Source: Bimuria novae-zelandiae CBS 107.79 (Eukaryota; Ascomycota; Dothideomycetes; Pleosporales; Didymosphaeriaceae). From it: 64,000 bases of DNA. Location: the NCBI GenBank assembly GCA_010015655.1, contig ML976697.1:277570-341569 (forward strand), written 5' to 3'. A program made the translations under genes and the position numbers. Positions 1 to 64,000 of this stretch are shown piece by piece (positions within the stretch are counted from its first letter, which is position 1; each line of letters opens with the position of its first letter). Below the pieces are notes generated by a model, which was not told the DNA's origin, did not search any database, and saw nothing but the letters and a program-made list of their open reading frames with translations.

Positions 1-314
1 ATTAACTGCTTAAGCTAGTTAATAGGGTTGTCGGTATTAAAAGGGCGTAGGAGTCACAATTAAATCGACGAGAGCCTAAGTCAAATCCAAACAATAGATT
101 AATAAACAAGTTGAACACGAGGTGGAAGAGTCCATCCTCATGTTCCTATATACTTAGCATGCTCGACTTGCTCGACTCGAGCAGAGCGAGCACAGCCTTG
201 GCCTTATGCACCTGCTCGACTTNNNNNNNNNNATTGCTGTGCCACCATTGGCTCCCATAAGACCTTGTCCGTCTCAGAATGTTAGCCTAGTAATGCTAAA
301 TACAGATCCTAACA
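1..314 (-). repeat. 3' LTR of gypsy A (partial)
   Basis: Matches 6239-6581 closely and ends in ..ATCCTAACA, i.e. TGTTAGGAT on the minus strand. The first ~80 bp of the LTR lie left of the window. It holds a dense cluster of GCTCGA/TCGAGC inverted repeats and a 10-N gap. Confidence 0.85.
223..232. other. Assembly gap (10 N)
   Basis: Ten N inside the A LTR. The other LTR has about 40 bp at this place, rich in GCTCG/CGAGC inverted repeats, so the gap is a placeholder for a hairpin-rich stretch. Confidence 0.95.
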
Positions 315-331
315 TCATCCCCTCTCTCCAA
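315..331 (-). other. Polypurine tract of gypsy A
   Basis: On the minus strand a purine run (GGAGAGAGGGGATGA) sits directly before the 3' LTR start TGTTAGG. This is the usual primer for plus-strand DNA synthesis. D has the same feature at the same place. Confidence 0.75.
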
Positions 332-412
332 CGATTCGTCCCCGAATTACATAACCTGTCTTACTAAACAGATAAAATTTAGTTGCCCCGCTTTTTAGTG
401 CGTTTTGCTATA

Positions 413-916
413 ATGTCTTCCGCTAAAGCCCGCGCTATCCGTCTCAGTATTAAAACTCGCTGTAATAGTGTTATCTATCCTATCTCTTATAATTATTACT
501 TACTTTCTAGCTCTAAGTGCGTTATTATGCCGTCGTCTAATCCTAACGCCCGTTTAAAGTGTTCTAAGTGTATTCGTGCGCAAAAGTCTTGCGTAAACTT
601 ATTATAGGCATTATTAGATAAGACTTGTAATAAGTATAAAAAGAAGGTGGATGCGGATAAGAAATTATTGGCAAAAGTGTTAATCTAACTTTTGTAAAAT
701 AAGAAAATATTATAGCAGGCTAAGGAGCGTGCTAAGAAGAAGGCGCAATGCCTTATGTCCGAAATAGATGCTGCTAAAGAGTTAGAAGTAGAGGCTGCGT
801 TAGAGGACTATTCTATCGTGGCGGCCACTATTAGCTTCTCTCCTCTAATGTGGTCGACACTAGGGTTATTAGATAATTACTCCGGTACCTTGCCTATAAC
901 CGCGAGCGGCTCTTAG
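413..916 (+). pseudogene. Antisense cysteine-rich accessory ORF of gypsy A
   Basis: Reads opposite to pol, between the chromodomain end and the 3' LTR. From the ATG at 413 a 167-codon frame can be followed to the TAG at 914-916 through a few stops, one of them TAG where D has TGG. It aligns along its length with the D copy (24815-25312). It has a Cys-rich N-terminal half (KCSKCIR..SC), a Lys/Glu-rich stretch likely to be helical or coiled coil, and a conserved tail with LMWSTLGLLDN. The product is unknown; the Cys spacing suggests a small zinc-binding protein. The stop lies next to the end of pol, so the two genes meet tail to tail. Confidence 0.6.
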
Positions 917-3900
917 GTATGTTCCTATAGTACTAGTAGAGCAATTGTTTGCAGTTTGCTAAGTTTTCTTTAGGTTCCTATATGTTCTCGCTGTGTGGGT
1001 ATTTCTTCCATTTAATAAGATACGTTCGTGGTTAATCCGTGTATTATAGTATTTATTCGGCTTCGAATTCGTTTTCTTCCTCTGGCTGGTGATAGAAGGT
1101 GGTTTTAACTAGTGTTTCTGGGTCGGCGGGTTCCAATCGGTCTATATAGAATACCGGGTGTATCTTGGCGTCTAGTGGTAATTCTAATCGATAGTTGACT
1201 AGTGATATTTGTTCTAAAATAAAAAATAGCCCGACTTTAACATAATCTAGTTTCTTATGCTCTTTCTTTTAGGTTCGAAGATTTTTCGTAAGCAGATATG
1301 CTTTATCCCCCTTCTTTAGCTAAGGTGCCGTTTTTTGTTTCTTGTTAGTGTAGGAAATGCTTTGCTGTTAAGCTTTCTCGAGGTTTCTTTAGAGTTATTT
1401 ATGTATTTTCTTTATGTTCTCTGCCATATTTATGGCTTCTTCCGTTTTAATCGTTGTAGGAAATACCTAATTAAAGAGATGTAGGTGTCTTTCGTAGTTT
1501 ACATAAAATGGTGTATATCCTGTTATTACTAATACCTTGTTATTATATGCTAATTGTGCTATAGGTAATAATAAAATCTAGTTATTCTTCTAGTCGTTGC
1601 AGTAGATGCGTAGGTACGTTTTAATTATTTAATTTATACGTTCTGTCTATCCATCTGTCTGCGGATAATAGGCTGTTAATAACTTCTATTTTATTCTAAT
1701 AAGTGCTATAAGGGTTGTCTAATAGTTTAATATAAAGAGTTTGTCTCTATCGCTAATAATTATCTTTAGAATGCCATGGTGTCGTATAAGTCGATCTAGG
1801 ATGAGAAACGCAAGTTCCTTAGCCATAGTTATTTTTTAACATAGTAGTAGTTCTATATATTTAGTGAATCTGCATACGATTACTAATATTAAGTCGTAAC
1901 TCATTCCTGTTGCTGGGTCTTTTGACTTAGGTAGTCTAGTTATAAAGTCCATCGCGATATCTTCCCATAGTGCTATTAGGATCTAAATTACTTGCATCTC
2001 ACCGTACTTAAGATAAGTAGCATACTTATTCCTTTAGTAGTCTACGCACTTGCGTATATACGTTATTACTACTTCCTTAATTCCTTAGAATATGTAATTC
2101 CGTTAAATAAGTTCCATCGTTTTCTTAATGCCTAGGTGTCCGTATACTGAGTTATTATGGTATTGTCGTATAATTTCTTTTTGTTGTTCTTTAGGTACTT
2201 CTCGTGTTGTAACGAGGATTTGGTTGAGTTCTACAGTGGGTTCGAGAGATCCATCTGGGTTCTATCGCAGTATTACCAAATAGGTCCTTAGTTTGTCTCC
2301 TGCAAGATCGTGTCGTTGGCTAAGTGCGTCTACTCGTCCATTTTCTTTGCCAGGTGTATATATAATCTTAAATTTATATTGTCCGAGCGTTTCCGACTAT
2401 CTTGCCTATTGTGGCGTGAGTTCCTTCGTGGTCGTGAAGCGTGTAAGGTTCTTATGGTCCGTGAAGATCTTAAGTGTAGAGTAGCTAAGAGCGTAAATTC
2501 TCTAGTGCTTTAACGTTTTAACAATTGCGTATAGTTCTTTATCGTGTACGTTATATCGTGCTTCTGTGTCGGTGAATTTGCATAAATAGTATGCAATAGG
2601 GTGCTATTTACTATCTTTCTCTTACTTCGCGCAGGTGCCTATCGCGAGGTCACTTACGTCTATTTCGATTTGTAGTAGTTTTCTATCCCTAAAGTGGATA
2701 AGTACTGGTGGCATAATGCATGCGGTCTTTAAGAGTTAGAATAACATTCTACACTCTATAGTCCATGCGAATAGTATATCTTTTCTTATAAAGTTTATAA
2801 GTAGTATCGTAATCTTTGCGTAATCCTTAATAAATTATTAATTAAATCCATAGAATCCTAAAAATTCTTAGATATTTTTTGCCATCTTTAGTATTAGCTA
2901 GTTCTTAATACATTTAATCTTATTAGGTGCGACTTTAATTCCTTCTGTGCTAATAACGTATCCTAAGAATTTAAGTCATGTTACGTGCCACTTACACTTC
3001 TTTAGTTTAATCCTAAGGTGTACTTTGTCTAATACGGTCAACACTGTCTATACATGCAGAATATAATCTAAATCGTTCTTAGAGTAAACGAGTATATCGT
3101 CCATGTATGCGATAACGAATATATCTAGGTAGTTACGTAATACAAAGTTAACTAGCGCTTGGAAATTTGCTAGTGCGTTAGTAAGTCTAAAAGGCATAAC
3201 TATATATTTAAATAGTCTATAGCGTAACCTAAACGCTATCTTCCACTCGTTACCTTCCTTAATTCTTATAAGGTAATATCTATCTCGTAGATCTATTAGT
3301 GTAAAGCGTTTAGCTCTTAAGAGTCGGTCTCTTAATTCTAAGATATTTAGTAGTAGGTATCGATTTTTAATCGTCATGTCGTTAATCTTCTAATAGTTAA
3401 TACATGGTAGTGGTGTGCCGTCTTTCTTTATAATAAACATAAAAGGGCTGGCTGCTAGTAACTTTAATAGTCGTATATATCCTTTCGCGAGATTCGTCTC
3501 GATGAATTCTTTTTCTAGTTAGAGTTCTTTTCTAGTCTTGCCATATAGTAGTCCAAAGGGTGGCGTTTTCCCTTCTACTAGGTCTATCGCTAGATCCCAG
3601 GGCTGATGTTCTGGAAGGTTTGCTTTTCCTTCTCTCTCGGTGAACATATGATTCCATGCTCGATAGCATTCTGGAATTTCATGGTTTATGCTTTCATCTA
3701 TCTTCTTGCGCTCTGTGACTTGGTGGTTCCTACCAGCGTCTGCCAAGGGTTTCTTCCGTTTTTCGACTGTCTGTCGCGAGACTATAGTGTTAATAGCTCT
3801 TTTATCTACTATTATACTCTATTAATGCGTAGGCTTTACTTACAATACATAGTTATAGCGCTTAAAGGATAGCTTCTTTCCTTCCTAGTTAATTGTAGGA

Positions 3901-4160
3901 TTATGCTTTCTTAACTAGGGTAGTCCTAAAATTACGTCGTGATTAGCTTCTTTAATAATGTCAAGGGTAATTAACTCCTGGTGTCTATAGATCGTGAGGG
4001 TAGTTTCGACCTCGTATTTAATCGTTACTTCGCTAGGCATTAGTTGTCTATTCGCGATATAAATAGCATAGGGCATAGCCTTCTTGCGCTTATAGAGTCC
4101 CGCTCTATTAAGTGCTTTTCTTAACATATAGCTTTCCTGTGCTCCTAAGTCCAGCATGGC
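917..4160 (-). pseudogene. pol: Gypsy A pol: protease, RT, RNase H, integrase, chromodomain
   Basis: The protease segment (3915-4157) has LDLGAQESYM, where the usual DSG became DLG, and ends NHDVILGLP. RT (3048-3377 and around it) has FTLIDLRDRYYLIRI, the FxxMPFRLTNA motif and YMDDILVYS at about 3090-3115. RNase H and integrase follow towards lower coordinates, and a chromodomain-like end (RTYLIKWKKYP) lies at about 920-1080, which puts the element among the chromoviruses. The frames are broken by many stops that fit RIP. No intact polyprotein remains. Confidence 0.8.
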
Positions 4161-5199
4161 TTTTATCCATGTTTCTTTAAGCTATACTAGTAGCTTAATT
4201 AATGCCTAACTATTTATAGCATTTAGTTCTCTGAAGGCGTCTTCCCTCCTAAGCCTAGGTCTAAAAAAGATATCTTTTCTGTAGGTGGCTTTATAGGATT
4301 AAGGTGTCCTTCCTTCTTCTTCTCCTGAGGCTGCTGTTAGCCCTTTTCTAGGAGAGCTTTACCGTCTTCTTCCTTCGTTACCATTTTAATCCTGAGGGTC
4401 GTAGTCCCTTTTAGTATGCGATTAAACCCATGCTTTCCCTTTTACTCTTTGTGTTCCTTATAATTAGGGTATAAGCATGTTTGCCATTTGTTAGATACGC
4501 ATTTTCTATTAACTAGTAATAATATTACTTAGTTTAGCGCTTAGTTAAGGTGTAAAAAGTATCGTGTTTTACGTTTATCCCAGAGGTGAACGTCACAATG
4601 GGTAATAAGGCAGTTAAACCACTCCCATCTACATTGTTAGTACGTTCGGGGAAAATAACTGTATTCCTTAGCTTGGTAATAAATAGTACATTAGTCTTCT
4701 CTATAGAGGGTCTATTGTATGGTCTCATGCGTAGGATTACGGTGGTCCAGGTCGTACTATGGTTCGTAGTTTAGGCTTTCGTTTGGGTATTTCTTCTTGG
4801 GGTCTTTGTGGGCGTAGCGGTGGTCTGCCATTTCTCTTGCTGCTTTACTAACCAGGTCGGGTTAGTAAGCATGAAAAAATGCTTCTGCGTAGTCTTGTCG
4901 TTCCATTGCTGTAAACCCAAAATCTCCTTCTTAAGGTTGGTGTTTTTCCAAGAAGTCGAAAACATTCGTCGTCTTGCTAGTAACAGGTTTGTTCCAGCTA
5001 GGGTAAGGTGTAGGAGATCGAGGCACTAGCTCTATCTCTTCCTTATCTAAACCTTCGTATACATCCTCGTAGAGTCGCGAGTTAGGCGAGTCTAATTGCT
5101 CTAAGTCTTTATCTAGGATATTAGATTGCTTAATAGCGTCTATTACTTGCCATTCTTCGTCGGTTGCGTCTGCATCTACGACGGATAGTACGTTTAACT

Positions 5200-6140
5200 A
5201 TCTAATAACCTTGTTCTTAGATCTGCAGTTCCTGGCGATATAACCTAGTTTGTTATATATAAAGCATTTGCGTGTCTTGGTCCCCTTGTGTTAGGTTCTA
5301 TCTAAGATGCGCTTTTAGTTAGGCTTATAAAAGCCGTTAAACTTCCTTGTTCCTTTCTCTAAATTATTAAACTAGATTCCTTCTATAGGTTGGTAGCTAT
5401 AAGAGTCGCTTCGTTGCTATCGTCGAGGTGCTTTTAGTGGCGCCCTGTAGACTACAGGTGCCTATCGTCTAAAACTAACATTCCTTGGGTTTCTACGAAA
5501 TTCTTCTTGTAGTGCGAACCATTCTCCATCGATCTGGATAGATTCTTTGTATAGTTTATTAAGGGTGTTAAGTCTAGCACTACTACGCAAGAGTTCTTTA
5601 CGCACGTTGCATTTAAGTCCTTATTAATATATGGTCTTAAGGGATTCATCTTCCTAGTTAAGTTATACAGCGTACTTGCAAAACTCGGCTGCATACTCTA
5701 CTGCGGATCGTTGTTATTAGATAGTTTAGATAGCTCGTTCGGCTATAGTAATTTTATTAGCAATTCCAAACAGTTACTTAAGGTATTTCTTAAAATTTAA
5801 GTAATCTTTAATAATGTTAACTGCGTTAGCGTAACTGTTCATGTAGTTCTTATCCTTATTATTATGGTCCATGTCTATGTACTTAACTAAGTAGGGACAG
5901 ATCTATTCTTCGGCTAGTCCTTACATGTAAGTTACTACGAAGATGACTTTCTTCTTATCTTCGAGGTTATTATCTATGTTAAAGAAGTATAGGTCTAGCT
6001 GTAGAAGCCAGGTATTAAGGAGACTACGATTACTATTGTATAAATTAGGTTTATGCGCCTTATTCTTAGTATCCTTTATTAGAGTAATACTAGCGTTGCC
6101 TAAAGCTATAGAAGAAGTAGGAGTCCTAGTAGTACTTATG
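5200..6140 (-). pseudogene. gag: Gypsy A gag with zinc knuckle
   Basis: The minus-strand frame beginning FEDKKKVIFVVTYM..GLAEE near 5960 resembles a Retrotrans_gag domain. A degenerate CCHC knuckle (CFIYNKLGYIARNC) lies near 5225-5270; its second Cys and its His both read as Tyr, as expected from TGT-to-TAT and CAT-to-TAT change. The start codon cannot be fixed. Confidence 0.65.
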
Positions 6141-6156
6141 TTAAGGGTATTTAAGA

Positions 6157-6581
6157 TATTAAGTCCCTACGGGTAGCTAATTTGTAAGTAGTTAGGGTTA
6201 GTTCTTAGGCAGGAGTACTTATTAGGCAAGGAAGGAGTATTAACTGCTTAAGCTAGTTAATAAGGTTATTAGTATCGAAAGGGCGTAGGAGTCACAATCA
6301 AATCGACAAGAGCCTAAGTTAAATCTAAACAATAGATTAATAAACAAGTTAAACACGAGGTGGACGAGTCCATCCTCATGTTCCTATATACTTAGCATGC
6401 TCGACTTGCTCGACTCGAGCAGAGCGAGCACAGCCTTGGCCTTATGCACCTGCTCGACTTGCTCGCTTCGAGCACAGCGAGCACACACGTGACCTGCCTA
6501 TTGCTGTGCCACCATTGGCTCCCATAAGACCTTGTCCGTCTCAGAATGTTAGCCTGGTGATGCTAAATACAGATCCTAACA
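6157..6581 (-). repeat. 5' LTR of gypsy A
   Basis: About 425 bp. The minus-strand start is TGTTAGGATC at 6581; the far end was placed by alignment to the D LTR and its TGTTAAGATC terminus (here TATTAAG..). The GC-rich GCTCGAC inverted-repeat cluster lies at about 6397-6485. Confidence 0.8.
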
Positions 6582-9500
6582 GAAAGCATAACCCTATAAT
6601 TAACTAAAAGAAGAAAGAGCTATTTTTTAAGCGCTGTAACTATATATTATAAGTAAAGCCTACGTATTAATAGAGCATAATAGTAGACAAGAGAGCTATT
6701 AATAATATAGTCTTGCAACTAGAAGTTAATAAACGCGAAATTAACTTAGTAAACGCTAGCAGGAACTACTAGGTTATAAAGCGTAAGTATAAAGAGAATA
6801 GCACACCTCTTAATATCCCTAATAAATATAAAGAATAGAGTTATTTATTTTAGGAAGAGAAAGGAGCAAACGCCCTTCCTAAGTATATATACTAAAATTA
6901 CCGCATTGTTCTTAAAGAAGGAAAAACGCCGCCTTTTAGACTACTATATAGCTAGAGTAAAAAGGAACTCTAATAGACACGCGAATTTCTAAAAAAAAGC
7001 CTTTAATAGGTAATAAATACGTAAGTTAGAATTGCTAGTAGCATCACCCCTAATATTTATTATAAAAAAGAATAGAACGCCACGACTATATATTAACTAT
7101 AAGAAACTAAATAATATAATAATTAAGAATAAATACCTACTACTAAATATATAAGAGTCTCGAGACAGACTAGGACAAGCTAAGATATTTACACAATTTA
7201 ACCTACGAGACGGATACTACCTTATATAAATAGTAGCAGGTGATAAGTGGAAGACAGCCTTTAAACCAAATATAGACTATTTAAGTACTAAGTTATGCCT
7301 TTTAGACTTACAAACGCACCAGCAATATTCTAAGCAATAATTAATAATATACTATAGAATTATCTTAACATATTTATAGTTGCCTACTTTAACAATATTC
7401 TAATATTCTCTAAGAAAGAGAAAGATTATATGTAGCATGTATAAATAGTACTATAAGCGCTAGATAGCGCTAACCTATAACTAAAACTTAAAAAATATAA
7501 ATTCTATGTCACGGAATTAGAGTTTCTAGGACACGTTATTAATACTAAAGGTATCTAAGTAAGCCCTTTAAAGATTAAGGAAGTAAAGAAGTAGAAATTA
7601 CTTACTAACTTTAAGAAAGTATAAGCCTTTCTTAGATTTACTAGATTTAATAGACAATTTATCACGAACTACTTAAGGATTACGCTACTACTTATAAACT
7701 TCACGAAGAAAGATAGATCTTTTAATTAGATAGATAAATGCAAATAAGTATTCTAAACACTATAAGAAGTATATATTATACTACTAGTCCTTATATACTT
7801 CTAAGATAATAAACCTTTGCGTATTAAAATAGACGTAAGCAACTTGGCAGTTAGAGTATACGCAAAGCAAGAGAAGAATAGTAAATAGCACCTAGTTACA
7901 TACTATACACATAATTTTATATTAGAAGAATTACAGTATAAAGTACACGACAAAGAACTACTTACAATAGTAAAGGCTATTAAATACTAAAGGATCTATG
8001 CACACAGTTGCTTAAAACTTATAATTTTTACGGACTATAAGAATCTCACACGCTTTATAACTATAAAGGAACTAACCTAATAATAAGCAAGATAGTTAGA
8101 AACGCTAAAATAATATAAATTTAAAATTATGTACACCCTAGGCAAAGAAAACGGACGAGCAGATACTCTTAGTAGAATAAATAATAAAGGAGAAAAGGTT
8201 AAGATATACTCCGTAATACTAAAGAAGAACCCTAACGGATCTTTAGAACTAATAGTTAAACTTAACTAACTCCTTATACTCACACGAGAAGTACCTAGAG
8301 AACTATAAAAAGAAACTATATAATAATATTATAACGACCCGGTGTACGGACACCTAAGGATTAGAAAAACCATAGAACTTATCTAGCGGAACTATAGCTT
8401 TAGAGGAATTAAGGAAGTAGTAACTACCTACATCTATAAATATATAGATTACTAGCGTAATAAACATACAACACATCTTAAGTATAGAAAGATATAAGCT
8501 ATATAAATACCCGTTGCACTATGGGAAGACATTGCTATAGACTTTATTATATGACTACTAAAGTTAAAGGACCCTGTAACAGGAATTACCTACAATATAA
8601 TACTAAATATCGTATATTAATTTACTAAATACGTAGAATTACTACTATACTAGAAGATAACTATAGCAAAGGAACTCGTATTTCTGATTTTAGACTAACT
8701 TATATAATATTACGGCATTCTAAAAATAATTATTAGCGATAGAGATAAGCTCTTTACCTTAAACTACTAAATAACACTTATAACACTAATTAGAATAAAA
8801 CGAAAACTATTAATAGCATATTATCCGCAAACCGACGGACAGACAGAACGTACAAATTAGATAATTAAAACGTACCTACGCATCTACTATAATAACTAGA
8901 AGAATAACTAGATTTCCTTACTACTTATAGCATAGTTAGTATACAATAACAAGATATTAGCAGCAACGGGATTTATACTATTTTATATAAACTATAAAAA
9001 ATACCTACATCCCTTTAATTAGACACTGCCTACAATAATTAGGATAGAGAAAGTAATAAATATAGCAGAAACTATAAAGAAAATACATGCATAACTCTAA
9101 GAAAACCTTAAGAAAGCTTAATAGTAAAGTATTTCCTACATAAACTAAAAAAGAAAAACGGCACCTTAGCTAAAGAAGGGGGATAAAGCATATCTACTTA
9201 TAAAGAACCTTAGAACTTAAAAGAAAAAGCACAAGAAACTAGACTATATTAAAGTTAGGCTATTTTTTATTATTAAATAAATATTACTAGTTAACTACTA
9301 ATTAGAACTACCGCCAGACGCTAAGATACACCTAGTATTCTATATAGACTAGCTCAAACCCGCAGACCCGGAAACGCCAGTTAAAACCACCTTCTATTAC
9401 CAGCCAGAGAAGGAAACCGAATTTAAAGTCGAAAAGATACTACAACACACGGATCAGCCACGAACATACCTTATTAAATAGAAAGGATATCTATACTTAG

Positions 9501-9730
9501 AAGACATATAAGAACTAGAAGCAAACCTTAGTAACTATCGCTAGATATTAGTATAGTACTATTATTAAGCCACGGGAAAGAACTAGAGACGATTAAAAGA
9601 GAACTAGTTAAGAACTTAGTAAGAAGAAGATCTATTAACAGATTAAGAAGAAGATTATTAGCCTGTAACTAGCCTAGATTAGTAAAAAGATTAACGCCTT
9701 AGAATAGAGTAACTACACTTAAACTATCTA
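6582..9730 (+). pseudogene. pol: Gypsy B pol (5'-truncated here): RT, RNase H, integrase, chromodomain
   Basis: The sequence enters in mid-pol, at the post-protease linker that also occurs in A and D. RT has RTPRLYINYKKLN and a degraded YxDD box, YFNN at 7385-7396 (both Asp changed to Asn by G-to-A). RNase H has IKIDVSNLAV near 7825. Integrase has QTDGQTER near 8830. A chromodomain (RTYLIK.KGYLYLED) lies at 9411-9560. The organisation matches A and D, but the sequence is distinct and on the plus strand. The missing 5' part would lie beyond element A. Confidence 0.8.
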
Positions 9731-9732
9731 CC

Positions 9733-10145
9733 TCTTAGGTCTGCTAAACTTTTATAATCGCTAAATCGCGACGTGCAAACTCTTACTTATAACTTTTAAT
9801 TTCTAATAATTCGCGCTTACGCTAAGTAAGCTCTTATTAACTACGTAATACCTCCTCCTTAGCACGAGCTAACTCTAGACGTTTCTCGCGTTTCTCCTGC
9901 TCCACCTTTTCCTATTCTTCTTTAGAAATATATAACTCGCACTCCGCGTGCGCAGTAATACAGCTAGCACAGCGACTGGACACGGTATCTATAAAACACC
10001 GCAAATTTTCCTTTGCACACCTTTCACAACGAAATACTATCTCCTTAAACAACGCACGAACACGGGCCGCACGATCGTGTCGCTCTTAGGTCGAAGTCTT
10101 TTTGCGAGGCGCGCGCGCTTTGCGAGGCTTGGGATCCTTAGGCAT
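9733..10145 (-). pseudogene. Antisense Zn2Cys6-type accessory ORF of gypsy B
   Basis: From an ATG at 10145 reading leftwards: a basic N-terminus (MPKDPKPRKARAPRKK), then cysteines at residues 40, 43, 50, 59, 62 and 69. The spacing CX2CX6CX8CX2CX6C is exactly that of a fungal Zn2Cys6 binuclear cluster (codons 9939-10028). A Glu/Lys/Arg-rich region follows that looks like a coiled coil (EKREKRLELARAKEE). Only a few stops interrupt it, one before the cluster and the others after it; the cluster itself is clean. The left boundary is approximate. It lies between pol and the 3' LTR, opposite in strand to pol, like its relatives in A, C and D. The role is unknown; DNA or nucleic-acid binding is inferred from the cluster. 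Confidence 0.7.
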
Positions 10146-10257
10146 AGTTAGGAAGGCAATCAGGTTTCAGGAACACGACGAGGAAACCTACGGTACTTAT
10201 ACTCACTAGCCGCTTATGCAGCCACAAGGCACGGCGCAGGGATATCAGGACGATATC

Positions 10258-10275
10258 TGGAAGGAGGGGAGGTGA
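10258..10275 (+). other. Polypurine tract of gypsy B
   Basis: A purine run GGAAGGAGGGGAGGTGA directly precedes the LTR start TGTTGAGATC at 10276. This marks the 3' end of the internal region of B. Confidence 0.75.
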
Positions 10276-10339
10276 TGTTGAGATCTGAACAATCGCAACA
10301 AAGAACAACCAACAGTGAGCGCAGCGGGGTAACCCACGG
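10276..10339 (+). repeat. 3' LTR of gypsy B, left piece (U3 start)
   Basis: Begins TGTTGAGATC after the polypurine tract and breaks off after 64 bp at the 8-bp sequence ACCCACGG. The same 8 bp recur at 49969-49976, from where the LTR continues to ..GATCTTAACA at 50363. The interruption is element X. Confidence 0.75.
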
Positions 10340-10357
10340 TTATCTCATTAATCAGAC
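10340..10357 (+). repeat. Left terminal inverted repeat of X
   Basis: TTATCTCATTAATCAGAC, preceded by the TSD ACCCACGG. It mirrors 49951-49968. Confidence 0.75.
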
Positions 10358-11039
10358 ACCCTGCAATTGCGGCGGCGCTAGCGCGCCACCTAATTATCAG
10401 CTAATCAGAAGTTCGCATAAGTTTGTATAAGTTACTAAGAGTTTTAGACTAATTAGCGCTTAATTATATTATTAGCTAATAATTAATTATAAAGCGTCTA
10501 AGGACAAGTGTTAGGCGCGTTAGTGCAACTTTAGGAACAGGCCACTAGCTATTTTATAACTACCTATATATCTTAACGCCACTATCTTGGGGCATTACCG
10601 CGCAGATCTAGATTATAGCGCAAGTAAATATCTACATTTTCGTATAATTAAATAGTGTCTAACTACGCGTCTTTAGGGCAAAGTACTACACGCTATATAG
10701 TGACTTTTTGCGCAACGCGTGCATTTAAACACCTATTAATATCCACTAACCCTACGCCTATCGTCGCCTCCCCTATAGTAAAAACTATAACCTATACTTA
10801 ATAGGCATATAATAAGCCCCCTTATATTATGTTTAGAGACAGCGCGACGCGTTATAGTAGTTATAAGATTTCCTCTATAGGTGTGTTTAGTTAGAGTAGA
10901 GTACTACTATAACGCGTTATATTAACGCTTACGGGGTCCTATAAACTTCTAAAAAAATCTATAAGCTTATAAAAACTCCTTAAAACTTCTTAAGACTCTT
11001 AACTTAGTTAGGTGTGTAGTACTATCTAGTAGATATAAC
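10358..11039. other. Left subterminal region of X, no clear gene
   Basis: AT-rich with a GC-rich start (GGCGGCGCTAGCGCGCC at about 10371). It holds the scattered motif AGAAGTTCGCATAAGTTT near 10405 and a related run of TATAAACTTCTAA / TTATAAAAACT units at about 10950-11010. No protein match is visible in any frame. Confidence 0.5.
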
Positions 11040-11256
11040 TTTTAGTAACTCCTAGGTAGTGCTAGGTATAGCTCGAGGCAAGCGTAAGGGTCGTAGAGGG
11101 CTACTATCTACTACCTATAGCATTATAGCTTTAGCTTAGGGTGTTATAACACCTACTTCTACGCGTAAATAGATAGTTAATTAGTAAATAAAGTAAGCGT
11201 AAGGGAGATAGGATGCCTAGCTACTTAAGAACCTTATAAAGGCACTTAATTATCTA

Positions 11257-11706
11257 TGTTATAAGGCTCTCACACCTTAGTCCGGTTCGGGTTAGGGCGG
11301 TAAGATATCGTGGTGCTTCACGGATTATTTAGTAGTATAAGTTAATGCGACACTTAGCACGGCTAGATAATTTAATCTTATAATAAAGTAAGATAACTAT
11401 TAGTCTATATAGGAGAACGTACTCGCACAGAAGATATGTAAGTTAACTATAAGGAGAGAAACAATATAGGAGAATCGTTATACTATATACTAGTCTGTTT
11501 CCTCCTTGTAGTCCCGCCAAGACTCCATAGTCCCAGGGACTCTGGTAGTCCCATGGGACTTCCTTTTATGCGGGACTTTATTACGTAACTACTAATATAA
11601 GCTACCCCGCGCCTCTTTATATTTCGTTATTTTTATTATTCTATTAATAATTACTTTTTTAGCGTAATTACCTAGCTTCCTTCTTTTAGTCTTTATAGTC
11701 GTAACA
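11257..11706 (-). repeat. 3' LTR of gypsy C
   Basis: 450 bp, TGTTATAAGG..GTCGTAACA, matching 18712-19161 at the same length. It is more AT-rich than the other copy, so the LTRs were mutated separately. It contains a TCCCGCC..GGCGGG-like GGGACT/AGTCCC inverted-repeat cluster near 11510-11580. Confidence 0.92.
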
Positions 11707-11724
11707 TTATCCTCCCTCTTAAGG
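11707..11724 (-). other. Polypurine tract of gypsy C
   Basis: Minus-strand AAGAGGGAGGATAA abuts the 3' LTR start TGTTACGAC. Confidence 0.65.
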
Positions 11725-11855
11725 TTATTATCCTAATATCTTGCTTTGCTGTGCTGTGCCGTCGGCGCGTAGGTGCTAATTATTATAAAGGTGCGTCCCC
11801 CCTACGTCCTAAGGCAGGCCGCAGCCTCTCCTTAATTCCCCTTACCTTACTAGCC

Positions 11856-12299
11856 ATGCCAAGAACCCCCTATTCGTCCCTTGCGACCCGTCGTGCCCGT
11901 GCGTAAAAGGTAGAAGCTTAGGGCCTAAAGATAGTATCTAGTTATAAGTGTTATTAGAAGAAGAAGTTACGGTGTTTTATTAACGCTACCTCTAGGTAGT
12001 GTGCGGGCTATCTCGCAGCTTATGCTAAATATAGTCTATAGATTCCTAAGAAGGATTAGGAGCGCGTTTAGAAGGAGAAGCGTAAAAAGCGCCTTAAGCT
12101 TCTTCGTGCGAAGGAGCTAGCTACTCGCTTAGAGCGTAAATTAGCGGAGATAGAGGAGAAAGAGCGCGAGTATACTTAATATAACCTGCGCATAGCTAAT
12201 GTAATTAAGGCGTTAGAGTAGCTAGAGAAGGATCTAAAGGGTATAGCTAGCATTCGCGAACTATCGCCACACGTACCTCTAGGGGCTAACTTAGGCTAG
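11856..12299 (+). pseudogene. Antisense Zn2Cys6-like accessory ORF of gypsy C
   Basis: ATG at 11856 in the context GCCATGCC, TAG at 12297-12299, 147 codons with several stops. The N-terminus MPRTPYSSLATRRARA resembles the basic start of the B copy. The stretch LRCFINATSR.CAG(Y)LAAYAK(Y) keeps the second half of the B cluster (CX8CX2CX6C) with two Cys read as Tyr, which TGY-to-TAY change explains. A long Lys/Arg/Glu-rich helix follows (KEKRKKRLKLLRAKEL). It sits antisense between pol and the 3' LTR. Confidence 0.65.
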
Positions 12300-15200
12300 T
12301 TATAGGCTAACTTATTTATTTCTTTTAACCCTTTTGCGTCCTTCGACCTTTTCAAGTTCCTTACTAATCCAGTCGCGGCGCCTCTAGATGTTCCTTGTGG
12401 AACTTCTCTAGCGCTGTCCTGTAGTTCGTGAGGTTTTGTACTAGTTCCTATATGTTGTGGTCCTCTGGCCATCCTTCCCATTTCACTAGATACTTGTACT
12501 AACGCCTGATTTCTTATAGGTCCCTAATAGCTTCGACCTCGTACTCTTCGTCCTCGAGTTCGAGTTGTGTTTCTAGTTCGGCATTTGGTGGTGCTGGTTC
12601 TAACAATAACTTATGGAAGACTGGGTGGATTCGTGTATCTATAGGTAATTATAGTTTGAAATTAACTAGTCCTCTAACCTTTTAAATTTTAAATAGTCCT
12701 TTTTAAAAGTTATCTAGTTTTTTGCTTAGCCTTATTATCTTAAAATTTTTTCGCGAGAGGAGAACTCTATCCCCCTTCTTAAAGGTTAGTTCTATAATCC
12801 TTTTTTTATTTGCCTATCGCGCTGTTTATTTGTTACGCCGCGTGATATTCTTATGCAGTGTCCTATGCAGGTCCTGCATAAGTTTGGCTTTGTTGGCTGC
12901 GTTCTTTACTATGCTCTGGATGTCTAATGGATCCTGGTGAGTCGTCGGCTCACATCCATGGTTGGCATAATATGGCGAGTACCCCGTAGTCGCCGATCTT
13001 GCGCTATTGTATGCTAGCTAGGCTATGGGCAATAGCTCAACCTAATTATTTTAAAATTTATTTATATATATCTAGAGATACTGCTCTAGTGTTTAATTTA
13101 TACGCTCTATTTGGCCGTCTATTTTAGGGTAGAAGCTCGTTGTGAGCTTATACTTAATTCCTAATTTAGCTGTGAACGTGGTCTAGTATAATAATATAAA
13201 TATCTTGGCCCTGTCTGTAATAAACTTGTCAGGTTGTCTAACTTGTAATATTAGTTCTTGTTTTACTACGTAAGCTAGTTCTTCTACTAATATAGCTTCC
13301 CTAATTAGCATAAACCTCGACTCCTTAGGAAGTTAATAGATTATAACTAAGATTAAGTTATAGGGATCCTTATTCCTTAGTGCTAGTAATGCTAGTAACT
13401 TCACGATGAAGTCCATGGTTACGCTTAACTATGGTCTTAGGGGCGGCTTTAGTGGCTGTAAGAGGCCATAGGGCTTATGTCTCTTAGGCTTATTCTTGTG
13501 ACAGGCCAAATAGTTGCCTAAAATCTTCTATACTACCTGGCGTAGCCTAGGGATAGTATATTCGTTTGCGATTTAACGCGTTGTTTTAGCGATCCCTAGG
13601 TATTTTTAATCCTTGTCCTTATATAGTTTTTTAATTAGCAGCGGAGCTATCTGCTTACTAATCTAAATATAGTTTTAATAGTCCCGTGCCGTCAATTTTG
13701 TAGCTTAGTAGAGATTATACGCTTGGCGATCCTCGTTCGTGAGCCTATCGTAATCCTGTATCCCGTCTATAGCTGGCCTGTGATAGGCGAGATCCGCGCG
13801 CTGTACTTCTAGTGCTAGTGCGAGCTGTGTTTTATTATAGCGAAGGGTTCTATCCTTTGCGTAGGTTAGGATTGTAATATAATTACTACTATTATCTTCT
13901 TCTATAAGTTCTAATTATCTGCTAAGTGTATCTGCCGCAGCGTTTGCGTTTCCTGGCAGATGCGTAATGCGAAAGTCGAATTCCGCTATTTATTTAGACT
14001 ATCTAGCCTATCGCCAATTAAGGTTCTTAGTCGTTGTGAAGTGGGTTAGATTAAGGTAATTAAAGAACACTTTTATCTAATGCTTAGCTCCCTTAAGCTA
14101 TACTTTCTATTATTTAAAGTAGTTAATAATAGTAAGTAATTCCTTATCGTGGATTTTGTAGTTAAGCTCCGCTCCTGAGAGCTTTCTTATATAATAGAAG
14201 ACGGGTCTCCACTTCTGGTTATTACATTCTTATAGTAGTATGGCCCCTAACGCATAGTCCGATGCGTTTGTGTAAATGCGGTGTTATCGCTCCAGGTCGT
14301 ATATCTATAGTAGGGGTGCCGTTAGGAATAGGCGCTTTAGTTATTTAAAAGCTTCCTTCTCTGTTTCCTGTAGAGGACGCTATTTCCCTATCTTTATAAG
14401 TTCTATTAGTAGAGCGGTGACCTTTAAGTAGTTCCTAATAAATTTGCGATAGAAGTTAGTAAAGCCTAAAAAGGATTAGATATCCTTTACTAATTCTAGC
14501 AGCGGCTATTCTTCTATTATTACGATCTTTTTCGGGTCCATTTTGACACCTTTTCGGGATATCACAAATCCCAAATATTCCGTCTCAGTAACATGAAACT
14601 TATATTTCTTGGGGTGTAGGAGTAATTAATGCTCTTATAACTTCTATAGTACTTTTCGCACATGCTCCTTGTGTTCTTCCAGGGTCCTATGTAAATATAT
14701 TAAGATGTCGTCGAGGTACGCCGTGCAAAATACGTCTAAGTATTTATATAGTACTTAATTTATTAACTCCTAGAAGGTTGCTGGTGCGTTAGTTAGCCCT
14801 ATAGGCATGACTATATACTCGAAAAGGCCGTATCGCGTGCGGAAAGCTGTTTTCCACTTGTGCCCTTTTATAATTTAAATTCTATGGAATCTATCCTGGA
14901 CATCGAATTTCGTGAAGTATTTAGCTCCTCGGAGTCTATTTATAAGCTCTGTTATTAGTGGTAACGGGTAGTGATTCTTAATCGTCACGGCGTTTAGCTA
15001 TCTATAATCTATATAGAGTCGTAGCCTGCTGTCCTTCTTGCGAACAAAGAGTATAGAGAAGGCTATAGGGCTCTAACTAGGCTACTATTTCCCGGAGCGT
15101 AGGTTTTTCTAGATAAGCTCCTTTAACTCTTTTTCTTATTTATATGTAAGGGGCCTTAGGCGCTCTAGCCGTAGCTTGGCTCCTTCTATTAATAGTATCT

Positions 15201-15900
15201 TATAATCCTATTCCTTATGTTTAGGTAAGATAGTCTCGTCGTGTTTCTTAAATAGGTCTGCGAATTCCTTATATTCTTCTAATAGACTAGGGTTGTCTAG
15301 GACTATCTTAGTCTCCTAGACCTATATATAGTGCACCTGTCCTAGGTGTTACTTTAAGATCCTGTCTATCTTGCATACTAATATTTCTTATATTTTAGAT
15401 AGTCGGCTCTTCTTCCTCGCCTAAGGTTTTTGTGGAGTTTCCCTTCTACCAGGGCTCTCTTAAGCCATCGCTGGTGGCCTTTGGGGAAGGATTGTTTGTT
15501 TAATCTAGTCTATTCGTGGATTATGTTGCTCTAGCTATTTGTATTTTATAATAGCTTTAATGTCTCCTATCTTTACGATGGTGAAAACATGTTGGCTCTT
15601 TAGGCTTGCTATGTTAACTTGTACCGGTGCCGTTTTAAGGCGTAGCTAACTGTTACCGTATCCTTACGATTAGGTTCTATCCGCGAGTCCTATTTGCAGT
15701 AGTATCCTTTTGTTGCGATATGGCATATTATATTTCTTAACTACTCGTGGGGCGATTAGACACGCGTCTGCCCCTAGGTTAATTAGTGCTGTAACACGAT
15801 GTCTATGCACCGTAATATTTTTAATTAAGCGCTTTTTAACTCTGCGAGTGTTTACTTAATAAGCTATATAATTACACTATTACTAGTGTGGCTTGTTACC
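12300..15900 (-). pseudogene. pol: Gypsy C pol: protease, RT, RNase H, integrase, chromodomain
   Basis: The protease has ALINLGAD near 15770-15800 (catalytic Asp read as Asn). RT has [31 protein letters not shown] and YLDDILIY near 14700-14720, so the RT active-site Asp pair survives. Integrase has a degraded QTDGQTER (..NRRPNRAYKLNTRA) near 13080-13140. A well-kept chromodomain reads EYEVEAIRDL..YKYLVKWEGWPEDHN at about 12410-12560. This is the best-preserved chromodomain in the window. Confidence 0.82.
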
Positions 15901-16147
15901 TAGTGATAATTTAGTTTTTTGAGTCTTCGGACTTGTTTTGGACCCCCTATAAGGCCTCTACCTCTTAGATCTAACCTTTAAGTCATGCTAGCTTCGAGAC
16001 TTCCTTAATTTAGTGCTACTTATATTGCTGTTAATATAGTGCATAGGTTTCTCTAATCCTATTAGGTTTATATACTCCCGGTATCTCATGTTGCAGGCAG
16101 TTTAGAGTAAGGCACTTGTTCTAGGCTAATACGTTGTGCCCTGGGTA

Positions 16148-16981
16148 CAGCGCTGCCAACGAATCGAACAGGATCCGAACAAGGTGCTTGTTCGTTCGTT
16201 CGGCCCACATACAAATGTACGTACGTTCGAGACGACTCGAACAGGAGCGTCTTCGAACAGTACAACGAACGTTCGGCCGAACGTTCGTATATATACAACT
16301 TTCCTAATTAGGAAGGAGGTTGGTGTTGTGGTCGAGAAACTGGCTGCCGTCCACCAGCTAGATGTTTTGGCCGGCATCCTTCTTGACGACGTGGTTGAGG
16401 AGACGTTTGCCTTGCCAGAGGCGGGTCCATACAATAGGAAAACGAGCTCCGGACACTTTCAGCTCGCCGGGAAACTCATGCGTAGGAGCGACGGACTCCA
16501 CTTTAGATGGCGAGTCATCCAAGCTCTCGAAGCTCTCCGCCATCGCCATGACAGCTGCCGTACGCGACCCGGCATGGTGATAGCTGTCAAATGCCAGCCG
16601 GGTTGACTGGGTCGACTGGGTCGACTGGGACGAGTGCGAGCGGGTAACAAATTGATCCATAACAAGATACGCTCACGGCTGACGATGGGAAACAGTGGGA
16701 GGCACGTCGACGAGAAAACTCAGAGTTTTCTTCTCCTACAAGAACGTTGCACAAGGCCAGCAGAACAAGGTAATACTCCACCAATTAGGACAGAATCCCC
16801 ATACTAAATCGATCAAAAGTAGTCCCGAACAACCGAACAACCGAACGTTTGGCTCTAATAATGCGTTCGTTCGAAGCTCTGTTCGACCCACCATGCCTGT
16901 TCGTTCGTTCGATCCAAAACACCAGAAAACGCCGTTCGGATCGATTGTTCGGATCGAACGTTCTGTTCGTTGGCAGCGCTG
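16148..16981. mobile_element. Non-autonomous hAT-type element (834 bp) inside gypsy C
   Basis: A 16-bp inverted repeat CAGCGCTGCCAACGAA lies at both ends, flanked by the 8-bp TSD CCTGGGTA (16140-16147, 16982-16989). Both ends are rich in CGAAC/GTTCG subterminal repeats. The middle (minus strand, 16358-16660) keeps a clean frame MDQFVTRSHSSQ..SPSKVESVAP..RLWQGKRLLNHVV, which I take as a leftover N-terminal part of a transposase; no catalytic region is present. The base composition is normal and it carries few RIP changes, unlike its host. Confidence 0.85.
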
Positions 16982-17049
16982 CCTGGGTAGTTGTTTAAAG
17001 AAGCTACTTCTTCCTGCAGGCTTAAGTGTGCGAAGCACTATAGGTTGTA

Positions 17050-18700
17050 TTACTCTTACCTAATTAATAAGTAGTCCGCGTCTCTTCCTAGCTACGTGCT
17101 TCCTATTATTATGCTAGTGTTGTAGGGGTCTAAGCCCTAAGGGAACTAGCCTGTTTTAAATTTTTATTGCCTGTGTACCTCGCAAGTAATATTAAAACAT
17201 TAATACTAACTATTCTATTTATAGTGCTTAGCCTAATAGGCTAGAAAGTACTTATAGTAATTATTAGGCACGCTGCACTAGCTTTGCTTTAGCCTATAGT
17301 GTTCTAAACCTCCTGGAAAATAGGAGGCCCTAACTCTAGCCTTAAAGTGTTGTCGGCATCCTTTGCGCGTGCATTGCCACCACTTGGCGTATTCATGTTG
17401 TTCCTGTATCGTGATCTAGTGTAGGTATTGCTTTGGGCACCCTTGTAGTTTTTCTACTAACTAGTAGGCGTCCCATGCGTATGCCCCTTGGACGATCACT
17501 TTTACCTTATACTAAGACAATTAATGTAGCGCACTGCTGCACATCCAGTAGGTGTTATTAGCCAGTCTTTGGAAGATCTAGTACTTAGGAAGGGTCTTTT
17601 GTTCCTCTTCCTCTTTTATTAGCTCTGGGATCTCCTGCGTAAGATCCACTTTATTGGCTTTTACCGGCGTAAGGGTGGCCATGGCTACTTATAAGAGATT
17701 GGTCGTATTAACCTTGGTTTCCTGACTGTCGCAGTCTTTGGCGAAGTGGCCTTATTTGCTATATTAGAGGCAGGCTTTATCTTTAAACCTTTATTTTTGT
17801 TCTTCCTGCGAGATGCCATTCTTGCCCTAGTAACTCTTCTTTAGTCTATATAGCTATTTTCCCTTGCCGTTTTTCTTTTTGTACTATTAGGCTTTATTAG
17901 TTATAATAACATCTCCGTCCTGGTCTCTTCCTGCGGGCCTGGATTAATTCTCTTTTCTAGTAAGTAGCCTAGTACTATGCTGCTTTTCTAGCTTGCGTTT
18001 GTACAGGCGATTGTCTACTTTAATTATATTATTAATAAGTTCTTTTAGGTTGTTTGCTTTTCCTTAGTGGACTAATTTGTCTTTGACTAATTCTTTTAGT
18101 CTATTATAGTAGGTAATTATGAGTAGGGCTTCCCCCTATCCGTTAAGTTCTGCCACGATCTATTTAAACTCTAGCGTATAGAGTACTGCTAATTTTTCCT
18201 GGCGCAGGCGCTAGAGGCGTAGTTTGGCTTAATATCCCTTATTAATAGTACTAAATATTCCTTTCACGGCCTTGCAAAAGGACTCCTAGTCCTTAAAGGC
18301 GTCCTTAGTAGCGTCTAAGTTATAATCCTCTACTTTGCTATTCTTAAGGAAGTTATTAATTATTAGTCTAGCCTACGCGGCTGCCTTGTCTTGCATATTT
18401 ATATAGGTAACTAGGATCTTGTCTTATTCCGTGTTAAACTTTCCTGGGTTGTAGCGGATGAATAGTTTTATCTAGGTTAGGAACGTTCCTGGGTGGCCCT
18501 TTCTAGAATAGGGTTTAGGCTTCGGGACCTTTGGTTGATGCTTTGTATTTTCCTATTGGCTTATCTTCTTGCTTATCTGGTTGATAATTTCTTGTAGCTG
18601 GGCTATTTAAGCCGCTTGTTTAATAACTATCTCTCTTAGGGTCTTTTCCTTAGGTGCCGGAGCTACGGTGGTCGAACTAGGTCCTGCTATTATACCGTAG
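17050..18700 (-). pseudogene. gag: Gypsy C gag with zinc knuckle
   Basis: The minus-strand frame reads PGKFNTE..DKILVTYINMQDKAAA and continues as DATKDAFKD.ESFCKAVKGIFS, typical of a Retrotrans_gag domain. A zinc knuckle CL.YSK.GHFAKDC lies at about 17735-17795, with its second Cys read as Tyr. The gene is degraded throughout. Confidence 0.65.
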
Positions 18701-18701
18701 G

Positions 18702-18709
18702 GTAGTTAA
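18702..18709 (-). other. Putative self-priming site of gypsy C
   Basis: Just inside the 5' LTR. On the minus strand TTAACTAC is complementary to GTAGTTAA, which lies inside the LTR (18898-18905) about 30 bp after a TATA-like stretch. This is the arrangement of Tf1-type self-priming. No tRNA 3'-end match (TGG..) is seen at the LTR border. Confidence 0.45.
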
Positions 18710-18711
18710 AG

Positions 18712-19161
18712 TGTTATAAGGCTCTTACACCTTATTCTAGTCTAGGTTAGGGCGGTAAGGTATCGTGGTGCTTTACAGATTATTTAGTAGTATAAGTTAA
18801 TGCGACACTTAGCGCGGCTAAATAATCTAATCTTATAATAAAGTAAGATAATTATTAGTCTATATAGGAGAACGTACTCGCACAGAAGATATATAAGTTA
18901 ACTACAAGGAGAGAAATAACATAGGAGAATTATTATACTATATACTAGTCTGTTTCCTCCTTGTAGTCCCGCCAAGACTCCGTAGTCCTAGGGACTCTAG
19001 TAGTCCTATAGGACTTCCTTTTATGCGGGACTTTATTACGTGACTGCTAACATAAGCTACCCCGCGCCTCTTTGTGTTTCGTTGTTTCTATCGTCCCGTT
19101 AATAATTACTTCCTTGGCGTAATTACCTGGCTTCCTTCTTTTGGTCCTTGTAGTCGTAACA
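18712..19161 (-). repeat. 5' LTR of gypsy C
   Basis: 450 bp, the same ends as the 3' LTR. A TATA-like run (TATAGTATA on the minus strand, about 18935-18945) precedes the proposed transcript start GTAGTTAA. Confidence 0.92.
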
Positions 19162-21197
19162 ATCTAGATAAGCTACCTCTCTAGTAGCTCCGCGAAGTTA
19201 TTAATAAGGGGTATTTACTTAAGTATTATAGGCTTTAAGAGTAGGTTATTAAGCGCTGTCTTTGTTATATATTAAATAATAGGTCTTTTAGTAGTTAAGT
19301 CCTATAGCTATAGCAGGTGCGGACTCTTCGCTGGTTAATATACGAGTAGGGTGATATGCTATTAGTAGCGCGGACTGGGTTTAGGAAGAGTATTGTCTTT
19401 CACGCGTACTCTATCTTTACAGGGAAGATAACGCTCTAGATTATCCCTCTTATTAAACTAAGGGAGGAGTAGCTAGAGGATATTAAATAGTATAATAGTA
19501 CTTAACTATGCCTGCTAAACGGTATTACTTGCACTACTAAGAAGGATCTAATTAAGTAAATTAGTAATAGTAAGTTTACGCATGTGTTACTTAGTCTAGA
19601 GTAGGCATCCTTAAATAAGTTCTGTAAGGCGTTACGGCGTCTAGAGTTTTAGGCTATAATTAGGATAATTACTATTAATAAGTGCTATCTAGTCGCATAA
19701 TAAGATACTTTTTAACTAAAGTATACTATGCTATCGCAGCTACGGACAATATTATACTAAGGTATTATCTAGTTTAGTTACACTATAACACTTAACGCCT
19801 ATTAAGAGAAGCGTGTGCTAGAGTTAATAAGATTTTAGGTAGTTAAGAATAGCATACATTAAACTACTATTATTTAAATATTTATTAATTATCTTAACGC
19901 GTCCCTTTGTGTTCTGCCTATATATTAAGGTAAGCTAGAGTTATGGGATACTCTATATTTCCTATTAAATAAGGCCTAAATGGACGGCATCGCGACACCT
20001 AATTATATACTAAAGACTATCGTGTTTATTAATAGTCAGGCGAACGTGCAGGTAGCTATAGACTAGGCTCGTAGTATCTTACTCCGCGAGGCAGGTAGCT
20101 TTAGTGGCTGGCTAGACTATTTAAGGCAGCGTACCGCTAGGGAGCTTTACGTATTCTTTATTATATAAAGTTTCTTAGCGACTATGTTAGAGCACGACTG
20201 TAACGCTACATACGAAGAGTTTTAACGCAGTAATTTAAAGTGTTAGATTATATTTATTACTACTTATCTTAGTATAAGTATTAATATCCTAGATATTCTG
20301 CGTGTTGTTGTGTAGAAAATGCCTAGGACACACGATCTTAGGGATACGTGGTAGCGTATTAGTCGCGGGGGACGCAAGTATAGGATCTAGAGTTATAAGT
20401 ACTTATTTCTACTGTATTAGATATTTAATACACATAGCTAGTTTAAGAAATCCTCTTGTCCAGTAACTAAAGATATAGTTATAGTAGTAGTATTAAAGGG
20501 TAGTCGCAGAAAGAAGGGGAGGAATAAACTACTAATATAAGGTATATACGCCCTAGCTCCGCTATTACTAACTAGTACTCTTAGCGACGCGGTTATATAT
20601 AATAATAATTAGGGTACTATCTTAGGCGCGAGTACTAAGGATACTCCCCTAGTAAATAGTCTATATTTCTAAGTTAATACTAAAGTAGAGCGCCGCCAGA
20701 AGCACCCGTTATAGATAAAGATAATTAATTTAATATGTCCTTACTAGTATTTCCTAAAGTATTTTAAAAAAGATAAGCTTCTAATATATAAGCGTAAGGT
20801 TGTCCCTTCTAAGAGCTATTATAATATATATAACCTATCTCTTACTTTTATTATTAAATATCCGCCGCCCTTGCTATAAGTGCTTAGTAAACTAGCTAGG
20901 AACTCTATCGCGAATAGTATAGTCGCCACTATTACTAAATAGGCGATATAGTAAGGCGCATTATCCCTTGGTTTAGCTAGTCGCTACCCACCACCTGCTA
21001 GGTATTTTATGGAGCAACAGTGTTGGTGGGACCTTAGGCAGTATTACGCCAGGCTAATGAGTTATATGCGTACGGATTGGCCGTCTTTTAAAACCATTTG
21101 TTCCGAAGTCCCGTTGGTACGTACGTGGGTTGCTCAGCGCGGGACTCGAGACCTTCTAGAGTCGTTGTTATGGGACATCGTGCAGTGTGGCAGTTAG

Positions 21198-21562
21198 AAG
21201 TAGGAGAGTGCTTAATGGCCTCGAGTAGGCAAGACTAAGGACTCACAGGAGACAAGACTATCTACGCCTATAGCTATTAGCTCTACTATCGTAGTCCTCT
21301 TATCGCACGAGCGCATTCGTCTCGAGTAATAGAAACGCGACTTAGAGCTTATAAAGTAGTTCGCAACGTATACTATTAAGTAGTAGCTAGTTATAATAAA
21401 CGTTCCTAGTAGCCAGCCACCTATTATACTAGCGACACCTTAATTAGAGCGGGACGTTATTATAGTAGCTATATCGTTGCCTAGGTATGTCCTTACTAAT
21501 ATTAATGTGTTGCTAGTAAGTCTAAGTGTATGCTATGCGATAGACTAACTATAGCGTATATA
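21198..21562. other. Element X DNA downstream of the helicase
   Basis: No recognisable gene. It ends at the TA target of pogo-like element P1 and resumes at 23493. Confidence 0.4.
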
Positions 21563-23490
21563 AGTCGGGCACCCTAGTTTCCGACACCCCCCATTTTCCG
21601 ACACCCCGCCAAATTTCGCCGCTGCCACTACTCTACGTTGCAAATGTGCTCACAGCTTTATTAAATAATTTTAAAAAAGCATTAAAAAAATCGTATTTAA
21701 AGGATTTTAATCGCTTTCTTTATCTACACTTAAATTATAATTAAGATACCGTCGTGTTAGTTATTAATTCCGTGCTAAACGTCGCACTAATAATTACTTT
21801 GCTTCCTCCTTAGAGCTACTTTTTTCTTTTATAATAATAACCCCTTGCTCTACGCTTCTTACCTTACGAACACGTTAAGCAGGCTCTTAATTAGTTTAAG
21901 AGAGAACTTCTATAAGACTTACGAAGAGATTGTTTAAATTAGTTATAACTTTATAGTATTTTAGCGGGTTAGCTTGCTCTACCTACTTACGCAAGGAAGC
22001 AATCTCACGGTCTTGTATAGTAACTATTATTAAGGTATAGTTAAACGCTATGGTAGTAAGCTGAACGCATTATCGTGTAGTTAGTAAGAAGTTCTTTTTA
22101 GAAAATAGCTTTATAACATCGCTGCCGCGTTTTGGCGTCCTAATATCTATAGTAGAAGGGGGTAGTGTTGACGGCCGTTCGCGCACTACTACCTAGCGAG
22201 AACCTAAGGGCTTCCTTACGCTCTTAGGGTATAAGCCTATTACCTTCCACCTAGATCGGATGCACTGCTCTCGAAGGCCAATTTTACGTACTTTTGTATA
22301 AAATTCGAGAAACTTGGCCTTCCTAAGCTTTGTTTTATCTGTCCAAGCCATATATTCGCTAATAAAGCGCCGATACACCGCCTTTAGACTTAAGAAACAG
22401 CCCAAATCTAAAGGCTAGAGTAGATATGAAGTATAAGCAGGGAAAAAGAGTAAATAGACATTATTTAAGTAATATATAGTTATAAATTTGTCTAAAGTAT
22501 AACTACTATAGCCATCAACAATAAGTAACCATGCCTCAGAGGGATTATTAGGCTTAGTCTATAGCAAAAACACCTTTTCTAGCCACTTAACAGCGATGTT
22601 ATTACTCGTCTATCTATTTTGCGAAAAGGTAACATGCTAGCCTAGGTTCTAAGCTAAAAACTCCTTCTTAAACCACTGCTCCTGGATGCTCTTAGCCTTA
22701 AAGATAATAAGGGGGTCTAGAAGCAACGCCGAGCGCAGAAATACATTTTACTATAGAGGTCTAAGTGCGGGCATTTATTATCTTAACTAGTATAGTGTTT
22801 AGGCTCTCCTGCGAGGAGCCTATAACAAGCCTATTAATGCCCTAGCCCTCTATAATACCGCCCTTGTCGGTATTATACCTGCGCCGGGGGGGAATCTAGC
22901 TTACCATTTTATATAGATTAAACAAGTGCCTAATATTTTCTAGAGTAGCCTTATTTACGCGTTCCTAGCTAGTCCAGCGACTTAACTTTAACTTAATAGC
23001 TAAGTAGTATTATATAAAGTAACTAGTCTACTTCTTCCCTAGGTTCTTATAGTTACCCTATTACTTAAAAATAGTAATTATAATAGCCTATACTTACGCG
23101 TACGTTAGCGCATAACTAAAGACCTCTTACTAAAGAATCTATTTCTCTAAAAGCTCTTCTTAAATAGTTATAAGCTATTATTTACCGTCGTAAGCGTACT
23201 AATAGGGTTAGGCACTATTAAAGTGGCCGCGAAGAGTATTACGTAGGACCCCGTGTTAGGTGGCAGTAGTAGCTAAAGCGACCCTAGATTTAAGATCTAT
23301 AAGCGTATTCTGGACATCTTCTTCTATATATCTAGCTATTTAAAGGTAGCGAAAATAGTGCAAAAAATATTTTTAAAATTAGCGAAGAATTAAGTTATTT
23401 AAAGTTAATATTCGGTCGTGGTGTATGGTGGGGGGCGAGGTTGCGGGGCTGTCGGAAACTATGGGGTGTTGGAAACTAGGGTGCCCGACT
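21563..23490 (-). mobile_element. Pogo/Fot-like DNA transposon P1
   Basis: 1,928 bp with terminal inverted repeats of about 48 bp starting AGTCGGGCACCCTAGTTTCC, flanked by the TA target duplication (21561-21562, 23491-23492). Inside each TIR the unit TTTCC(G/A)ACA is repeated twice. It carries a minus-strand DDE transposase remnant. It inserted into X behind the helicase. Confidence 0.9.
21900..23380 (-). pseudogene. Pogo/Fot-type transposase of P1 (DDE_1)
   Basis: The minus-strand frame reads ..SNNIAVKWLEKVF then LLIVDGYSSYTLDKF (second catalytic Asp kept), FFPAYTSYLL.PLDLGCFLSLKAVYRRFI (third Asp kept). It continues into the open stretch 22193-22405 with the typical C-terminal TDKTKLRKAKFLEFY..IRSRWKVIGLYP. 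Stops interrupt the N-terminal half. Membership in the fungal pogo/Fot (CENP-B-like, DDE_1) group is clear; activity is not expected. Confidence 0.8.
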
Positions 23491-23492
23491 TA

Positions 23493-24289
23493 AGAGCTTA
23501 CTTAATCCCCTGTTATATTAGAGACTTAAGTCGTCTCGGAGACTTAGGTCGTCTCGGAGACCCAGGTTAATGCTTTAGTAAATATGGGCGAGTCTACTAC
23601 TATTATTAGTAACTAGCTAGCTTTGGTATCTTATACGCGTCCTTGTAGTCGTGCTATAACGCCTCGGACTCTAAGGTAAGGATAGGGTAATAGGACACTA
23701 AGATCTACCTGGCGAACGCCCTTAGGTAGTATTACACTATCTATATTAAATATCCTGTTATATAGTAGTAAATCGACACGGGGCCGCGTCCGTAAGCCGA
23801 GCCAGAAGGTGTTAGATAATAATAGGTAGTAGTAGTGTACGTGTATACTAGTCTAATATTATTATTCTTCTCTCGCGTGCCTATACATCCGTCTTAGTCC
23901 TATTTTAAATAGTATACCCTAGGTCAACCAGTGTTTATATAGCTAGACTGGTAGTTTTTAGTAGGCATAAGTTATTAGAAGTTTAAAGGAGTTTTTATAA
24001 GGTTATAGCAGTTTGTTTCTAGTGCGTATACGATAGTTCTACTAAGTATTAGCGAATATATATACGTCGTAGCCATCTACGCCTATAATACGAGTAGGGG
24101 CATTCCTACACATACTAAAAGAAGGTCTTAGAAGTTTACACAAGTTCGCGGTGCTATATAGTATTGCGCGTAGTCTATATAAGTAAGTATAGACCTATTT
24201 ATATAGCTAATTAGAAGTTTATATAAGCTTACGGTGCCTGGTATTATAGCGTAGTATCTATAGGAGTAAATAATAGTCTACTTATTTAG
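23493..24289. other. Element X DNA between P1 and gypsy D, no clear gene
   Basis: It begins with short direct repeats of GTCGTCTCGGAGAC (about 23530-23565). From 23960 it holds three copies of the X motif (TTAGAAGTTTAAAGG, TTAGAAGTTTACACAAGTT, TTAGAAGTTTATATAAGCTT). No protein was recognised. Confidence 0.45.
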
Positions 24290-24716
24290 TGTTAAGATCC
24301 CAAAGGGGTAGCTGGTCCCTAAGGGGCTAAGGTTGGTTCTCGGGCAGGAATACTGTAGTAGGATAAGAGAGAGTCGTAGTGATAGCTTGCGCTTGTCACT
24401 AGGGCGTTAGTATTAAAGGTGGGTATAACATAATTAAATTAACAAGGTTGCTTATTCAGATCTAAACGATAGATTAATAAACAGGTTAAACATAAGTAGA
24501 AGAGACTCCTTCTTGCGTTCCTATATACTTCTCCTGCTCGACATGCTCGAAGCGAGCATAGCGAGCAGATGTCTTGGCTCCTGCGTCTGCTCGACTTGCT
24601 CGAGTCGAGCTCGTCGAGCAGTCACGTGATCCCTAGATACCGCGCCCCTATTGGTCACCTGTAGACCATAGGCGCCCTGGAGCCTAGCCAAGTGTCTATA
24701 CAATTAGATCTTAACA
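24290..24716 (-). repeat. 3' LTR of gypsy D
   Basis: 427 bp, nearly the same as 34661-35087, with a GC-rich inverted-repeat cluster (CTGCTCGAC..GTCGAGCAG) at about 24530-24625 and a CACGTG core beside it. The perfect 10-bp terminal repeat supports the boundaries. Confidence 0.93.
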
Positions 24717-24735
24717 TCATCCCCCTCCTCCAACT
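24717..24735 (-). other. Polypurine tract of gypsy D
   Basis: Minus-strand GGAGGAGGGGGATGA lies directly before the 3' LTR. Confidence 0.8.
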
Positions 24736-24814
24736 AATTCGTCCTCGAATCACCTAACCTGTCCCGTTAATTAGTTAAAGTCCGGTGACCCTATACTTAT
24801 TAGTTCTCGCTATA

Positions 24815-25312
24815 ATGTCTTTCTTTAAGGCCCGCGCTATTCGCCTTAGCTCTAAAATTTATTACAATAGTGTCCTTTGTCCTATCTCTTGTAATTATTA
24901 TCTTTTATCTAGCACTACTTGCATCACTATGCCTTCTTCCGATCCTAACGCTCGTCTAAAGTGTGCCGAGTGTGTGCGCTCTTAAAAGCCTTGTGTTAAC
25001 TTGTCGTGGGCATCCTTAGATAGAACCTGTAAGAAGTATTAAAAGAAGGTGGATAAAGATGAGAGGTTGCTAGCAGAGGTTTTGACGCGGCTTCTGCGAA
25101 ATAAGAAAATACTAAAGCAGGCTAAAGAGCATGCTAAGCGAAAAGCGCAGTGTTTGGCGTCGGAGATGGAGGCTACTAGAGAGCTCGAGGTCAACGCCAA
25201 CCTTAGCGATTGCCCTGCGGCTGCGTCCGGGGTTGGGCTTTCTCCTCTCCTGTGGTCCACGATAGGAATGCTAGACAACTTTACTAATGCTCCTTCCTTG
25301 TCTGTCGCGTAG
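24815..25312 (+). pseudogene. Antisense cysteine-rich accessory ORF of gypsy D (nearly intact)
   Basis: 165 codons from the ATG at 24815 to the TAG at 25310-25312 with only two in-frame stops, one after CVRS and one in the Lys-rich stretch. From 25049 it is open to the end. Cys-rich N-terminal half: CPISC, TTC, then KCAECVRS.KPC with CX2CX6C spacing and a later Cys at DRTCKKY. Then a Lys/Arg/Glu helix (RNKKILKQAKEHAKRK) and a conserved tail SPLLWSTIGMLDNF. It is the best copy of the A/D type. It lies antisense and tail to tail with pol. Its survival while pol decays may only reflect chance or fewer RIP sites. Confidence 0.7.
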
Positions 25313-28300
25313 TATTTTCTTTTAACATTATTGTGGCGTAAGTCTCGTTTCCTTTAAAGTTTTCTCTCGTTACTCTAGTATAGTAGTGGTAATTATAGAT
25401 CTTGCTTCGCGCTTTCTTTAAGAGTTGCTAGCAATTCTTATGGAGTTCGGACTTAGGTTCCTATGTGTTTTCTAAATATGGGTAGCCTTTCTACTTGACT
25501 AACCATTCTTGTAGGAACTTATTATCTTAGAAGTCTTTCCGTCCTACTTCCCTGTATCCTAGGAGTGTTTTAACTTTAAATTTGTTTTCTTCCTCTGGCT
25601 GGTGATAGAAGGTTGTTTCGACTGGTGTTTCAGGGTCTGCGGGTTCGAGTCGGTCTATATGGAATACCGGGTGTATTTTTGCGTCTGGCGGTAGTTCCAA
25701 TCGATAGTTAATTGGTGATACTTGTTTAATAATAAAAAATAGCCTAATCTTGACATGGTCTAGTTTCTTGTGCTTTTTCTTCTGGGTTTAAAGATTTTTC
25801 GTAAGCAGATATGCTTTATCCCCCTTCTTTAGCTAAGGTGCCGTTTTTCTTTTTTAGTTTATGTAGGAAATGCTTTGCTGTTAAGCTTTCTTAAGATTCT
25901 CTTAGAGTTGTGCATGTATTTTCTTTATAGTTTCTGCCATATTTATTGCTTCTTCTATTTTGATCGTTGTAGGAAGTGTTTAATTAAAGAGATGTAAATA
26001 TCTTCTGTAGTTTACATAAAATAGTGTAAATCCTGTTACTATTAATATCTTGTTATTATATACTAGTTGTGCTATAGGTAGTAAGGAAATCTAGTTATTT
26101 TTCTAGCTGTTGCAGTAGATGCGTAGGTACGTTTCGATAGTTTAATTCGTACGTTCTGTCTGTCCGTCGGTTTGTGGATGGTATGCTGTTGATAATTTCC
26201 GTTTTGTTCTAATAAGTGCTATTAGGGTTATCTAATAGTTTAAGGTAAAGAGTTTGTCTCTATTGCTGATAATTATCTTTAGAATACCGTGGTGCTATAT
26301 AAGTTAGTCTAGGATAAGGAATGCGAGTTCCTTAGCCGTAGTTATCTTCTAGCATAGTAGTAGTTCCACGTATTTAGTAAATTAATAGATAATATTTAGT
26401 ATTGCGTTGTAAGTGATTCCGGTTGCAGGATCTCTTAATTTCGGTAGTCCTATAATAAAGTCCATAGCGATGTCTTCCTATAGTGCAACAGGTATTTGTA
26501 TAGCTTATATTTCTCTGTACTTAAGGTGTGTTGCATGTTTGTTACGCTAGCAATCTGCATATTTATAGATATAGGTGGTTACTGCTTCCTTAATTCCCTT
26601 AAAGCTGTAATTCCGCTAGATAAGTTCTATAGTTTTTCTAATCCTTAGGTGTCCGTACACTGGGTTATTATAGTATTATTGTATAACTTCCTTTTACAGT
26701 TCTCTGGGTACTTCTCGTGTGAGTACAAGGAGTTGGTTAAGTTTAGCAGTTAGTTTTAAAGAGCTATTAGGGTTTTTCTTTAGTACTATAGAGTATATCT
26801 TAACTTTTTCTCCTTTATTATTTATTCTACTAAGAGCGTCTGCTCGTCCGTTTTCTTTGCCTAGGGTGTATATAATTTTAAACTTGTATTGTCCTAGCGT
26901 TTCTAACTATCTTGCTTATTAAGTTAGTTCTTTCGTGGTTATGAAGCGTGTAAGATTCTTATAGTCCGCAAAGATTATAAGTTCTAAGTAACTGTGTGTA
27001 TAAATTCTCTAGTGTTTAATAGCTTTTACTATCGCGAGTAGTTCCTTATTGTGTACTTCGTACCGTGATTCTTCTAATGTGAACTTGTGTGCGTAGTATG
27101 CAACTAGGTGCTATTTACCATTCTTCTCTTATTTCGCGCATGCTCCTACTGCCAAGTCACTTACGTCTATTTCGATACGCAAAGGTTTGTTATCTTAGAA
27201 GTGTATAAGGACTAGTGGCGTAATGTATACTTTTTATAGTGTTTAAAATGCTTGTTTATATTCTTCTATCTAGTTAAAAGGTTTGTCTTTCTTCGTGAGG
27301 TTTATAAGTGGTAGTGTAATTCTAGAGTAGTTCGTGATAAATTGTCTATTAAATCTAGTAAATCTAAGGAAGGCTTGTACTTTCTTAAGATTAGTAGGTA
27401 ACTTCTACTTTTTTACTTCCTTAATCTTTAAAGGGCTTACTTAGATACCTTTAGTGTTAATAACATGTTATAGGAATTCTAGTTCTATAACATAGAATTT
27501 ACACTTTTTTAGTTTTAGCTATAGGTTAGCGTTATTTAGCGCTTATAGTACTATCTGCACGTGTTGCACATGATCTTTCTCTTATTCTAATAATACTAGG
27601 ATATTGTCGAGGTAGGCAACTATAAATATATTAAGATAGTTTTATAGTATATTGTTAATTATTGCTTGGAACGTTGCTGGCGCGTTTATGAGTCTAAAAG
27701 GCATAACTTGGTCCTTAAACAGTCCGTATCTAGTTTAAAAAGCTGTCTTCCACTTATCACCTGCTAATATTTGTATAAGGTAGTATCCGTCTCGTAGGTT
27801 AAATTGCGTGAATATCTTGGCTCGTCCTAGCCTGTCTCGAGATTCTTGTATATTTAGTAGTAGGTATCTATTCTTAATTATTATGTCGTTTAGTTTCCTG
27901 TAGTTAATGCATGGACGTTATATTCTATCCTTCTTTATAATAAATATTAGGGATAACGCTACTAGCAATTCTAACTTGCGTATTTATTACCTATTAAGGG
28001 CTTTCTTTAGGAATTCGCGTGTCCATTAGAGTTCCTTTTTACTCTGGCCGTATAGTGGTCCAAAAGGCGGCGTTTTTCCTTCTTCGAGAATAATGCGGTA
28101 ATCTTGGTGTGTATGCTTAGGAAGGGCGTTTGCTCCTTTCTCTTCCTAAAATAAATAACTCTATTCTTTATATTCGTCGGGGATATTAAGAGGTGTGCTG
28201 TTTTCTTTATGCTTACGCTTTGTAACCTAGTAGTTCCTATTAGCGTCTGCCAAGTTAATTTCGCGTTTATCGACTTCTAGTCGCGAGACTATATTGTTAA

Positions 28301-28684
28301 TAGCTCTCTTATTTACTATTATACTCTATTAATGCGTAGGCTTTGCTTGTAATGCACAGTTACAGCGCTTAAAGGATAGATCTTTCTTTTCCTAGTTAAC
28401 TGTAGGGTTATGCTTCCTTAACTAGGGTAATCCTAAAATCACGTCGTGATTAGCTTCCTTAATAATATTAAGGGTAATTAATTCCTAGTATCTATAGATC
28501 GTAAGGGTGGTTTTAACCTCGTACTCGATTGTTGCTTTACTGGGCATTAGCTATCTATTCGCGATATAGATAGCATAGGGTATGGCCTTCTTGCGTTCGT
28601 AGAGTCCTACTCTATTAAGTGCTTTTCTAGACATATAACTTTCCTGTGCTCCTGAGTCTAGCATGGCTTTTATCTATGTTCCTT
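25313..28684 (-). pseudogene. pol: Gypsy D pol: protease, RT, RNase H, integrase, chromodomain
   Basis: The protease keeps DSGAQE (DSG codons near 28648-28659) and ends NHDVILGLP. RT has a degraded active site YLDN near 27597-27620 and FKDQVMPFRLINAPATFQAI-like sequence around 27650-27700. Integrase lies at about 26000-26800. A chromodomain (EWLVK.KGYPYLENT.EPKSEL) lies at 25395-25570. The hAT element sits just upstream of the protease. Frames are broken by RIP-type stops. Confidence 0.8.
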
Positions 28685-28692
28685 TAAGCTAT
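28685..28692. other. 8-bp TSD (TAAGCTAT) of the hAT element, left copy
   Basis: TAAGCTAT here and at 32061-32068. Elements A and D share this sequence once at the empty site, so the duplication is clear. Confidence 0.92.
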
Positions 28693-31600
28693 CAGTGATG
28701 TTCACGGATGGATTGGATATCCATCCATGCAAAATCCACAAAATCCATGGAAATCTAATCCATCCGTTTTAAGCTTATTATGTTCTACTATTGGACGCTA
28801 CAGATGTCGCAAAAGCTTATTCTAGCGTTTAGTATTAAGTATATCCATTTTAATAGCTATTTTAGTATTAAAAATTGTTACTTTAGCCACGCAGGCGCTC
28901 GAACTAGATAACACATTAACACCGTATTAACGATATAGCAGAAATAGATTAATAAAGTGCCTTAGTATTTTAATATAGGAGAAAAGAGCACTATAAAAAA
29001 CAGCGCGTAAAGTTCTAGTCTAATATCTTCTTATCTATATTATCTAATTCGTCCAAGTCCTCTATAGAGTTGTTACTAATCTTAATTAATCCTGCCCTCT
29101 CCCATGAAGCTATACACTCGTGATGCCCTATAATATTGTTACTAAGACAATTACGGGGCTTCGTAATAAGGTTACCTGCGCCGCTGAAAGCTCTCTTAGG
29201 TCCATCGCTCATAGGCATGGCAGAAAGTACGTCAAGAGCCATCTAAGATACTTTCGGCCAGCGTCGTCGTTGCTCATCCTATTGCCACCAAATGAAAGGA
29301 GGAACATTAATAGCAAACTAAGAGAGCTTAAGGTACTCTACTAACTCGTCGCTATTTACCTATTGTTTCTTATTTGCCTTTACTTAACCTTTTCGCGCAA
29401 AAGTCTCCCATCTTAAGAGCGCTTAGGCGGTCTTAGAAAAAGATAGGTCTATCTCCTGTTAGTTAAGTGTTATTCTGTCCTTATAATTACGGTTATATAG
29501 CTCTTCGATCCATCCTTGTGCGATACCTGGCTAAGTTGGATGCTCTATTACCTATTAAGAACGGATGTAATCCATGCCCCGGGTAGGATCTAAGACAATT
29601 GCCACCGTGTAGGCCGGAGACTCTGTAAACAAGGTGTAGTACTTCGATGCCATCTCCCAGCCTTTATAAAGACGCTGTTTAAGCTGGATATCTCCATCTA
29701 TTTGTGCTTAAAGTTCTTAAGCTTCAAGGTCCGTTAGGAGATCGTCTAGCGAAGTGTATAATTATCTAATGTTACTATACTCTCAAGGATTATTATTACT
29801 ATTACTAAGATAACTTTAGAGGCGCAAAGTAAGCTTGTTTAAAAGTTTAAGAAGCTTAAGATTCTCCTTTAAGTACTGCCACTTGGCTATAGAAAGACGG
29901 AGATCTAGTTAATAGTAACTAATAGATTAACTCTACTAGCTGCCACTTTGCCGCTGTAATCTAGTATTATTAAGAGACCGTAATTCGTCTCTATAAAAGT
30001 CGTTAAGCACCTCTTCAAGCACTATAGCTCGCTCGATTATTAGGTATGTGGAATTCCAGCGGGTGGCGTTACTAAGTATTAACTACAAAGGTCTTATGAG
30101 GCCATCCGATCGCACCTATCCAGGATGAACTTCCTAAGTAGCAATAAACCTGGCGTTTCTTAAGGTGTTTTTCCTAATCTATTTAATAATATTGCGAAGC
30201 TTTCTGACAGTCCCATGAGCTTTATATTGCTTAAAAAATGCCACCTCCTCTACCTGAGTTGGGCTGCTAATATTAGCTCCGAACATTAGCGCTTTCGCGA
30301 CAAGGTTAAAGATATGCCCTATACACCTTATATGCTACTACTTAGGGTTAAAGTTAAGCTAATTTTCCCTAAAAATCTCCCCTAGAGCGTCTATTGCCGT
30401 ATCGTTAACTATGGCGTTGTTAGAGGTAAGATACCCTACGCGGTCTTAAAGCCCCTAGTAAGAGATAACCCCCTATAGCGATGCCGCAATATTTCTACTA
30501 GTATAGGCATCTTTTATAGCTTTAAGAGTAAGGAGAAGGTTTCGTGGATTGCCTTTCTTATTAAGAAACTATGCGACAACACTATTGTACAACTTATTAT
30601 TACTAGAAGTCTATAAGTCGAAGGCTAGGTGAATCTTCGTGATGGCTCGGTCTAGGTGGGCAGCAACCACATCCTTCGAACGTGCGTACTCCACGGAGAT
30701 CCTACGCCTTATTATATTACGAGATGGGATTGCGCGAGGCATCTTTATAGCTGAATTAAGATACTAAAACACCTCACGGAGCTCCTTAGTATTTAGCTTA
30801 ACGAAGGGGATCCTGCTCATAACAATTTATCTAACTAAAAGTTAATAGAACTTATCGACGTTAAAGGAAGACGCCACAGCATTAATAGTAGTTAAACCTT
30901 TTAGAGAAGATATATTAAGCGCGAACTAATCTATCTTATCCTGCCCTATAAGGGGCCGACGATTTAGATTAAAGATCTTATATTTCTTAAGATGGCTAGC
31001 AACTAACCTACACCCCTTTCTTATATTAAGGATCTTCGCCTTAAAGCAGTTAATATAGCACGGTTTATATAAGAAGAACTAAGTAAATGTCTTCTTATCC
31101 GTGCTTTTAAGTGGGACGCCGTACTTCTAGATTTATAAGTTAAGCCTCCCTTTAGGATTGTATACCTTAGTGTAAGTGTTAAACGCCTAGTTGTTAGTAA
31201 GGTTAACCTAAAAGTAATTAAAGCTTAATATCTTAATCTCGCGGCGTTTCGTAGCATGTATAGAGTCTCTAGCTAATGCTAATTAAATTAGGGTAGTATG
31301 TTACGAAGTTAATTCTAATGCCTCTAATTAAGAATTAAGCTAATTATTAACACTAGTATCTACAGTAACGGGGTTAGTAATAGAGCCATAAACATCGTTA
31401 ATAGACATACTAAGTAACTGTGAGTTTATACCGTACGTACTGCTACTCTGCTGGCCACTTTGAGTTAATAGAACGAATAGTTATGGGGAGCCTTGTGAGT
31501 CTAGTACTAATGCTACTTCTGGCGCCTAGACCCGCTTACGGGTTTGCAACAACGCAGAATTTAACTTAATCTATCGTTTTACCCCTTTAATAGGCGTCTT

Positions 31601-32060
31601 AATAGCCTCTAAAGCTTCTATAATTATTAGCGTAGGTAGGGAGATACTAGGTGGCTCTGGAGAGGTCCTTGTGCGTTGGTGCCGTAGGCGCTCGCCATCT
31701 AACTAAAGGCGCATTTTAATAGATAATTAGATAACTAGCAAAGATAAGTCGCGGGATTTAAGAAAATACTAAATAAAAGTAGCTTCGACCGTTTTAGAGC
31801 TATTAAACAGGTGTTGTGGAAGTTTCGTTGAACTAGGTAAGGTTAAGTTTAGATATTACGATTTTTTGGGTCGCTTGCCTTAACAAGCCACAGGAAAACT
31901 ATTGGACGACAAAACTACTAATTTAATACCTTAATTAGGTCTAGACAACGCCTAATTAGGTATAGAACAATCTACGTAGATGGATTGGATTTCCAGGGGC
32001 TGTTTGGATTAGATGGATATAGATGGATTCGTTAATCCAATCCATCCATGGACATCACTG
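28693..32060 (-). mobile_element. hAT transposon inside gypsy D
   Basis: 3,368 bp with terminal inverted repeats CAGTGATGTYCAYGGATGG and the 8-bp TSD TAAGCTAT. Both ends carry many GGATGGAT / ATCCATCC subterminal repeats, a usual hAT transposase-binding layout. It carries a minus-strand transposase remnant and is RIP-mutated, so it entered D before RIP ceased here. Confidence 0.93.
29015..31750 (-). pseudogene. hAT transposase
   Basis: The C-terminal piece (29015-29242) is open and reads ALDVLSAMPMSDGPKRAFSGAGNLITKPRNCLS, the hAT C-terminal dimerisation domain with its usual RxFSxA core. The rest of the frame, towards higher coordinates, is broken by many stops. I did not locate a certain BED finger. 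The length of the region fits a full-size transposase of 700-900 residues. Confidence 0.75.
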
Positions 32061-32999
32061 TAAGCTATACTAGTAGCTTAATTAATACCTAACTATTAGT
32101 GGCATTTACTTCCTTAAAGGCGTTTTCCCGCCTGAGCCTAGGTCTAAAAAAGACATTTTCTTTTTGGCTAGCTTCGTGGGTTTAAGGCGTCTTTCGTTTT
32201 TCTTCTCCTAGGGCTGCTACTAGGCCTCTACTAGGAGAGCTTCACTGTCTTCTTCCTTTGTTAATATTTTAATTCTAAGGGTCGTAGTCCCTTTTAGTAT
32301 GCGATTAAACCCATACTTCCCTTTTTATTCTTTATGTTCCTTATAATTAGGGTGTAAGTATATTTGCCATTTGTCTAATGCATATTTCCTATTAACTAGT
32401 AGTAATATTACTTAGTTTAGTGCCTAGTTAAGATATAGAAAGTATCGTGTTTTGCGTTTGTCCTAGAGGTGAACGTCGTAATGGGCGATAGGGCAGTTAA
32501 ACTACTCTTATTTACATCGTTAGTACGTTCGGGGAAAGTAGCTGTATTCCTTAGCTTAGTAATAAATAGTATATTAATTTTCTTTATAGAGGGTCTATTG
32601 TATGGTCTCGTGCGTAGGATTGCGGTGGTCTAGGTCGTACTATAGTTTGTAGTTTAGGCTTTTGTTTAGGTACTTCTTCTTAGGGTCTTCGTGGGCGTAG
32701 CGGTGGTCCGCCATTTCTCGTGCTACTTTACTAACTAAGTTAGGTTGGTAAGCATAGAAAAATGCTTTTACGTAGTCTTGTCGCTCTATTGCTGTAAACC
32801 CGAAGTCTCCTTCACTTGGTTAGTGTTTTTCTAAGAAGTCGAAAACATTCGTTGTCTTACTAGTGACTAGTTTGCTCTAGCTAGGGTGAGGTGTAAGAGA
32901 TTGAGGTATTAGTTTCTTCTTCTTTCCTTTTTCGTCTAAACCTTCGTATGCATCCGCGTAGAGTCGTAAATTAGAGGTTCCTAATTACTCCGATCCTTC

Positions 33000-34640
33000 G
33001 TTGTAGATGTTAATTTGTTTAATGGCGTTTACTACCTACTATTCTTCGTCGGTGGTTTCTTTCTTGTTGATAGTTAGTACGTTTAACTATCTAGTGATCT
33101 TATTCTTAGATCTATAGTTCCTGGCTATGTGGCCAGGAACACCAAAATCGTGATTCCACCCACACGACCGTGTGGGGGGTTCCTGTAGTATGAAATTGTT
33201 CGCCTGAACAAGCTGATTACTAGAATCACGTTCTTTATCCGCAAAAAGCTGGCGCTGTTGCGATAAAGAGACTAAAGCCAAGATGCAGAGTTTTCGCTCT
33301 GCCAAGACTTGGTCAAAACCTTTCACCCAAACTAAGTACCGCTCAGGCGACTACTACTACTTGTTCAAGCTTGAGGTTTTCCCCTACGAGGTTTTTACTC
33401 AAGGTACAAGACAGCTTGCTAACTCGTACGAGGTCCTACTTCGTACGAGGTAGGGGGAGGAAGACAGTACGGGAGCAGAGCTACAAGGGCGAGGGAGAGA
33501 GGGGCAGGACAACAACACCCTCACAGATGAGGGCCGGCTACTATAGGTATCTAGGTGCCTGTAGTAGCAGGTAGACCTATTAAAGGGAGGATGGGCTATG
33601 TACAACAAGGCTACTGTGATGGTAGCCAGCCGACAGGCACGAAACGCTTTCTGTAAATATAGCTTAGCACGTCCCCATGCCCCATGGGAGGCTAGAACAT
33701 TATGTTCCTGGACGTTAATCAATACTACTACTACTACTACTACTACTGGCTATGTGGCCTAGTTTGCCATATGTAAAGTATTTACGCGTCTCGGTCCCCT
33801 ATCGTCAGGTTCTATCTAAGATACGTTAATTAGGCTTTCGAAAGCCTATAGCCTTTCCTGTTCCCTTTTCTAGGTTATTAAACTAGACATTTTCTATAGG
33901 TTAGGGTCTATAGTAGTTACGTTGCTGGCGTCGAGGTACTTTTAGTGGCGCTCTATAGACTATAGGTGCCTATTATCCGAAACTAGCGTTCCTTAGGTTC
34001 CTACGGAACTCTTCTTGCAAAGCGAACCACTCCCTATTAATATAGATAGTCTCTTTATACATTTCTTCTAAGGTCTTTATCTTTATACTACTACGCAGGA
34101 GTTCCTCGCGCACATTATATTTAAGGCCTTATTTATATATTATCTTAAAAGACTTATCCTCCTAGTTAAGTTACACTGTGTACTTACAGAACTTGACTAT
34201 GTATTTAGCTATAGATTAGTGTTAGCAAACTATTTAGATTGCTCGTCCAGCGATAGCTGTTTTGTTAGTAATTCTAAATATTTATTAAAGGCATATTTTA
34301 AAGTTATCGTAGTCTTTAATAATATCGATTGCATTAGCATGCTTGTTAATATACTCCTTATTTTCGTTATTATAGTCCATGTCTAAGTACTTAACTAGGT
34401 AGGGATAGATTTATTCTTTAGCGCTTCCTCACATGTAGGTTATAGCAAAGATAACCTTCTTCTTATCTTTAAGGTCTTAATTCTGGTCAAAAAATAGAGG
34501 TCTAGCTATAAGAGCCAGGTATTAAGGAGGGTATAATTACTATTATACAAGTCAGGTTTGTGTGCCTTGTTCTTGCTATCCCCTATAGGGGTGACATAGT
34601 TGTCCGAAGCTATAGAAGAGGTAGGGGTCCTATTAGTATT
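33000..34640 (-). pseudogene. gag: Gypsy D gag, split by a retro-insertion
   Basis: The minus-strand frame is related to the A gag. The zinc-knuckle region (..GHIARN(Y)RSKNK at about 33085-33130) is cut by the 611-bp insertion and resumes at 33746. The open frame 33087-33326 is a chance fusion of the insertion with this knuckle, not a real gene. Degraded by RIP. Confidence 0.6.
33135..33745 (+). mobile_element. 611-bp retro-inserted element with (TAC)n tail and 14-bp TSD
   Basis: CTGGCTATGTGGCC occurs at 33121-33134 and 33746-33759. The right end is a TAC/ACT triplet run of about eight units (33722-33745). A TSD of this length and a simple-repeat tail point to target-primed reverse transcription, so it is a SINE or 5'-truncated LINE in plus orientation. 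I found no clear pol III A/B boxes. It shows little RIP damage compared with its host. Open frames on both strands (33371-33574 plus, 33399-33722 minus) match nothing I know. Confidence 0.75.
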
Positions 34641-34650
34641 TATATTAAGG

Positions 34651-34658
34651 GTGTTTAA
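34651..34658 (-). other. Putative self-priming site of gypsy D
   Basis: Two bases inside the 5' LTR, minus-strand TTAAACAC is complementary to GTGTTTAA in the LTR (34857-34864), the expected start of the transcript. A and B have the same GTGTTYAA at the same LTR place. Confidence 0.45.
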
Positions 34659-34660
34659 GA

Positions 34661-35087
34661 TGTTAAGATCTTAAAGGGGTAGCTAGTCCCTAAGGGGCTA
34701 AGGTTAGTTCTCGGGCAGGAATACTATAGTAGAACGAGAGAGGGTCGTAGTAATAACTTACGCTTGTTACTAGGGCGTTAGTATTAAAGGTGGGTATAAC
34801 ACAATTAAATCAACAAGGTTGCTTATTCAGATCTAAACAATAGATTAATAAATAGGTTAAACACAAGTAGAAGAGACTCCTTCTTGCGTTCCTATATACT
34901 TCTCCTGCTCGACATGCTCGAAGCGAGCATAGCGAGCAGATGTCTTGGCTCCTGCGTCTGCTCGACTTGCTCGAGTCGAGCTCGTCGAGCAGTCACGTGA
35001 TCCCCAGATACCGCGCCCCCATTGGTCACCTGTAGACCATAGGCGCCCTGGAGCCTAGCCAAGTGTCTGTACGATTGGATCTTAACA
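34661..35087 (-). repeat. 5' LTR of gypsy D
   Basis: 427 bp with the perfect ends TGTTAAGATC..GATCTTAACA. It contains the GCTCGAC/GTCGAGC inverted-repeat cluster at about 34900-34995. Confidence 0.93.
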
Positions 35088-35092
35088 TTTAG

Positions 35093-35400
35093 CTAATTAG
35101 AAGTTTGCATAAGTTTCTATAAGTTCGTAAAAGTATTTAGAAGATGTTATAAATAGGTAAAAAGTAGGTAATAAGTACGTGGCGGCGTAGAGTAAGTGGT
35201 AAGGGTAAAAGTAATAGTGCTATATAACCTGTGCGTGGCCCTTGGTATAGGCATATAGGGTAGCTACTCGACGACTTTACTCTGTAACCTTAACACTAAT
35301 TACTTACTTTTTTTATATTTAATTTAAAAAAAAAATAACTTATGCAATGACTCCCGCCCGCTATAGTATTATTAGGGGGGTTATATTCCTTAATAAGGGT
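35093..35400. other. Element X DNA with AGAAGTTT motif, no gene seen
   Basis: It starts AATTAGAAGTTTGCATAAGT and holds two further partial motif copies within 60 bp. The rest is AT-rich without a recognisable frame. Confidence 0.4.
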
Positions 35401-35403
35401 GCC

Positions 35404-36720
35404 ATGGCCGCTGCCGCCGCCTCCCTAGAGTAGGGTAAAACCTAGTATATATAATTAACTGTAAAGGTGGCATTATGCGTGGTCTATTTATATTAGACCT
35501 GTCTAGTGTTAGTCTTGCTATGCAGATCTATCCATTTTTGCGTTTAGCTTTAATATACTAACCTATAGTAGCTCTAGGTAAGCTTTTATAGGTGATATTA
35601 ACGTCGCGCGATGCATTTAATATTAATAGACTATAGCACCCTCCGCCCCCGCCTTATCGCGCCCGCGCTGCTGTAAGAATCGTCTTATTCGTATAATAAG
35701 GTTAGAGTGTTAATATATTATAGCCCGCCGCCGCCGCTGCCGCCGCCGCCAATACTATCGCAGCCGCCAATGCCACTGCTACTACCAGCCCTTCGGGCCA
35801 AGTAAGTCATATCGTATACTTGTTATAGGGTTAAGGGCTGTGCTAATTACTTGTAAAACGACCCCGCCTCCCCCCTCTGTAAGTGGGCCATTAGTTAACT
35901 ACGCGAACGCGCCGCGATCGCGTGTACACGTATTGATAGCGTATAGTCTGGGGCGACGACGACGACGATATGGGGTGGGGCGGCGTATGTAACATCGAGC
36001 CTTGCTGTAGTATGCATGACACTGATAGGATGCAGTTCCCTGCCGGCCCCCCCTCGGCCTCCCTCTCCCCCCCGGCCCACCCCTCCCCCCTGGCCTCCCC
36101 CATCACCTTCGCCGACATGGCGTGGGGCTTCGGGGTATGTAGTATCAACCTAGTCCAATCGCGCGCGCAGTCTGACAATATCGTAGCCCTTTGACGAGGA
36201 GGATGAAGATGAGGAGGAAGAAGATGAGGGTCTGGCCTCTCGCCCCCCCACCCAGTAAGTACATTTGTATGTCGTATGATGTAGCATGGATGCTTATACT
36301 ATCGTAGAGGAGTTGCCGCCACCATGGGCGGTGCAATTGGTGCCGCGGCTCCGGCTGGGCCCCTCGCGACTGCGGTCGCTGCGGTACCGCAAGGTACTTC
36401 GGCGTCGTTTAGCCTGGGGCAGCAGGCGCCTCAGACCCGCCGGTAGTGGGCATGGCCTGCTGCTGGTAGCAAGAAAGCTCAGTCCTGGGAACCCCAGGAG
36501 AGTGGCTGCTGGTGGTCTCTCACCAGTGAGGATCTGCAGGCGCTCCCAAAGGAGCGGCGTGCCATTGCCCACCATGTGGGCGCTATTATGGAGACCGACT
36601 ACGGTTGGTAACTTTTTAGTGACGAGCGCTGCGAGCGCTGCAAGAGGTCTGGTAACAAATGCTAGACGTACATGGCTTTGGCAGCTTTAACTATTAAGCA
36701 CCCTAGCTCGACGTGCGCGC
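35404..36720 (+). pseudogene. GC-rich, apparently intron-bearing cysteine-rich gene remnant of X
   Basis: A GC-rich island in AT-rich X. ATG at 35404 opens MAAAAASLE. Later come an Ala-rich GCC run (35727-35760), a Pro-rich part (36040-36100) and an acidic run of Glu/Asp codons (36195-36235). Several GTAAGT or GTATGT to TAG/CAG pairs about 50 bp apart (for example 36253-36306) look like short fungal introns. The ATG at 36324 has a full GCCGCCACCATGG context. Its frame gives WWSLTSEDLQALPKERRAIA..ETDYGW and then CERCKRSGNKC..SSTCARY, a fungal Cys-cluster resembling DUF3716-type proteins. It carries stops but far less RIP than its neighbours. Confidence 0.45.
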
Positions 36721-38276
36721 GTTACTAGTAGTACCCTAAAAAATTAGGGTGCTTACTATTAACCTATACTAAAAATAAAGGTAGCGTCTAGCAAACGTTA
36801 TTAGCTTCTTATAGTGCTTATATTATTTTATCTAGGAGTAGTAACTTTTTACTAGTTTATAGTATTAAGTTTTAGAGCTTATCTTCTGCTTATTAACGTA
36901 GAACCTTATAATTTAAAGGTATTAGGGTAGGTAGGGTATTGCAAGGTACTCTTTATATTATTTAGTTTAAACTATCCTGCCTTTAGGTAGGTGTTAGGGA
37001 GGCTAGGCGTTATAAGATATTTATTACTTTATTCTATTTAAACCGCGCCTTTATCTAATACCTAAAGATACTTAGCTTATAGTTAGGCGGCGATAGTTAA
37101 CGTGGACTAATTAATAGTTCTAGTTAGGCTGGGATTAAGGTGGCCTAGATAAATACTATAGTAAAATCCTTTACTTAGCTTATTATGCCCTAGTTATGCT
37201 ATAACAGTGCCTACGTAACTACTATACCACTTATATATAGTCTCGCTCGTGAGAATACGCACACTTATGTAGACTTTTATAAACTTATAAAGACTTATAG
37301 ACGCTTCTAAAGACTTTTGTAAACTTCTAGAGACTTATAAATACTTCTAAAGACTTATAGACGCTTCTAACATGCGTAAGTAGTATATCGTCGGCTGTAA
37401 CTTGTCGAGAAGGTAGACGGCTATATAGTTACTAGTACTATTATAACCTACTATAAGGTTTTATATAGGGTAGTTATAGACGAGCTTTTCGAGCGCGGGA
37501 GCGAGAGGGAAGAGGGCATTATATGGGACGTATCGTGTTTAATCGCGATTTATAGATACTATCGCTTACTACGAAAGGTACGGTTCTAGGTAGGCAACGT
37601 AGCGCTTAACGTGTTAATAATAGAGCTCGTGTGTACTTCTATAAACTTTTAAGAACTTGTATATACTTATAGCGTAGCTAAGGGATAGACTATTAGTTAT
37701 AGATTACTAGGATAGTAGAAGTCTACACTGCAAACTAAGATAACGTTAGAAGTTAACCTAGTATAATAAGATTAGATAGACCTACTTTCTTTTATTTTAG
37801 AAACTTATTAATACTTTTAAGCCTTCTTATAGGCTAGTTAACGTTAGCGTTAAATAAGCGAGAATATAAGCAAGGGTAGGTATTATAAGACGTTTATTAA
37901 CATAGTATAGCCTTCTAACTATAATAAGTGCTTAACTAACCTACTATTTTAGTAACCTCCTTCTTAATATAAATAAGACCTAGTAACTACTCTAAAAGGG
38001 GGCTGCTCTCTTAAACCTTTCCTCCTCTATAATAATAAATAGGATAACTTATAAAATGTTTTAAAATAATAATAGTACGCTAGCCCTCGCCCGACTAAGC
38101 CATCTCTACTAACTAGGCTACAGGAGCCGACGCCTACGGCAGACAAAATGTCCTAGAATAATAATAGCAGAGACCTGTCTCTCTTTCGCCTACTCCCCAG
38201 AGTAGGCCTATGTTATCGGGCCAGCGAACCCGCATTATCCCTAGTCTCTACGGGGACTATCGCTCCTCGCCCTCTT
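36720..38276. other. Element X, AT-rich, motif array, no recognised gene
   Basis: 37260-37375 is an irregular array of AGACTTATAAACTTCTAA-like units. A plus-strand frame at about 36920-37240 (GRVLQGTLYII..REARRYKIFITLFYLNRAFI) looks protein-like, but I cannot name it. Confidence 0.4.
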
Positions 38277-38302
38277 AAGCAGGATCTTTTAATCCTGCTT
38301 AG
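38277..38302. other. 9-bp stem inverted repeat
   Basis: AAGCAGGAT, a short loop, then ATCCTGCTT. It could form a hairpin; no role is known. Confidence 0.5.
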
Positions 38303-38812
38303 CGCTAGGCGACATAATTACCCTCTTCTTAAGTAATAGTATTATACTTATTCCTAGCAAGCTTTCCTAAGGCCTTAAAAAGTTAGTTAAGAAGGAATCT
38401 ACTTTTAACTTCTTAGAGTACCTTAATCGCGTAGTAACTAAAACTATTAATAAGCACCTTAAGTACGACGGCGGCCTACCTAAGAGTAGCGTTATAGTAA
38501 ACGTAAGATGCTCTCCCCTCCCTATTCGGTATACTAACCTATAGATTGGCGCATTAAACCTGGCAGATTACTATAATATTAAGATATTATTAGCTATATA
38601 GTTTATATCGCCTTAGAGATAAGCAAGTTCCGAGTCTATATATCTAATAAAGATAAGGATAAGAAACTCTAAACTTATAGCTTGCTAAATAAGGATAGGA
38701 TATATAATCCTATAAGATATAATAAAGTTAGTAGGCGGGAACGTTAGTGCCGTAGGCTTATAGCCTAAATAGGAAGCTAGGGAGTTTAATTACTAGCCCT
38801 CCGCCCTTAAAT
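38303..38812. other. Element X, possible unrecognised coding stretch
   Basis: A plus-strand frame at about 38365-38600 reads KKLVKKESTFNFLEYLNRVVTKTINKHLKYDGG and continues without stops for some 60 residues. The family is not recognised. Confidence 0.3.
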
Positions 38813-39116
38813 AATAATAAGACCTATTATCCTACGAAGTTAGTTTAATCTTTATAGTTAAGCAAGATAGTTAAGCGCTAAAAGAGGGGATAATAGGTCC
38901 TATTATCCTATAGAGCTAGTTTAATCTTTATAGCTAAGCAAGATAGTTAAGCACTAAAAGAGGAGATAATAGGTCCTGTTATCCTATAAAGTTAGTTTAA
39001 TCTTTATAGTTAAGCGAGATAGTTAAGCGCTAAAAAAGGGGATAATAGGTTCTATTATTTTACAGAGTTAGTTTAATCTTTATAGCTAAGCGAGATAGTT
39101 AAGCGCTAGAAGAGGG
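38813..39116. repeat. Tandem repeat, 4 copies of 76 bp
   Basis: Unit starts at 38813, 38889, 38965 and 39041, end 39116. Each unit carries GATAATAGGTCCTATTATC, a 9-bp inverted repeat around one base, and the block TTAGTTTAATCTTTATAG. Copies differ mainly by transitions. It is the only clear satellite in X and lies between the GC-rich gene and the DUF6589-like gene. Confidence 0.9.
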
Positions 39117-39599
39117 GATCCCGCTATTATAGACCTGTTACTACTACCTAGTAGAGGAGGCAAGTACTAGTACTAAAGTTATAATATTTAATTAACCTTT
39201 GCTTACTAGGGCAAGGTAATAAGAGAATTTACTTTTAGCGACGCGACTAATAGTGTTAAGACTATAAAGGAGAGAGAGGCGGGTGCGCATGTGCTATTAA
39301 TATTATATAAAATAAAAGCTAGATAGACTATACGTAAAAATATAACGTATTATTGCACGCTTGCGAACTTGTGTAACTTTTTAAAAACACCTTATAACTC
39401 TTACAAACTTCTAAAAGCTTTTAATTACCTAAATAATAGCCTAAGGCTGGGTATACAACACACACACACACGACTAGAATACACGATATTCTAGTAACTT
39501 ATTACAACTTATGTAAACTTCTAACACACAAGTATATAACTAAGATATAATAAGGCCTTAATTAAGGGATAAATTTAGTATATTTATTATATTAGATGC
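39117..39599. other. Element X spacer with motif copies
   Basis: AT-rich with AACTTCTAA-type motif copies near 39370-39410 and 39495-39520 and a short (CA)n run at 39455-39470. No gene was seen. Confidence 0.4.
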
Positions 39600-42028
39600 G
39601 GGGATGCGCGAGACGTTAAAGGCTAGATTACTAATATAATTATAGACGTTAAGAATAGCTATAGCGTAGGCCTTAATATTAATAAAGCCCTTAAATGGAT
39701 TATTATCGCCACTTGCCTGTCTAGCTAGCTATACAAGATCTACGAGACAGGCTATCTAGGAATTAAACTACGCTACCTTATCCTCGAGCATAGTCGCGCT
39801 AATAGTAAATAGGTTATATAAATTAAATATTTATTAGTTATGCACCTATTACGCAGGACAAGGTTTAGCGTAGTAGTCTCTTAGGATCGTGCCTGCCAGA
39901 CCAAACATATCGTGTACAGCCTCTGTAGAAGTATGCGAAGATGGTATCTTCTCCCTAAAGAAGTCTTTAAGCCATGTTCGCGCAGCGTGGACCCATACAC
40001 TATATAAGGTAGTACGCTAAAAGATAATACCTATATCGTATATAGAGTTCTTTAAGGTCTTAACGTTAATCTTGCTATTACAGTTAAGGTGCTTAAGAGA
40101 TAGATTAATTAGCTTAAAAGAGTTATTATAGCTTAGCTAGTTAACAAGTCCGGATGCAAGTATAGTAGACTAAAGTAATAGATTACTAGTATCTAATAAC
40201 GTCTAGCGATAATATAATATCTTACGCCTATAGTTACCTTGCCTAGCACCCTAAAAGACATAGATTAATAAGTTAACAACGCGTTAAAGCATGCTAATAT
40301 TACCGTGCTTAATAGCATGCTTTACTATAAGATATAGCTTAACCTCCTAAAAAAACTGGCATATAGTACGGAAGTTAATATTTGCTACTAGGCTAGACTA
40401 GGCCTATAAGGTAAAGGCGGACGTATAAATCTCTTTAACTAGCTTATTAAACTATGTTAGCGTAAGTCCTGTAATAGCACGATTAATGTCCTTATAGCGT
40501 GTAAAGTCTAGGGTAATACCCCGCCTTTGTATAGCCGCATAGAAGAGCGTAGTAACCCTAGCAGTATAGCCCTATATAATAATAGGCTCTATAACATGGT
40601 GCTTAATATTGTCCCTTAAAGCTTGTAACCGGTTCTATAGAACGGCGTCGCTAGAGATGCAATAGACTAGATTTTATATAGGATACGTAGGTAGATAATA
40701 GGTCTATACTACTATAGCCAGCAGATTTATCTGCACATGGAACCAGGCAGGGATAGCAAGTATCTAAGCTTGGCTATTGTACGGCCGGACAGCATGCAAT
40801 TAATCTATCTAGACTAAGCGTATTTATTCTGTAGTAAGCTAATCGCTATGTATAAGGAATAGACGCTTATTAAAGTCCTTTGCAGAGTCTAGGCTAAGCT
40901 AGTTAAGAAATATATTATTATATACGTAATACGTACCCTTAATTATACTCTTATTAGCTATAATACTAGCGAACTAGTGGTACTCTGTCTTATAAATAGG
41001 GAGGCGGTTAATAGTAGGGATATAAAGATACTTAGACTCTATATCCTTAAATATCTATTATATAGCTTTAGTATAAACACGCTTTAGGGCATCCACGATA
41101 AGACCTTTAGTAATATTAAGCCCTAGCCTGTCTCTATTCGTAACACTAAGGCTGTCTATAATATTAGATAGTTATAAGGGGACGTCTGGATAGTGCATAG
41201 ACTAACGTAACTTTACGGAACCTAAGGCGTAATAGCGTACGTAGACGGCGTTCGTAAGCGAATAATACTACATGGTATGCCTAAGCCTCTCGTAACGCTT
41301 TTAATCTATTAGATTTATATTATTATACGCAACAACATACTATTTAATATAAAAAGGTCTAATTGCGAATCTACTACTTAGGTTAGCATAGGTACTACTA
41401 GATATACTTAGGCTAAACGCTATATACTACGCATAAAGCATATATAAGAAGTTTAAATAAATATAAAGAAGTTATTAAAAGGACTTAGAAGGTTAAATAA
41501 GTATACAGGAGAAGGCAAATATATACCCTTATTATACTTTAAATCTTATTTATTAACTAATTTCTATACTTATATAAATAGTAAAGACTAAAACTAGCTA
41601 ACGTCTCTACTACCCGCCACGGCACGCCAGATCTAAGGAGGTATAGATCTAAGTAAGAAGTAAGGAGGTTTAAACTAATCCTTGCCCGCAAGAAGCATAT
41701 TATACTTATAATAGTATAAATACGCTTATTAACCTAGGACTCTTAGTGTTAATTTATTATAAGAGCCTTAATAAGCCTATACTACGTTAGAGTAATAGAC
41801 TAGATTGCCTAAATAGTAATTATAAAGTCTATGTTATTAATGCTTACTATTATTATATACTTAAATTTTCTAAATAATAGATACTGCCCTAACACCTTAA
41901 GCTCTACCTTATAGTTAACTATAACTAGCTAATAGTATAACCCGCGTCCTGTAAAATACTATATAATTAACGTAAGGCTCTTATGTTATGCGTTAACGCG
42001 TTAAAACCTCTTATGCTAGAGCTCTACG

Positions 42029-42201
42029 TGTCACGAGTCGTAGGTCGAGGGCCCTCGACGGCCCTAGTCCGCTCTAGACCGGCGCTATTCGGGCCTTCCG
42101 CCTATCTACTTCCCTCGCCGCAGCCCTTCTCTTCCCTCTCTAAGGGATCGCCTTAGTACTGTAGATAGACTAAGTCGCCCGTAGTTAGGGCGCTTTTTAT
42201 A
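42029..42201 (+). repeat. 5' LTR of gypsy G
   Basis: 173 bp, contains GGGCCCTCGACGGCCC and TAAGGGATCG at 42141-42150, the sequence complementary to the proposed priming site. Confidence 0.92.
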
Positions 42202-42204
42202 ATA

Positions 42205-42214
42205 CGATCCCTTA
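42205..42214 (+). other. Putative self-priming site of gypsy G
   Basis: CGATCCCTTA, three bases behind the 5' LTR, is the exact 10-base complement of TAAGGGATCG inside the LTR (42141-42150, 49153-49162). This matches the Tf1/sushi mode of self-primed reverse transcription better than a tRNA primer. Confidence 0.6.
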
Positions 42215-42349
42215 CCCCCTTATATCTAATTCACCTGTACGATAGAATTAACACGAAGAGTTACCTGCTAGACCTTAAAGATAGTAAGAGACCCTTAAAG
42301 CAGGTTACTACTTATAAAACCCTTTAAATAAGAGCCTCTAATAGTTGCA

Positions 42350-43690
42350 ATGCCTATAAAAGACCTAACAACACCTATAAACCTAGAGGAAGACCCCCCT
42401 GCCGTTATAAGCAGTAATAATAACTAATAATTAAAGAAAGTTACCCTCTAAGAACGCCTAGGCGTGCTATAGCTCTAATAACGCATCTAAGAACTAGAGG
42501 CCTCCCTAATAGTAAAGCGTTACTAATCTAAAGGCAAGACCCTAGTTAGGAACAAGATAATAACTACTAGCATCTCTAATAACTCCCTAGAGCCCGAAGA
42601 GGGTCACGGCAACCTAAACAAGGCCAAAGATATAAGTAATAACCTATTAAGTAATAGCTTAATAGAGGACGCGTCCTTAAGCTTAGATAATACTAGTTAA
42701 GACTAATCTAGAGCTTTTAGAAGCATCTAACGCCCGCGAAAGAAGGATAGACAAGGCTAGGCCCACACTAGCCACGATAAAAAACGTTAGATCTAAATAG
42801 TAGCTACTGCCCTAGACGCATAGCTACTAAAGCCACTAAAACCCCCTTAATTTAAGGGCAAGGGTTATAAGGAACTAAACTTATAGAAGAGAGCTTATAA
42901 GGACTATATTAACTTCTTACCTACCCTTAAAACTAACAAAGCGCAGGTTAGGTTTGCAGTAAGATACTTAGGAAATACACAACGTAACTACTAGAACTAA
43001 ATAGTCGCCAAGATCCTAGAGCGGAAGCAACACAGGAAAGTCACCTGGGACCTTCTATAGTAGACTATAGTAGACTCCCTAGGATTAGCCTAGGAGCGAA
43101 AAAGTGCTACTCGCTAAAGGATTAAGGTAGCTAAATAAGGTAAGAAGACCCTTATAGAACTCCTTAACTACCTTAAGGACTAATAAGAGGAATGCGACCT
43201 AAAGAAGGCCTTAAATAATAATAATAAAGACTATATTAATAACTTCTACATAGTACTAGACAAGAAAATCTAAGAATACCTTAAATAGTAGCCGCGCGAA
43301 TAGAAGAGCCTCTTTTACTTAGAAGTAAAAGTAAATATATATTAGCAAGTATTAAAACCTTATAAGTTAAGGAAATAACGCATACACGATGTTAATAATA
43401 ACTTTCTTAACAAGCTAGCTAACGAAAGGCGCGATCGAAAGCGATCTAGGTTAAATAACATAAGACTATACTAGAGACGCCACGACAGCGACCGTCGCAA
43501 TAAGGACGGTAAGAAGAAGGCTTAGGTAGTAGAGAACAAGGACAAGGACTAATACTTTTACTACTATAAACCAGGCTATTATAAGGCGTCCTATTCAAAG
43601 TACAAGGCCGAGGCGGGGAAAGACAAGCTGTAGACTAAGAGGCCTAATAGTCTATAGGCAAGGTTAACTATAATAAGGGTTAATAATAAC
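42350..43690 (+). pseudogene. gag: Gypsy G gag with zinc knuckle
   Basis: A possible start ATG at 42350 opens MPIKDLTTPINLEEDPPAV. The domain reads through many stops. A knuckle near 43540-43590 reads YFYYYKPGYYKASY, where CxxCxxxGHxxxxC is expected: every Cys and the His became Tyr, which TGY-to-TAY and CAY-to-TAY transitions explain in one step. Confidence 0.7.
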
Positions 43691-43739
43691 TAGTTATAGC
43701 CGCAAGGACCCCTAAGAATAGGAGTGGTGGCTTACTAAT

Positions 43740-46700
43740 CGCGCTAGACGGTGAAGTACAGCACGAGGGCAACTAATAATAGATTAAAGCCCTAGTAGAC
43801 TACGGAGCTAAAGCGAATTTCGTTAGCAGTAATCTAATAAAGCGGTTAAAGGTTACAGTAATAATAATAAATGGCAAACGCTACGTGGCGCTAAACGGAC
43901 AAGACTTGGGCGTTCTAGGCCAGGCGAAGCTCCCCTACACTATTATAAACAGTCGCGGTAAAACCAAGAGCGGTAGTTGCCTGTTCACAGTTAGTAACAT
44001 TAGTAGATTTGACATGGTTCTAGGAATGCCCTGGCTAGTAGAATAGAACCCTATCGCAAACTTCTATAACAAGACTATCCGCTTCGCCCATGGGAAGCGC
44101 AAATAGACTAAGATCTCTACTAAATTAGCAGAAGAGTTTGCCAGCACGGCTAAAGACATAGTAAATAACTATTTTGTTATATATGCCACCCTAAAGGACA
44201 CATTAGGAGGCCCACCCAGGACGCTACCTAAAAAATACTAGGGACGGTAAGAGGAAGCCTTCTCTAAAGAAGCCGCAAGCATTCTTACTAACCATGGCCC
44301 CTATAAGATAAAGATTAATATTAAGGAAGGCAAGGAAGTGCCTTTTAGACCACTCTATAGTCTATTAGAGTTAGAGTTAGCAGTTCTACGCGACTATATC
44401 TAGAAGAACCTTAAATAGGGCTTTATTTAACTGTCGCAATTAAGCGCCGGGGCACTAATCCTTTTCGTAAAGAAAAAGAATAGAGGCCTCCGCCTCTACG
44501 TTAACTATAGGGGACTAAATACAGTTATAATAAAGAACTAATACCTACTTCCCTTAATACAGGAATCCCTTAACTAACTAGGGGATGCCCAGATCTACAC
44601 TAAACTAGACCTAAGGGACGCCTACTACCGCGTCTAAATTAAGGCAGGAGATAAATAGAAGACGGCCTTCTAAATAAGGTATAAATAGTACAAATACATA
44701 GTAATGCCTTTTAGCTTAATAAACGCGCCTGCGACCTTCTAAAGCTATATTAATAATATACTATTAGACCTTCTCGACATCTGCTATATTATGTACCTTA
44801 ACAATATCCTTATCTACTCTAAGACAAAGGAGGAATATATTTAGCACGTTTAGACGGTGCTAGAACGCCTTATTAAACGCTAGCTATACGCTAAACTATT
44901 TAAATACGAATTCCACACACGCAAGGTAGAATACCTAGGCTTTATAGTATCCCTAAATAGCGTAGAGATAGAGAAGGACCGCGTCGCCTTTATAAAAGAT
45001 TAGCCTAAACTAAACTTAGTCTAAGTAGTTAGGATCTTCCTTAGCTTTGCCAACTACTATCGAAGGTTTATAAAAGAATTCTCTCGAGTGGCGGCACCCC
45101 TTTACGCCCTAATAAGAAGGCTAGAAGGAGCTACTAAGGGCGGACAGTAATAGAAACTTAAGGAATTAGTTATAATAAGCCTACTAAAGCAGGCTAAGGC
45201 CTTCTTTTACTAGCTAAAAGAGAGCTTCATGCGAGGGCCCTTACTAGCCTACTTTAACCCTAGAAGACCCTTAAGAGTAAAAACTAACGCTTTAGGTTTC
45301 GCGATCTTGGGTATCTTAAGCCAACTATAACTAGACAAATATAGGAAGCTATAATAGTACCTAGTTGCTTTTTATTCGCGCAAGATAAACTAGGCAGAAT
45401 AAAACTATAACACGCATAATAGCGAGTTGCTAGCAATTATTAAAGCTTTTAAGTATTAGTAACACTACTTAGAGGGTATTAGTAAGAAGGTCGAGCTTTT
45501 AACTAATTATGCTAACCTGCAAGGGTTTATGTCTATAAAAGTCCTAACTAGATAATAGGCAAGGTGGGCCAAATAGCTTACAACGTTTAATTTTAAAATT
45601 AAATACTATCTAGGAAGGACGAATTCTGCTAATAGACTATTACAAAGACCTAACTACGAGTTAAAAGAGGAAACAAGCTTAGGCAAGATAGGTAGTTCCT
45701 AGTAAAGACTTCTTAAGGCCCTATAGCATAAGTTATAGCTAAAAGGCAACGCTTTAGACGAAGCAGGCGTGGCAGGTAGCTTATAGCTACTAAAGTAGGC
45801 AGGAAGCCCTAGACTAGTAGTAGTAACAAGGGTCGCTAGACCTAGAACGTTAGCGACTAAGGAGGTAGCGGTAAACGATTTAGCAAGCGCTTACCCTATA
45901 GTAGAGCTATTAGAGAGAAATAGCCAGGGGGACGAAACTATAGAACGAATCCTCTAGTACCTCCGAGGGCCAGAGATGGCAAAGCCGGAATGGCTAAAGC
46001 GCTAGATAATTAGACCGGCCAACCTATTATAGTACGAGAATAGGCTATACGTGCCACTTTTAGCGAGGGTATACGTCCTTTAATAATGCCACAATAACCC
46101 CCTCGCGGGCTATTTTAGCTTTACTAAGACCTTAGAGCTAGTGCTGCGAAAGTTCTAGTAGCCTAGTGTTTAATAATACGTAAAGAACTACGTCTAGACC
46201 TGCTAAGCGTGCTCTAGGGCAAAACCTGTCTAACACGCAACGCACGGCCAACTTAATAGCCTACTAGTCTTAAGGGGCATCTAGGAGGACATTACTATAG
46301 ACATAGTAATAGATTTACCTAAGAGTAAATCTAGAGCCTATTGTTATAATAGTATCCTAGTAGTTATTAACTAGTTTTCTAAGATGGCACACTACATCCC
46401 CACGCGAAAGGACCTAAAGGTAGTAGAGCTAGCTAAGGTTTTTAAAAGAGAGGTTCTGCGCCTACACGGCCCTCTAAAGTTAATAGTTACGGATAAAGAT
46501 AGCCTATTTATATTAGCTTATTAGAGCACCTTTACTTAATATTTAGGAACTAAGTAACTTCTTTTTACTACCTTCCACCCGCAGACAGACGGACAGACAG
46601 AATAATAGAACTAAACGCTTAAATAGTACCTTTAAGTGTTCTATAACTACGAATAATCTAATTAGGCGGACCTTTTATCCGAAGCAGAATATTCGTATAA

Positions 46701-47390
46701 TAATAGTATTTATAGCTCTACAGGAGTGTCGCCATTTATTATAGTATACGGCCTAAATCTACTAATAGTAGGCCTGTCCCGAGAAGTACAGCTGCGCGGG
46801 TTGGTACCTATAGTAAGGGCCAGAGCGATAGTTCTAGCCTAGACTAGGGCCTGGATAACCTAAGCGATCCTTAGGGCACAGGCGTACTAGGCGACGTGGT
46901 ATAATAGGAAGTATAAGGCCCAAACCTTTATAGTAGGGGACATGGTATACCTTAACGCCCGCAATATACGGTCAACTAGGCCTAAGAAGAAACTTAACTA
47001 CAAGTCCTAGGGTCCCTATAGGGTAAAACGGCGAATTAGTTAACAGGCATATGAGCTAGAGCTATTAAAGGACTTTAATATTTACCTAGTGTTCTATGTG
47101 TCTCTCCTAAACCAGGCAGCCCTAGAAGGACTGCTATAACGAGAGTAAAGCCCGCCTAAGGTTATTATACTATAAGCAGGGGAGGATATATACCTAATTA
47201 AAGGAATTAAATCTAGGGTACTCTAGGACAGAGAATGGCTGTATAAAGTTAAGTGGAAAGAATACGATAGCGATAAGAACTAGTGGTTATCTATAGAGGA
47301 GATTTCTAAAGGGGTAATAAAGCAGTTCCTAAAGAGCTTAGATAAGGAGACTAAAGGTCGCCCTAGATAGGAGCCCAAGAGGCGGGGTCA
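43740..47390 (+). pseudogene. pol: Gypsy G pol: protease, RT, RNase H, integrase, chromodomain
   Basis: The protease has ALVDYGAKANFVSSNL near 43785 (DSG became DYG). RT runs from PFRPLYSLLELEL through KTAF..RYK.YKYIVMPFSLINAPATF to YLNNILIYS near 44795-44820 (both active-site Asp became Asn). RNase H has KTNALGFAILGILSQL near 45280 (Asp to Asn). Integrase has DIVIDLPKSKSRAYCYNSILVVINWFSKMAHYIPT, TDKDSLF and FHPQTDGQTE at about 46300-46600. A diverged chromodomain (YKVKWKEYDSDKN.WLSIEEI) lies at about 47230-47310. Confidence 0.85.
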
Positions 47391-47689
47391 CCCCCCTAGA
47401 GAAGGAGGAAGACAGCACTCGATAGTAATTAGTAATAGATTACTCTAGAGAGTACACTTTATAGGCTGCGAAATACTAGAATGAATAGGGCAGAGAATTC
47501 TTAAATAGACTAAAGACTAGAACGAGCTATCTAGGCCTATTTAGGCCTCTTAGGGCCTAACAGAGGCTTACAAGCCCATTCGGACCGTACCCAACGCGAT
47601 TATAGCCAACCGAAACCTAACTAAAACCGCCTAAGGGTATAGAACGTGAATAAAATCTAGACACCGTTAATAGGGGCAGGAATCCCTAA

Positions 47690-48757
47690 ATTATACTAAA
47701 TAACCCTCTTAATTAGTTAGGCGCTTAGACTTATAGGCTTGCTAGAAAGTCTCTTAATTACCTTTACTTTTAATCTTCTTCTTTACTTCCTCTGCAAGAA
47801 AGTCCAGCGTGGCTAAGACACTAGCCTTAAACGCTAACTACCCTAAATTAGCATTAATAACCCGGGATTAGGGTTAAGGACTTTTACTAACTTAGAAGCA
47901 ACCTTCTTGCGCCTAGGGGTGAGAGCACTAGCAGTAATTAGGGAGGTTAGACTACCCCCCTTTATAGTAGAAGCTTTCCTCTTTCGCTTCTCCTTAATAA
48001 AGAGGCCTACCACCGGAATGATCTCCTTAGGAGGCCAGGTGTTATAACCTAAGTGGTAGGGGGTTAACGGGTTTCCGTAGAATTTGGATCCGGTGGCCCT
48101 ATGCGACTTAGTCTAGATAACCCTTAACTACACTAAATAATACTTATATAATAATATTACTCTATTCCGTCTCTAGTACCTGCGTAGTGGCCTTTACTAA
48201 TGCCTTATTTAATCTAGAGAGGTTAATCTCGTCGCATGTATACACATTAATTTGGCTCGAGCACGGTATAAGGGTAATTAGGGCACTTAACATGTTTTTT
48301 AAGTTGTCTTTAGGTATCTACTACTAATTAGCCTCGAAACCCCTATATAACCCTTAAAGCGCTAACTTACCTACTAATAATCCTTACCACCGCTATAGCA
48401 GGTATCGCAGCGGCAGATTAAATTATAGTCCTCTAAATCTATTAGGCTAAGATTAATATACACTACCTTAGACTAGACACGACGCATCTCCTTAACCTAA
48501 AACTAGTAAAGCTTTATCTTCTTATAATTAGACTACTTAAGGCTATCTAGGATAATAGAAAGGCAGGTATAGTATAGGTTAATAGTACTAATCGCGCTCG
48601 CACGCGCCTTATTAACTAGGGTTTTAAGAATAGCGTTTGCGGTACTTATAGTGCCAAATAGCGTAGGTATGTCTAGACAAAGTCTAAAGGTTGCTAAAGA
48701 GGGCGGTAGAGAAGTAACAAGTATAGGGACGACTTGGCAGGCCTGCACCGGGTTAGT
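47690..48757 (-). pseudogene. Antisense accessory gene of gypsy G
   Basis: A long minus-strand frame lies between pol and the 3' LTR. The upstream part (48533-48748) is open: QACQVVPILVTSLPPSLATFRLCLDIPTLFG..INLYYTCLSIILDSLK. It continues through stops with LICRCDTCYSGGKDY (possible metal-binding Cys cluster) and ends in an open basic stretch around 47800-48070 (NTWPPKEIIPVVGLFIKEKRKRKAS..TPRRKKVASKLVKV). About 350 codons. It is not similar to the Zn2Cys6 type of A-D, but is equally placed and oriented. The function is unknown. Confidence 0.5.
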
Positions 48758-49040
48758 CTACCTTTACGACCCCTAAATTTAGAGTGGCTAGGTACCGAAA
48801 TAGGGGGCATTTAGGGTTAGGCACCCTAGACTGCTATAGATTAGCTAGGTCGTACTTACGGGTTAGGGAGCCTCTAGGATAAGGTAAGCCGCTAAGTAGA
48901 GAGTAAGAACAAGAGTTTTAGGCCTTAGTGTAAGCCTAAGATTTAGCTTACGTTATTAGCTTACGTAATACGCGAGGCCTAGTTAGGCTAGTTATTACGT
49001 ACTTATTCTCGCGGTTAAGACCCTTAAAGAAAAGAGCCTT

Positions 49041-49213
49041 TGTCACGAGTTGTAGGTCGAGGGCCCTCGACGGCCCTAGTCCGCTCTAGACCGGCGCTAT
49101 CCGGGCCTTTCGCCTATTTACTTCCCTCGCCGCAGCCCTTCTCTTCCCTCTCTAAGGGATCGCCTTAGTACTGTGGATAGACTGAGTCGCCCGTAGTCAG
49201 GGCGCTTTTTACA
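49041..49213 (+). repeat. 3' LTR of gypsy G
   Basis: 173 bp; differs from the 5' LTR by a handful of transitions (for example ATTCGGGCC/ATCCGGGCC), so the two LTRs diverged by RIP. Confidence 0.92.
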
Positions 49214-49750
49214 CTACGCCCTTATAGCTCGCATTAAAAGCTACCTAGGATAGTATAAAGTCCTTAAACGTCTACCTAAGCTCCTGTAGTAGGCGTAGGA
49301 CCTAATCTAACTTCTTAGCCTGTATACGACGACCTAAACAATATCTTGTAAGCAAAAAAGGTAGGGCGTTATTACTATTATCTAAAGCGCTTTTATTACT
49401 ACTAGAGGCACTCTTGTCGTTATCTATAACGTTACCTATATTAATATTATTATTAACGTTTAGTAAGGAACTTAAGGGGGGTTCCGTTACGTAAGAGGAG
49501 GCGCTAAAGGAGGCAGGAGAGAGGATAAAATTAGCTAAAAGACTTAAGAGGGGGCTACTAAAGGTAGTAACTTTAGTAGCTAGTAAGATCTAATTAAGGG
49601 CAGCGGGTATATTAGTAATAGATTTAGATTAGAGAGTAAAAGAAGGCGCGTTAATTTTACGTATTTTAGTAATAAGAGGACGTCGTTATAATATTAAAAT
49701 ACGTAGTAGTAATTATTAATAATTACCTTATACGTGCAGGCGGGGATATA

Positions 49751-49950
49751 CATAAATCCTAATAAATATCTTTAGACGCTATAGCTAGATAGTCCTTGCG
49801 GCGCTATAATTAGTCTATAAAATTTAGAAGTTTACATAAGTTTTAAGAACTAATTAGAAGTTTTTATAAGTTCCTAGAAGCTAAAAGCGGCTTAGTGCGG
49901 CGCTACCAAGGGCGCCAGCCCTTAGTGGCTCAAGGGCCCTCAAGCCGAGC
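49751..49950. other. Right subterminal region of X
   Basis: Contains AGAAGTTTACATAAGTTTT (near 49826) and AGAAGTTTTTATAAGTTCC (near 49857), inverted relative to the left end only as part of the motif family, and a GC-rich part GGCGCC..GGGCCC next to the TIR, like the left end. Confidence 0.55.
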
Positions 49951-49968
49951 GTCTAATTAATGAGATAA
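49951..49968 (-). repeat. Right terminal inverted repeat of X
   Basis: Reverse complement TTATCTCATTAATTAGAC, followed by the TSD ACCCACGG at 49969-49976. Confidence 0.75.
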
Positions 49969-49976
49969 ACCCACGG

Positions 49977-50363
49977 TGGGACTGCACTACTAAGGTCACG
50001 TGATCCAACATCCCGCCAAGAAGAACCATCCTGCCAAGGAAGGGATGGCAGCAACATCCCGGATAACAATACCATCCTACCAAAGGACGGATGGTAAGAA
50101 GGAAAGGATGGCACAAATAGTTATATATATAACCTAGCACGAATACCCTTATAGCATTCGTGTTTAACCTGTTTATTAATCTATCGTTTAGATCTAAATA
50201 AGCAACCTTGTTGATTTAATTATGCTGTATATACCTTTAATACTAACGCCCTAGTAACAAGCGTAAGCTATTACTACGACCCTCTCCTGTCCTACTACAG
50301 TATTCCTGCCCGAGAACTAACCTTAGCCCCTTAGGGACTAGCTACCCCTTTGGGATCTTAACA
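49977..50363 (+). repeat. 3' LTR of gypsy B, right piece
   Basis: Continues the B LTR after X and ends GATCTTAACA, pairing with TGTTGAGATC at 10276. The last 200 bp match the R-U5 of the D LTR closely; the U3 part is different and has two CCATCC..GGATGG inverted repeats (about 50027-50050 and 50072-50097). With the left piece the LTR totals about 450 bp. Confidence 0.75.
50121..50132 (+). promoter_or_regulatory. TATA-like box of the B LTR
   Basis: TTATATATATAA, about 30 bp before GTGTTTAACC, the proposed transcript start that matches the self-priming sequence of the same family. Confidence 0.45.
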
Positions 50364-50935
50364 ATCCTTATCCTGTATGCCGTACTTCGCCTTTACATTC
50401 TATACAAGTTAAAACTAGTTTAATATAATAGTAGGATCCTCACATAGCATTCTTAAGTAGTCTAGCTTATAATTAAACCTTATTATAAGCTTAGGCATAC
50501 GCTTAACGAAGCTGGATAGCTAGTTCTTGCTAACCTAGCCTTAGCTACGCGTAGCAAGCAAAGTATCTGCCATATCTTAAACCTGCGTAAGGATTACAGG
50601 GTATCCTCGCTTAGCAAGGTCTAGGATATACTAGATAATTATCTCCTCCTCTAACTTTATAAGCTTTATTAAGTTTAGTTATGTTTTGTTACGTGGGAGG
50701 ACGCTGGCGCGTCTATTACGTAGCATGGATTTAGGCGTATTATACGTGGCAGTAGCGCGTTAGACTAACTAGATTTAGTTATTAAAGATAGCGTATAAGG
50801 CAAACTATATATTTGCTTCGTACGAAGCAGATTAACTATTATTTTATTAAGCCATTATATATTAATGGTAAGTTGGTGTGGGCTTGGCAAAAGTGCGCAG
50901 CTCGCCCGGGTGCGCAGCTCGCATGTGGAATACGT
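50364..50935 (-). pseudogene. N-terminal part of a pogo/Fot-type transposase (P2), cut by gypsy B
   Basis: The minus-strand frame from about 50710 reads RNRRASVLPRNKT, then KLEEEIII.YILDLAKRGYPVILTQV.DMADTLLATR, VSKN.LSSFVKRMPKL..RFNYKLDY and ..VKAKYGIQDKD, the typical HTH/CENP-B start of fungal pogo/Fot transposases. It breaks off at the LTR end 50363, so gypsy B inserted here and the catalytic half lies outside the window. A likely outer end (GTGCGCAGCTCGC direct repeats, then ..TACGT before TA) is near 50935. Confidence 0.7.
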
Positions 50936-50937
50936 TA

Positions 50938-51995
50938 AATTAATATTTAATAATATTGCGGTTGTAATGCAGCACTGTTGGATTGAATAAACCTTGGCAT
51001 ATTTCTCACTAAAAACGAGCTCCTCGTATCGTCGGTGGAGATCCGGGTTGGGTTGCCGTGACTCGAACTGGTGGGTGGGGATGGGACACGTGATTTATTC
51101 CATTCCAAGGTTCCCAGGAGCGATTAAAAATGCGCGTAGGAAGTTTGTAGGGGGAGTAGCAAGGTTTCTCGCAGCTGGGACGTGGAAGTCTACCTCTAAT
51201 GCTAAAGTAAGCGCACATGCTCGTTCTACTATCGCTTGACAGGGACGCAGGCTTTTCTTCTACTGCGGTAAAGTAGAAGAGTTGGTGCCCAAAAGTCCAC
51301 CATACTCAACGGCTAGATCTAAAGCGCTAATACTTCGTAGCTGTGGCGATGCGCAATCCATTTCGTCCACCTACCCATCTCCATCTCCACCATCTCACAG
51401 CCCAATCTCCCCTCCCATACGGGAGTACACGACATGCAGCCCTCGCAGTCCAGACCCGCGCCCTGCATTCCACCGGTCCAGACCGTCACCGACCTCGTGC
51501 CACCCACCCCTCCGTCACGCACGTGTCGCAGGGTCCTTATTTACCCAGTCGCTGGACCAAGCCTCGTTTCTGCGCTGCAGTGTGCTGATCAAATGCACAG
51601 CGCGAATGCTACGTAACCACCTCTTCACGAGAGCTGAGCTATGAGAGTCGGTGGCGGAGACAGACAGTGAGGAAAGCAGCGGGGTAGAAAAGGTGAAGTG
51701 GGGTTCGGGATGGAGGGGCATCCAGCGCTACAATATCAGCGATAGTAGGCGTACATGCGAGGTTATCGCCTCGTGTGGACGCGTGCGTATCTGTGTGCGA
51801 TAGCTACGCGAGGGGCTGCGGAATCCGGATAAATATACCATACATACGTATACGAATGCAGCGTAGAGTAGGGTACGTATCTGTGGTGCCGCGATCCGAG
51901 TGGGCTCGGAATGGTTGGGTAAATGGTGATTGTGTGAGGGGTCGGAGACTGGAAGAGAAGTGCGAAGGAGAGAGCGTTCAATCAAGCAAGCAGTA
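50938..51995. other. Little-mutated flanking DNA, no recognised gene
   Basis: Balanced base composition, few RIP signs. Open frames of 60-120 codons overlap on all strands (for example 51282-51644, Pro/Ser-rich), none with a family I know. It may be unique host DNA into which H inserted. Confidence 0.45.
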
Positions 51996-52364
51996 CTGTG
52001 CCCGTGCGCGCAGCGACCCGAATCGCGCAGCGACCCACCAACACCAAACCTGCAGACAAGTAACCAACTTCAACGCGTTATAACTCCACCACCATAGCAC
52101 CAATTAACGATGCGATTGCAGCATATAATGCGCAAGAACCAGGGAAAAAACTTTCGTATAGACAATTCGCGAAAATGTTTAGTGTGAGCGTAACCACGCT
52201 ACGCCGCAGACAGCAGGGCAGTCAGCAGTCCAGGACCACCAAAGATCTCAACCAACGCGCTCTCAGCCCACAACAAGAGCAGGCCCTCCTACAGCATATT
52301 GACAAGCTTATAGAGCGCAGGCTGCCTCCCACAAGAGAGATAATGCGCAATTTTGCCTCAGTTA
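51996..52364 (+). mobile_element. Element H copy, 5' part, cut by the assembly gap
   Basis: Same left TIR (CTGTGCCCGTGCGCG after TA) and transposase start as H at 56777. The start codon is ATA at 52094 where the other copy has ATG. It ends at the N run. Confidence 0.8.
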
Positions 52365-52374
52365 NNNNNNNNNN
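52365..52374. other. Assembly gap (10 N)
   Basis: It separates the two copies of a 4.77-kb block; the sequence before it is H coding DNA and that after it is inside gypsy G. Confidence 0.95.
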
Positions 52375-53821
52375 ACGCGATTATAGCCAACCGAAACCTA
52401 ACTAAAACCGCCTAAGGGTATAGAACGTGAATAAAATCTAGACACCGTTAATAGGGGCAGGAATCCCTAAATTATACTAAATAACCCTCTTAATTAGTTA
52501 GGCGCTTAGACTTATAGGCTTGCTAGAAAGTCTCTTAATTACCTTTACTTTTAATCTTCTTCTTTACTTCCTCTGCAAGAAAGTCCAGCGTGGCTAAGAC
52601 ACTAGCCTTAAACGCTAACTACCCTAAATTAGCATTAATAACCCGGGATTAGGGTTAAGGACTTTTACTAACTTAGAAGCAACCTTCTTGCGCCTAGGGG
52701 TGAGAGCACTAGCAGTAATTAGGGAGGTTAGACTACCCCCCTTTATAGTAGAAGCTTTCCTCTTTCGCTTCTCCTTAATAAAGAGGCCTACCACCGGAAT
52801 GATCTCCTTAGGAGGCCAGGTGTTATAACCTAAGTGGTAGGGGGTTAACGGGTTTCCGTAGAATTTGGATCCGGTGGCCCTATGCGACTTAGTCTAGATA
52901 ACCCTTAACTACACTAAATAATACTTATATAATAATATTACTCTATTCCGTCTCTAGTACCTGCGTAGTGGCCTTTACTAATGCCTTATTTAATCTAGAG
53001 AGGTTAATCTCGTCGCATGTATACACATTAATTTGGCTCGAGCACGGTATAAGGGTAATTAGGGCACTTAACATGTTTTTTAAGTTGTCTTTAGGTATCT
53101 ACTACTAATTAGCCTCGAAACCCCTATATAACCCTTAAAGCGCTAACTTACCTACTAATAATCCTTACCACCGCTATAGCAGGTATCGCAGCGGCAGATT
53201 AAATTATAGTCCTCTAAATCTATTAGGCTAAGATTAATATACACTACCTTAGACTAGACACGACGCATCTCCTTAACCTAAAACTAGTAAAGCTTTATCT
53301 TCTTGTAATTAGACTGCTTAAGGCTATCTAGGATAATAGGAAGGCAGGTATAGTATAGGTTAATAGTACTAATCGCGCTCGCACGCGCCTTATTAACTAG
53401 GGTTTTAAGAATAGCGTTTGCGGTACTTATAGTGCCAAATAGCGTAGGTATGTCTAGACAAAGTCTAAAGGTTGCTAAAGAGGGCGGTAGAGAAGTAACA
53501 AGTATAGGGACGACTTGGCAGGCCTGCACCGGGTTAGTCTACCTTTACGACCCCTAAATTTAGAGTGGCTAGGTACCGAAATAGGGGGCATTTAGGGTTA
53601 GGCACCCTAGACTGCTATAGATTAGCTAGGTCGTACTTACGGGTTAGGGAGCCTCTAGGATAAGGTAAGCCGCTAAGTAGAGAGTAAGAACAAGAGTTTT
53701 AGGCCTTAGTGTAAGCCTAAGATTTAGCTTACGTTATTAGCTTACGTAATACGCGAGGCCTAGTTAGGCTAGTTATTACGTACTTATTCTCGCGGTTAAG
53801 ACCCTTAAAGAAAAGAGCCTT

Positions 53822-53994
53822 TGTCACGAGTTGTAGGTCGAGGGCCCTCGACGGCCCTAGTCCGCTCTAGACCGGCGCTATCCGGGCCTTTCGCCTATTT
53901 ACTTCCCTCGCCGCAGCCCTTCTCTTCCCTCTCTAAGGGATCGCCTTAGTACTGTGGATAGACTGAGTCGCCCGTAGTCAGGGCGCTTTTTACA
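53822..53994 (+). repeat. Gypsy G LTR, second block copy
   Basis: 173 bp, corresponds to 49041-49213. Confidence 0.9.
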
Positions 53995-54757
53995 CTACGC
54001 CCTTATAGCTCGCATTAAAAGCTACCTAGGATAGTATAAAGTCCTTAAACGTCTACCTAAGCTCCTGTAGTAGGCGTAGGACCTAATCTAACTTCTTAGC
54101 CTGTATACGACGACCTAAACAATATCTTGTAAGCAAAAAAGGTAGGGCGTTATTACTATTATCTAAAGCGCTTTTATTACTACTAGAGGCACTCTTGTCG
54201 TTATCTATAACGTTACCTATATTAATATTATTATTAACGTTTAGTAAGGAACTTAAGGGGGGTTCCGTTACGTAAGAGGAGGCGCTAAAGGAGGCAGGAG
54301 AGAGGATAAAATTAGCTAAAAGACTTAAGAGGGGGCTACTAAAGGTAGTAACTTTAGTAGCTAGTAAGATCTAATTAAGGGCAGCGGGTATATTAGTAAT
54401 AGATTTAGATTAGAGAGTAAAAGAAGGCGCGTTAATTTTACGTATTTTAGTAATAAGAGGACGTCGTTATAATATTAAAATACGTAGTAGTAATTATTAA
54501 TAATTACCTTATACGTGCAGGCGGGGATATACATAAATCCTAATAAATATCTTTAGACGCTATAGCTAGATAGTCCTTGCGGCGCTATAATTAGTCTATA
54601 AAATTTAGAAGTTTACATAAGTTTTAAGAACTAATTAGAAGTTTTTATAAGTTCCTAGAAGCTAAAAGCGGCTTAGTGCGGCGCTACCAAGGGCGCCAGC
54701 CCTTAGTGGCTCAAGGGCCCTCAAGCCGAGCGTCTAATTAATGAGATAAACCCACGG

Positions 54758-55144
54758 TGGGACTGCACTACTAAGGTCACGTGATCCAACATCCCGCCAA
54801 GAAGAACCATCCTGCCAAGGAAGGGATGGCAGCAACATCCCGGATAACAATACCATCCTACCAAAGGACGGATGGTAAGAAGGAAAGGATGGCACAAATA
54901 GTTATATATATAACCTAGCACGAATACCCTTATAGCATTCGTGTTTAACCTGTTTATTAATCTATCGTTTAGATCTAAATAAGCAACCTTGTTGATTTAA
55001 TTATGCTGTATATACCTTTAATACTAACGCCCTAGTAACAAGCGTAAGCTATTACTACGACCCTCTCCTGTCCTACTACAGTATTCCTGCCCGAGAACTA
55101 ACCTTAGCCCCTTAGGGACTAGCTACCCCTTTGGGATCTTAACA
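54758..55144 (+). repeat. Gypsy B LTR piece, second block copy
   Basis: Corresponds to 49977-50363, ends GATCTTAACA. Confidence 0.8.
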
Positions 55145-55716
55145 ATCCTTATCCTGTATGCCGTACTTCGCCTTTACATTCTATACAAGTTAAAACTAGT
55201 TTAATATAATAGTAGGATCCTCACATAGCATTCTTAAGTAGTCTAGCTTATAATTAAACCTTATTATAAGCTTAGGCATACGCTTAACGAAGCTGGATAG
55301 CTAGTTCTTGCTAACCTAGCCTTAGCTACGCGTAGCAAGCAAAGTATCTGCCATATCTTAAACCTGCGTAAGGATTACAGGGTATCCTCGCTTAGCAAGG
55401 TCTAGGATATACTAGATAATTATCTCCTCCTCTAACTTTATAAGCTTTATTAAGTTTAGTTATGTTTTGTTACGTGGGAGGACGCTGGCGCGTCTATTAC
55501 GTAGCATGGATTTAGGCGTATTATACGTGGCAGTAGCGCGTTAGACTAACTAGATTTAGTTATTAAAGATAGCGTATAAGGCAAACTATATATTTGCTTC
55601 GTACGAAGCAGATTAACTATTATTTTATTAAGCCATTATATATTAATGGTAAGTTGGTGTGGGCTTGGCAAAAGTGCGCAGCTCGCCCGGGTGCGCAGCT
55701 CGCATGTGGAATACGT
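55145..55716 (-). pseudogene. P2 transposase N-terminal fragment, second block copy
   Basis: The same HTH/CENP-B start as at 50364-50935, with the same truncation at the LTR end. Confidence 0.7.
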
Positions 55717-56776
55717 TAAATTAATATTTAATAATATTGCGGTTGTAATGCAGCACTGTTGGATTGAATAAACCTTGGCATATTTCTCACTAAAAACGAG
55801 CTCCTCGTATCGTCGGTGGAGATCCGGGTTGGGTTGCCGTGACTCGAACTGGTGGGTGGGGATGGGACACGTGATTTATTCCATTCCAAGGTTCCCAGGA
55901 GCGATTAAAAATGCGCGTAGGAAGTTTGTAGGGGGAGTAGCAAGGTTTCTCGCAGCTGGGACGTGGAAGTCTACCTCTAATGCTAAAGTAAGCGCACATG
56001 CTCGTTCTACTATCGCTTGACAGGGACGCAGGCTTTTCTTCTACTGCGGTAAAGTAGAAGAGTTGGTGCCCAAAAGTCCACCATACTCAACGGCTAGATC
56101 TAAAGCGCTAATACTTCGTAGCTGTGGCGATGCGCAATCCATTTCGTCCACCTACCCATCTCCATCTCCACCATCTCACAGCCCAATCTCCCCTCCCATA
56201 CGGGAGTACACGACATGCAGCCCTCGCAGTCCAGACCCGCGCCCTGCATTCCACCGGTCCAGACCGTCACCGACCTCGTGCCACCCACCCCTCCGTCACG
56301 CACGTGTCGCAGGGTCCTTATTTACCCAGTCGCTGGACCAAGCCTCGTTTCTGCGCTGCAGTGTGCTGATCAAATGCACAGCGCGAATGCTACGTAACCA
56401 CCTCTTCACGAGAGCTGAGCTATGAGAGTCGGTGGCGGAGACAGACAGTGAGGAAAGCAGCGGGGTAGAAAAGGTGAAGTGGGGTTCGGGATGGAGGGGC
56501 ATCCAGCGCTACAATATCAGCGATAGTAGGCGTACATGCGAGGTTATCGCCTCGTGTGGACGCGTGCGTATCTGTGTGCGATAGCTACGCGAGGGGCTGC
56601 GGAATCCGGATAAATATACCATACATACGTATACGAATGCAGCGTAGAGTAGGGTACGTATCTGTGGTGCCGCGATCCGAGTGGGCTCGGAATGGTTGGG
56701 TAAATGGTGATTGTGTGAGGGGTCGGAGACTGGAAGAGAAGTGCGAAGGAGAGAGCGTTCAATCAAGCAAGCAGTA

Positions 56777-58915
56777 CTGTGCCCGTGCGCGCAGCGACCC
56801 GAATCGCGCAGCGACCCACCAACACCAAACCTGCAGACAAGTAACCAACTTCAACGCGTTATAACTCCACCACCATGGCACTAATTGACGATGCGATTGC
56901 AGCATATAATGCGCAAGAACCAGGGAAAAAACTTTCGTATAGACAATTCGCGAAAATGTTTAGTGTGAGCGTAACCACGCTACGCCGCAGACAGCAGGGC
57001 AGTCAGCAGTCCAGGACCACCAAAGATCTCAACCAACGCGCTCTCAGCCCACAACAAGAGCAGGCCCTCCTACAGCATATTAACAAGCTTACAGAGCGCA
57101 GGCTACCTCCCACAAAAGAGATAATGCGCAATTTTGCCTTAGTTATTGCCTACTAAGAAATCTTAGAGTCCTGGGTGTCACGCTTCCTCCACCAAAATAA
57201 CAACCGTATCGTCTTAAAATAGAGTAAGGCAATAGACGCTGTTCGCCACTACGCTAACTCCTACCTTAAATACAGGCTCTATTTTGATCTCCTTCACGAG
57301 AAGATGGCCCAGTACAACATTCAGGCATGTAACACATACAATATAGATGAGAAGGGCTTCCTCATAGGCATCTTAGGACGCTCCAAACGCATCTTCAACC
57401 GTGAGATATAGGAGAGAAAAGAGGTAACAGCAGCTCTCCAAAATGGAGAGAGAGAATTTGTCACTTGCTTAGCAACAATTTGTGCTGATAGGAGTGCTCT
57501 ACCACCTAGCCTCATCTTTGCAGCTTTAGGTGGTTTGAGAGACACCTGGGTTACCAGTATAAAGGTTGGAAAACACGACATTTTCTGCTCTACCTCTCCC
57601 ACAGGATGGAGCAATAATGAGATAGGCCTGTCCTGGCTTAAACAGGTGTTTCAACGGACTACAAAAGAGAAGGCACTTAGAGATTACCGTTTCCTTATTA
57701 TAAATAGCTATAGCAGTCACCTTATAATAGATTTTATTAATTATTACGAATCCCACCGCATCATCCTGGCCATATTACCACCTCACTCTACCCATACGCT
57801 TCAACTACTTAATATAGTAATATTTAAGTCTCTCTTATTAGCCTACTTTAAGGCGCTTAGTAACTATCTCTAAACCACCTAAGGGCTAATTCCCATTAAT
57901 AAAAGCGACTTTTTTCCGCTCTTCTAGCAGGCCTAGGTCTCCTCCTTTAAAGAAGACATAATTTTAAAGGCCTAGGAGGCTATAGGTATATGGCCTTAGG
58001 AATTAGAGCGTGTACTTAAACGCTTTAACCATAACTCTTATAATAAGAGTAAGGCTTTAGAGGACTCTCTAGTAGCTATTAAGGGCAACTTCTAGCGAGT
58101 GTAGCGTCTCTTACGCTCTACAGTAAAAGACCTAGCTTCGAATAAGGCCAGATCTCTCTCTCTTACCATCCACAAACTCCAAGCAGACAAGGACATAGCT
58201 AAGTATAAAAGCGAGCAACTTCAAAACGCTTTTTAGCTCTAAGCAAGGCACAAGAAGCAAAGTAAGCCTCTTAACCTGCAATAGTAATAAAATTACTATA
58301 GTAAAGCAGTCCTTTAGTCTCCTCGCAAGATTAGAGAGGCAAATACACGTTTAGCTATTAAAGAGAGAGACAAAGAGTAAGAGAAAGTTGCAATTACTTA
58401 GCGCAAAATTAACAGAGCTAGTAATAAGCTTGCTAAAGAGAAAGAGGCTAAAAGGAAGCGTGTTAAGAGAGAGAAGTCTAAAAAAAGGAAGGAGAATAAG
58501 AGGGCTGTAAAGGCTAAGAATGCCAGGCTTGTAAAAGAGCAAAAACAACGGAATAAAGAGACTACAACCTCCTAAAAACTATTATAATAGGTAAATAAGC
58601 CTAAGCGAAAAGCCTTACACAAAGCTCTATTAAATTTAGCAAAAAAGCGTCGTGTTGTGGCCTTTAGTAGTGGTAAGGGCCCGGTATTCTTAGCACCTAA
58701 ACCACCACTAAAACTAGCCAAAAGTGGCCGCCTAATTAAGCTTCTAGGAAAATATAGATAGTATAAATTAATTGCATTATCCTATATACTACTACACCTC
58801 AAGATCTCGTGATAATAGCTATTGTATGTGGCTCTACAGCCTCATTTTTGCTGGTAGGCCAATGTTGGTTGGGTGGGTCGCTGCGCGATTCGGGTCGCTG
58901 CGCGCACGGGCACAG
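56777..58915 (+). mobile_element. Pogo/Fot-like DNA transposon H
   Basis: 2,139 bp; terminal inverted repeats start CTGTGCCCGTGCGCGCAGCG and run about 47 bp, with an inner direct repeat CGCGCAGCGACCC; TA duplication at 56775-56776 and 58916-58917. One plus-strand transposase gene. The TIRs are almost free of mutation while the gene is not. Confidence 0.92.
56875..58770 (+). pseudogene. Pogo/Fot-type transposase of H
   Basis: ATG at 56875 (context CCACCATGG). N-terminus MALIDDAIAAYNAQEPGKKLSYRQFAKMFSVSVTTLRRR is a psq-type HTH, followed by a CENP-B-like HTH (LSPQQEQALLQHINKLTERRLPPTKEIMRNFA). The first stop is after 93 codons. The DDE core is readable: YNIDEKGFLIGILGRSKRIF (first Asp kept), RFLIINSYSSH (second Asp to Asn), LQLLNIVIFKSL (third Asp to Asn). 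The C-terminal third is a long Lys/Arg/Glu-rich coiled-coil stretch. A central part (57535-57873) is open for 112 codons. Confidence 0.82.
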
Positions 58916-58917
58916 TA

Positions 58918-59213
58918 TCTATAGCAAGCGTCGATTTTTTTCTGCTACTAGAGTTACTATTATAGTAGGCGTAGATGCGAATCGTCGCGTCGGAATCACC
59001 AACGTGGGCGCGTTATGGTAGTTGAGCTCTGCTGGGTGGGGGTGTACTGAAGAAGCAAAGGTCGGAGCTTGGGTCTAGTATGAGCAGAGTCTCGACGATA
59101 TCTGAGGTTGATTTCATCCATGAAGATGGCAAGCCGCATAGCAAGACGTCGCTTGGGAGGATGTACTACAAACTCAAGTCTCTTCCGTATTTGTTATTGA
59201 TTGACGTGGACGT
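58918..59213. other. Short host-like spacer between H and I
   Basis: About 300 bp of little-mutated DNA; no recognised gene. With 50938-51995 (or its copy) and 61330-61640 it would form one ancestral stretch once H and I are removed. Confidence 0.4.
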
Positions 59214-59215
59214 TA

Positions 59216-61327
59216 ACGTGTCTGTGCGCGTGCCGAGCCACTTCGCGTAACGAGCCACCCAACACCTAAAGACTGAATGACTCACTAACTTTGACGCGTC
59301 GTAACTCCACCAATATGGGGGCAATTGAAGATGCGATTGAAGCTATTCAATCTTTGGATCCAGGAGAAAAATTTTCATATAGAAAAATAGCGGCTACCTA
59401 TGGTGTAGAACGGACTACGTTGTCCCGAAGACACAAGCGCGTTCAGGCCCCAAATGAAGCCAAGAATATCAACCAGCAGAAACTTACACCACAACAAGAG
59501 CAGGAGCTTGTACGATATATCGAAGGACTCACAAAGAGACATACACCTCCTACTAGAGAGATGATACAGAATTTTGCCTCTACGATAGCAAAGGAGCCAG
59601 TCAGCGAGAGCTGGGTTACCCGCTTTATCAACCAACACAGCATTCATCTCATCTCCCAATGGACCGTCGGGATAGACAACAATCGCCACAAAGCTAATTC
59701 AGTGGATAAATATCGCCTCTATTTTAACCTTCTACACAGTAAGATAGATAAATATCGCATAGATCCTCGTCATATCTACAATATGGATGAAAAAGGCGTC
59801 CTAATCAGTATTATTGGTAGATCAAAGAGAATATTCAGCAGACGAATGTAGGAGAAGAAGGAGGTTAGGGCATCACTCCAAGATGGTAATCGCGCATGGA
59901 TCACGCTCCTGGCATGTATCTGCGCTGATGGATCAGCTCTGCCGCCAAGCCTTATTTATAAGGTCGCCAACAAGGGCATCCAATCAAGCTAGGTAGAGGA
60001 TATCAAGGCAGGAGAACATAAAGTCTTTATCACCTCATCATCCTCTAGCTAGACAAACAACGATATCGGGCTTGCCTGGCTTAAGCAGGTGTTCGATCGC
60101 TGTATAAAAGAGAAGACTCGACGATTATATCGTCTTTTAATTATAGATAGCCACGGATCTTATGTTACTATAGACTTTATTAACTATTATAATAAGCATA
60201 AGATCCTACTTACTATCCTGCCTCCTTACTTAACTTATACGCTTTAGCTACTTAACGTTACGATGTTTAAGCCTCTATTAATAGCATACTCAGCAGAGCT
60301 ATCACGATACCTTTATAGAAGCTAAGGCCTAGCTTCTATTACTAAAGATAACTTCTTCCCCTTATTCTAGAATGCGTGGAAGGCCTCCTTTAAGAAATCA
60401 ACTATCCTCAGCTCTTTTAGAGCCACAGGCATATCGCCACCTAATCCTAATCCTATCCTAGATAGGTTCGCCCAGGATTAAGAATTAGGCGATAACTCCT
60501 TATTAGGGCTTAGCGATCATAACTAGAGAAAGATAGATAGGCTTATACGATTAGCAGTGAAGGATTAGGGTAGTTAAAATACAAAGAAGCTTTGTTAATC
60601 GCTCCACTACCTATCTGTCTAAAATAAGCTACTTAAGCATAAGATAGATGGGATTAAGCAGGCACTATCTATTAAGGAGAAGCGTAAAAAGAAGGGCAAG
60701 ACTCTAGATCTCTAATAGCGCTAAGAGTATTAGAGTAGGGCTATCTTATAGTTACTAAGGAAGGTGAGGGAGGCACGTGTTCGTTAATCTATTAAAGAAT
60801 AAGAGGATAAGCAATAGTAGCTTTAAAAAGTAAAAATAGCAAAGCTAAAGAAGGCAGCTAAGCTATACAAGGAAAAAATATAATAGGAAAAGCGTAATGC
60901 GCGAGAGGCAGCTAAGAAGGCGAAGGAGAAGGAGAGGGCTAAAAAGGTAGCTTAGCGCGCTGCCCAGAAGTCTGCCCGCGACGCAGAAAAAGCTCTACAA
61001 CTATCCTAAAGGTGTAAGAGAAAGGCTTCTTAGCTATCTGCACAGAGCAGAAAGCGTCCAAAACGTGTTATTAATGCTACAGATATTAGGGAGGCCTTAA
61101 AGGGCGCATCTACTGCCCCGAGCAAATCTACACGCAGCGGCCGCGACGTTAAGCTTCTAAATAGATTTAAGTAGTGCAAATTAATCGCAGCTATCGATTA
61201 ACTACCCTAGTAGAAAATCTTATAATAATATTATTTATGGGTAGTTCTGCAGCCTCATTCTTGCATGAGCTGTTATAGTGTTAGGTGGCTCGTCACGCGA
61301 AGTGGCTCGGCACGCGCACGGACACGT
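59216..61327 (+). mobile_element. Pogo/Fot-like DNA transposon I
   Basis: 2,112 bp; terminal inverted repeats begin ACGTGTCYGTGCGCGTGCCG and run about 50 bp; TA duplication at 59214-59215 and 61328-61329. Its gene is a clear sister of that in H, but the TIR sequences differ. Confidence 0.92.
59315..61200 (+). pseudogene. Pogo/Fot-type transposase of I
   Basis: Start chosen at the ATG 59315 because it aligns with the H start (MGAIEDAIEAIQSLDPGEKFSYRKIA); an upstream in-frame ATG at 59291 exists. Open for 178 codons: psq-like HTH, CENP-B-like HTH (LTPQQEQELVRYIEGLTKRHTPPTREMIQNFAST), then YNMDEKGVLISIIGRSKRIF. The first stop is TAG at 59849. Beyond it RLLIIDSHGS (second Asp kept) and LLNVTMFKPL (third Asp to Asn). 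The C-terminal basic coiled-coil part is heavily broken. Confidence 0.83.
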
Positions 61328-61329
61328 TA

Positions 61330-63290
61330 TAACGCTTTGCAAAAGACCGTCCCGACCCACTTGGGGCGAGTTTCTGAGTGGCTGCACGCTTTTTAGGTAA
61401 TCGCTTCCCCGCTTTCATCGCCCTACACCTAAAATTATATGAGACGATGTAATACAGGAAAATCAACTTTCTACGAGGTGTATAAAGGCAGTCAATTGCC
61501 GTGTAGTGAATGTATCATGCCGAGTACCCGCAAAAGGAAGGCAAAACAGGTGTTTGACGCTGGCCGCAACCCTCCGAGAAAGCGCAGGGCGCTAAAAAAA
61601 GCCCTATTAACAAGGGCACCCCTGGCTGTCGTATAATTTACTGGCATAGAGGAGAAAGGACCTACAGAGGAGGAACAACCTCTGCTAGAGGGCGTTAACG
61701 ACGACGACTTTCATATATACGTTAATAATTACCCTAAGGACAAAGAACCTTAGTTAGCTTAAAGGCCTGCGTTACTAGAGAAAGAGCATTCGCGTAATAG
61801 GGGGGTATTTAATAACGACGAGTAGGCTTTAATTTTTAGCGAAGTTAACGCGCTAACGCCACTACTAGAAATTAATAATAATAGCTAAACGTATAATAAG
61901 GGGGTATTTAATAAATTACTAGAATTATATAAAGTTAAGCTATACGTTACCTACCGCTAGCGCGCGTTCCTACGCAAGGAGGAAGTTAGGACTAATTTTA
62001 ATACTAAAATAAGAATACGTACGTACTTCTGCGCAAAGCTCTGGCAGTAGGTAGATAATATTATATAAGACCTCTTAGAGTTAACTCCCCCTATTAAAAC
62101 TACGGTAAAAAACTTAACCGTGGTTGTATATATACTATAGATACCTAAGCGACAAAGACTTGCGTAGTCTCTTAAACATAGTAATAGTGTTACCTTTATA
62201 CAGGTCGTTAAGCGCGCGTATAAGTTAAAGGAGGAGTCTATCGCTAAGATAACTTATATTAACTTTAATTTAACGCTATTAGAGCTAGAAACTAGCTAAA
62301 ATAATTAGACGCGTAATAAGGGGGTATTTAGCTTATAAAGCTCTTAGAGCTCTTCGCCGTGACTTACCGTAACTTAGCGCTAGTTATATAACCTGCTAAA
62401 AGTCCTTACACATACTACCGTTGGTAAGGGCCCTATAGTTACTATACGTAATTAATAGTAATGCTAGGATACCTACTGTAGTAACTATCCGTACGTGTGC
62501 TAGGTTAAACGTACGCCTAGGTAACCTAATTATTTCGAGAACTATTACCTGGCGAGTAGTACTATAGTGGCGGCATAGGCGCGCGATATAACAAAGGGTA
62601 AGTGTATAGTTAACAAGCTACATGATAATATACGCCTAAGTCTCTTACTGGCCAGAGAGAGGTCTGCAAAGGAGAAGGCGTCGTAGAAATTAGCCAAAAA
62701 AGGTGCCGGATCCAAGCTTAATATAGACAACTTTATAAAGGTTATCGCCGCCAGCTCTCTCTCTATAAGCCAGTTAGCACAAAGTTAAATTATTAGCTAG
62801 TAATAATAGGTTAAGACGCCGTCTGCGACCTTAGGGAGCTCTTTAACGTTAGTATAGCAAGACTTAACTTACAGAAATATAATAGAGCTTACCTATTAAA
62901 CTTAGCACTTTTTTAACTAGTAGAGAGACTAAGCACTAGCTAGAAAGCTGCCTAAAATTAATTAAATATTTAATAACGTTGTTTAACGGGGGCAAATTAA
63001 CCTTAATATACTAATAGATCTGTTTAACGCGGGGATGCCGTACGCTGTGTAGGAGCAGCATTTTATATTACCAGTGCTATTACTCCTCCGCCTCCGCAGG
63101 ATGGCGATTCGGTGGCGATCTAGGTATAATAGACTTACAGAGAGCAATGAGGAGGGTGCCGCAAACGTATATAGAGAGGATTAAGAGCGTAAATAGCGTG
63201 AGAGGTTGCGTAGGGAGAGAGACAATTTAGTGTAGAAAGCTAGCGACGTTAGTGGAGAGGTTCTGTATACTACGCATAGGCTATTTTCTA
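61330..63290 (+). pseudogene. Unrecognised degraded reading frame
   Basis: 61439-61636 is open and basic (STFYEVYKGSQLPCSECIMPSTRKRKAKQVFDAGRNPPRKRRALKK) and lies in little-mutated DNA. The frame can be followed further with stops (IEEKGPTEEEQPLLEGVNDDDF..) into strongly RIP-mutated DNA, with protein-like stretches at about 62590-62760 and 63000-63290. Three copies of the sequence AATAAGGGGGTATTTA (61795, 61895, 62316) translate to NKGVF. I cannot assign a family and do not claim one gene. Confidence 0.3.
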
Positions 63291-63499
63291 ATTAAAATTT
63301 AACTAAGTCTACGCGTACGCGCGCCTGTCTAGTAATAAAGTTACTTATAAAGGCGCTAAGACCTGCTAAAAACACTATACTTTGTCCACGCTAACAATAT
63401 CTTTCCCTTTATAACTCTTCACCCACAACAGATATCGCAAAACAGATAATATTAATTAATTTAGCGACATTAGTTATACCTTCTTTAGCTATTAAAACT

Positions 63500-64000
63500 A
63501 AAGTTTTAGATAATAGCAGGCGACTTTTAGCAACCTCCGCGATATTATTATAGATACTAATCCTTTAGTGTTGTGCCTTATCTAGCACCTATAGTACCTA
63601 CTTATAGAAGTTAAAGAATTCTTGCGCGGATTCCGCCTAATTATAGCATACGTTCTATACTACCTCCTCTAAGAAGTAGGCAAAATCCTTATACGTATAA
63701 GCGCGTTTGTAGTGCTTTTTTATTTAGTTTTTTAACGCCTTAAAGGTCTACTTAATTAGGTTAAAATCTGGCGAGTATAGTAGTAAATATTTAAGTACAA
63801 CGCCCGCCTCCGCGCATAATAAGATAATCTTTTCTAACCTATAAATAGAGGCATTATTAAGGACTATTACTAATTATTTACCTGGCTAAAGATTGTAATA
63901 AGGGAGTACTTTATTCGCTAGAAACTCCTCTATTAAATCTGCGGTAATTGCTCCTTAGTATAGGACATAATTAACGTAATCGTCTATATCTATAGCAGGG
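63500..64000 (-). pseudogene. Tc1/mariner (DDE_3-type) transposase, C-terminal part, runs off the window
   Basis: The minus-strand frame reads GAITADLIEEFLANKVLPYYN, VIVLNNASIYRLEKIILLCAEAGVVLKYLLLYSPDFNLIK.TFKALKN.IKKHYKRAYTYKDFAYFLEE. VLNNASIY stands for VLDNASIH (second Asp) and NLIK for NPIE (final Glu), both by G-to-A change. The N-terminal part lies beyond 64000; the left TIR was not found. Confidence 0.75.

Follow-up and report, generated by a model that had tools for sequence, protein, structure and literature searches.

Helitrons have neither terminal inverted repeats (TIRs) nor target-site duplications (TSDs) and encode a Rep-helicase protein, and the TSD of Kolobok elements is TTAA. 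To our knowledge, hAT and Zisupton elements normally carry no RecQ gene. The AcademH lineage, whose elements encode a helicase, has been reported from fungi, Ascomycota among them (PMC10799480), with TSDs reported as 9 or 10 bp (PMC10045372). Where transposons of fungi have DEAD and Helicase_C domains, these have been attributed to AcademH and KolobokH (PMC10799480). Repeated RecQ-type helicase genes, the telomere-linked helicases, are also known from subtelomeric regions of ascomycetes (PMC4522978, PMC5576322). In the accessible portions of the literature on RecQ and AcademH, TIRs, 8-bp target sites and surveys of fungal cut-and-paste elements, we noticed no element like the one described here. 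This element, X, lies in a window of 64,000 nt from Bimuria novae-zelandiae CBS 107.79 (GCA_010015655.1, contig ML976697.1, positions 277,570-341,569, forward strand; C42 in our naming of the contigs of this genome). We read it as a TIR element with 8-bp staggered insertion that would carry its own machinery, a putative DUF6589 transposase and an accessory RecQ-type helicase (probability about 0.8).

Ends, target site and copies of X

X is a TIR DNA transposon with short inverted ends (TTATCTCATNAATYAGAC) and 8-bp TSDs. It spans 10340..49968 of the window, and its 18-bp TIRs match at 17 of 18 positions with the same 8-bp repeat outside both, as the first-pass annotation had described (Table 1). 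The TSD is exactly 8 bases long (lengths of 6, 7, 9 and 10 fail), and the chance that random 8-mers of the window match at 8/8 is about 5e-5. At up to 3 mismatches, the end sequence of X matches the window three times, whereas 100 shuffles averaged 0.23 matches and never gave as many as three. The third match is probably the right end of X itself duplicated in the assembly, because it lies within a 4.77-kb copy (52375-57145) of 47594-52364 that is 99.8% identical and adjoins a 10-N gap.

X is broken by four younger insertions, every one of which is naturally absent from some other X copy in the genome (guests 1-3 from the C126 copy, guest 4 from the C77 copy). The first reading that all four guests have TSDs of their own agrees with the junction duplications, read by eye, and with these empty sites. 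Subtraction of the guests, each with one duplication (7,910, 1,930, 10,803 and 7,190 bp), from the total of 39,629 bp gives a length of 11,796 bp for X, in line with the ~11.8 kb first proposed.

The LTR that holds X had been said to become whole once X is removed, and copies of this LTR elsewhere do have an unoccupied site. In a search of the genome with the joined flanks of X (265 candidates, 40 scored), at least 14 of the 48 matches listed span 250 or more of the 254 bases at 80-94% identity; the rest comprise 32 partial matches and two that are the right flank of X and its duplicate. The unoccupied LTRs run through the site, and the ends of X are not a natural part of them.

Table 1. Features of the X locus, in window coordinates
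Feature	Position	Strand	Remarks
Host LTR, left part	10276..10339	+	LTR into which X inserted
Left TSD ACCCACGG	10332..10339	.	directly outside left TIR
Left TIR TTATCTCATTAATCAGAC	10340..10357	+	
X piece 1, left end	10340..11256	+	collinear with C126 copy, 93%
Guest 1, LTR-type element	11257..19161	.	450-bp LTR pair; 5-bp duplication ATCTA; site empty in C126
X piece 2	19162..21562	+	collinear with C126
RecQ-type helicase gene remnant	19167..20846	+	35% amino acid identity to C16 helicase, E 1.9e-88; 40 stops in matched stretch
Guest 2, 1.93-kb element	21563..23490	.	AGTCGGGCACCC inverted ends; TA duplication; site empty in C126
X piece 3	23491..24289	+	collinear with C126
Guest 3, LTR-type element	24290..35087	.	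LTR pair; duplication TTTAG; site empty in C126
X piece 4	35088..42028	.	GC-rich spacer, 76-bp tandem repeat, DUF6589 gene; collinear with parts of C126, C77, C187
DUF6589 gene remnant, putative transposase	39600..41318	-	Pfam core 40062-41090, E 8.2e-32; 34 stops in matched stretch
Guest 4, LTR-type element	42029..49213	.	LTR pair of ~180 bp; duplication CTACG; site empty in C77
X piece 5, right end	49214..49968	.	collinear with C77 and C109
Right TIR TTATCTCATTAATTAGAC	49951..49968	-	
Right TSD ACCCACGG	49969..49976	.	directly outside right TIR
Host LTR, right part	49977..50363	+	
Right TIR duplicate	54732..54749	-	within 4.77-kb near-identical repeat adjoining 10-N gap

Other copies with both kinds of end are present in the genome. 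One of them is split over two contig ends, with its left end on C126, its right end on C109 and a common 8-bp duplication (TGATGCGC); the two were joined by inference, and 276 bp of X between C126 and C187 are not seen. A diverged relative at C20:713104-775415 has ends with 19 identical terminal bases, flanked on each side by ACGGTAAT. This 62-kb element is AT-rich, with RIP-like ratios throughout and several LTR-type repeat pairs, and a search for cargo within it found no frame of at least 150 codons. In all three resolved insertions (X, C126/C109 and C20) the duplication is exactly 8 bp, and lengths of 6, 7, 9 and 10 fail. Among the 25 left-right pairings of 10 distinct ends, three match at 8/8 and the other 22 at 6/8 at most. 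The copies of X differ by 945 transitions versus 16 transversions (six comparisons), an excess that, judged from these alignments, is RIP damage of recently moved copies; all copies are RIP-damaged, and no intact gene was seen.

We give almost no weight to the view that nested repeats produce the picture of X by chance. RIP-damaged elements are indeed densely nested in this region, and with a looser end pattern (at most one mismatch) a reversed-pattern control gives 9 matches versus 12 real ones. However, a tighter pattern gives 2 versus 11, the ends of X fall where homology starts and stops and agree with the TSDs, the natural empty sites and the gene content, and the second copy together with the empty sites already contradicts such a view.

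Two convergent genes and their proposed roles

The RecQ stretch of the window gave no Pfam or NCBIfam match by itself. In the C126 copy, the helicase of X matches WRN (E 7.6e-5) and Helicase_C (E 2.3e-4, under the Pfam cut-off). Its relative on C16 has DEAD (E 3.3e-13) and Helicase_C (E 3.5e-7), both over the cut-off, and matches the RecQ family at E 1.7e-28, under the NCBIfam cut-off. The start of the helicase gene would be expected within piece 1 of X. The second gene encodes DUF6589, a family of unknown function in Pfam; it is 35-40% identical to the DUF6589 of C16, with a further match to that gene at 41545-41733. A literature search under the name DUF6589 found no paper, and under PF20231 or IPR046496 only papers unrelated by title.

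X and the C20 element share one layout, with RecQ within the left end, DUF6589 within the right end and the two genes convergent. The same convergent order was observed at C42, C20, C16 and C33, that is, at 4/4 loci where both genes were found, in a screen of at least six DUF6589 loci and at least seven X-type RecQ loci of this one genome. These four loci fall into three diverged families, and by blastn neither the C16 DUF6589 region nor the stretches of C20 matched the X genes at the DNA level. The expectation that both genes always lie inside such elements holds in part: they are within the ends in X and C20, whereas on contigs C19 and C30 RecQ was found and DUF6589 was not, and a search for the ends of the elements on C16 and C33 was negative. 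A search by TSD and end pattern for the second end on C19 and that on C30 was likewise negative, and the 20 kb read at the end on C22 gave no match to either gene.

The first-pass annotation had left it between cargo and machinery of one family. Machinery fits better, and RecQ and DUF6589 are best read as such because three diverged families, at four loci in all, repeat the convergent pair. DUF6589 is likely to be a DDE-type transposase. In the proposed mechanism, X would insert by an 8-bp staggered cut, with DUF6589 near the right end cutting and joining DNA through presumed DDE catalytic residues, and movement would be of the cut-and-paste type. The RecQ-type SF2 helicase near the left end would be a likely accessory enzyme that may unwind the ends or help gap repair. 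The three acids singled out in DUF6589 are among 26 columns picked out by one and the same RIP-tolerant rule. A structure predicted from four RIP-damaged copies reached a mean pLDDT of 31.5, too low to be of use, and a search of solved structures with the DUF6589 profile, up to E 1, found nothing. Relatives of DUF6589 were sought among viral contigs and prokaryote genomes, and none was found.

It is improbable that both genes are captured cargo and that X is moved by an unrelated transposase such as that of hAT or Zisupton elements. Such an origin would suit the 8-bp TSDs, which hAT elements usually make and which are also reported for Zisupton (PMC12730594), and a DUF6589 of unknown function. 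Against it, the same convergent pair recurs in elements that can be aligned by protein only, and no hAT or KDZ domain occurs in six frames of the X copies, although RIP damage lowers the sensitivity of this search and the RecQ stretch of the window likewise lacks a Pfam match. Six-frame Pfam scans of the C126 and C77 copies, which together cover X, found no other transposase family, at a sensitivity lowered by the same damage.

With DUF6589 and RecQ taken as machinery, a curated family of unknown function gains a setting as the probable transposase of RecQ-carrying TIR elements. Should the link extend to other genomes, some scattered fungal RecQ and DUF6589 genes could be annotated as transposon parts, and the X family would offer a natural system for the role of a RecQ helicase in DNA transposition. 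It would also bear on why TSDs range over 3-4, 8 and 9-10 bp among possible relatives.

Placement of X among known transposons

A Helitron was rejected as a candidate: X has TIRs and a TSD, and no Rep domain was found in six-frame scans of the C126 and C77 copies. X shares 8-bp TSDs (PMC12730594) and short TIRs with hAT and Zisupton (KDZ) elements, whereas the hAT transposase/dimerisation and KDZ domains were not found in the same two copies, in which damaged sequence limits the scans. Like X, the telomere-linked helicases involve repeated RecQ-type genes in ascomycetes. Several degenerate RecQ matches in this genome lie near contig starts, and the contigs with these matches have no DUF6589 match.

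It is very improbable that X belongs to KolobokH, the fungal Kolobok lineage with a RecQ helicase. The duplications of X-type elements are 8 bp long and of varied sequence, not TTAA. KolobokH does encode a RecQ helicase and has been found only in fungi (PMC9587614), yet Kolobok termini are 5'-RR...YY-3' (PMC9587614) as against TT...AA in X, and the KolobokH helicase lies downstream of the transposase, whereas in X it is a separate convergent gene. We also consider it rather doubtful that elements with DUF6589, RecQ, 8-bp TSDs and TTATCTCA ends form a separate eukaryotic cut-and-paste superfamily, neither Academ nor Kolobok, with the fungal and animal DUF6589 genes as its unrecognised transposases.

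Cnidarians, bivalves and fungi, groups from which Academ elements have also been reported, commonly have DUF6589 proteins, and the C16 relative of X has DEAD and Helicase_C, as has the SF2 helicase of AcademH. On balance we lean towards X being simply AcademH, with DUF6589 as the Academ DDE transposase, the RecQ-type helicase as the AcademH helicase and the 8-bp TSD as a small variation. This assignment concerns class and is compatible with DUF6589 and RecQ acting as machinery. The first-pass statement that X fits no known group is not supported as written: it rested on an Academ TSD of 3-4 bp, which is that of AcademX, whereas AcademH is reported to have 9-10 bp. By the published descriptions, X most likely belongs with the AcademH lineage, as a variant or as its sister. 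It resembles that lineage as a helicase-encoding DNA transposon of Ascomycota (PMC10799480) and differs from it in a TSD of exactly 8 bp in 3/3 resolved insertions versus the reported 9-10 bp (PMC10045372).

Ends, target site and guests of X

The transposon X is split into five pieces by four later insertions (guests 1-4; Table). The first-pass annotation had described it as an element of ~11.8 kb lying in an LTR that becomes whole once X is removed, and this structure was recovered, since 17 of the 18 bases of the inverted ends match, ACCCACGG is present outside both ends, and 11,796 bp remain when the guests are subtracted. All four guests have duplications of their own, as had been claimed, read by eye at the junctions; for guest 2 the TA reading sets the start one base before the blast edge. 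In the copy on contig C126, piece 1 runs straight into pieces 2, 3 and 4 with guests 1-3 absent, and the copy on contig C77 is continuous across the guest 4 site, without guest 4. Guest 2 itself is a 1.93-kb TIR element with AGTCGGGCACCC ends, and only its duplication marks it as Tc1/mariner-like. The extra match to the right end of X, third in the window, arises from a near-identical (99.8%) direct duplication of 4.77 kb that adjoins a 10-N gap; the duplicated stretch takes in this end and is probably a product of assembly.

The joined flanks of X resemble the guest 3 LTR mainly in one half. When these 254 bases were searched genome-wide (265 candidates, best 40 scored), 14 of the 48 matches listed covered at least 250 bases. 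Such near-full-length LTRs elsewhere bear out the claim of an interrupted LTR; they therefore represent unoccupied target sites, and show that the TTATCTC... end is not LTR sequence.

Table. Features of X and related loci
Feature	Position	Strand	Remark
X	10340..49968		window
Host LTR of X	10276 (start), 50363 (end)		window
Guest 1	11257..19161		ATCTA
Guest 2	21563..23490		TA
Guest 3	24290..35087		TTTAG
Guest 4	42029..49213		CTACG
RecQ-type helicase remnant	19167..20846	+	
X spacer	36000-36900		GC-rich, RIP signature weak
Tandem repeat	38814-39119		76-bp unit
DUF6589 remnant	39600..41318	-	putative transposase
Pfam DUF6589	40062-41090	-	
Direct duplication	47594-52364, 52375-57145		
Third right-end match	54732		
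piggyBac-type frames	L014:7458-10000		locus of C77 copy
Last C16 helicase residues	L032:5943-6086		in dispersed repeat

Further copies and RIP

In the 77-Mb genome (191 contigs), TTATCTCATNAATNAGAC has 11 exact matches; once the duplicated right end is set aside, 10 distinct ends remain. With up to one mismatch this loose pattern gave 12 matches against 9 in a reversed control, and a tighter one 11 against 2; the loose pattern alone proves little and the flanks decide. Among the 25 left-right pairings of the 10 ends, the flanks match at 8/8 bases in three, joining the two ends of X in the window (C42:277570-341569), C126 with C109, and the two ends on C20, and at no more than 6/8 in the other 22. 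None of the other duplication lengths tried (6, 7, 9 and 10) holds at any of these three insertions. Thus further copies with 8-bp duplications are present in the same genome.

The X parts of C126 and C109 lie at contig ends, and C187 picks up X where C109 leaves off, at a guest. The 5-bp duplication GTAGT, legible by eye to either side of this guest, supports a single copy spread over C126, C187 and C109, with 276 bp of X between C126 and C187 unseen. C77 holds a third copy, and the C20 element, of 62.3 kb, contains a number of paired repeats resembling nested elements of LTR type.

Most of the window carries a signature of repeat-induced point mutation (RIP) in its TA/AT ratio, (CA+TG)/(AC+GT) ratio and AT-richness, which makes a filamentous ascomycete the probable host. 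Six comparisons between X copies, in which the right end was set against two of them, gave 945 transitions and 16 transversions, the latter affecting 0.1-0.4% of positions. The copies were therefore near-identical at the time of RIP, and X had transposed shortly before RIP struck them. Within 36296-36719, in the GC-rich spacer, C126 ends, the C187 match stops and the C77 copy breaks off short of its left half, directly followed by piggyBac-type transposase frames (DDE_Tnp_1_7, E 1.9e-34).

The RecQ and DUF6589 genes

Pfam DUF6589 was detected in the window and on C77, C187 and C16, and the C16 protein as query added C33 and C20, giving at least 6 loci (8 rows; only the best candidates were scored). 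The tandem repeat of X adjoins this gene and is common to the C77 and C187 copies. The window RecQ stretch alone matched no Pfam or NCBIfam model; against the C16 helicase, which is far less damaged, it gave E 1.9e-88. The C126 copy gave Helicase_C at E 2.3e-4, under the cut-off, and WRN at E 7.6e-5. In the C16 helicase, DEAD and Helicase_C domains both score over cut-off; its RecQ-family match, at E 1.7e-28, is under that model's cut-off, and its solved relatives are WRN and RecQ. Searching with it gave a helicase in 8 of 68 rows, the other 60 matching only query residues 577-652, part of a dispersed repeat that is matched at least 60 times across the genome. X-type RecQ genes occur at at least 7 loci (C16, C33, C42, C126, C30, C19 and C20), again from the best candidates. 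Degenerate RecQ genes within ~12 kb of the contig start on C154, C50, C78, C45, C174, C61 and C19 are as expected of subtelomeric telomere-linked helicases.

The two genes occur together at four loci, all such loci found. On C42 and C20 both genes point into the element, RecQ from its left end and DUF6589 from its right, and on C16 and C33, loci without located element ends, they are convergent. The first-pass check, whether both genes always lie inside the element, is thus borne out in part: they do at C42 and C20, but C19 and C30 carry RecQ on contigs without a match to the C16 DUF6589 protein; C19 has an X-type end and C30 a variant, TTATCTCAGCGG, and their second ends were sought and not found. 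C77 and C187, where DUF6589 is present alone, represent truncated copies or fragments on contigs, and C126, with RecQ only, runs off its contig. RecQ or DUF6589 adjoins 8 of the 10 ends (E < 1e-10), with only the 5' part of DUF6589 at C109; at C47 the sole match is weak (E 4.6e-8) and falls at the beginning of the DUF6589 gene region of C16, and at C22 neither gene was detected in the 20 kb read. At a RecQ locus, L038:1374, near a GC drop, the left end reads TTATCTCAGCGGTGCTCAGACG and a search for its partner found none; it may represent one more family of this type.

By blastn, neither the C16 DUF6589 region (taken without the C16 helicase DNA) nor C20 stretches matched the X genes. Identity between X and C16 is 35-40% for DUF6589, the 40% figure counting read-through stops as Q, and ~35% for RecQ. 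Since the pair is kept across this divergence, convergent each time, both genes would be machinery rather than cargo.

DUF6589 is most likely a DDE-type transposase, which would move X, and the helicase may unwind ends or target, or aid gap repair. Candidate acids, picked by DUF6589 motifs, are D (YDNIN), D (GDQLT) and E (ALEHLN), with spacings of 167 and 254 residues in the C16 copy. Aligned copies hold D in 1/5, D in 2/6 and E in 3/6, the rest N or K, under a rule by which RIP may turn D into N and E into K; because 26 columns meet this rule, these positions are suggestive only as catalytic acids. Structure prediction gave no usable fold, and a profile search of solved structures found no relative of DUF6589.

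Relation to known helicase-bearing transposons

Fungi, cnidarians and bivalves commonly have DUF6589 proteins, and Academ is common in these groups too. Because of this likeness, we give a probability of about 0.6 to X being a variant or close sister of AcademH, compared here by published description; there is a real chance that X and its relatives form a separate superfamily. Helicase-bearing fungal TIR transposons comprise, in the parts of the reports available, KolobokH (PMC9587614) and AcademH (PMC10799480, PMC10045372). KolobokH does not fit X in its termini and gene arrangement (PMC9587614). The first-pass view that X fits no known group is uncertain in view of AcademH, which carries a helicase and has a similar host range (PMC10799480), but is reported to make 9-10 bp duplications (PMC10045372) against the 8 bp of X.
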